Shown: positions 1 to 28,141, numbered from the stretch's first letter. The stretch is DNA of 28,141 nucleotides from a virus (IMGVR_UViG_3300007538_000128:1-28141), one strand, 5' to 3'. The notes: generated by a model from the letters alone, not told the origin. Made by a program: numbers and translations.

Positions 1-48
1 ATCAACTACCAGTTCCGGACTGGTTCTTGAAACACGCCATCGGCTTTG

Positions 49-121
49 TGGGCTGGGTGGGGATTGAACCCACGACCGACGGATTATGAGTCCGCTGCTC
101 TAACCACTGAGCTACCAGCCC
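49..121 (-). tRNA. tRNA-Met(CAU)
   Basis: The minus strand folds into a full cloverleaf of 73 nt. The acceptor arm is GGGCTGG/CCAGCCC with discriminator A, the D arm contains TAGCTCAGTGGTTAGAGC, and the T arm contains GGTTCAATCC. The anticodon stem GCGGA/TCCGT closes a seven-base loop CTCATAA, giving anticodon CAU. CCA is not encoded: the next bases are CAAA. CAU could be elongator Met, or Ile2 after lysidine modification. It lacks obvious initiator features, so elongator Met is preferred. It is one base from the next tRNA gene. Confidence 0.93.
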
Positions 122-122
122 T

Positions 123-197
123 TGGTGGGCGCTGAGGGTCTCGAACCCCCGACCTACTCGGTGTAAACGAGTTGCTCTACCGCTGAGCTAAGCGCCC
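123..197 (-). tRNA. tRNA-Val(UAC)
   Basis: The minus strand gives a cloverleaf with acceptor GGGCGCT/AGCGCCC, discriminator A and an encoded CCA tail. The anticodon arm ACTCG-TTTACAC-CGAGT gives anticodon UAC, which reads GUA. The T arm holds GGTTCGAGACC. It is transcribed ahead of tRNA-Met in the same direction, so the two probably share a transcript. Confidence 0.94.
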
Positions 198-208
198 GCC
201 ACTTGAAA

Positions 209-448
209 CTAGTTCTGCTCGTCGGTGGTCTTCAGCTCGGCAAGCTCGCGCTGGTAGAGGTCGTCGAACTCGTCTTTGTAGGTCTTCTGGAGGATGATTG
301 AAGCGCGACGGCGGGCTTCCTGACGCTGGCGATTGGCAACCTTTGCCTTCTCCTCGCGCTCCTTTACTTCCTGCTTGGAAAGCTTCTTCTTGCTGCGTCC
401 ACGGCTAATGATTCCAGCCGCTTTCATTTGCTCATACTTGCTAGTCAT
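209..448 (-). CDS. small highly charged helical protein, unknown
   Basis: A 79-residue protein beginning MTSKYEQMKAAG. An open frame extends further upstream, but this start is chosen because AAAGGA lies 8 bases before the ATG and the upstream extension has no coding character. Residues 17-60 are rich in Lys, Arg, Glu and Gln (SRGRSKKKLSKQEVKEREEK and onward) and are expected to be a long, partly basic helix or coiled coil. The C-terminus is acidic. No catalytic motif is visible. It lies 11 bases upstream of tRNA-Val in the same direction, so it may be cotranscribed with the tRNAs. A palindrome at 523-536 lies in its promoter region. Function unknown; nucleic-acid binding is only a guess from charge. 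Confidence 0.75.
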   Translation of the reverse strand: MTSKYEQMKAAGIISRGRSKKKLSKQEVKEREEKAKVANRQRQEARRRASIILQKTYKDEFDDLYQRELAELKTTDEQN

Positions 449-522
449 GGTTAGTCCTTTCGGTAGGTGTTTATCTAGCGATAGACAACCTAGCCAGTGG
501 CTACGAGGATTGCAACTTTTTC

Positions 523-536
523 GGATAAATTTATTT
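523..536. promoter_or_regulatory. palindromic AT-rich operator candidate, site 1
   Basis: The sequence GGATAAATTTATTT contains the perfect palindrome ATAAATTTAT. It lies in the divergent gap between the gene ending at 209 and the gene starting at 652. Related 14-mers occur at 634-647 and 2043-2056, and a fourth falls inside a gene at 1491-1504. The consensus GGATAAATYTATCC suggests a dimeric repressor site. No binding protein is identified. Confidence 0.4.
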
Positions 537-633
537 CGGTGGGTATCCCTGTATTTATAGGCATTAAATGGCGGGTGACCGGTGTCACCCCAGAATCTAT
601 GCACAGGACGAGCTTGCAAGAACGCCATGAACC

Positions 634-647
634 AGATAAATTTAAAC
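634..647. promoter_or_regulatory. palindromic AT-rich operator candidate, site 2
   Basis: The sequence AGATAAATTTAAAC ends five bases before the ATG at 652. It would overlap the likely -10 and transcription start of the nuclease-like operon, a position suited to repression. Only the core ATAAATTTA matches the other copies well. Confidence 0.4.
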
Positions 648-651
648 AGGT

Positions 652-1113
652 ATGAGCAAGCACTACGATATTCCGGGCCGGGTAATTGACTTCCCGACTG
701 ATTTGGCCTATGGCGAAAAGGGGGAGGAACTGGTCCGCCAGTTCATCTCGAGCCTGTCCGAAACAGATTTCGAAGTCAAAAGTGACCGCTACCGCAATGG
801 TCGAATGGTGATTGAGACTGACCAAAATCCAAAGGCGGCAAAAGATTCCAATGGAACGCCGCTGTGGTTTAAAAGCGGCATCAATGTTACGACAGCCAAA
901 TGGTGGGTATACATCTACTCTCCGGAAGGAGCATTTGTCGTAATTGATGTACAACGCCTCAAGCGCTATTTGCGAGCCAACTCGCATCTCTATAACGAGA
1001 GTACGAAGATTTCGCTCGGCGGCGCAGATAATCCAGCACGAGGATTTCTACTAATGCCGGAAAACGTAATGGACATGCTCTACAACAAGGAATACGACGA
1101 AAAGGGGAAATAA
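652..1113 (+). CDS. probable PD-(D/E)XK nuclease-like phage protein
   Basis: A 153-residue protein, first of three overlapping genes. The N-terminal third looks like the PD-(D/E)XK nuclease core used by many phage proteins: a helix with GEKGEELVRQFI (about residues 22-33), then DFEVKSDRYRNGRMVIE (about residues 39-55), which fits the EVK...D...E arrangement of metal-binding acids plus Lys. A hydrophobic strand WWVYIYS and FVVIDV follow. This supports DNA or Holliday-junction cleavage in a phage setting, but catalysis is inferred from motif shape only. The ribosome-binding site is weak (CAGG directly before ATG) and a palindromic site lies just upstream. Its stop overlaps the next start (TAATG). 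Confidence 0.8.
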   Translation: MSKHYDIPGRVIDFPTDLAYGEKGEELVRQFISSLSETDFEVKSDRYRNGRMVIETDQNPKAAKDSNGTPLWFKSGINVTTAKWWVYIYSPEGAFVVIDVQRLKRYLRANSHLYNESTKISLGGADNPARGFLLMPENVMDMLYNKEYDEKGK

Positions 1114-1364
1114 TGACAAACGATGAAGCACTACGTAAGTACCTAGGAATCGGAATCGAAGACCTAGACCCACAAAAAGTAACCCAATGTTTAGTTGACT
1201 CTTTTGTCTACCACGAAGGTATGGCAGACCTGTCTCTCAACACCATCAATAACAAGTCGCTCAACGACACGAACACCACGATTCTCTGGGATTCATTTGA
1301 GACCAATAATTCGCTGGCTTATGCAATGCGCGACATCCTATTAAAAGGGTCAGAGAAGGAATAA
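1113..1364 (+). CDS. small acidic protein, unknown
   Basis: An 83-residue protein whose ATG overlaps the preceding stop (TAATG), so translation is probably coupled. It begins MTNDEALRKYLGIGIEDLDP and is acidic and Asn-rich (NTINNKSLNDTNTT). It has no Cys pairs, membrane segment or recognisable catalytic motif. Its place in the operon with the nuclease-like gene is the only functional hint. Confidence 0.75.
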   Translation: MTNDEALRKYLGIGIEDLDPQKVTQCLVDSFVYHEGMADLSLNTINNKSLNDTNTTILWDSFETNNSLAYAMRDILLKGSEKE

Positions 1365-1591
1365 TGGCTTTCTCGCCAAATCCGCTCAAAGCAAAGAACG
1401 TCAATGTAACGATACGAAACGTTCTCGGATGGTTCCAAGATGGCGAACGGTGCGTGATGCACAAAAACGTCGTACCAATCCCGGTGAATCAAATAAATCT
1501 ATCCGAGGGTGACCTCGACGATTTAATTTTGCGGGGTGGGGGAAAGTATCCGCTCAATGGCGGCAATGACGTCATGCACGACAAACAGTAA
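1364..1591 (+). CDS. small protein, unknown, third gene of operon
   Basis: A 75-residue protein beginning MAFSPNPLKAKNVNVTIR. The ATG overlaps the upstream stop (TAATGG), continuing the coupled operon. The central part (VLGWFQDGERCVMHKNVVPIP) suggests a compact beta-rich fold. The last 69 bases overlap the convergent gene ending at 1523, so both cannot be freely conserved there. A palindrome-like sequence (1491-1504) lies inside the coding region and encodes QINLS. Confidence 0.65.
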   Translation: MAFSPNPLKAKNVNVTIRNVLGWFQDGERCVMHKNVVPIPVNQINLSEGDLDDLILRGGGKYPLNGGNDVMHDKQ

Positions 1592-2023
1592 GTCCTCGAA
1601 GAACAATTCCGGACTGCCGGATTTCCCGGCGCGGCTTGAATAAAAACTCTCGTAGGGCAAAGGTGGATAATCCCCTGAGTGGTGAGCACAGGCAGTGAAA
1701 TACCAACCACGACCGTCTTTACGCAATCGCCCAGGGGAACCACACTTTTCACAAATGAACATAGAGGCAACCGAAAAACGAAGAGCGACTTGGTCTAGTT
1801 CAACTTGCTTGTTTTCATCTGAAGCAGAGGGATACACACGAAGAGCACCAAACTTCTCCTTCACTTGATACAGGCGATAGTATTCGTCAATAGAACGCAG
1901 ACGAGCATCAAGAGCAAGCAGCAATCCATACCATCCATCGTTCACCGAGAAGATGGGTGGAAAAGGGTCGATGAAGCGAGACCTCATCACTACCAGTTCG
2001 GGAGATTCAGTAAAGCGACTCAT
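1523..2023 (-). CDS. conserved phage zinc-ribbon protein, unknown role
   Basis: A 166-residue protein. It resembles a hypothetical family often seen in phages, recognised by DGWYGLLLALDARL, then YYRLYQVKEKFGALRVY (about residues 48-64), then a treble of metal ligands CEKCGSPG...GWYFTACAHH (about residues 91-114), probably a zinc ribbon. The C-terminal tail is acidic and hydrophobic. The ATG at 2023 follows a stretch with a perfect-looking palindrome at 2043-2056, which could control it. It converges on and overlaps the operon at 652-1591. The molecular function of the family is not known to me. Confidence 0.8.
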   Translation of the reverse strand: MSRFTESPELVVMRSRFIDPFPPIFSVNDGWYGLLLALDARLRSIDEYYRLYQVKEKFGALRVYPSASDENKQVELDQVALRFSVASMFICEKCGSPGRLRKDGRGWYFTACAHHSGDYPPLPYESFYSSRAGKSGSPELFFEDLLFVVHDVIAAIERILSPTPQN

Positions 2024-2042
2024 CCAAGTAGCATAGCAAATC

Positions 2043-2056
2043 GGATAAATCTATCC
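2043..2056. promoter_or_regulatory. palindromic AT-rich operator candidate, site 3
   Basis: GGATAAATCTATCC is the best copy of the palindrome: its arms GGATA/TATCC are perfect, with only one pair mismatched in the centre. It lies 20 bases upstream of the minus-strand start at 2023, where it would overlap the promoter. Confidence 0.45.
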
Positions 2057-2318
2057 AGGAGATGATGGGGCAAAAAATCTGTACGCTGCCCCCCGCCCCC
2101 ACAGCCGCCCGCCGAAAAGTTTGGGGGTCGGGGCTTACGAGACCAGACCAGGCACACGCTTACTGAATGGAATCATTGTTGAGGTATTGGAGATGCCATC
2201 TTGGTTGACGTCCTACTGCAGTCAGAGTAGAGCCAGTAATGCTATTTCTACCCTGCATTGCAGACAGTCTCAATACTGCCTTGCATCAAACGACAAAGAT
2301 TATTCAAGGATTATTCGA
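2057..2318. other. non-coding gap, GC-rich then AT-rich
   Basis: No convincing gene. A hairpin GGGGCA/TGCCCC spans 2067-2092, followed by a C-rich run. The stretch GGTCGGGGCTTACGAGACC near 2127-2145 weakly resembles the first half of the repeat found in the right part of the window. Downstream of the gene ending at 2319 there is a short direct repeat (GAATAATCCTTGAATAATC on the minus strand) but no clear intrinsic terminator. Confidence 0.4.
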
Positions 2319-2957
2319 CTAGTCCCAATGTTGTATAAAGAATCCAGAGTCGTAGAGACCTGTACTTATAGTCTCGTAGTACGTTTCTTTGTCGAAGATT
2401 TCGTCGTCTCGTTCAGGCTCAATCGTTGTAATCACACGATGAAACATGTTCGGATACATGCCGTTTTGGTCGCGCACCATTGAAGAGCCAGGATGGTATC
2501 GCTCGTCTTCCCACACAACGGTTCGTGGTACGTCGTATCGATAGGGCTTGACCACAAAGGTAACGTATCCGTCTTCGACATGAGCCACAGTAAGGCATTC
2601 CCTAACGCCACTATCTGGGTTAAGGAATGCGGTCTTCAACTCCACGTCCTTCGTCTTCTCAGGGTCTTCACTGAAGTATCCCTCAGAGATAAGCGAGACA
2701 GCATCGATGCCCCAAGCCTTACGGGTGATTGCGAGAGCATCCGTAACAGCACTGAACCTATCTCTTTGGTTGAGCTTCTGTATGTCGTTCCTTAGCTGGA
2801 GCATTATCCTTAGCCTGTTTGCACGCCAGAGGAACAGGTTCATCGACAGGTCCTCGCCTATGCCGAACTCTTTGACGCTGTCGTTCTTGGCTTCGACGCC
2901 TGACATCAAGGCGAGACCTATCTTGTCAAGACGATTATCGAAGTCACTTAGCTTCAT
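2319..2957 (-). CDS. conserved hypothetical protein
   Basis: A 212-residue protein beginning MKLSDFDNRLDKIGLALMSG. A second ATG five codons upstream (2972) is equally open and neither has a strong ribosome-binding site. The N-terminal half is helical (LFLWRANRLRIMLQLRNDIQKLNQRDRFSAVTDALAITRKAWGI). The C-terminal half is beta-rich and acidic (VAHVEDGYVTFVVKPYRY; TTIEPERDDEIFDKETYYETI). No active-site motif is visible. It diverges from the Lys/Ala-rich gene at 3022, and the two share a 64-base promoter gap. Confidence 0.75.
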   Translation of the reverse strand: MKLSDFDNRLDKIGLALMSGVEAKNDSVKEFGIGEDLSMNLFLWRANRLRIMLQLRNDIQKLNQRDRFSAVTDALAITRKAWGIDAVSLISEGYFSEDPEKTKDVELKTAFLNPDSGVRECLTVAHVEDGYVTFVVKPYRYDVPRTVVWEDERYHPGSSMVRDQNGMYPNMFHRVITTIEPERDDEIFDKETYYETISTGLYDSGFFIQHWD

Positions 2958-3021
2958 GACTAAACATACCAAACAAACCAGTTCCGCCAGAACTGCTTAC
3001 GGGTGTACTAGCGTTGTCTAC

Positions 3022-3276
3022 ATGACATCAAAGAAACCAGCCAAGAAGACAAACAAGAAGGCAGCGCCGAAGAAGAAGGCGCCAGCCAAGAAGCCAGCTG
3101 CAAAGAAGAAGGCTGCTCCAAAGAGCAAGCCAACATTTGCAAAAGCTGATGACTTGGTAGCCGCTGTTGCGCCAGTTGCTGCTCCTGAAGCACCAAAGAC
3201 TGGCACAGTCATCTATGCAGGCGACGTAAAGAATCCATCTCTCAAGGAGAGATTCTTCGCCTGGTTTAGAAACTAA
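3022..3276 (+). CDS. Lys/Ala/Pro-rich histone-H1-like DNA-binding protein (probable)
   Basis: An 84-residue protein. Residues 3-37 are built almost wholly of Lys, Ala and Pro in KKP/AAPKKKAPAKK-type steps, like the tails of histone H1-like and mycobacterial Hup-type proteins. A short Ala/Val/Pro linker follows, and the tail ends SLKERFFAWFRN, which could anchor it to a partner or to the membrane. It probably binds DNA or RNA non-specifically. A longer in-frame extension exists upstream but overlaps the divergent gene and shows no coding signal. The start follows a TACTAG -10-like box by about 10 nt, with no Shine-Dalgarno. Confidence 0.75.
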   Translation: MTSKKPAKKTNKKAAPKKKAPAKKPAAKKKAAPKSKPTFAKADDLVAAVAPVAAPEAPKTGTVIYAGDVKNPSLKERFFAWFRN

Positions 3277-3284
3277 GCGTCTTC

Positions 3285-3626
3285 TTAGTCGTCTTCAATC
3301 GCATGCTTTAGCTTGTCCCTGGCGGCAAGCAAGTAAATTGCGTTCTCACCAACTGGCGTGATACGCCAGGCACCTTCGTATACCTCTTGAGCGAATCCAC
3401 GTTTCGTAAGAGTCTTGAGAATGCGACCAGCCTCAACTGGTCCCTTGAAGAACGCAGGAAACATCTTGCGTGTCTGTAGAGCCGTTACGGGCTTACCTCG
3501 CATCATCTTTAAGTAGCAAAGCACAGAGCGTGTTGATGACGCCCCACGCTTCATGAAGGAGATGCTTGAGTACTCCTTCCATTTAGAAGGGTCCTTGATT
3601 ACGTACACTCGCTTGGTTGCTGGCAT
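3285..3626 (-). CDS. winged-helix DNA-binding protein (probable)
   Basis: A 113-residue basic protein. Residues about 32-98 read as a winged helix: RSVLCYLKMMRGKPVTALQTRKMF (helices 1-2), GPVEAGRILKTLTKRGFAQEV (recognition helix and wing entry), then YEGAWRITPVGENAIYLL (wing and last helix). That layout is common in phage regulators and replication accessory proteins. It is 8 bases from, and convergent with, the histone-like gene, and diverges from the gene at 3681. The ATG at 3626 has no good ribosome-binding site. DNA target unknown. Confidence 0.75.
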   Translation of the reverse strand: MPATKRVYVIKDPSKWKEYSSISFMKRGASSTRSVLCYLKMMRGKPVTALQTRKMFPAFFKGPVEAGRILKTLTKRGFAQEVYEGAWRITPVGENAIYLLAARDKLKHAIEDD

Positions 3627-3668
3627 GTGTATGAAGCGTACCTTCGATATACACGTTTTCCACAGGTG

Positions 3669-3680
3669 TAGAATAGTCCT
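3669..3680 (+). promoter_or_regulatory. -10 box of a leaderless promoter
   Basis: TAGAAT at 3669-3674 is separated from the ATG at 3681 by exactly six bases, so transcription would start at or next to the start codon. The -35 is poor. The same -10 to ATG spacing recurs throughout the right part of the window. Confidence 0.5.
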
Positions 3681-3998
3681 ATGTCTGATGCCTTTTACTC
3701 AAAAGACACTTTATTTGGAGACATTCCAATACTTCGAGCAGACAGAGAACCATGCCTAGTCTGTGGACACCCTACGGGTGATTGTGCACCATCTGACCAC
3801 AATCCACAGGATATTCACATAGCACTTCGCAATAGTAATCATGATTCGCGACGTCAAGAAAAACTTATCTACGTTGACGAAACAATTTATGGAGAAAAGC
3901 AGATAACGCCATTTGCGACTGCTAAAGTCGTTCTTGCGAGAGCAGGAACGTATGTCACAGTTGACAAAGCAAGGGAACTTGGAATAAAAGTCAACTAG
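3681..3998 (+). CDS. conserved phage protein with N-terminal Cys motif
   Basis: A 105-residue protein beginning MSDAFYSKDTLFGDIPI. Its signature is CLVCGHPTGDC at residues 25-35, a CxxC-x7-C arrangement seen in a small phage protein family and likely to bind zinc. The C-terminal half (ITPFATAKVVLARAGTYVTVDKARELGIKV) looks like a compact domain resembling end segments of phage head or tail accessory proteins, but I cannot assign a role. There is no Shine-Dalgarno; the -10 box six bases upstream suggests a leaderless mRNA. It lies 66 bases upstream of the ribonucleotide reductase. Confidence 0.8.
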   Translation: MSDAFYSKDTLFGDIPILRADREPCLVCGHPTGDCAPSDHNPQDIHIALRNSNHDSRRQEKLIYVDETIYGEKQITPFATAKVVLARAGTYVTVDKARELGIKVN

Positions 3999-4064
3999 AC
4001 GCATCACTTTTGTGACTCGTGTAAAATTGAGTTTCCCATAAATCCCTACAGAAAGAAAAATGAC

Positions 4065-5990
4065 ATGTCGTTGCTGTCCCCCGAATTCATCGATTCATAC
4101 AAGAACAAGACCTCACCTTGGGGTTTCGGAGGACTTGGAGAAGTCGTATACCTGCGTACATACAGTCGCCCAATAGAAGAGCTAGGTCGTAATGAGTCTT
4201 GGACAGAAACCATCACACGGGCTATTAACGGTGCTGTCGAAATTGGTACACCGTTTACGCAGAAGGAAGCCGAAGCGCTATTCGACCACATGTTCAATCT
4301 GCGCTGCTCACTCTCCGGCCGAGCACTTTGGCAACTTGGAACGCCACTGGTCAAGAAGTTCAATGCGACGTCACTGAACAATTGCTACTTCACAAACATC
4401 GAATCAATCGAAGACTTCGAACTGCTGTTCGAATACCTCATGCTTGGTGGTGGAGTTGGCTTCTCTGTAGAGCGCTCAAAGATTCACGAACTACCAAAGG
4501 TCAAGGCAGGAGTTTCGATTACTCACGAACGCTCCAACGATGCAGACATCATCGTGCCAGACTCGCGTCAAGGTTGGAAGCGTCTGCTTCATGCAGTGTT
4601 GAAGTCATATTTCGACACGGGTAAGTCTTTCTCATACTCAACGATTCTCATCCGTGAATTCGGTGCACCACTCAAGACATTCGGTGGCACAGCATCCGGT
4701 CCAGGTGCACTCATCGATGGAGTCGCAGATATCTGCAAGGTCATGCAGAATCGCGAAGGGAAGAAGCTCCGTTCAATCGACGTACTCGACATCTGCAACA
4801 TCATCGGTCGTATCGTCGTATCTGGCTCATCACGCCGTTCAGCGCAGATTGCAATTGGTGACCCAGATGACGTTCTTTTCATTCGTGCCAAGAATTGGTC
4901 TACGGGTACCATCCCAGCATGGCGTGCCAACTCCAACAACAGCATCTATGCCGATGCCTATGAGGAAATCATGCCAGAGCTTTGGAAGGGCTACGACGGC
5001 TCAGGCGAACCGTATGGTCTCGTCAACCGCAAGCTGGCTCGTTCTTATGGTCGTCTTGGAGAGCGTGCAGTTGACAACTCCATCGAAGGCTTCAACCCCT
5101 GTGCAGAAATCGGCCTCGCAGACGGAGAATCATGCAACCTGTCGACCATCTTCCTGCCAAACGTAGAGTCGCTTGCTCAACTGAAGGAAATCTCAACGCT
5201 GCTCTATAAGGTCCAGAAGCAAATCACACGCCTCGAATACCCGTATGCCAAGACGACAGAAATCGTGCGCAAGAACGCCCGACTCGGTCAAAGCATCACG
5301 GGTGTCCTCCAGGTCTCCGAAGAGAAGGTTGCCTGGCTGGATGAGGCGTACAAGCACCTCAAGGCCTACGACGAGACATACTCGCAGGAGCGCGGTTGGC
5401 CAGCATCGGTTCGTCTAACGACCGTACAGCCCTCAGGAACGCTCTCACTGCTTCCTGGCGTGACCCCTGGCATTCACCCTGGGTATGCCCGCTTCTACAT
5501 CCGACGGGTGCGTTTCGGTGCATCCGACCCACTTGTAGATGCATGCCGCAAGCGTGGCTACAAGGTCCAGTGGGACATCGGTATTGACGGCCGCGAAGAC
5601 CACACTCGCTACGTGGTGGACTTCCCATGCACATCCCCGGATGATGCAGTTCTGGCAGCAAACATGACTGCTGTAGACCAGCTTGAGTGGGTCAAGAAGA
5701 TGCAGACCGTATGGGCTGACAACGCCGTATCGGTTACCGTCTACTACCGCAAGGAAGAACTCCCAGCAATCCAGGAGTGGCTCTCAAAGAACTACGACAA
5801 GGGCGTCAAGTCCGTGTCCTTCCTGCTCCACAGCGACCACAACTTCCCACTTCCTCCATACGAGGAAATCACTGAAGACCAGTACGAGAAGCTTCTCAGC
5901 AAGGTTGACTTCACTGTGCCGCTCCAGGCCTTTACGGGTGAAATGCTCGACCTCGATAACTGCGCTACTGGCGCCTGTCCTGTACGCTGA
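4065..5990 (+). CDS. nrdJ: adenosylcobalamin-dependent ribonucleoside-triphosphate reductase (class II)
   Basis: A 641-residue monomeric class II ribonucleotide reductase. It reduces ribonucleotides to deoxyribonucleotides with adenosylcobalamin as radical source, supplying phage DNA precursors in the host cytoplasm. Visible catalytic residues are Cys107 (NNCYF), the thiyl-radical Cys346 with Glu348 (NPCAEIG), Cys357 (ESCNLS, eleven residues later, the spacing of the Lactobacillus leichmannii enzyme), and the C-terminal shuttle pair Cys633/Cys638 (NCATGACPVR). It is about 100 residues shorter than the L. leichmannii enzyme but retains all these residues, so it is probably active. AGAAAGAAA before ATG is the ribosome-binding site. 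The thioredoxin gene follows after five bases. Confidence 0.97.
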   Translation: MSLLSPEFIDSYKNKTSPWGFGGLGEVVYLRTYSRPIEELGRNESWTETITRAINGAVEIGTPFTQKEAEALFDHMFNLRCSLSGRALWQLGTPLVKKFNATSLNNCYFTNIESIEDFELLFEYLMLGGGVGFSVERSKIHELPKVKAGVSITHERSNDADIIVPDSRQGWKRLLHAVLKSYFDTGKSFSYSTILIREFGAPLKTFGGTASGPGALIDGVADICKVMQNREGKKLRSIDVLDICNIIGRIVVSGSSRRSAQIAIGDPDDVLFIRAKNWSTGTIPAWRANSNNSIYADAYEEIMPELWKGYDGSGEPYGLVNRKLARSYGRLGERAVDNSIEGFNPCAEIGLADGESCNLSTIFLPNVESLAQLKEISTLLYKVQKQITRLEYPYAKTTEIVRKNARLGQSITGVLQVSEEKVAWLDEAYKHLKAYDETYSQERGWPASVRLTTVQPSGTLSLLPGVTPGIHPGYARFYIRRVRFGASDPLVDACRKRGYKVQWDIGIDGREDHTRYVVDFPCTSPDDAVLAANMTAVDQLEWVKKMQTVWADNAVSVTVYYRKEELPAIQEWLSKNYDKGVKSVSFLLHSDHNFPLPPYEEITEDQYEKLLSKVDFTVPLQAFTGEMLDLDNCATGACPVR

Positions 5991-5995
5991 CAGTC

Positions 5996-6313
5996 ATGGT
6001 TGAGGACGTCACATCAGATACATTCCCAGCATTCATCGATAGCGAGAAGCCGGTAGTAGTCGACTTCTGGGCCCCTTGGTGTGGACCGTGCAAGGCGATG
6101 AAGCCCGAGTACGAGGCATTCGCAAAAGCACACGGGGAGCACTTCAAAGTTGGCAAGGTCAACATCGACGAGTACCCAGAGATTGCCCAGGTGTACAGTC
6201 TCTACAGTGTTCCAACCATCGTGTTGTTCGAGAATGGCGATGCTGTGAAAACCATGGTCGGCGCACGCAATGCCGCTCAGCTGGAAAAGGATTTGTCTAA
6301 CTGGATTAAGTGA
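5996..6313 (+). CDS. thioredoxin
   Basis: A 105-residue, full-length thioredoxin fold. It carries the redox site WCGPC (Cys29, Cys32) after VVVDFWAP, the cis-proline at SVPT (Pro73), and the terminal helix AAQLEKDLSNWI. It would reduce disulfides in the cytoplasm. Its position five bases after nrdJ suggests that it recycles the C-terminal Cys633/Cys638 pair of that reductase. It overlaps the following small membrane-protein gene (TGATGA), indicating one operon. Confidence 0.96.
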   Translation: MVEDVTSDTFPAFIDSEKPVVVDFWAPWCGPCKAMKPEYEAFAKAHGEHFKVGKVNIDEYPEIAQVYSLYSVPTIVLFENGDAVKTMVGARNAAQLEKDLSNWIK

Positions 6314-6420
6314 TGAAACTCTACATGTATGTATCGGGAATAATCATCGGTCTAGCACACGGAATCTTTATTGGGCTATGGGTTGCCCGACGCCCTAAAA
6401 GTCAGCGTGTGACTGAATAA
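6313..6420 (+). CDS. very small single-pass membrane protein
   Basis: A 35-residue ORF whose ATG overlaps the thioredoxin stop (TGATGA), a strong sign of coupled translation. Residues about 4-25 (YMYVSGIIIGLAHGIFIGLWVA) form one hydrophobic segment with Gly spacing, followed by a basic tail RRPKSQR that should remain in the cytoplasm. Its last 26 bases overlap the convergent ParB-like gene. Role unknown. Confidence 0.6.
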   Translation: MKLYMYVSGIIIGLAHGIFIGLWVARRPKSQRVTE

Positions 6421-7165
6421 AGTTCATCAGTCGCTCAGCGGTCGTATCACCTTCATATACGGGTGAGCTACGCAGAAAACGAATGAATGAGTACCAATCG
6501 CGCTGCTGGTCCGCATCATCAAACACAAGCGTGTACTGAACGACTGCCTTACCGGCAGTGGACGTTCCCGCTGCACCACTGCCACGGGTAACCGCGTCAA
6601 CTTCATCAACGCCGTCTTTTGCTGTCAGTTTGGTTTCACCAGCGTCGGTCTTCGATACGTCTATCTTCTCGAGGTCTACGCTGCCAACAAATGGAGGCGG
6701 AACATAGCCATCATCTAGTTCGTCGTTCTCGTTTGGTTCATTCCGCTCAACCCACTCATCCATGGCTGCCATCTCGAACTCGTCCCACTTCAGGTCGTCC
6801 AACAGCGAGGAGTAATCCGTAGATATCTGGGAGATGAGGTCAATTATCTGCGACTGCTCTGAGTGTCCAAGCTCCATTGTGCGGTTATCTGCGAGGGCGA
6901 ATGCCACGGCTCTTTTGTCATCCGCATCAAGAACGACTGCTGCAATCTCGTCCCACCCAAGCTTCCTGGCTGCCTCCACCTGGTGATTGCCTGCGATAAC
7001 AGTGAATGTGTCGTCTCCGTTGTCTTTAACAACGATTGGCTTCACCTGTCCGAATTCTGCGTACGACGCAGCAATGGCGTCTATGTCGCCCCTACGCGGG
7101 TTATTCTCTAGTGGCAGGAGCTTTTCAATTGGCTTAGCCAGCTTCTTAATCGACTCGTGAATCAC
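6395..7165 (-). CDS. ParB-like N-terminal (ParB/Srx) domain protein
   Basis: A 256-residue protein. The first 100 residues are a ParB/Srx-type domain: LLPLENNPRRGDIDAIAASYAEFGQVKPIVV (box I), then VIAGNHQVEAARKLGWDEIAAVVLD, where GNHQ replaces the classical GEHR, then ALADNRTMEL. Phage versions often occur as CTPase- or nuclease-like single-domain proteins rather than in chromosome segregation. Residues 135-200 are acidic and low complexity, and the C-terminal part (QYTLVFDDADQQRDWYSFIRFLRS) is a separate small domain. It overlaps the upstream HTH gene by four bases. A PP-loop enzyme of the type often associated with ParB-domain proteins is encoded at 13023-14150. Confidence 0.88.
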   Translation of the reverse strand: MIHESIKKLAKPIEKLLPLENNPRRGDIDAIAASYAEFGQVKPIVVKDNGDDTFTVIAGNHQVEAARKLGWDEIAAVVLDADDKRAVAFALADNRTMELGHSEQSQIIDLISQISTDYSSLLDDLKWDEFEMAAMDEWVERNEPNENDELDDGYVPPPFVGSVDLEKIDVSKTDAGETKLTAKDGVDEVDAVTRGSGAAGTSTAGKAVVQYTLVFDDADQQRDWYSFIRFLRSSPVYEGDTTAERLMNFIQSHADF

Positions 7166-7797
7166 TCTTCGGATTCTAGTTCAGCCTCATCCTCTGCGGG
7201 TGTAAGTTCAATGATGTTTGCTTGCTCTAATTCTGGGGTTTTGCCGAGTATCCCGTCAATGTACTCCTTGGTGAGCACGCCAGAATCACCCATCAATGCG
7301 AGGAGTTTGCGCGCTTCAGCCTCTGGGGAGAACTGGTCTGCGGCTGACTTCGGTATTGCACCAGCGAGTGTTGAGCGTATTGCGGGTGACGTTGTGACAT
7401 CCATCTGGACGTTCACGTTGTTCTGCTCCATGCCAAGCAGCTTTGCGCGCCTATCGATAATGGACAACAGCGTCTGCACGGCCTTAAGGTCTGGTTCAAC
7501 CTGTATCTCCGTCCCATCGTCTGCCTTGACCTTGCGATACTGCGTTAGCGGCCAGATGGCCTGCTGTAACGCATCCAGGCGCTCCAGCTCCATGCGTAGG
7601 ACCTCTGGATACGCCATGAGGGCCTCTTTGTTCATCTTCTCTAGCTGTCGACGCACAGAGCTGCCAACAGCGCTTGTGGTCATGCCAAAACGACGCGCAA
7701 TCTCGTTGGTTGGTATGCCAGCCTGACGCATCTTAAATATGCGCAGGTCTCTTTCAGCCAGGAACTCCCTGCTGACTGGCTGATTGTTTTTCGGCAT
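7162..7797 (-). CDS. HTH protein, terminase-small-subunit-like
   Basis: A 211-residue protein. Residues about 17-50 form a helix-turn-helix (IFKMRQAGIPTNEIARRFGM then TTSAVGSSVRRQLEKM). A long helix with LERLDALQQAIWP follows, and then AVQTLLSIIDRRAKLLGM, a pattern frequent in small terminase subunits and related phage DNA-binding proteins. The C-terminal part is Ala/Glu-rich and acidic. No large terminase gene is adjacent, so packaging is uncertain; it may be a regulator of the replication block instead. It lies five bases downstream of the primase-helicase gene and overlaps the ParB-like gene. Confidence 0.75.
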   Translation of the reverse strand: MPKNNQPVSREFLAERDLRIFKMRQAGIPTNEIARRFGMTTSAVGSSVRRQLEKMNKEALMAYPEVLRMELERLDALQQAIWPLTQYRKVKADDGTEIQVEPDLKAVQTLLSIIDRRAKLLGMEQNNVNVQMDVTTSPAIRSTLAGAIPKSAADQFSPEAEARKLLALMGDSGVLTKEYIDGILGKTPELEQANIIELTPAEDEAELESEE

Positions 7798-7802
7798 ACT
7801 CT

Positions 7803-9554
7803 TTACTCCTTCATAAATTCTATAACCTCAAATGGCAATCGGAGACTACGCTTCATCTTTATTGGCCATGCGCGCTTGTCTCGGGCTCCGCGGAAGTGCC
7901 GCACATCGTAGACGTAGCCCTCAGGGCTGAGGGGGTCTGGCGTGATGGAGATGCCGAACTCTGGCCAACGCGACCACACGGACGAACCGAATGGACGCAG
8001 CTCGCGGGTGGTCATCGAGGAACCTAGTGGAGCGTGATGTTCCAGCCATAGAGCACAGTCATACACGTCGCGGATTCGGTCGAGGAACTTCGCTACCTCG
8101 ATTGCCAGAGCTTCGCTAGTGCGACTCCCGTTATCTACGTATGACTTATACAACGGTCCAAGGCAAATCAGCTGTGGGCGAACCTGCTCGACCAACTGCT
8201 CAACAAAGATGCGGTCCTTTGTGGACGTAAGGTCTAGACCAGACGGGTGGATATGCAGGTGTGCGTCAACTGTCTTGGCGTGGGAAAGACGAATTGCATT
8301 CTCCATAATGCTGCGAGAAGTGCGACGGATGATACGAGCAGGGTTTTCAAGGTCAATAGTCAGGGTACGAATAGGACGCATTGGCTGGAACGTGAATGGG
8401 TGGAGTCCTGCAGCAGATGCAATTGCCACCTGGCGAGCAAGCATGGTCTTACCAACGCCTTCAGCGGCTACGACGATTACGCGTTCTTGCTTCTCTAGCA
8501 ATCCTGGAATCACCCACTCGTATGTGTCGTTGTCTGCCTCCGTTAAGAACTCCTGCCAGTTGACAGTTCGTCCGTAATCCTCAAATGACGTGGCACTGAA
8601 GTTGTTGAGAGCGAATGAAATGCGATTGAGTTTCTGCTCGAACTCCATCTGCTCACGATTCAGAATCTTCGTAATCTCTTCGAGTAGCCGGTCTTCTGCA
8701 CTCTCCTCGGGTGCCTCATCCTCTGGGATGTCTTCGATTACGACAGACTCTGGTAGGTCCTTGTCGGTCAACTCTTTCAGCGAATCTCCATCGACTTCGT
8801 AACCTGCCTGGATGTGGTCGTATGCATCCTTGGCATGCTTAGAAACCCAGGCAATTGCGTTGATGCCAGCCGCCATGAGGTCATCACGAACGCCAATTGC
8901 GTGAAGCTTTCCAACATCATCATTGTCGGCAAGGATGTGTACATTCGCAGCTCCAGCGAGGGTGAGCGTGTACGACGGGTCCCAGCTATTAGCGCCGTTC
9001 GTCATCGTCGTGGCAGGTATGCCATAGCGCTCGTAGATGATGTCTGCATCCTTCTCGCCCTCGACCAACCAGATATCTTCCCCGGCAGCAATCGAAGCTA
9101 TGACTTCAGGCAAGCGATACAGGACCTTGCGGGTGTCCTTGAGGTTGTATATGTAGTTGCCAGGAGAGCTTGGGTCAGGACGACGGTGCGAAAACGACTT
9201 GGTTCCATCTTCGACTAGGTAGCGGAGCTTCTCGTATAAGACGTTTCCGTCTTCATCACGATAGGTATAGGTCTTTACTAGCTTCTTGCTCTTCTTCTTT
9301 GCCTCACGTGGTGGCTCGTCGCGCACAAATCCGTCCTTTGCAAGATTAAGACCAACAGACTGGAATATCTTTTCCGCATTGCACATTCCGCGATGGCAAT
9401 ACACCATGCATTCGCCATCTTTGCCACGGCTAACCGCAAGTGATGGATTCTTGTCGTCATCACGACATGGGCATGACGCCATCCATTGGTTGTCGTCCAT
9501 CTTCTTCACACTGTGAAGACGAGACAACATGTTGTCTACTGGGTCAATGGGCAT
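7803..9554 (-). CDS. DNA primase-helicase (zinc finger, Toprim, RepA-like ATPase)
   Basis: A 583-residue replication protein with three visible modules. The first is a CHC2-like zinc finger, with Cys28, Cys30, Cys49, Cys53, His54 and Cys58 as candidate ligands. The second is a Toprim core, with Glu165 in VEGEKDAD and the acidic motif LADNDD at 208-213. The third is a RecA-fold ATPase of the RepA/AAA_25 type, with Walker A AAEGVGKT (363-370), a hydrophobic strand LTIDLEN near 405, and the late LEHHAPLGSS segment. An acidic linker (about 268-295) joins the halves. It resembles bifunctional primase-helicases such as T7 gp4, though the ATPase is RepA-like rather than DnaB-like. The start lies three bases after the whiB stop. 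Confidence 0.93.
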   Translation of the reverse strand: MPIDPVDNMLSRLHSVKKMDDNQWMASCPCRDDDKNPSLAVSRGKDGECMVYCHRGMCNAEKIFQSVGLNLAKDGFVRDEPPREAKKKSKKLVKTYTYRDEDGNVLYEKLRYLVEDGTKSFSHRRPDPSSPGNYIYNLKDTRKVLYRLPEVIASIAAGEDIWLVEGEKDADIIYERYGIPATTMTNGANSWDPSYTLTLAGAANVHILADNDDVGKLHAIGVRDDLMAAGINAIAWVSKHAKDAYDHIQAGYEVDGDSLKELTDKDLPESVVIEDIPEDEAPEESAEDRLLEEITKILNREQMEFEQKLNRISFALNNFSATSFEDYGRTVNWQEFLTEADNDTYEWVIPGLLEKQERVIVVAAEGVGKTMLARQVAIASAAGLHPFTFQPMRPIRTLTIDLENPARIIRRTSRSIMENAIRLSHAKTVDAHLHIHPSGLDLTSTKDRIFVEQLVEQVRPQLICLGPLYKSYVDNGSRTSEALAIEVAKFLDRIRDVYDCALWLEHHAPLGSSMTTRELRPFGSSVWSRWPEFGISITPDPLSPEGYVYDVRHFRGARDKRAWPIKMKRSLRLPFEVIEFMKE

Positions 9555-9556
9555 GT

Positions 9557-9859
9557 CTACTGCTTAACTACTTTTTTCTTCGTTACTGGATTGCGGAGAC
9601 GCTTGCGCATATTTGGTGTCGTTCCTCCCCATATTCCATGCAGGCTCGGGTACTTCAAGGAGAAAGCAAGACACTCTTCTTTCGCATGGCACGAATCGCA
9701 TATCACTCGCGCGCGAGCAGTGTTTATCTTTACTTGCTTGTCTTGTCGGAGTGGGGGGAACCACCAATCAGTTGGAAGGCCACGACAATCGCCGTTGAAA
9801 TCTGGAACTGGTATTGGCTCCGGTAGGTAGTAATTGACAAACTTTGGTTGCTCGGACAT
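9557..9859 (-). CDS. whiB: WhiB-family Fe-S transcriptional regulator
   Basis: A 100-residue WhiB-like protein. It has the four cluster ligands Cys25, Cys54, Cys57 and Cys63 (C-x28-CxxC-x5-C) that hold a [4Fe-4S] cluster, and the family turn GIWGGTTP followed by the basic tail MRKRLRNPVTKKK. WhiB proteins act with the host sigma factor. The phage WhiB TM4 gp49 represses host whiB2, so modulation of host or phage transcription is likely. The start MSEQPK is preferred over an upstream ATG because GGGGGT lies six bases before it. The family indicates an actinobacterial host. Confidence 0.95.
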   Translation of the reverse strand: MSEQPKFVNYYLPEPIPVPDFNGDCRGLPTDWWFPPLRQDKQVKINTARARVICDSCHAKEECLAFSLKYPSLHGIWGGTTPNMRKRLRNPVTKKKVVKQ

Positions 9860-9909
9860 CTGACCCCCATGTGGTGTTTCGCACAGCATACTGCGCGAAA
9901 ATCAGAATG

Positions 9910-10392
9910 TCAAAATTTCTTGTAAAGTCTCGAGAGCATGTTTCGTACCCGGTTGCGCAACATCTGCTTTGGCGATGTGCCAACTGAGTATTTATCAGCA
10001 AATCGATATAGCGACTGCTGCGACATGTGAGCTACGTCATAGATGAGCTCCTGATACTCATCTGAATTCAGGTAGTGCTCCCATATCTCTTCGTCAAATG
10101 TCTCAAAGCGATACAACATGTAGTCATCAAGCGCGGCACGGTCAGCAACGAGCTCTGCACGCCATCCCATCTTTCGCTCAACGCAATTCACCACTTCAAG
10201 CAGGGTGTTGGTTCCACCGAAATCATAGGCGTTCTTTACAAAGGTGCTAATCACCTTGTTTTCGAATATCGATTTATGAAGCTCAGACATCGCTTCATTT
10301 AGCTCTTCCTCAGACACATCGAGCCCTTCCTCGTCGTCGAGGTCTGTCAACTCTTCGTCATCATCCCATTCGTTTGAGGAGGCATCAGACAT
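9910..10392 (-). CDS. acidic-N-terminus protein, unknown
   Basis: A 160-residue protein. The first 45 residues are strongly acidic (EWDDDEELTDLDDEEGLDVSEEEL). The rest is helical and ends in a basic stretch (SPKQMLRNRVRNMLSRLYKKF), a bipolar charge pattern that could bind DNA or mimic it. An open frame extends further upstream but overlaps the DUF932 gene. The ATG at 10392 lies four bases after that gene's end and is preferred. It precedes whiB in the same transcription unit. No family recognised. Confidence 0.75.
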   Translation of the reverse strand: MSDASSNEWDDDEELTDLDDEEGLDVSEEELNEAMSELHKSIFENKVISTFVKNAYDFGGTNTLLEVVNCVERKMGWRAELVADRAALDDYMLYRFETFDEEIWEHYLNSDEYQELIYDVAHMSQQSLYRFADKYSVGTSPKQMLRNRVRNMLSRLYKKF

Positions 10393-10396
10393 GTAC

Positions 10397-11422
10397 TTAT
10401 GATACCACCGCGCGATGTGCAAGCAACTTCTTTTGCGTAATTGAGGACGTGTCGTCCATTGACGCGATAGCACTGGATGTTGAATCAACTGCTCGGTAGA
10501 AATCCAGATACTCCACGATTGAGTTGTAGAGCGACCATCCGTTAAACCCGTACTTTGCGCCATTCCGCTCATTCATGTACAAGGAGCGGATGATGTTGTT
10601 GACCTCTTCACGGTTGTTCTTCTGGCGAGTGGTCTCGTCTTTATCCTTCGGGAACACGGTATTGATTACGGCATCTACCTTTGTGCCGCCCATCGGAGCC
10701 TTGATGCCAAGCATGCGCTCGGCCTCCCTAGAGAACGACTGCGCCCAGCTCACCGACATATTGAGCACCTCGCGTGCGTCTTCAATCGCTGAGTCGACAT
10801 TGCGGGTGTGTCGGGCAGTAAATACACGACTTGCGTTCTTCAGGCCCATAATTACAGTGTTGTTGCATACCGCTCTGATATCCGTGTTTGCATAGCGGAT
10901 TGGCCATACTCCATCGTGCCCGGAGCTAATAACAAGGTATCTATCGATTTTGTCGTTAACGCCCTTCGGGTCAATGATTAGACCGTCCAGCTCGACTGTT
11001 GCGAAGAATCTTGCTCCACCGCGAAGCACGCCAACTGTGTCCATAACTGCGTCACCTTGTGATGCGCCAACAATTGCTAATGCACGCTCAAGTACTTCTC
11101 TATTCTGACGAACTTCATAGCGGGTACCAACAGTGGCAAGAGGCGTAAAGCTCCCATCCGCGTTCTGTCGAACTGTAGCTCTGCTGTCTTCAATCATTAC
11201 AACGTTGTTTTCGTTATCGCGAATCAGATTGCCGTATTCGTCAACAGCTGCAACCCGCGTGAGCACGACGTCAAAGTCGGCGTCTGCCGCCTGGAGCATT
11301 GCGTCCATCGTCTGAAGGCCAGCCATGGGTGTACCGAGACGATGCCATGGGGCCTTGCGGTCGCCACCAAGCGCATAAGCCATGCGGGCTTTGCCTTTGT
11401 TTATCTCGATTTCATGAGCCAT
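10397..11422 (-). CDS. DUF932 (phage/plasmid-like) protein
   Basis: A 341-residue, full-length member of the DUF932 family, common on actinophages and plasmids. It is recognised by the opening MAHEIEINKGKARMAYAL...PWHRLGTP, the strand TRYEVRQNREVLERA, and the downstream RVFTARHTRNVDSAIEDAREVL. The biochemical role is not settled; its neighbours place it with replication genes. A strong AGGAG lies seven bases before the ATG at 11422. It heads the minus-strand block that continues through whiB, primase-helicase, the HTH gene and the ParB-like gene. Confidence 0.93.
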   Translation of the reverse strand: MAHEIEINKGKARMAYALGGDRKAPWHRLGTPMAGLQTMDAMLQAADADFDVVLTRVAAVDEYGNLIRDNENNVVMIEDSRATVRQNADGSFTPLATVGTRYEVRQNREVLERALAIVGASQGDAVMDTVGVLRGGARFFATVELDGLIIDPKGVNDKIDRYLVISSGHDGVWPIRYANTDIRAVCNNTVIMGLKNASRVFTARHTRNVDSAIEDAREVLNMSVSWAQSFSREAERMLGIKAPMGGTKVDAVINTVFPKDKDETTRQKNNREEVNNIIRSLYMNERNGAKYGFNGWSLYNSIVEYLDFYRAVDSTSSAIASMDDTSSITQKKLLAHRAVVS

Positions 11423-11577
11423 ATGTGATTCTCCTGCACCTACCTTAGCACCGCATTGTCTTGGTATAGGCTTCCAGTGTCGCGCAAGACACGTTCCAAC
11501 TCTCGCCGGACATTGGACGAACTCCGCGATGTGAGGGCGTCCTCACTCACCTTTCGGGTGGGGGCGCACCTCACTTT
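11423..11577. other. intergenic hairpin region upstream of the DUF932 block
   Basis: It contains a palindrome GTGTC-6-GACAC (11477-11492), a perfect hairpin GTGAGG-gcgt-CCTCAC (11531-11546) and CACC/GGGTG pairing just after it. No U-tract follows on the minus strand, so classical termination is not supported, but on the plus strand TTTTTA follows at 11575-11580. The block promoter for 11422 is expected here. I could not place one confidently. Confidence 0.4.
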
Positions 11578-11907
11578 TTATCGATTGTCGCCGCTGCCAC
11601 CAAGCTTGCCTCTGTGCAAACGCCCTTCCAGTTTGATGACGTTCTCTTCGAGGACTTCCGCCATATCTAGTCCCATCTCGGTCCCAAGCATAAAAAGATA
11701 CCAAGCGACGTCGCCTAGTTCTGCTTTGAGTGCGCGTCGTTGTTCGTCGGACATCACACTGCCGTTATCTCGGATTAGTTTCTTGAGCTTTCCTGTTACT
11801 TCGCCAACCTCGGATGCGAGACCCAGTGCCAGATAGCTGAGCGCTTGGTCTTTTGGATAAATGGCGAACTTCTTTATGAACTCCTGATACTCGACTATGC
11901 GCTCCAT
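11578..11907 (-). CDS. MazG-like nucleotide pyrophosphohydrolase
   Basis: A 109-residue, single-domain MazG/all-alpha NTP pyrophosphatase. The metal-binding EXXE...EXXD signature is present: Glu33/Glu36 in ASEVGEV and Glu63/Asp66 in ELGDVAWYL. It hydrolyses (deoxy)nucleoside triphosphates to monophosphates and pyrophosphate. In phages this may adjust nucleotide or ppGpp pools alongside the ribonucleotide reductase. It overlaps the upstream gene by 13 bases. Confidence 0.9.
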   Translation of the reverse strand: MERIVEYQEFIKKFAIYPKDQALSYLALGLASEVGEVTGKLKKLIRDNGSVMSDEQRRALKAELGDVAWYLFMLGTEMGLDMAEVLEENVIKLEGRLHRGKLGGSGDNR

Positions 11908-12173
11908 TGTTTCCCTGTTACTTTCTCGGCTTCGAGCATTGACTCAATGAACTCGGATACCGTTTGATGAAACTCGTTGACTCGCATATTCTTTCGCCCC
12001 TTGATTACCTGAATCTTTTGAAGGCGTTTAACGAGTATCTCGTCTTCTGAAGACGTGCCCAGATACACAGTTATCTCGCCGCCACCATTCCACCTGGCAT
12101 GCCACACCCTGGTTCCGTCTCCGTGCTGGTCGTATTCGAGTACTTCGAATGTTCTTAGGTTCTTGAGAGTCAT
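11895..12173 (-). CDS. small basic/beta-rich protein, unknown
   Basis: A 92-residue protein beginning MTLKNLRTFEVLEYDQHGDG. This start is chosen because GGGGGATT lies directly upstream; an open frame reaches 12221 but without a ribosome site. Residues 20-45 (TRVWHARWNGGGEITVYLGTSSEDEILV) look like a beta sheet, followed by RLQKIQVIKGRKN and an acidic helix. No known motif. It is coupled to the MazG-like gene by overlap. Confidence 0.7.
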   Translation of the reverse strand: MTLKNLRTFEVLEYDQHGDGTRVWHARWNGGGEITVYLGTSSEDEILVKRLQKIQVIKGRKNMRVNEFHQTVSEFIESMLEAEKVTGKQWSA

Positions 12174-12240
12174 AATCCCCCATTTGCAATTCCCTGAGCC
12201 GGTATGTACGATGAGGCACACTACTAGAAGGGATTATTAA

Positions 12241-12657
12241 ATGCAAACGTTCGTACCTTACGATTCATTCACCAAGTCGGCTGAATGTCTTGATTACCGC
12301 CGGCTAGGAAAACAGCGGGTTGAGACACTTCAACTACTGAAGAGCTTGACCATTCCTGGCTACGGCTGGTCAAATCACCCAGCAACAAAGATGTGGAGTG
12401 GTCACGCAAACGGTCTCTGTGCATATGGCATCGACATCTGCAAGGCGTGGATTGCTCGCGGGTATAACGATACGTGCCTGCAGAAGATGATGGACATCAT
12501 TGAGCCAGACTGGAGCGACCTTCCCGCATGGTGGGGAGACGACAACGTCCACGCTAGCCACCGAGCAAATTTGCTACGCAAGCTTCCGGAGCACTATACT
12601 CAGTTCGGATGGACAGAAGACCCTTCGCTCCCTTACGTTTGGCCCTCATTGGTCTGA
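12241..12657 (+). CDS. MSMEG_6728-family / pyrimidine-dimer-glycosylase-like protein
   Basis: A 138-residue protein matching the MSMEG_6728 family. The opening MQTFVPYDSFTKSAECLDYRRLGKQRVE is nearly diagnostic, followed by GYGWSNHPATKMWSGH, then SHRANLLRKLPEHYTQFGW and the closing LPYVWP. The family is related to the small pyrimidine-dimer DNA glycosylases of the T4 endonuclease V type, so DNA repair is a reasonable but unproven role. AAGGGATTATTAA precedes the ATG. It starts a plus-strand run that includes a tRNA gene. Confidence 0.9.
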   Translation: MQTFVPYDSFTKSAECLDYRRLGKQRVETLQLLKSLTIPGYGWSNHPATKMWSGHANGLCAYGIDICKAWIARGYNDTCLQKMMDIIEPDWSDLPAWWGDDNVHASHRANLLRKLPEHYTQFGWTEDPSLPYVWPSLV

Positions 12658-12740
12658 CCGTATTAGCGAGCACTGCAATTAGCTATGCAATTCTGATTGC
12701 GGTGTCCATGCGTAATACCTACCGTCGAATACGCGGCTAA
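12609..12740 (+). CDS. small single-pass membrane protein overlapping the previous gene
   Basis: A 43-residue ORF beginning inside the previous gene (49-base overlap) and ending six bases before tRNA-Ile. The order is a basic N-terminus MDRRPFAPLR, a long hydrophobic segment LALIGLTVLASTAISYAILIAV, then a basic tail RNTYRRIRG. The clean membrane pattern outside the overlap makes chance unlikely, although the ribosome-binding site is weak. Function unknown. Confidence 0.5.
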   Translation: MDRRPFAPLRLALIGLTVLASTAISYAILIAVSMRNTYRRIRG

Positions 12741-12746
12741 TCACTC

Positions 12747-12819
12747 GGGCTAGTAGCTCAGTGGTTAGAGCAGCACTCTTATAAAGTGTTGGTCGCGGGT
12801 TCAATTCCCGTCTAGCCCA
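12747..12819 (+). tRNA. tRNA-Ile(UAU)
   Basis: A 73-nt cloverleaf with acceptor GGGCTAG/CTAGCCC, discriminator A, D arm TAGCTCAGTGGTTAGAGC, and T arm CGGGTTCAATTCCCG. The anticodon loop CTTATAA between GCACT and AGTGT gives UAU, which decodes the rare codon AUA directly. CCA is not encoded. The next gene's ribosome-binding site begins two bases after it, so the tRNA is probably processed from a mixed mRNA/tRNA transcript. Confidence 0.94.
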
Positions 12820-12832
12820 CAAGGAGAAGAAA

Positions 12833-13018
12833 ATGGGTTTCTGGAAAAACAAGAAAACAAAAACAGAGCACATCGATAGAGAAGAACTTCAAAGTTATCT
12901 AAACGAGATGCTCAAATTGGGTTTCATCGAGATAACCGACTACACCAGCAAGGGCGAGCCGCGTTACTCAATTACACCGCTTGGCCGGATGGAACTCGAG
13001 TTCGCTCACAGCGAATAA
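12833..13018 (+). CDS. small winged-helix-like protein
   Basis: A 61-residue protein with a Lys-rich start (MGFWKNKKTKTEH). Residues 17-56 (EELQSYLNEMLKLGFIEITDY then PRYSITPLGRMELEFA) fit the recognition helix, wing and final helix of a winged-helix domain, shortened to its C-terminal half. AAGGAGAAGAAA gives a good ribosome-binding site. It sits between tRNA-Ile and the PP-loop enzyme gene. DNA binding is inferred. Confidence 0.7.
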   Translation: MGFWKNKKTKTEHIDREELQSYLNEMLKLGFIEITDYTSKGEPRYSITPLGRMELEFAHSE

Positions 13019-13022
13019 CACA

Positions 13023-14150
13023 GTGACTCGGCAGCGGCTCTTCCTCAACATCAACTGCGTTGACGCAGCGCGTGAGCGGATGCGCCACGTCTATGACACG
13101 TTCGACACGGTATGCGTGCAGTTCTCTGGCGGCAAAGACTCGACTGCGGTCCTCTACCTTGCTAAGGAAATACACGAAGAACGTGGTCTTGGACCCGTCA
13201 AGGTAATTTTCCGCGACGAGGAGATGGTGAGCCCCTCGGTTGTCAAGTTCGTAGAAAAAGTACGCAATTATGACTGGGTTGACATGGAGTGGTACTGCCT
13301 CCCCTACGGGCAGGAGGTATGGGTGCTCGGACGACGAGAGTACTGCCTCATATGGAGCCCGTACAGGGCCTCAGAAGGCCGTCTCGTGCGTGAAATGCCC
13401 CCTTGGGCTATCAGAGCCGAGAACTTCGGTTTAGACCCCTCTAAAGTGCTCCCACAGTCCGTGGACTACTACACGATGCAGGGCAAGAAGGGGCGCGTTG
13501 CATTCATTACGGGCGTACGGGCGAATGAGTCAATGATTCGCTATCGCTCGTGTGTCCAGAAGTTGCACGAAAACTACATTGTGATTCCATTCAAGATGAA
13601 GAAGAACATCCCACTCCGTTTCGCGAAAGTCATCTACGACTGGACAACGGACGATGTTCTGAAGTTCATTACGGAAGAACACGGCGGAGAGTACTGCGAG
13701 TACTACGACATGGCGGCTATGACTGGCTCGAATACTCGGGTTGGTATTCCGCTCCACGCGGTAGCAATTCGACGCATTGGCGATGTTGTTGCAACCGAAC
13801 CAGATTTCTACGACCGCCTATACGAGTGCTTCCCGCACATCGATGCTCAACGCCGCTGGTGGCCTGACTATGACCTTGAGGCGCGAATCATGCAATACGC
13901 ATCTCATGGATGGGACGGAGTGAAGCAGTGCATCGAAGACAACATGGCTACGCCGGGTCTAAAGAAACGCGCAATGGCGTTCTGCGCCGAGTTCCGGAAG
14001 AAACACATCAAAGACGCACGGTCGTACCCGCTCCACTGGTTGGTGCGTAATCTTCTGATTCACGAGTTCAATATCACTTCAGTGAATCCGATAGGACCTG
14101 GCACACGCGCATATACGGTACAGCAGGAACAAGAAGCTCAGGAGCTCTGA
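13023..14150 (+). CDS. PP-loop (PAPS reductase/IbrA-like) ATPase
   Basis: A 375-residue protein of the adenine-nucleotide alpha-hydrolase fold. The PP-loop SGGKDS is at residues 35-40, followed by VIFRDEEMVSPSV and later GVRANESMIRYRSCV (about 163-177). It lacks the C-terminal ECGLH redox motif of true PAPS reductases, so sulfonucleotide reduction is unlikely; its length and layout recall the IbrA/DUF3440 type. Those proteins often travel with a ParB-domain partner, and a ParB-like gene lies at 6395-7165. The start chosen is GTG at 13023, four bases after the previous stop. An in-frame ATG at 12981 would overlap the previous gene by 38 bases. Confidence 0.82.
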   Translation: MTRQRLFLNINCVDAARERMRHVYDTFDTVCVQFSGGKDSTAVLYLAKEIHEERGLGPVKVIFRDEEMVSPSVVKFVEKVRNYDWVDMEWYCLPYGQEVWVLGRREYCLIWSPYRASEGRLVREMPPWAIRAENFGLDPSKVLPQSVDYYTMQGKKGRVAFITGVRANESMIRYRSCVQKLHENYIVIPFKMKKNIPLRFAKVIYDWTTDDVLKFITEEHGGEYCEYYDMAAMTGSNTRVGIPLHAVAIRRIGDVVATEPDFYDRLYECFPHIDAQRRWWPDYDLEARIMQYASHGWDGVKQCIEDNMATPGLKKRAMAFCAEFRKKHIKDARSYPLHWLVRNLLIHEFNITSVNPIGPGTRAYTVQQEQEAQEL

Positions 14151-14365
14151 ACCTTCTTCTTTGCCGGCTTCGGCGTTAGGCGAGCAATCTCTCGGTCAAG
14201 TCGCACCAATTCTTTTGTTGTTTCTGCGACAAGTTTGTTTTGCTTTGCTTCTTCCTTCTCGAGCTTGAGAATCTCACGATTGAGCTGGGCAATCTCTCGG
14301 TCGAGTTGCCGTATCTCTGCCGTTAGCTGTTTGATTGGGTCTGGATTCTTGATGTTTTCTGTCAT
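14138..14365 (-). CDS. small coiled-coil protein
   Basis: A 75-residue protein with clear heptads between residues 12 and 62 (QLTAEIRQLDREIAQLNREI and EILKLEKEEAKQNKLV), so a dimeric or trimeric coiled coil is expected. The tail TPKPAKKKVQSS is basic. It converges on the PP-loop gene with a 13-base overlap. It resembles small phage scaffolding or lysis-accessory coiled coils only in general form. Confidence 0.75.
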   Translation of the reverse strand: MTENIKNPDPIKQLTAEIRQLDREIAQLNREILKLEKEEAKQNKLVAETTKELVRLDREIARLTPKPAKKKVQSS

Positions 14366-14378
14366 ACCTACATCCTAG

Positions 14379-14834
14379 TCAGATGTCGACAATTCTGTTA
14401 TCCGGGCTCGCCATACGACGAGCGGTAGATGCGTCGAAGAATACGACTACATACGACAGGTGGACACCCTCTTCATCTTGCTCCATCACGACGTCAACGG
14501 CTTCTGCGGATATCCCGAGACGGTTAGCGATTCCTGCGCGGATGAAGCCAATCTCCTGCTCGGTATGAGCAACGTCTTCTGCGATATCGTCGCGCCATAT
14601 CTCTTCAATTGGGGGTTCGATGATTGCCGGTCTTGCGAGGCTTGCAAGAACCTGCTCTGCCTTATCTGCCTGAACACATCCGAGACAAGAAATCTTTGGA
14701 GTGCTAGCAGCTCTCTTGCGGGTCTCAATATGTCCGCACTCGAGCTTGTGGAGATACTGGACCTTACTCCACTCTCCGGCCTTGATGATTTCTAGAACTG
14801 CGCGCTGCGGTGCACTCTTGCGGTTATATTCCAT
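14379..14834 (-). CDS. zinc-ribbon protein, unknown
   Basis: A 151-residue protein starting MEYNRKSAPQRAVLEIIKAGEW. The ATG overlaps the preceding stop by 11 bases, so coupling is likely. Residues about 31-54 hold a CGH...CLGC set of four possible zinc ligands (HKLECGHIETRK and KISCLGCVQADKA). The C-terminal region (IANRLGISAEAVDVVMEQDEEGVHLSYVVVFF) looks like a separate alpha/beta unit. Function not recognised. Confidence 0.72.
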   Translation of the reverse strand: MEYNRKSAPQRAVLEIIKAGEWSKVQYLHKLECGHIETRKRAASTPKISCLGCVQADKAEQVLASLARPAIIEPPIEEIWRDDIAEDVAHTEQEIGFIRAGIANRLGISAEAVDVVMEQDEEGVHLSYVVVFFDASTARRMASPDNRIVDI

Positions 14835-15138
14835 GCTTATGTAGCTCGTAATCGATAAACGCATCGAGGTGGAGTGCTTCAACAAGCTCTGCGGCACTAC
14901 GCATTCCGATGGGCGTCTCGATAAGCGTGTTCTGCAATTGCTGATACACCTCTTCTTCGCCGTGGGCGTCTACAGACAATGCGGCTATCACGAAGGACTT
15001 AATCGCCTGGATGCACGACGGAGCGAAGTCTGCAGATACGGGCGGGTAATGATTGGACATCAGGTGCATCTCTACTGCTTGCTGGTATGTCAAATCCTCT
15101 TGCTGTGAGGCAAGGTCGTAGGCGCTCATATATCCCAT
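14824..15138 (-). CDS. small helical protein, unknown
   Basis: A 104-residue protein. The start at 15138 (MGYMSAYDLA) is supported by GGAGG four bases upstream. A second ATG at 15129 overlaps the stop of the tiny membrane-protein gene (ATGA) and is an alternative. The sequence is mostly helical (SCIQAIKSFVIAALSVDAH; AAELVEALHLDAFIDYEL) and acidic, with no motif. It is the second or third gene of the minus-strand run that begins with the SNF2 helicase. Confidence 0.7.
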   Translation of the reverse strand: MGYMSAYDLASQQEDLTYQQAVEMHLMSNHYPPVSADFAPSCIQAIKSFVIAALSVDAHGEEEVYQQLQNTLIETPIGMRSAAELVEALHLDAFIDYELHKHGI

Positions 15139-15224
15139 ATGTCCTCCGATATTCGTCGAATTGCCCACCCCAAGAATAGTCCGCCGGATGCAACGACAGC
15201 AAGAATTATCAATCCGTCACGCAT
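15126..15224 (-). CDS. 32-residue membrane protein between helicase and next gene
   Basis: The ATG overlaps the helicase stop by eight bases (ATGCGTGA) and the stop overlaps the next possible ATG (ATGA). It encodes MRDGLIILAVVASGGLFLGWAIRRISED plus four residues: one hydrophobic helix of about 19 residues with a basic stop-transfer tail. The precise fit between two genes with overlaps on both sides supports a real gene. Role unknown. Confidence 0.6.
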   Translation of the reverse strand: MRDGLIILAVVASGGLFLGWAIRRISEDIWDI

Positions 15225-17160
15225 CTTGGCCGGCAAGTCCCTCGGCAAGGAAATTCATGACAATCTGTTCTGTGCCCATGGTCATTTCTCCTTCAACCCC
15301 CTCGGTAGCTGCCTCAACGATACTGCGCTTTGTTGCGATGAGCTCAAAAATCTCCTCGTCGATAGTTCCCGCGGCAAGCATGTATGTCGACATAACTGAA
15401 CCCTTCTGGCCAATGCGGTGGCAGCGGCTGTATGTCTGGTCGACGTCGGCCGGCGTCCATGGCAACTCAACGAACAAGACGTCCTGAGCTGCGGTCAATG
15501 TGTGGCCTGTCTTTGCGGCCTGGATAGACAAGACAATGACGGGTGCTTCGTCGATGTCTCCAGCCTGGAACTTTGCCTTGGCTTCCTCAACGTCCTCAAC
15601 TGTCATACCGCCCTGAATCTTGAGACCGCAGTAGTGCTCGGCTATTGCGTCAACAATGTCGCGGTGATGAGCGGCGACAACAACTTTGTCCCCGGTGGCA
15701 ATCTTTGAGTCAATCCACTCATACACCGAGTCCATCTTGGCTTTTGCGGCAAGACGGCGAAGCACGGATATGCGGACGAGGTGCTCATTTGATTCGGCTT
15801 TGATTTTGGCCTGAACTGCGGCAGACCAAATCGGCTTCCCAAGCTCGAGAGCAATCTCTCGCGCTCGTTTAGTGATGTACTGAATGATGTCCTCGCGGGC
15901 TTCGTTGTACTCCTTCATCGCTGCCGTCGTACCGGTTACAACAACGCGGGAGTGTCTTACGGCCGGCAAGTCCGAAAGAACCTGGTCTTTGGTTCGACGG
16001 ATGTAGCACGTAGCACGGAGAGTGTCATTAAGCTCCTCGAGGTTTGTCGCACCGTCAATGTGCCACTGTCCAAAACGGTCACGAAATGCGCCGCAGTAAC
16101 GACGATAAAACCCCCACAGGCCTCCGAACTTATTGAGCTGCCCAAGGATGTCCAACTGAGGACCGAACTCAGCAGGACGGTTGGTGATGGGCGTACCGGT
16201 CAAACACAGGACCAAGCCGTCGTCATCTGCAGAACGAGCCATCTTGATTGCGGATTTTGTTCGTTTTGCTGTCGGTGTCTTTGCGTAATGGCTTTCATCA
16301 AATACGTAGCTCTTGAAACCAAGAAGCGACTTACACCAATGGTCAATGTTTGAGTAGCCGACAACAAGAACATCAAGCTGCTTGCGGTCGGGTAGCTCGG
16401 AACGATTTGCGACAACCTCAACTCGACGATTCGGCAGCCACTTCGCAAACTCCTTCTTCCAGTTCAACACCAGCCCCGGAGGGCAAACAACGAGGGCCGG
16501 ATAAGCTCCGGCGTGCTCGAGCGCGCCAATCGCCTGAATTGTCTTTCCGAGTCCCATGTCGTCGGCGATAAACGACCGTTTTGCGTTGACTGCGTAGAGA
16601 ATCCCAGCTTTTTGATAAGGCAACAGGCTTCCTTGGAGGGTCGGTATGTCCAGTTCTGCGGTAACAGCCTTCGCTGCCGCAAGGGTTTCCGTGCGCTGCC
16701 GCTCAACTTCGTCAGCCATTTCAACAAGTTCTTGGTCTACGGGTTGGTTGAACCGTTCCGCCCAGAGGAGTGCGTGCCGAATCGCCGTCAGCGGCGCCCG
16801 CCAGGCTTTGGCTTCGCCATCCCAGGTAATACCCGGGACTCCCTTGACCGCCTTCACGAGTACGGGTTCGTAGGCGAAACTCAGGTACACCCAGTCATCT
16901 TTGCGGTAAACCCCCTTTGGGGAAAACGCCCTTCGTGGCGTGGAAAAGGTCAAAACATCGGGGTCAATGTGGAAGTCGTGCTTCGCTGCGAACTGCCGTG
17001 CTTCGTCAAGGCTGTGGATAGGCACACGCCATACACGGCTAACTCTGTCCCATTTCGCACCTGTTATGCGCTTTATCTCGGCAACTCTGTCCGCATCATA
17101 GGGAAAGTCCAGCACCAAGTGGTCGTTTGAGAGGGTCAACGTCTCGGACATCCCGTTCAT
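15217..17160 (-). CDS. SNF2-family (SMARCAL1/HARP-like) DNA helicase/translocase
   Basis: A 647-residue SF2 protein. Two related N-terminal units (AKWDRVSRVWRVP near 36-48 and ITWDGEAKAWRAP near 111-123) resemble HARP repeats of annealing helicases. The motor follows: motif I DDMGLGKT (200-207), VVCPPGLVLNW, motif II DESH (288-291), LTGTPITNRP, and the C-terminal lobe with DQTYSRCHRIGQKGSV (motif VI). It probably remodels DNA forks or displaces proteins during phage replication or recombination. GAGGTG precedes ATG by about five bases. A hairpin just upstream (17168-17189) reaches this ribosome site. Confidence 0.95.
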   Translation of the reverse strand: MNGMSETLTLSNDHLVLDFPYDADRVAEIKRITGAKWDRVSRVWRVPIHSLDEARQFAAKHDFHIDPDVLTFSTPRRAFSPKGVYRKDDWVYLSFAYEPVLVKAVKGVPGITWDGEAKAWRAPLTAIRHALLWAERFNQPVDQELVEMADEVERQRTETLAAAKAVTAELDIPTLQGSLLPYQKAGILYAVNAKRSFIADDMGLGKTIQAIGALEHAGAYPALVVCPPGLVLNWKKEFAKWLPNRRVEVVANRSELPDRKQLDVLVVGYSNIDHWCKSLLGFKSYVFDESHYAKTPTAKRTKSAIKMARSADDDGLVLCLTGTPITNRPAEFGPQLDILGQLNKFGGLWGFYRRYCGAFRDRFGQWHIDGATNLEELNDTLRATCYIRRTKDQVLSDLPAVRHSRVVVTGTTAAMKEYNEAREDIIQYITKRAREIALELGKPIWSAAVQAKIKAESNEHLVRISVLRRLAAKAKMDSVYEWIDSKIATGDKVVVAAHHRDIVDAIAEHYCGLKIQGGMTVEDVEEAKAKFQAGDIDEAPVIVLSIQAAKTGHTLTAAQDVLFVELPWTPADVDQTYSRCHRIGQKGSVMSTYMLAAGTIDEEIFELIATKRSIVEAATEGVEGEMTMGTEQIVMNFLAEGLAGQDA

Positions 17161-17167
17161 CGTACAC

Positions 17168-17189
17168 CTCGGTAGCCCCGCCTACCGAG
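17168..17189 (-). promoter_or_regulatory. hairpin in the leader of the SNF2 helicase gene
   Basis: CTCGGTA and TACCGAG pair perfectly around an eight-base loop GGCGGGGC (minus-strand sense). The 3' arm ends at the GAGGTG ribosome-binding site of the helicase gene, so folding could limit translation. The loop is the core of the first half of the repeat family found to its right, here in the opposite orientation. Confidence 0.45.
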
Positions 17190-17265
17190 CCATCAAACCC
17201 GTCGGCTTCTGGTTGCCGTCGGGCGACTGACGGGAACTGCTCACGAGTTAGGTCACGGGCTAGTT

Positions 17266-17303
17266 CGGGGACAAAAGAAAACACCCGCCCTTTCGGACGG
17301 GTG
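17266..17303 (-). terminator. intrinsic terminator of the tiny-ORF operon
   Basis: CACCCGCCC-tttc-GGACGGGTG (17282-17303) forms a nine-pair stem with one mismatch. On the minus strand it is followed by TGTTTTCTTTTG. It ends transcription of the small operon at 17327-17493 before the helicase gene. Confidence 0.8.
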
Positions 17304-17326
17304 CGTTCTTGGGGGTACTTGGTTGG

Positions 17327-17374
17327 TTAGAGCAAAAACAATGCGATTACTACGCTTATTGCGAGGACGGTCAC
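17327..17374 (-). CDS. 15-residue hydrophobic micro-peptide
   Basis: A GTG start overlaps the stop of the upstream 40-residue gene (GTGA), so coupled translation is expected. The product MTVLAISVVIALFLL is entirely hydrophobic, just long enough to reach across one membrane leaflet or insert as a short helix. It ends 24 bases before a strong terminator. Two similar peptides occur at 18783-18830 and 22784-22840, which raises the likelihood that it is made. Confidence 0.4.
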   Translation of the reverse strand: MTVLAISVVIALFLL

Positions 17375-17493
17375 TTCTCAACCCCCCACGCTTCTTGCTT
17401 CCACTTGTCCCACTTCTCTTGTTTCTCAATGACCCAAGGTGCGAACACTTCGGTCAGTAGAACAGAGAGTATGAGTATCTGGTGTATCTTCAT
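17371..17493 (-). CDS. 40-residue protein with N-terminal hydrophobic segment
   Basis: MKIHQILILSVLLTEVFAPWVIEK at the N-terminus looks like a signal or membrane anchor, followed by a Trp/Lys/Glu-rich amphipathic tail EKWDKWKQEAWGVEK. GGGGAGCGAG gives a ribosome-binding site directly before the ATG. A clear promoter and a palindromic operator lie upstream and a terminator lies downstream, so this is a complete small transcription unit with the 15-residue ORF. Lysis- or membrane-related activity is a guess. Confidence 0.6.
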   Translation of the reverse strand: MKIHQILILSVLLTEVFAPWVIEKQEKWDKWKQEAWGVEK

Positions 17494-17521
17494 CTCGCTC
17501 CCCTTCTAGTAGGTACTTTCC

Positions 17522-17551
17522 AGAGTAGCGAAATGACTAGTGACTAGTCAA
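17522..17551 (-). promoter_or_regulatory. promoter of the tiny-ORF operon
   Basis: TTGACT (17551-17546), an 18-base spacer and TACTCT (17527-17522). Unlike most promoters in the array, it yields a leader of about 22 nt with a ribosome-binding site. A 17-bp palindrome covers its -35 and spacer. Confidence 0.75.
17534..17550. promoter_or_regulatory. palindromic operator overlapping the -35
   Basis: TGACTAGTGACTAGTCA is a perfect dyad of eight-base arms around one central base. It covers five bases of the -35 and eleven bases of the spacer, so a bound dimer would block RNA polymerase. No second full copy was found in the window. Confidence 0.6.
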
Positions 17552-17744
17552 GCACCTTCGTACCACTTTCGCAACTTTCAGAGAGTGACTTAGGACACTT
17601 GCGCCCCACCACCTGCTAGCCGAGTGCGTGAGGTCGCACGAACACACAGAGCGTTCACGACACGAAAGCCGAGTTCACCTTCCAGCCGACCAACTTCGCT
17701 TGATGTCCCAGACCCAGCGACGACCTGATGTCTGATGTGTTTTT
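17552..17744. other. non-coding spacer
   Basis: No gene. ACTTGCGCCCCA at 17594-17605 recurs upstream of the promoter at 25089-25100. GATGTCCCAGACCCAG near 17703-17718 resembles sequence beside the repeats at 25366 and 27379. Confidence 0.5.
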
Positions 17745-17793
17745 GGCGGGACTTCTGGGTGGCTCAGCATCTACTTTTGACGGTGGCGGATGA
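17745..17793 (+). repeat. cassette repeat, copy A
   Basis: First half GGCGGGACTTCTGGG, second half CTTTTGACGGTGGCGGATGA. It lies between the promoter of the unit at 17371-17493 and the terminator of the next unit. Confidence 0.85.
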
Positions 17794-17817
17794 GGAGTTC
17801 GCACGTTCACGGGCAAT

Positions 17818-17855
17818 AAAAAAAGGGCAGGCGCACCACTTTGGTACGCCTGCCC
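17818..17855 (-). terminator. intrinsic terminator, GGCGCACC/GGTACGCC type
   Basis: GGGCAGGCGCACC and GGTACGCCTGCCC pair around a five-base loop with a single internal C/A mismatch. Seven A on the plus strand (17818-17824) give U7 on the minus strand. It ends the gene at 17870-18211. Confidence 0.92.
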
Positions 17856-17869
17856 CTCTTTGGGGGGTA

Positions 17870-18211
17870 CTACGGGTAGCGGAGTTCGGACTTTTTGCGG
17901 AGAGTGAATGTGAGTGGGCTGTTTTCTAGTTCTTTTTCTAGTTGCCAACGAACTTTTGGCAAACAACCAAGCAGGTACTTTTGTAGTCGGGCTACGGCGT
18001 AGAGACGCATAGGAAATAGTCCGTATGCCCACTCGGGTAGTTCATCTTTCTCGTTATCAACGATGACCCAATAGGGCTTGACTTTTCCAAACTCAATGCG
18101 GTTCACTCGCTTGATGGAGTAGCGCACTTGTTTTCGGTGTAAATCATCGCCCCACTCGGGTGCGTCATCGCATTGACCGAAGTCAAGACGGGGTACGCCC
18201 TCTGTGTTCAT
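17870..18211 (-). CDS. small protein, unknown, single-gene cassette
   Basis: A 113-residue protein starting MNTEGVPRLDFGQCDDAPEWGD. The middle is basic and aromatic (RKQVRYSIKRVNRIEFGKVKPYWVIVDNE), followed by a helical segment (MRLYAVARLQKYLLGCLPKVRWQLEKEL). No family recognised. The -10 TAGGGT ends six bases before the ATG and there is no Shine-Dalgarno, so the mRNA should be leaderless. It has its own promoter and terminator. Confidence 0.75.
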   Translation of the reverse strand: MNTEGVPRLDFGQCDDAPEWGDDLHRKQVRYSIKRVNRIEFGKVKPYWVIVDNEKDELPEWAYGLFPMRLYAVARLQKYLLGCLPKVRWQLEKELENSPLTFTLRKKSELRYP

Positions 18212-18217
18212 ACCGCC

Positions 18218-18271
18218 ACCCTATCCCACTTATGCCCAAGTGTCAAGTTTTGTTTAGTGACACTTGACACA
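18218..18271 (-). promoter_or_regulatory. leaderless promoter plus upstream 17-bp site
   Basis: TTGACA (18246-18241), 17-base spacer, TAGGGT (18223-18218), then six bases to ATG. At 18255-18271, eight bases beyond the -35, lies TAGTGACACTTGACACA, an inverted copy of the TGTGT-N5-GTCAC site that is repeated four times just to the right. Confidence 0.85.
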
Positions 18272-18280
18272 ACTCTAAAA

Positions 18281-18371
18281 TGTGTCGGCAGTCACACTTT
18301 CAACCCCTGTGTCGGCGGTCACGTTTCCTGTGTCGCCCGTCACAAGAGTAAATGTGTGTCGCCCATCACAC
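18281..18371 (+). repeat. four tandem 17-bp iteron-like sites
   Basis: TGTGTCGGCAGTCACAC (18281), TGTGTCGGCGGTCACGT (18308), TGTGTCGCCCGTCACAA (18329) and TGTGTCGCCCATCACAC (18355). All have the same orientation, with start-to-start steps of 27, 21 and 26 bases. Each has weak dyad symmetry (TGTG/CACA). They resemble replication iterons or a clustered operator. Single copies sit upstream of six or seven promoters in the array. Confidence 0.8.
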
Positions 18372-18374
18372 GTC

Positions 18375-18408
18375 TGTTAGGTTCGCCTAACAGTTAGGTA
18401 CACCTAAC
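18375..18408. repeat. paired GTTAGG/CCTAAC palindromes
   Basis: TGTTAGG-ttcg-CCTAACA (18375-18392) abuts GTTAGGT-ac-ACCTAAC (18393-18408). Sixteen bases of the first recur exactly at 28104-28119, beside another promoter. They follow directly on the iteron-like sites. Confidence 0.8.
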
Positions 18409-18680
18409 GCCGACTTACTGCTAAATCAACCGGAACACCGGAAATCTCCGGACGCTGCCGCCGGCTACTCGGCTTCGTAGCGGGGCTGCGGAGCCGAACG
18501 CGGGAAGAACTCCCAGTTGCCGTCGCACGAGGGGTTGAGCAGAGGAACTTATCCAGTAAACCGTTTAGTTGCGAGCGCAACTATCCTGCTTGACCCAAAG
18601 AAGTTGCCAACATACCGAGTTGATGTCAGAAAGTCAATGTCCCAGATGGCGACGCACGCCCTTCTCGAGAAGACCTCGAG
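18409..18680. other. non-coding part of the largest gene-free gap
   Basis: No gene. It contains GACTTACTGCTAAATC (18412-18427; related copies at 19460-19473 and 25261-25274), CCGG-rich short palindromes (CCGGAACACCGG, CCGGAAATCTCCGG), and AGCGGGGCTGCGGAGCCG (18479-18496), identical over 18 bases to the first half of the repeat at 24622 but without its second half. With the iterons and palindromes to the left, it could be part of a replication origin. Confidence 0.5.
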
Positions 18681-18724
18681 AGTCCCGCGCTTTAACCTCG
18701 ACAAGGTCGACGGTGGAGGAAGAC
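18681..18724 (+). repeat. cassette repeat, degenerate copy B
   Basis: Only the second half is recognisable: GGTCGACGGTGGAGGAAGA matches GACGGTGG-GGA-GA of the family. It stands next to a terminator, as the other copies do. Confidence 0.45.
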
Positions 18725-18730
18725 GGGCAC

Positions 18731-18769
18731 AAAAAAAATCGGGCGCACCCACATTGGAGTACGCCCGAT
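18731..18769 (-). terminator. intrinsic terminator, GGCGCACC type
   Basis: ATCGGGCG and CGCCCGAT pair with an imperfect GCACCC/GGAGTA interior. Eight A at 18731-18738 give U8 on the minus strand. It ends the short transcript that starts near 18877. Confidence 0.9.
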
Positions 18770-18782
18770 TCATTCTTGCTTT

Positions 18783-18830
18783 TTAGAACAGTACGATTGC
18801 AAGCAAGACCGCAATACAGAGTGATGGCAT
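18783..18830 (-). CDS. 15-residue hydrophobic micro-peptide
   Basis: ATG to stop encodes MPSLCIAVLLAIVLF, one hydrophobic helix with a single Cys. AAGGAAG lies about ten bases upstream. It is the only ORF in a predicted transcript of about 145 nt bounded by a strong promoter and a U8 terminator, so either the peptide or the RNA itself is the product. Confidence 0.45.
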   Translation of the reverse strand: MPSLCIAVLLAIVLF

Positions 18831-18883
18831 CACAGGGCAACTTCCTTTCTGCCTTGTGGCGTTGTAGTGTTAGGTAGCGCGAG

Positions 18884-18912
18884 AGAGTACAGGACGAAAC
18901 GCGTCTTGTCAA
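18884..18912 (-). promoter_or_regulatory. strong promoter of a short transcript
   Basis: TTGACA (18912-18907), 17-base spacer and TACTCT (18889-18884). The start of transcription is expected near 18877. The -35 begins four bases after the stop codon of the gene at 18916-19152. Confidence 0.8.
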
Positions 18913-18915
18913 CCT

Positions 18916-19152
18916 CTAAACGGACTTCTCTAACTCTTTCGCAAGAATGACGAGCGAGTCGTCGTTGTGCAGGCGTTCATGGAACACAATGCGCTTGATG
19001 AGTAGGCGTACGAGCCACTTGAGTTGAGCGTTCTCCGACAGAAGGTCGTCGCGTTCAGAGTCGCGCTTTGACTTCTCCTCGTAGAACTTTGCCCAACCCA
19101 CACGGCGTGAAGCCTCAAGTCCGTGAAGGACTTGCTTGGTGGTTGTTTTCAT
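18916..19152 (-). CDS. small coiled-coil-like protein, unknown
   Basis: A 78-residue protein. Residues 20-60 are helical with Glu/Lys/Leu spacing (AKFYEEKSKRDSERDDLLSEN; NAQLKWLVRLLIKRIVF), compatible with a short coiled coil and an amphipathic helix. AGGAG lies seven bases before ATG, so it has a normal leader, unlike most genes in this array. A hairpin GGGGAAAGTCCCC sits in that leader (19164-19176). A TTGACA at 19222-19217 may be its -35, but I see no convincing -10. Confidence 0.7.
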   Translation of the reverse strand: MKTTTKQVLHGLEASRRVGWAKFYEEKSKRDSERDDLLSENAQLKWLVRLLIKRIVFHERLHNDDSLVILAKELEKSV

Positions 19153-19222
19153 GTTTCTCCTCTGGGGACTTTCCCCACCCTTAGTTGACGGATAAGAGCA
19201 GGGCTTGGTCAGTAAATGTCAA

Positions 19223-19325
19223 ATGACTTTGGACACATGGTGTTACAGCCAAACCAGGTCAGTCGAAGCAGTTCGATGTCGCAGCGGCCCGGAGAGCTCG
19301 AGCTGGGCCGGCCGGGCCTGAAGCT
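19223..19325. other. non-coding spacer rich in short palindromes
   Basis: No gene. GAGCTCGAGC, GGCCGGCC and GCTAGC palindromes lie close together at 19296-19329. GGACACATGGTGTTACA (19231-19247), nine bases from the possible -35, has dyad symmetry similar in form to the 17-bp sites elsewhere. Confidence 0.4.
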
Positions 19326-19381
19326 AGCGGGGCTCTTGAGCCGCCGAAGGCGGGTCGTCTTCTTGCGACGGTGGCAGATGA
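19326..19381 (+). repeat. cassette repeat, copy C
   Basis: First half AGCGGGGCTCTTGAGCCGCC, in which GGCT/AGCC can pair; second half CTTCTTGCGACGGTGGCAGATGA. It directly precedes the terminator of the MGYTHY gene. Confidence 0.85.
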
Positions 19382-19395
19382 CCTGTTCGGGGGAA

Positions 19396-19442
19396 TAAAA
19401 AAACCACCCCCACAACCGAGATTATTCTCGGCGCAGGGGTGG
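19396..19442 (-). terminator. intrinsic terminator with nested stem
   Basis: CCACCCC/GGGGTGG encloses an inner stem CCGAG/CTCGG. The A-run 19397-19403 gives U7 on the minus strand. It ends the two-gene operon 19469-20159. Its stem sequence is unrelated to the GGCGCACC type. Confidence 0.88.
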
Positions 19443-19468
19443 CGTGAACTCAGTCTAGCGACTTAGTG

Positions 19469-19939
19469 CTAAACAGCAACCTCTGAAAACGGGCAGTTTG
19501 CCATCTCTCCGAATACGGTCTCGTACAGTTTGCGCCCGTCTTGCCAGTCTGTTTCCCAGTCGCCGTCAGATGAGATAATCACGCACGACCCGTAGATGGA
19601 TTTGGCACGGATAAGTATCGCCGTCACCGCAGCGTCATACGGTTTCATCGCCGTCTTACAGAAGTCAAAGTAGTGTTTTTCGCCCTTACGCCATTCGGGG
19701 TGTTCGGGTATCCCAGCCCAAAAAAAGGTTTCGTGGTCTAGACCCTGACTTGCGTCACCGTTGATAGAAAAGTGGAACTCGGTGAACTCGGGTTCTCCCT
19801 CGCCCATACCGTTACGGATACGAATACCGTTGGCGTTGGCGAAGTCACACAGTCGCTTAGCGTCTAGTGCGAGTTTTGCGTAGAAGTACGCCGAGCCAGC
19901 ATTTTTTACTGGTCGGCGCACATAGTGGGTGTATCCCAT
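19469..19939 (-). CDS. MGYTHY-family conserved phage protein
   Basis: A 156-residue protein with the family opening MGYTHYVRRP, a widespread hypothetical family in phages and bacteria. Typical later elements are present: ICFDF-like YFDFCKTAMKPYDAAVTAIL and the acidic SSDGDWETDWQDGRKL. AAGGAG five bases before ATG supports this start over a longer upstream frame. It follows the gene at 19956 by 16 bases and shares its promoter. No biochemical function is known to me. Confidence 0.85.
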   Translation of the reverse strand: MGYTHYVRRPVKNAGSAYFYAKLALDAKRLCDFANANGIRIRNGMGEGEPEFTEFHFSINGDASQGLDHETFFWAGIPEHPEWRKGEKHYFDFCKTAMKPYDAAVTAILIRAKSIYGSCVIISSDGDWETDWQDGRKLYETVFGEMANCPFSEVAV

Positions 19940-19955
19940 TTTGTCTCCTTGTTGT

Positions 19956-20159
19956 TTATGCGAACCTCGGCGCACCGTGTGGTGGGCAGTCCTCGTAGGG
20001 GTTTTCGTTTCCCTCGTTGTCCTCGCAGCCGCACCAACCAAACAGCGCAACCTGAGTTTCGTGAGTGAGTTCTAGCAAGTCTCCCTGAGATGGCGAGCCG
20101 TCCAAGTCCTCTATCACGATTTTCCAAAAGTCCACGAAAAGTTGTTCGCTTTCCTTCAT
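19956..20159 (-). CDS. small acidic protein, unknown
   Basis: A 67-residue acidic protein (MKESEQLFVDFWKIVIEDLD). Two Cys and one His (GWCGCEDNEGNENPYEDCPPHG) near the C-terminus could bind a metal. The ATG follows the -10 TAAAAT by six bases, so the mRNA is probably leaderless; the coupled MGYTHY gene instead has its own ribosome-binding site. Confidence 0.72.
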   Translation of the reverse strand: MKESEQLFVDFWKIVIEDLDGSPSQGDLLELTHETQVALFGWCGCEDNEGNENPYEDCPPHGAPRFA

Positions 20160-20165
20160 ACCTAG

Positions 20166-20221
20166 ATTTTAGACACAAGTGCCCCACAAAGTCAAGTTTT
20201 GTTTTGTGTGTTTCGTCACCA
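20166..20221 (-). promoter_or_regulatory. leaderless promoter plus upstream 17-bp site
   Basis: TTGACT (20195-20190), 18-base spacer, TAAAAT (20171-20166), six bases to ATG. TGTGTGTTTCGTCACCA at 20205-20221 stands nine bases beyond the -35. Confidence 0.82.
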
Positions 20222-20288
20222 AGCCAGAAGCGGACAAGCCGTTTTGTCGCTCCTCAGCCGCCCGCCGACCAGACCAAGGGACTGAACC

Positions 20289-20344
20289 AGCGGGGCTTCG
20301 GCGGCGCAGCCGACGGGTCGTCTTCTTTTGACGGTGGCGTATGA
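20289..20344 (+). repeat. cassette repeat, copy D
   Basis: First half AGCGGGGCTTCGGCGGC, second half CTTCTTTTGACGGTGGCGTATGA. It lies upstream of the promoter of the 19469-20159 operon. Confidence 0.87.
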
Positions 20345-20543
20345 ACTCCGAAGGGTTACCTGTTTAGCCAATGGGTTTCCGAAAAGCAAGTTATTCGTAC
20401 TCGCACAATGTCTGGACTGAGTAAAAGTTTGGACTCAGCCCACATCTGGACAGCATCCACGTTCCAACTGGGACTTGACCCCAGAAGCCCCGCCATCTGG
20501 GGTCGCACGGGGACTGAGTTGCCCTTCTAGGGCGTTCGGGGGC
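20345..20543. other. non-coding spacer with inverted repeat half and hairpin
   Basis: No gene. GACCCCAGA and TCTGGGGTC (20477-20504) form a perfect nine-pair stem whose loop AGCCCCGCCA is the first half of the cassette repeat in reverse orientation. CTGAGT/ACTCAG (near 20417-20438) can also pair. A second half of the repeat is absent. Confidence 0.55.
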
Positions 20544-20580
20544 AAAGAAAAACCCCGCCGAGTGGGGGGTCTCAGCGGGG
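20544..20580 (-). terminator. intrinsic terminator
   Basis: CCCCGC (20553-20558) pairs with GCGGGG (20575-20580), and GAG/CTC pair inside. On the minus strand TTTTTCTTT follows. It ends the gene at 20587-20778. Confidence 0.85.
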
Positions 20581-20586
20581 TAATCC

Positions 20587-20778
20587 TTATTCGGGTAATG
20601 TCGTCACTCCCGAAAGGTTCCACCACAAGCGAAACGCCTGTGCGTGAACCTCACGGAGAGTTTCGGTCATCTCTTGTTCAGGGCTTGTTTCCACATAGTC
20701 CTGAATGATGTTGGCGAGTTGTTTCGCAACACTCGCTACATCCAAGAGAGTGACTGACGACTGAGTTGGCTCAGTCAT
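20587..20778 (-). CDS. small helical protein, unknown
   Basis: A 63-residue acidic protein starting MTEPTQSSVTLLDVASVAKQ. It is mostly helical (QEMTETLREVHAQAFRLWWNL). GGAGG five bases before ATG gives a normal leader. The first codons form a hairpin GACTGAG/CTCAGTC (20759-20776) that begins at the start codon and may modulate translation. It has its own promoter and terminator. Confidence 0.72.
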   Translation of the reverse strand: MTEPTQSSVTLLDVASVAKQLANIIQDYVETSPEQEMTETLREVHAQAFRLWWNLSGVTTLPE

Positions 20779-20795
20779 TAGTACCTCCACCACAT

Positions 20796-20851
20796 AATCT
20801 AGTGGGATACAAGTGGGATAGCAAGTATTTCCTGTGTGTTTCTAGTCACAC
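20796..20851 (-). promoter_or_regulatory. promoter plus upstream 17-bp site
   Basis: TTGCTA (20824-20819), 17-base spacer, TAGATT (20801-20796). Ten bases beyond the -35 lies TGTGTTTCTAGTCACAC (20835-20851), which shares TGTGT and AGTCACAC with the first iteron at 18281. Confidence 0.82.
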
Positions 20852-20935
20852 GACCAGCAGGCGCAGTTCGAGCGAGCCGTCGTCGAACAACCCTTCGTCG
20901 AGCCAGCCGGCGTCGAGAAAACCGGATGGTCTTCT

Positions 20936-20989
20936 GGCGGGGCTCACGAGCGCAAACGGAACTCCTCTTCTTCTGACGGTGGTGGATGA
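20936..20989 (+). repeat. cassette repeat, copy F
   Basis: First half GGCGGGGCTCACGAGCG, second half CTTCTTCTGACGGTGGTGGATGA. It lies between two divergent promoters (20796 and 21054). The stretch to its left (20852-20935) has no gene and is rich in GTCGA/TCGAG. Confidence 0.87.
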
Positions 20990-21053
20990 CCCCACTCGGA
21001 GTTCAGACCACCTTCTCCGTCAAGCACTTATGCCAACAGTCACCTCGCCAAAG

Positions 21054-21083
21054 TTGCTTTCTGAACCACTTAGGGGATAACCT
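21054..21083 (+). promoter_or_regulatory. leaderless promoter
   Basis: TTGCTT (21054-21059), 18-base spacer, TAACCT (21078-21083), then seven bases to ATG at 21091. No Shine-Dalgarno is present. Confidence 0.75.
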
Positions 21084-21090
21084 GTCCACT

Positions 21091-21708
21091 ATGGGAACAC
21101 GGGAACTGTCGCTCAACAAAGAGACAGCCGTACTAGAGGTTGCCAAAGACTTTTATCTTCGTGAGGTCGCACCCGTAGTCGTTCCCAACGCTTGTATTCT
21201 TGCTTCACGCATAATCACGGTTGCGCTTGCGAAATACAATGTCCAATGCTGGGCTACACAAGTAGATGCCGTGTGTTGGAATAACGAGGGCTTCCGTTTG
21301 CGAAACGACCTCAATGCGTTTCGTTCTACACCTACCGCTTGGTCGGTTGGCGTGATGTCTGAACCGTCAAACCAATGGGTTCGCAACGAGCTGGAAAGTG
21401 GGAGCAACCCATTTGACCGAAAGTTCTACGGTCACTTGATTGTGGAAACACCAAATCATTTCGTTGATTTCACCGCTTCTCAGTTTGACCGTCCGGAGAA
21501 AGGTATCGTCACGGGTAGCCCGTTGATTGTGCCGAACAGCCGTCTTACTGAGGTCAAAGACGGTTGGATAGTGCCGATAGAACAGGGCGTGTATGTCTTT
21601 CGTGATGCCCAGCACCCTGCTAGCCCACAAGGAACACCCGATTGGGATACCAACTACAAGCGTGATGCGAAACGCTTGATTGAGGAACTTCGCCCGTTGC
21701 TGGGCTAG
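21091..21708 (+). CDS. possible Cys-His-Asp hydrolase/transferase-like protein
   Basis: A 205-residue protein, the largest in the cassette array. Three conserved-looking positions have the order of a transglutaminase or NAT-type triad: Cys35 in VPNACILASRIITVAL, His115 in FYGHLIVETPNHF, and Asp126 in VDFTASQFDRP. This resembles a group of bacterial hypotheticals with GHL...VDxTxxQ, but the catalytic assignment is inference. It starts seven bases after a -10 box (leaderless) and is transcribed opposite to most neighbours. Its stop overlaps the convergent zinc-finger gene by four bases. Confidence 0.78.
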   Translation: MGTRELSLNKETAVLEVAKDFYLREVAPVVVPNACILASRIITVALAKYNVQCWATQVDAVCWNNEGFRLRNDLNAFRSTPTAWSVGVMSEPSNQWVRNELESGSNPFDRKFYGHLIVETPNHFVDFTASQFDRPEKGIVTGSPLIVPNSRLTEVKDGWIVPIEQGVYVFRDAQHPASPQGTPDWDTNYKRDAKRLIEELRPLLG

Positions 21709-21890
21709 TTCAGTTTGCGGTTCGTCGGGTGACGACGTTTCGTGCTTGCGAGAGCGTCACAGACGAGATGCTGGTAGCCGACACCCCGTAGATGCTTGAC
21801 CACAGCACCTTCCGAGAGCAAATCGCTACAGTTTTCGCACGCAGTCGGCTTAGTGAGTGTTACAACAACGCCTAAAGTATTTAGTTTCAT
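21705..21890 (-). CDS. small zinc-finger protein
   Basis: A 61-residue protein. CENC (about residues 17-20), His32 in KHLRG, and HLVC (about 38-42) offer four or five zinc ligands. The C-terminus is basic (STKRRHPTNRKLN), so nucleic-acid binding is plausible. Longer in-frame starts exist (21944, 21929), but the promoter -10 TACGGT lies within that extension and ends six bases before the ATG at 21890, which makes this the leaderless start. Confidence 0.75.
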   Translation of the reverse strand: MKLNTLGVVVTLTKPTACENCSDLLSEGAVVKHLRGVGYQHLVCDALASTKRRHPTNRKLN

Positions 21891-21896
21891 ACCACA

Positions 21897-21925
21897 ACCG
21901 TAGGGAACAACAACAGGTAAGTCAA
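21897..21925 (-). promoter_or_regulatory. leaderless promoter
   Basis: TTGACT (21925-21920), 17-base spacer, TACGGT (21902-21897), six bases to ATG at 21890. Confidence 0.8.
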
Positions 21926-21997
21926 GCATTTCATTGCTGGTCAAGTTCTAACTGCCATCGGATTTCTCCTACACGCGTAGTGCTAATACCTGTTTGA

Positions 21998-22048
21998 GCC
22001 GGGGCTCTTGGGGTGGCGACAGCATCTATTTTTGACGGTGGCGCATGA
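21998..22048 (+). repeat. cassette repeat, copy G
   Basis: First half GCCGGGGCTCTTGGGG, second half ATTTTTGACGGTGGCGCATGA. It lies between the divergent promoters at 21897 and 22105. Confidence 0.82.
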
Positions 22049-22104
22049 GACCTTCGTCTGAGTTCTGCTACGGGCGCACACCATAAATGTCCGACAAACA
22101 ATGC

Positions 22105-22133
22105 TTGACTTTCATCGTTGTAGTTTGTACCAT
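22105..22133 (+). promoter_or_regulatory. leaderless promoter of the LysM operon
   Basis: TTGACT (22105-22110), 17-base spacer, TACCAT (22128-22133), then seven bases to ATG at 22141. A half-palindrome TACACCTAAC lies in the first codons. Confidence 0.8.
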
Positions 22134-22140
22134 GTAATCC

Positions 22141-22422
22141 ATGCGTACACCTAACTATTACCTAGTCCGAACCTATGTTCGTGTTGCTTTTTGGTCGCTG
22201 GTTGCCTTCGGGTTGATTTGGTTGGTCAATACTTCGGTCAGCACTTGGGACAAATACACCTGTGTTGAGACCAATGTCGTTGTTCAGCCATACGACACCA
22301 TGTGGGCTATCGCAGAGGAATACTGTGACGGCAACATTGAGGTCGCAGTAGCCGATTTGATTTCTTCTCATGGTTCGTCTATCATCATCGTTGGACAAAC
22401 TATTGAGGTGCGTAATAAGTGA
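22141..22422 (+). CDS. membrane-anchored LysM-domain protein
   Basis: A 93-residue protein. Residues about 14-32 (VAFWSLVAFGLIWLVNTSV) form one transmembrane helix after a short N-terminus with two Arg. The C-terminal 50 residues fit a LysM fold (VVVQPYDTMWAIAEEYCDGNIEVAVADLI, ending IIIVGQTIEV), which binds peptidoglycan glycans, with two Cys that could form a disulfide outside the membrane. An envelope role in the infected cell, such as exclusion or lysis support, is plausible. First gene of a three-gene plus-strand operon, leaderless. Confidence 0.85.
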   Translation: MRTPNYYLVRTYVRVAFWSLVAFGLIWLVNTSVSTWDKYTCVETNVVVQPYDTMWAIAEEYCDGNIEVAVADLISSHGSSIIIVGQTIEVRNK

Positions 22423-22787
22423 ATGAACAATACGGAATAGTAGAAGACGCTAAGCCTTTTCAGGTAATCAAGTGCGATGGTTGTGGCAACGATGTTCCGT
22501 GCTTCTCGCAGGTGAACCTTCCCGAACATGGCTTGTATCTGAAAATCGCAACGATGGACTACTACGGTGGGTTCAGCGATTTCATTGAGGAAGACCCACC
22601 CGAGTTCCTCATTTGCCACGACTGCTCTTTGACGCTTCTCACTTCATTGCCACGAATAGCGAGCAAACTGCCCAAGGGGTTACACCCTTGCGAGTTGGAC
22701 AAGCCGTGTTGCGACTATGCGTGGAAATGGACAGACGGAAATCTCCATTTTGGGAATAACGGCGAGTGGGAAATAGCCCCACAATGA
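22419..22787 (+). CDS. Cys-rich zinc-binding protein, unknown
   Basis: A 122-residue protein starting at a GTG that overlaps the LysM stop (GTGA). Three Cys groups, CDGCG (about 19-23), CHDC (about 66-69) and CELDKPCC (about 91-98), suggest one or two zinc sites. It is otherwise acidic with aromatic segments (MDYYGGFSDFIEE). No family recognised. It is coupled at its own stop to a micro-ORF. Confidence 0.75.
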   Translation: MNEQYGIVEDAKPFQVIKCDGCGNDVPCFSQVNLPEHGLYLKIATMDYYGGFSDFIEEDPPEFLICHDCSLTLLTSLPRIASKLPKGLHPCELDKPCCDYAWKWTDGNLHFGNNGEWEIAPQ

Positions 22788-22840
22788 ACAGTATCGCCTT
22801 GTCTCTCGTTATCTTTCTGATTATCTTCGTAGTTCTCTAA
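22784..22840 (+). CDS. 18-residue hydrophobic micro-peptide
   Basis: The ATG overlaps the upstream stop (ATGA) and the ORF ends overlapping the stop of the convergent gene. The product MNSIALSLVIFLIIFVVL is one hydrophobic helix. It is the third such ORF in the array, after 17327-17374 and 18783-18830; all three end a transcript. Placement after a LysM membrane protein suggests a membrane role. Confidence 0.45.
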   Translation: MNSIALSLVIFLIIFVVL

Positions 22841-23031
22841 TCAAACAGACGCTCTGTCTGATTTGGCGTGGGGCTTTCCACGCAAATACGGTGTGCGTAC
22901 CGATACAACCTGTCTATGTTCTTGATGTTGGTGCGCTTGCCCACTTCCACCCAGCAAGTTACCTGATGAAATGTCCCCGACGCATTTGGGTCTATCGGGG
23001 TTTCGCACACAACGCATTGGTAGAGGCTCAT
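22837..23031 (-). CDS. small phage zinc-finger protein
   Basis: A 64-residue protein. CVVCETPID (about 6-14) and a second pair formed by Cys26 and HRIC (about 48-51) suit one zinc. The layout CxxC...AH..C is common in small phage proteins. The frame offers ATG at 23037 and 23031. The second is chosen because it lies six bases after the -10 TAGATT, as in the other leaderless genes. Its stop overlaps the micro-ORF stop. Confidence 0.8.
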   Translation of the reverse strand: MSLYQCVVCETPIDPNASGTFHQVTCWVEVGKRTNIKNIDRLYRYAHRICVESPTPNQTERLFD

Positions 23032-23037
23032 GGTCAT

Positions 23038-23066
23038 AATCTATCAGCGGGGCTCTCGACCCGCAA
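23038..23066 (-). promoter_or_regulatory. leaderless promoter embedded in a cassette repeat
   Basis: TTGCGG (23066-23061), 17-base spacer, TAGATT (23043-23038), then six bases to ATG at 23031. The spacer contains the AGCCCCGCT half of repeat copy H, so repeat and promoter overlap only here. Confidence 0.65.
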
Positions 23067-23098
23067 CGGGGATGTCTTCTTCTTACGGTGGCGGATGA
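23046..23098 (+). repeat. cassette repeat, copy H
   Basis: First half AGCGGGGCTCTCGACCCGC, in which GCGGG/CCCGC pair; second half CTTCTTCTTACGGTGGCGGATGA. Confidence 0.87.
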
Positions 23099-23112
23099 CT
23101 TTGTGCGGGCAT

Positions 23113-23152
23113 AAAAAAACGGGCAGGCGCACCAACTTGGCACGCCCGCCCG
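23113..23152 (-). terminator. intrinsic terminator, GGCGCACC type
   Basis: CGGGCAGGCGCACC pairs with GGCACGCCCGCCCG around AACTT with two internal mismatches. Seven A at 23113-23119 give U7. It ends the gene at 23179-23604. Confidence 0.92.
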
Positions 23153-23178
23153 TAGTCGGGGGGAATCTTTATTGCTGT

Positions 23179-23604
23179 TTAGTAGACAGTCTCCAACTCG
23201 TCTGCGCTGGCGTAGCGAACGGTGTATCCACGCCCCATAGGTACGTCGTGGTGTGCGAGGTTCAGGTGAAGGGTGTCTCCGCTAAGGGAATAGCACAAAC
23301 GCCATTCGGCATTGACTGTCACGGCACGGATGAAGTCGTCAATCTTGTCGGCAACGAAGTGCCCACCAACTGAACGATTCCACAATGGCAAGCCGTCTAC
23401 TGCCCATACACGCTTGCCAATCTCGTTGAGAGAGGGATTGTTGTCCCACCACGCTTTGACTGCGTAGTAGAAGTTGTCTACTTGTTCATCCCAACAACTG
23501 CCATCGCAGTAGTCAAGTGGTGTGGTTGTGTCTGTTTCGGGGTCGTAGTTAGCACACGAACAAGTATTCGTGAACTCACCATCCCATTCTTGTTTGTTTG
23601 TCAT
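23179..23604 (-). CDS. Cys-rich N-terminus protein, unknown
   Basis: A 141-residue acidic protein. Four Cys near the N-terminus (NTCSCANYD and YCDGSCWDEQ, residues about 15-37) may bind zinc. The rest holds aromatic stretches (FYYAVKAWWDNNPSLNEIG; LPLWNRSVGGHFVADKIDDFI) and a beta-rich end. No family recognised. The start follows the -10 CAGAAT by six bases and opens MTNKQEW; the gene at 24755-25039 opens MTNTKKK behind a near-identical promoter. Confidence 0.77.
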   Translation of the reverse strand: MTNKQEWDGEFTNTCSCANYDPETDTTTPLDYCDGSCWDEQVDNFYYAVKAWWDNNPSLNEIGKRVWAVDGLPLWNRSVGGHFVADKIDDFIRAVTVNAEWRLCYSLSGDTLHLNLAHHDVPMGRGYTVRYASADELETVY

Positions 23605-23610
23605 GACACT

Positions 23611-23639
23611 ATTCTGTCGCACTATTGCCCCAATGTCAA
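23611..23639 (-). promoter_or_regulatory. leaderless promoter
   Basis: TTGACA (23639-23634), 17-base spacer beginning TTGGGGCAATAGTG, CAGAAT (23616-23611), six bases to ATG. The -35 and first 14 spacer bases match those of the promoter at 25046-25074 with one change. Confidence 0.8.
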
Positions 23640-23763
23640 GTCTTTTGCCACAAGTCACTTGACTCCGTACCGGCGAGAGGCTTCGTGCCGGCAAGTTACC
23701 TGCTGGTCTGGTCTAACCGGCGACAGCAACTTGGCGACGCCGGCGCAACCGGAGGTCGCCCTA

Positions 23764-23815
23764 GGCGGGGCTTCAGACCCGACGGCGACCTGTCTTCTTC
23801 TGACGGTGGCGTATG
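23764..23815 (+). repeat. cassette repeat, copy I
   Basis: First half GGCGGGGCTTCAGACCCG, second half CTTCTTCTGACGGTGGCGTATGA, the consensus form. It is preceded by a GGCGAC/GTCGCC pairing (23721-23760). Confidence 0.9.
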
Positions 23816-23828
23816 AGTTCGCAAGCAC

Positions 23829-23861
23829 AAAAAAAACGGGCGCACCTTTCGGAACGCCCGT
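23829..23861 (-). terminator. intrinsic terminator, short GGCGCACC type
   Basis: ACGGGCG and CGCCCGT pair, with CC-tttc-GG at the top. Eight A at 23829-23836 give U8. It ends the gene pair 23890-24488. Confidence 0.92.
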
Positions 23862-23889
23862 CTGACTTGGGGTAGTGGCTAGATTTATT

Positions 23890-24129
23890 TCACCATTTGC
23901 GCCATGAACGACCCCAGCGTGGAGAGGTGCGTCGTAGATACGAAGCGAGGCGTGGCATTATGTCGTGTATCAGTTCGGGCAGTATGACATGAACTAGCAA
24001 GTCCACAGTACGCACGAAGCGACAAGGCGAGCCAATAGGCAACCTGCTTATGGGCTTGCGTTCGGAGTGCGCCAGATTACGGACACACTCACGAACGCCA
24101 GACCCAGCGATTAGTTGCGCTACTTCCAC
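23890..24129 (-). CDS. basic protein, unknown (probable)
   Basis: A 79-residue ORF starting at GTG, overlapping the upstream gene by ten bases and ending just before a terminator, which is where a second operon gene should be. It is basic, with a hydrophobic middle (VDLLVHVILPELIHDIMPRLASYL) and a tail RRTSPRWGRSWRKW. There is no good ribosome-binding site, so it depends on coupling to the gene before it. It could instead be untranslated 3' sequence. Confidence 0.5.
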   Translation of the reverse strand: MEVAQLIAGSGVRECVRNLAHSERKPISRLPIGSPCRFVRTVDLLVHVILPELIHDIMPRLASYLRRTSPRWGRSWRKW

Positions 24130-24488
24130 GACGATAGGTCTAGGACTATCTCAGCGAGGTTGTCGCAATAGACCATAGGAGTGCGTGCCTCAACGATTTC
24201 GGTGTTTGCGTCTTTGCCACGCTTTACGAAACGGATACGGCTAACAATGTAGGTATCCGAGTAATCAAGCACCACCTCAATGCGTCGGTCATGCGTAATA
24301 GGTAATAGTGCGCCGACAGTCTCACCTTGTTCGTTGGTCAAGTGAGCAACACGCCCACCCGAAACGGCGAGCATGGTCATCATGCCGAGTTGCGCTTTGA
24401 TTTCGTCAATGTCGCAAGGGCGACCTTCACGGATTAGGGAGAGGACAGTCGCCCCTTGACGACCACCCCATGTAAGTGTTTTAGCCAT
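24120..24488 (-). CDS. small protein, unknown
   Basis: A 122-residue protein starting MAKTLTWGGRQGATVLSLI. It alternates helix (DIDEIKAQLGMMTMLAV) and strands (RRIEVVLDYSDTYIVSRIRFV), ending in an acidic segment EIVLDLSSWK. No motif recognised. A longer upstream frame is rejected because the promoter lies inside it: TACGCT ends six bases before this ATG. Confidence 0.78.
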   Translation of the reverse strand: MAKTLTWGGRQGATVLSLIREGRPCDIDEIKAQLGMMTMLAVSGGRVAHLTNEQGETVGALLPITHDRRIEVVLDYSDTYIVSRIRFVKRGKDANTEIVEARTPMVYCDNLAEIVLDLSSWK

Positions 24489-24494
24489 AGGGAG

Positions 24495-24549
24495 AGCGTA
24501 CCACTTGTACCTCAGACTGTCAAGTTTTCTTGTGTGTCTGTTGGCACGG
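24495..24549 (-). promoter_or_regulatory. leaderless promoter plus upstream 17-bp site
   Basis: TTGACA (24523-24518), 17-base spacer, TACGCT (24500-24495), six bases to ATG. TGTGTCTGTTGGCACGG at 24533-24549 stands nine bases beyond the -35. Confidence 0.83.
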
Positions 24550-24621
24550 GCAACAAGTCGCAGGTCGGACATAGCCAAGCCAGCCGTAGCGAGGAGTTCC
24601 TGCCATCTGGGGGGCGAACCC

Positions 24622-24677
24622 AGCGGGGCTGCGGAGCCGCCCAGACATCTCCTTCTTCTTCTGACGGTGGCGTATGA
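24622..24677 (+). repeat. cassette repeat, copy J
   Basis: First half AGCGGGGCTGCGGAGCCGC, identical over 18 bases to the orphan half at 18479; second half CTTCTTCTGACGGTGGCGTATGA. Confidence 0.9.
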
Positions 24678-24689
24678 CTTCGGGGGGAA

Positions 24690-24727
24690 TAGCGAAGGGC
24701 GGGCGCACCGAGTTGGTACGCCCGCCC
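24690..24727 (-). terminator. strong hairpin terminator, GGCGCACC type
   Basis: GGGCGGGCGCACC and GGTACGCCCGCCC pair around GAGTT with one C/A mismatch. The U-tract on the minus strand is poor (TTCGCTATTCC), so termination may be less efficient than at the other copies. It ends the gene at 24755-25039. Confidence 0.75.
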
Positions 24728-24754
24728 TTTAGACGGATAGGGGTCGGTTATGGC

Positions 24755-25039
24755 TTAGTTGCGCCACGCCTCCATAGCGAATAGCCCTGCGAATGGGTTT
24801 GGGTAGCCAATGGCATCGTTCGCCCAGCGTTCAGCGTCTGTGTGCTGTGTTTCGCAGTCACGGAATCGCTTTGACTTAGCGGAGATAGTTCCGCCTTCAC
24901 GGTCTTTACGAATCGTGATACCTAATGCTTTGGTGATTTGGTCGTAATCCACGATGACTGTGATAGTCGTATCAGGTGTACCCCACTCCGATACCACCCC
25001 AGTCACCGAGTATGTCGGTTTCTTTTTGGTGTTTGTCAT
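24755..25039 (-). CDS. small protein, unknown
   Basis: A 94-residue protein starting MTNTKKKPTYSVTGVVSEWG. The first half is beta-rich (DTTITVIVDYDQITKALGITIRK), followed by a charged stretch and an aromatic C-terminus (AIGYPNPFAGLFAMEAWRN). No family recognised. It is a single-gene cassette; the -10 TACCCT ends six bases before ATG. Confidence 0.77.
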   Translation of the reverse strand: MTNTKKKPTYSVTGVVSEWGTPDTTITVIVDYDQITKALGITIRKDREGGTISAKSKRFRDCETQHTDAERWANDAIGYPNPFAGLFAMEAWRN

Positions 25040-25045
25040 AGGGCA

Positions 25046-25100
25046 AGGGTAGCCCACTACTGCCCCAATGTCAAGTTATTTGAGTGTGACTTGCGCCCCA
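25046..25100 (-). promoter_or_regulatory. leaderless promoter plus upstream site
   Basis: TTGACA (25074-25069), 17-base spacer TTGGGGCAGTAGTGGGC, TACCCT (25051-25046), six bases to ATG. GTGTGACTTGCGCCCCA (25084-25100) is a diverged, inverted copy of the 17-bp site, nine bases beyond the -35. Confidence 0.82.
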
Positions 25101-25365
25101 TCGGGTTGCGAGGTTTCCGTAACTGAGCCGTCGCCTCTCCTCGTCTGGATTCCGTCGTCCCCGAAGGTCGGGAGTCCCGACACGAACGCGTTTGCCATCG
25201 AGTTTTGGCTAGTTTCCGCCGCAGCATCGACGATTTTGCTCGAGATTTGCTTCTTTTCGATTTAGCACTAAGTCTCAAACCCTTATTTTACGCCACTCGA
25301 CTTTTATTGCTTATCGAAGTTCTCCTCGAGCTGTCGCCCGCCGTCGAGCTGTCTTCTGGTGTCCC
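25101..25365. other. non-coding spacer
   Basis: No credible gene. Left part GC-rich with CCCGA/TCGGG pairing (GAAGGTCGGGAGTCCCGAC near 25162-25180), then AT-rich. TTTAGCACTAAGT (25261-25273) is the reverse complement of the sequence at 19461-19473. The right end is rich in CTCGAG/GTCGAGC. Confidence 0.5.
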
Positions 25366-25413
25366 AGCGGGGCTTCTGATGTCCCATCATCTTCTTCTGA
25401 CGGTGGCGGATGA
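25366..25413 (+). repeat. cassette repeat, copy K
   Basis: First half AGCGGGGCTTCTGATG, second half CTTCTTCTGACGGTGGCGGATGA, with a shorter middle than the other copies. It directly precedes the terminator of the operon 25486-27197. Confidence 0.9.
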
Positions 25414-25424
25414 GCAGGGGGTAG

Positions 25425-25465
25425 AAAGCAGAAAGCCCGCCACCCGAACTTGTCGGATAGCGGGC
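25425..25465 (-). terminator. intrinsic terminator with nested stem
   Basis: GCCCGC (25435-25440) pairs with GCGGGC (25460-25465), and CCGA/TCGG pair inside. On the minus strand TTTCTGCTTTC follows, a weak U-tract. Confidence 0.7.
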
Positions 25466-25485
25466 AGTCTGGAAAGGGTGTGGGT

Positions 25486-25911
25486 TTAGACGGATACCTT
25501 AGTACGCAGGTACTTGTGTTTCTTTACGGGCTTCCAAGTGGGTGTACCACCTGTCTCTACCGCCTCATACACGGATACTTCATTGTCGCCAAGCACATAG
25601 AGAAACTGCGCCCAAGCGAACTGTTTGCTGTTGTGAGTGAAGCGGTGTGGCTTCCCACCATAGGCAATACCGTACCCATAGACACGCACGAAGTCATCTG
25701 CGCCGTGCCACATCTCAGCGAGTTTGTCTGGATTTGGGTGTAGCGACGACCACTCGTGTTTCATAATGGTCTTGCGAACCTTATCCAACCCGTCACGAGA
25801 TACGAGCAATAGCAGTTCAGATACTTTTGCGTCTGGATAGCCATCCCAATGGCAGTAGCGACCTTGCCAACCGCCATTGTGAGGAACAGCGATAATGCTA
25901 CGGGTTGCCAC
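25486..25911 (-). CDS. conserved phage protein (MATRSxIAV family)
   Basis: A 141-residue protein of a hypothetical family widespread in phages, recognised by the opening MATRSIIAV followed by GWQGRYCHWDGYPDAKVSELL. It starts at GTG with AGGAAG upstream and overlaps the DUF4314 gene by 14 bases. Last gene of a five-gene operon. The C-terminus is basic (KPVKKHKYLRTKVSV). Biochemical role unknown. Confidence 0.87.
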   Translation of the reverse strand: MATRSIIAVPHNGGWQGRYCHWDGYPDAKVSELLLLVSRDGLDKVRKTIMKHEWSSLHPNPDKLAEMWHGADDFVRVYGYGIAYGGKPHRFTHNSKQFAWAQFLYVLGDNEVSVYEAVETGGTPTWKPVKKHKYLRTKVSV

Positions 25912-26098
25912 TTGCCACTTCCTCTAACAGCACGAAACTGTCCTCGCCCTCAATGAGCGAGAGAGTAGAACCGCTATCCCACTTCACATTGAGAACACGG
26001 TCTCCGAAAGCGTCGGTGAAAGAGCCTGTGACCTCTCCCTCGTCACCTGCTTTCAGGCGGGTGTATGGGTCTGATGTGTGAACTAGACGAATACGCAC
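25898..26098 (-). CDS. DUF4314 protein
   Basis: A 66-residue, single-domain DUF4314 member. The signature runs the full length: MRIRLVHTSDPYTRLKAGDEGEV, then VKWDSGSTLSLIEGEDSFVLL. The fold is a small SH3-like beta barrel and the function is not established. The start is GTG with AGGAG five bases upstream. An open frame continues upstream but overlaps the preceding gene. It lies two bases after that gene. Confidence 0.9.
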   Translation of the reverse strand: MRIRLVHTSDPYTRLKAGDEGEVTGSFTDAFGDRVLNVKWDSGSTLSLIEGEDSFVLLEEVASGNP

Positions 26099-26100
26099 GG

Positions 26101-26349
26101 CTACTCCTGCCCTTCTACTAAGAGATTTGAGAAGAAACACTTAGAAGCGGTGTGTCCAATGGTGAGCGACATACCGCATACTCCGAGTGTGTCCAGCAAG
26201 TTCATAGCCGTTAGTTCGTCAAGGCTTTCCAACTCACGGAGTTTTTCCGTGAGTTGGGTAGCCATACGCATTTGGATAGTGAGAGTTTCTTCTTCATCTT
26301 TATTGGCGAAGAAGTCCACCACATCCTGTGGGAACTGCGTTTGGTTCAC
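26101..26349 (-). CDS. small helical protein, partner of HTH gene
   Basis: An 82-residue acidic protein starting at GTG that overlaps the HTH stop (GTGA). It is helical throughout (EEETLTIQMRMATQLTEKLRELESLDELTAMNLLDTLGV). The tight overlap with a small XRE regulator recalls regulator/antagonist or toxin/antitoxin pairs, but no toxin fold is visible. Confidence 0.72.
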   Translation of the reverse strand: MNQTQFPQDVVDFFANKDEEETLTIQMRMATQLTEKLRELESLDELTAMNLLDTLGVCGMSLTIGHTASKCFFSNLLVEGQE

Positions 26350-26579
26350 TTGATACCGTCAAACAAACGCACGGGCTTCACGGACAGAGCAACGCACAGG
26401 CGAAGCAGGGTGTCCAGATTTGGCGAGAAGTGGTTGTTCTCAATGCGGTTCACGGTCTTGCGGTCAATGCCAGCAAGTTCCGCCAATGCGCCCTGAGAGA
26501 GTTCAGCGTCAATACGGAACTGACGCAAGCGGTCTGCGACCACTTTCTCCTTCTTGCTCTTGGTTAGTTTGGTTTTCAT
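26346..26579 (-). CDS. XRE/Cro-type HTH transcriptional regulator
   Basis: A 77-residue protein. A basic N-terminal arm (MKTKLTKSKKEK) is followed by a typical XRE helix-turn-helix: LRQFRIDAELSQGALAELAG (helices 1-2), then IDRKTVNRIENNHFSPNLDTLLRLCVAL. It is about the size of Cro. AGGAGAAG lies about eight bases before ATG. It is the only clear sequence-specific regulator in the array and so a candidate for binding the 17-bp sites or palindromes, without direct evidence. Confidence 0.9.
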   Translation of the reverse strand: MKTKLTKSKKEKVVADRLRQFRIDAELSQGALAELAGIDRKTVNRIENNHFSPNLDTLLRLCVALSVKPVRLFDGIK

Positions 26580-26621
26580 TGGTTATCTTCTCCTTGTTTG
26601 GTTATTGGTTTGGTATTACAT

Positions 26622-27197
26622 CTAACAGATTTGGAAACCGCCACAGGCTTTCAGGAAGTTGGCGAACTCACGGATGTTGGTAAGATTTATGGAGTAGTTG
26701 GCTTCATTGGGTTCTGTTTCACCCTTGCCATTACATCCATTACAAGTCTGAGAGATTTCGGTCTCGTCTTTGTTGATGGGCAACTTCTTGTATTTCGGAA
26801 GTTTCAGCCCGTCACCCAAGATGTCTGCCATTATGTCGTAGTCGTATGGGTTGCGAGTTTCACCCGTCTTGGTGTTCTTGTACCACAGGCGCATACCTGT
26901 CGCCATACAATGCGAACACTTGCGCTTTGGCAGAGAGTTGATGTAGTCGTTGCGCTCTTTGATGTATCGCTTTGCCGTGCCGTCTTTGAGTGCGGTGGAC
27001 AGACGCTTGCTCAACTCAACGCTGTCCAACTCATCCAAGCCGTCGCCGTCGTTTGAGTGGGCGTTTTCCACCTTTTCGCAGATTTCAGGGGCGATAGCCG
27101 AGCAAAAATCCCAGAGTGGATGCCACCACCAGATGTTGTTGCGGAAGTATTCGCCTTTTGTGCTTGTCGGGTTTTGCCCGAACACATCCATTCCCAT
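26622..27197 (-). CDS. conserved phage protein, MGMDVFGxNP/WWWxPLW family
   Basis: A 191-residue protein of a widespread phage hypothetical family. The opening MGMDVFGQNPTSTKGEYFRNN is followed by IWWWHPLWDFC, which is characteristic. Two zinc knuckles are present (CSHCMATGMRLW and CNGCNGKG), like split DnaJ zinc-finger elements. The start is the second ATG of the frame, fitting both the family start and GAAAGG about ten bases upstream. First gene of the operon ending at 25486; its promoter lies at 27231-27259. Confidence 0.88.
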   Translation of the reverse strand: MGMDVFGQNPTSTKGEYFRNNIWWWHPLWDFCSAIAPEICEKVENAHSNDGDGLDELDSVELSKRLSTALKDGTAKRYIKERNDYINSLPKRKCSHCMATGMRLWYKNTKTGETRNPYDYDIMADILGDGLKLPKYKKLPINKDETEISQTCNGCNGKGETEPNEANYSINLTNIREFANFLKACGGFQIC

Positions 27198-27230
27198 AGT
27201 AGGTATGCCTTTCGCTAGTAGGTGTACCAC

Positions 27231-27286
27231 AAGTTATCCGCTATTTCGGCTTTCGTCAAGTTTGTTTTGGGTGTCTTATGGCACAG
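27231..27286 (-). promoter_or_regulatory. promoter of the five-gene operon plus 17-bp site
   Basis: TTGACG (27259-27254), 17-base spacer, TAACTT (27236-27231). It gives a leader of about 28 nt with a ribosome-binding site, so it is not leaderless. GGTGTCTTATGGCACAG at 27270-27286 is ten bases beyond the -35. Confidence 0.82.
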
Positions 27287-27378
27287 CCCATTTGAGGTTC
27301 GCCAGCACCCGTCGTGGTTCACCGCCGGTCAGGTTCGTTCGCCGGCGTTCGCCGGAAGCCACCGGTGTCCAGACATCC

Positions 27379-27428
27379 AGCGGGGCTTCTGGGGTGGGCG
27401 CACATCTTCTTACGACGGTGGCGTATGA
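27379..27428 (+). repeat. cassette repeat, copy L
   Basis: First half AGCGGGGCTTCTGGGG, flanked by CCAG/CTGG pairing; second half CTTCTTACGACGGTGGCGTATGA. To its left (27287-27378) there is no gene, only CCGG-rich sequence with GTTCGCCGGCGTTCGCCGG direct repeats. Confidence 0.88.
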
Positions 27429-27470
27429 CGGGGGTACTACCCGACAGCACATCAGTTTCCAGACAGCACA

Positions 27471-27506
27471 AAGGGGCTGGCATACCCGAAGGTACACCAG
27501 CCCCTT
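27471..27506 (-). terminator. strong hairpin, GGTACACC variant
   Basis: AAGGGGCTGGCATACC and GGTACACCAGCCCCTT pair around CGAA with two adjacent mismatches. No U-tract follows on the minus strand (GTGCTGTCT), so it may act as a weak terminator or an mRNA 3' end stabiliser. It follows the gene ending at 27526. Confidence 0.65.
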
Positions 27507-27525
27507 GTGGGTGGGTTTTGGGGGT

Positions 27526-27744
27526 TTAGTTACCCTTGGCGAGCATTGAGCGAAGCGTCTGACGGAGAGCGTCGGCAAGAGTTCCCTTTGCCTGCCCGAA
27601 GTCAAGTACGGCTTCGTCATCACCTTGGAAACGAAGCGACGAAACCATTTGGTTCGTCTTGGTTGCGAGCGTGGTTAGACGGACACGCTTGCGTTGTGGG
27701 TGTTGCGACGGTTGGCAGTTATTTCCGTCATTGGGGCTAGCCAA
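27526..27744 (-). CDS. small protein, unknown, uncertain start
   Basis: The open frame runs from a TTG at 27744 (72 residues) and overlaps the upstream gene by 70 bases. The first ATG is at 27648 (40 residues). The part after the overlap (RVRLTTLATKTNQMVSSLRF, then GQAKGTLADALRQTLRSMLAKGN) looks coding. A frameshift product with the upstream gene is possible but no slippery heptamer stands out. Confidence 0.55.
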   Translation of the reverse strand: MASPNDGNNCQPSQHPQRKRVRLTTLATKTNQMVSSLRFQGDDEAVLDFGQAKGTLADALRQTLRSMLAKGN

Positions 27745-28016
27745 CCGACTGTCTCGCAGACAAGAGCAACTTCGTTTTCAGCCAGCGTGTGAGTAAGGGC
27801 AACATTTTCCAGACCCACATACACATCTGGGTATGCGTCTAGGTGACGAACGAAACCGTCTGCCGACAAAGCGAACATCTGAGCAGACGAACGCTCAAAC
27901 TCGTCTAGTTTCTTGACGGTTGCCAACTCTTGTAGTGCTTTCTCTGCCGAAGTCACCAATGCTTCTAGGTCTTGGTGGTTCAGGCGTTTCTTTTCTGTTA
28001 TTGGTTTTTTAGCCAC
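27675..28016 (-). CDS. small helical protein, unknown
   Basis: A 113-residue protein starting at GTG (MAKKPITEKKRLNHQDLEAL) with AAGGGAAG upstream. A basic N-terminus is followed by helices (LVTSAEKALQELATVKKLDEFERSS) and an acidic, Val-rich region (VYVGLENVALTHTLAENEVALVCETVGWL). No family recognised. It has a leader of about 23 nt and is followed in an overlapping frame by the gene ending at 27526. Confidence 0.72.
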   Translation of the reverse strand: MAKKPITEKKRLNHQDLEALVTSAEKALQELATVKKLDEFERSSAQMFALSADGFVRHLDAYPDVYVGLENVALTHTLAENEVALVCETVGWLAPMTEITANRRNTHNASVSV

Positions 28017-28045
28017 TTTACTTCCCTTCTGTGAGTGGTACTTAC

Positions 28046-28099
28046 AAGGTACAAGCAATAGCCACACAAGTCAAGTTTCTTCGTGTGACTTGCGACCAC
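28046..28099 (-). promoter_or_regulatory. promoter plus inverted 17-bp site
   Basis: TTGACT (28074-28069), 17-base spacer, TACCTT (28051-28046). GTGTGACTTGCGACCAC (28083-28099) matches the reverse complement of the iteron at 18281 at most positions and is eight bases beyond the -35. Confidence 0.82.
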
Positions 28100-28103
28100 T
28101 TCA

Positions 28104-28119
28104 TTAGGTTCGCCTAACA
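28104..28119. repeat. TTAGG-ttcg-CCTAA palindrome, third copy
   Basis: TTAGGTTCGCCTAACA is identical over 16 bases to 18377-18392. It lies five bases beyond the 17-bp site of the promoter at 28046, the same neighbourhood as at 18.3 kb. Confidence 0.75.
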
Positions 28120-28141
28120 ACCAAACCTTTCCCACAAGCCG

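Follow-up and report, generated by a model that had tools for sequence, protein, structure and literature searches.

A one-way repeat element at the edges of small-gene cassettes in a phage array, and its possible role in cassette exchange

Next to a helicase gene of a freshwater virus, small genes alternate with a repeat of about 50 nt, and the question raised by this locus is what the repeat is and whether it bounds the units in which the genes are exchanged. We analysed a virus record of 28,141 bases (IMGVR_UViG_3300007538_000128; the whole stretch is called the window), in which the array interval is 17266-28141; judged from relatives, the array begins beside the helicase gene, which ends at 17160, and continues past the window end. 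A sequence-only reading had proposed an array of cassettes sharing this repeat. The array is real: we found 11 copies of a core, TNNTNNTNYGACGGTGGYGKAWGA, with at most 1 mismatch, all on the + strand, where chance would give 2.3 matches even with 3 mismatches allowed and none of the shuffles gave 11, and the repeat pattern matches 33 other IMG/VR contigs.

15217-17160, - strand: SNF2-type helicase gene (Pfam SNF2-rel_dom, 4e-23), fixed left neighbour of the array in relatives
17747-17793, + strand: repeat unit 1, CGGGACT box and core (17778-17793)
17870-18211, - strand: cassette gene, 113 aa, no relatives found
18681-18723, + strand: repeat unit 2, divergent, with an AGTCCCG box (not CGGGGCT) and the core CGACGGTGGAGGAAGA at 18708
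18916-19152, - strand: cassette gene, 78 aa, no relatives found
19328-19381, + strand: repeat unit 3, CGGGGCT box and core (start 19366)
19469-20159, - strand: two cassette genes, 156 and 67 aa, the second related to 125793-125978 of relative G001, at another place in the order
20291-20344, + strand: repeat unit 4 (core start 20329)
20587-20778, - strand: cassette gene, 63 aa
20938-20989, + strand: repeat unit 5 (core start 20974)
21091-21708, + strand: cassette gene, 205 aa, 73% identical to relatives, always + relative to the core
22000-22048, + strand: repeat unit 6 (core start 22033)
22141-22422, + strand: cassette gene, 93 aa, whose relative in G001 comes after the HTH operon
23048-23098, + strand: repeat unit 7 (core start 23083)
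23119-23153, - strand: intrinsic terminator right of core 7, an example of the core-adjoining terminators
23179-23604, - strand: cassette gene, 141 aa, 91% identical to locus L019, in a cassette common to L019 in a different order
23766-23816, + strand: repeat unit 8 (core start 23801)
24120-24572, - strand: cassette gene, up to 150 aa
24624-24677, + strand: repeat unit 9 (core start 24662)
24755-25039, - strand: cassette gene, 94 aa, no relatives found
25368-25413, + strand: repeat unit 10 (core start 25398)
25486-27197, - strand: operon with an HTH_3 gene (26346-26579) and a 191-aa gene (26622-27197)
27381-27428, + strand: repeat unit 11 (core start 27413)

The repeat is a composite of 45-50 bp, in which a CGGGGCT/AGCCCCG box is followed by the polar box TNNTNNTNYGACGGTGGYGKAWGA. 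Across 171 nonredundant sites this conserved core stretch ends abruptly on the right, and CGGGRCT or its reverse complement AGYCCCG was found upstream at 146, mostly 25-38 bases before the core over a background of 1-2 per 20-base bin in most bins; both arms of the box are present at 27 sites. A second CGGGGCT/AGCCCCG box stands 200-260 bases upstream of the core at a minority of the 171 sites. Record G009 has one copy in frame within the helicase gene (L086:15936-17948), which has 16 residues at the insertion where relatives have 5 (11 extra residues); the DNA of these 16 residues corresponds to a 45-base element plus one codon, which fixes the repeat unit at ~45-48 bases. The core contains no dyad and has no evident partner upstream, and no inverted pair of 7-mers beside a crossover was seen at the core. 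We rejected a coding repeat, as upstream open frames are equally long in two frames and most copies contain a stop, and a replication-strand signal, as GC skew shows no fitting switch. A structured non-coding RNA on the + strand is very improbable: long perfect hairpins surround CGGGGC at ~15% of the CGGGRCT sites, but most sites have no hairpin, Rfam gave no match, and folding z-scores equal those of random windows.

A search for the repeat consensus beyond the window yielded 326 copies in 34 records, all on one strand within each record and none in reverse once the records were oriented. Arrays in relatives directly adjoin the SNF2 helicase gene, and in the two large records the copies are confined to ~20 kb of the genome. 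As an independent set, we fetched 80 loci by helicase homology alone, the repeat not being used, yielding 274 forward copies and 0 reverse copies inside arrays; the 7 reverse matches in this set represent a single chance site, to the left of the helicase, in records related to one another. The array was present in every helicase relative of at least 64% identity with a contig extending at least 1.9 kb past the gene. The next gene to the right of the core is on the - strand at 100 and on the + strand at 71 nonredundant sites, and 11 gene families were found in both orientations relative to the core, so core direction is not a consequence of gene direction. In the window, units 20974-22033 and 22033-23083 have + strand genes and their cores are still +, and relatives of the HTH operon genes (25486-27197) lie on the opposite strand relative to the core in G015 and G011 (+ in both), G013, G002 and G008.

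We found no nucleotide match of the window among 50,697 phage records and no match of the repeat in cultured phages, whose helicase relatives are at most 34% identical among the matches listed. A bacterial origin was rejected: 84,980 genomes gave 5 matches, and two of these were contigs from lake metagenome bins. The host is probably an actinobacterium, as judged from the presence in relative G001 of WhiB, the usual mark of actinophages (PMC6802176). G001 also encodes a protein of 3,915 aa that matches zeta-toxin, NUDIX, DnaJ and, several times, sigma70_r4-type HTH (L060:6675-18422), as well as an AAA_5 ATPase paired with a protein of 532 aa that has a VWA-like DTSGSMS motif (L062:12961-15296), a pair conserved at the right end of the arrays. 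Outside the array, the window has three tRNA genes (Met, Val and Ile-TAT, at 49-197 and 12747-12819), a B12-dependent ribonucleotide reductase and a DUF932 gene.

The array genes had been taken for ORFans, which did not hold for most of them, as all but three of the called genes have relatives in other arrays of the clade. Tiny hydrophobic ORFs of 15-18 residues (e.g. MNSIALSLVIFLIIFVVL), at 17327-17374 (-), 18783-18830 (-) and 22784-22840 (+), are possible micropeptides, read by eye. The order proposed for the units was borne out for most of them, which, read on the - strand, run promoter, gene or genes, terminator, core, spacer and next promoter, but not for the two units with + genes. Shared control parts were recovered to some extent: of the clade's 153 leftward genes, 61 have a common CTTGAC -35 upstream, against 7 on the other strand, and the array holds a modest excess of terminators (18 vs 12.3 by chance), but a generic promoter scan gave no excess (6 vs 5.8 by chance). 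The core often follows the 3' end of a gene and is mostly 50-250 bp from the next start. A sigma-70 promoter reading of the core itself was rejected in the window's clade: no -10 follows it, TAnnnT being present after the core at less than 6% of the 171 sites at every offset, which is background or below.

The same genomic place looks different in sister clades. Helicase relatives of at most 63% identity lack the window-type array, and several sister loci carry other, mostly one-way repeats (TTTGGAAATTTGGTATC, TTTTGTAAATCTGATATC, TTTGTATCTGACCTGTG, TTGGTTTCTGATA, TAGACATTTGTTGTA). At five sister loci TAnnnT stands at one fixed offset in 86-95% of copies, which identifies these repeats as sigma-70-type promoters; in some, a ribosome-binding site follows. 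In most of them the same CGGGGCT/AGCCCCG box lies upstream, frequently near -19, -29, -39 or -49, an apparent phasing. Clade-specific promoter repeats were seen at L173, L177, L183, L180, L162 and L174. In L183, 9.6 kb to the right of the helicase, a near-core (TGACGGTGGCGGAAAG) stands directly upstream of the clade's promoter box, and core and promoter box may therefore be separate elements.

The locus had been likened to the mobile cassettes of T4-type phages, the PeSL/PeMob promoter/stem-loop units (Arbiol 2010; Comeau 2014, via PMC4503421). Like these, the array has a repeated regulatory unit between small variable genes, with modular shuffling in which left, but not right, block edges tend to fall at the unit, and the likeness extends in the sister clades to a unit made of box and promoter, complete with a -10. 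The window's clade differs: its unit has no -10, its direction ignores the genes, each cassette has its own promoter and terminator, and sequence and host group are unrelated. The shared unit of this clade is a directional site marking cassette edges and not a promoter, so T4-like shuffling is supported in part. The SAS/ESAS motifs of Cluster K mycobacteriophages are likewise short, asymmetric, mostly in one direction and beside unrelated genes, and about half have an inverted repeat upstream; unlike the core, SAS lie directly upstream of start codons, and the sequences differ (PMC3203893).

Among relatives, whole cassettes differ in order and content. By interval clustering, cassettes 14-20 in G008 stand as 20-14 in G013, L019 has the order 4-9-59 and the window 2-x-59-4, and cassette 10 has differing contexts in G001 and G015. 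With gene families lettered by their order in G001 (A-B-C-D-E-F-G), the window reads D-A-F-B-C-E-G, a common backbone with two units displaced. Identity ends within the core in the near-identical genomes G001/G004 and L014/L015, and 29 site pairs share only the left side and 54 only the right side (redundant pairs included). Using blocks of at least 84% identity and 2000 shuffles, we found left block edges at cores in 7 of 35 cases against 0.87 expected, a value reached by no shuffle, and right edges in 2 of 35, which is not significant. A replicate with the new loci against each other and five earlier records gave 4 of 33 left edges (0.83 expected, p=0.019) and 0 of 28 right edges (not significant). 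Right edges usually lie in the variable spacer, 100-350 bases short of the next core, and together with the left-edge enrichment this indicates that the moving unit starts at the core; either its other end is mostly not a core, or the spacer changes so quickly that a core end is masked. A block edge could also be mimicked if the spacer to the left of each core diverges rapidly. The proposal that repeats and terminators supply homology for exchange, with breakpoints falling at them, thus agrees with the variable order and content and with the left edges; it is not supported by the right edges or the backbone common to the window and G001, nor as regards terminators as recombination sites.

Neighbouring cores are almost never less than ~640 bp apart, with exceptions in a few short intervals of G014 and G012, and the 35 distinct spacings of the second set are all at least 681. 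Single-gene cassettes shorter than 640 bases number 2 of 58, where shuffling coding and non-coding lengths predicts 17. The longer the coding part, the shorter the non-coding part (rho -0.71); genes were called with a hexamer model made for this analysis, and missed small genes could inflate this relation but leave the floor unaffected. Sister-clade motifs can lie just 231 apart, which makes the floor a feature of the window's clade.

What acts at the core can be weighed against several known systems. A serious but doubtful alternative is a directional transcription roadblock or stoperator-like operator array, in which a regulator stops RNA polymerase from one side and exchange is a by-product. 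The stoperator of Cluster A mycobacteriophages is a 13-bp site, GGTGGMTGTCAAG. Like stoperators, which are asymmetric, numerous and direction-dependent (PMC9283540), the core is an asymmetric, mostly intergenic site in many copies and of fixed direction, and shares GGTGGC with them, a weak likeness (p 0.03-0.08, uncorrected). Two right-end sites carry TTGACG...TATACT, where the core doubles as -35, and a conserved protein of 127 aa that combines an HA domain with a sigma70_r4-like HTH is encoded in the array in 14 records of the window's clade; both would suit a roadblock. A search for a single-subunit RNA polymerase gave no match, though the positive control was also missed. However, Cluster A stoperators follow transcription, span the whole genome and have a known immunity repressor, whereas core direction is indifferent to the 100 - and 71 + neighbouring genes. 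The HA-HTH protein also occurs in sister clades with an invariant recognition helix, LSRQRVHQI; as the CGGGGCT box is common to all clades and the polar box varies by clade, this protein is a candidate for binding the CGGGGCT box rather than the core. Integron-like mobility, in which an enzyme would recombine DNA at the core, cutting out cassettes and inserting them in a single orientation, is unlikely. Integron cassettes and CALINs in phages (PMC9892861) are also small-gene cassettes bounded by same-direction sites, and direct repeats with a fixed site direction and free gene direction, a crossover region within the core, the solo copy inside the helicase gene and the rarity of short cassettes, as if a minimum circle size applied, all fit this reading. 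But no tyrosine recombinase (PF00589; controls positive) or serine recombinase was found in 21 records, most of them fragments, including those of 160 and 138 kb, nor was an integron integrase; the core lacks a dyad, right edges are not at cores, the cassettes have their own promoters, and sister clades have a promoter at the equivalent place.

Decidedly unlikely are localized single-strand nick sites as in T5, phiKMV-like phages and tf, at which a phage nickase would cut one strand per core and nicks would promote exchange. In phage tf, 14 of 14 nick sites (TACT/RTGMC) lie on one strand regardless of gene direction, crowding the early half (PMC3517423), and the cores are similarly one-stranded in 326 and 274 copies, independent of gene direction and dense in the small-gene region. 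The smallest tf spacing, 721 bp, compares with ~640 at cores, HNH nuclease domains were matched in both large genomes, and TNYTNYGAC at -5..+3 fits the tf motif (p 0.02-0.05, uncorrected), a weak likeness found after several motifs were tried. The nick motifs of T5 and phiKMV show no likeness to the core. Unlike nick sites, the core is longer, bipartite and at cassette boundaries, and tf sites have no CGGGGCT box. Three mapped nick sites of tf (L111) coincide with annotated start codons (TACT/ATGAC or TACT/GTGAC). PeSL units, stoperators, SAS/ESAS, phage integron cassettes and nick sites each match the array in part and none in full. A further reading, tentative and still on the doubtful side, is that DNA is actively processed at the core in one direction (nicking or recombination by a new phage enzyme), which would generate cassettes and space them at least ~640 bp apart, a cassette system operating without an integron integrase.

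We favour, with a probability of roughly 0.55, a hypervariable locus of large freshwater phages in which small genes are held as cassettes bounded by a directional 45-50 bp element and exchanged by recombination. In this explanation the element is the CGGGGCT/AGCCCCG box plus the polar box GACGGTGGYGKAWGA, one copy bounding each cassette, and it builds on the element itself, its fixed direction and genomic address, the reordering of cassettes and the one-sided enrichment of block edges. A phage protein may bind the element and act in one direction, and the element may be related to the promoter-plus-box element that sister clades have at the same places, or may stand in for it functionally. 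Homologous recombination between cores of co-infecting phages would insert, remove or swap whole cassettes, and elements would not be inverted, since each cassette begins with this element pointing one and the same way. This would work like T4-type PeSL cassettes, except that in the window's clade the shared unit is no promoter and each cassette would bring its own promoter and terminator. Against the exchange reading stand the right-hand block edges away from cores and the window/G001 backbone, and homologous recombination alone does not explain the ~640 bp floor or the copy inside a gene.

The organisation of this locus is real and has been little noticed, and shuffling with one edge at a directional element is supported. 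For the long-standing question of how phages put together and rearrange their accessory genes, this locus offers a fixed address in a widespread freshwater phage group, with countable cassettes, a defined boundary signal and a different signal there in sister clades, so that gain, loss and movement can be scored junction by junction. The one-way direction regardless of genes, together with the spacing floor, points to a DNA process that has a direction and would escape standard annotation.
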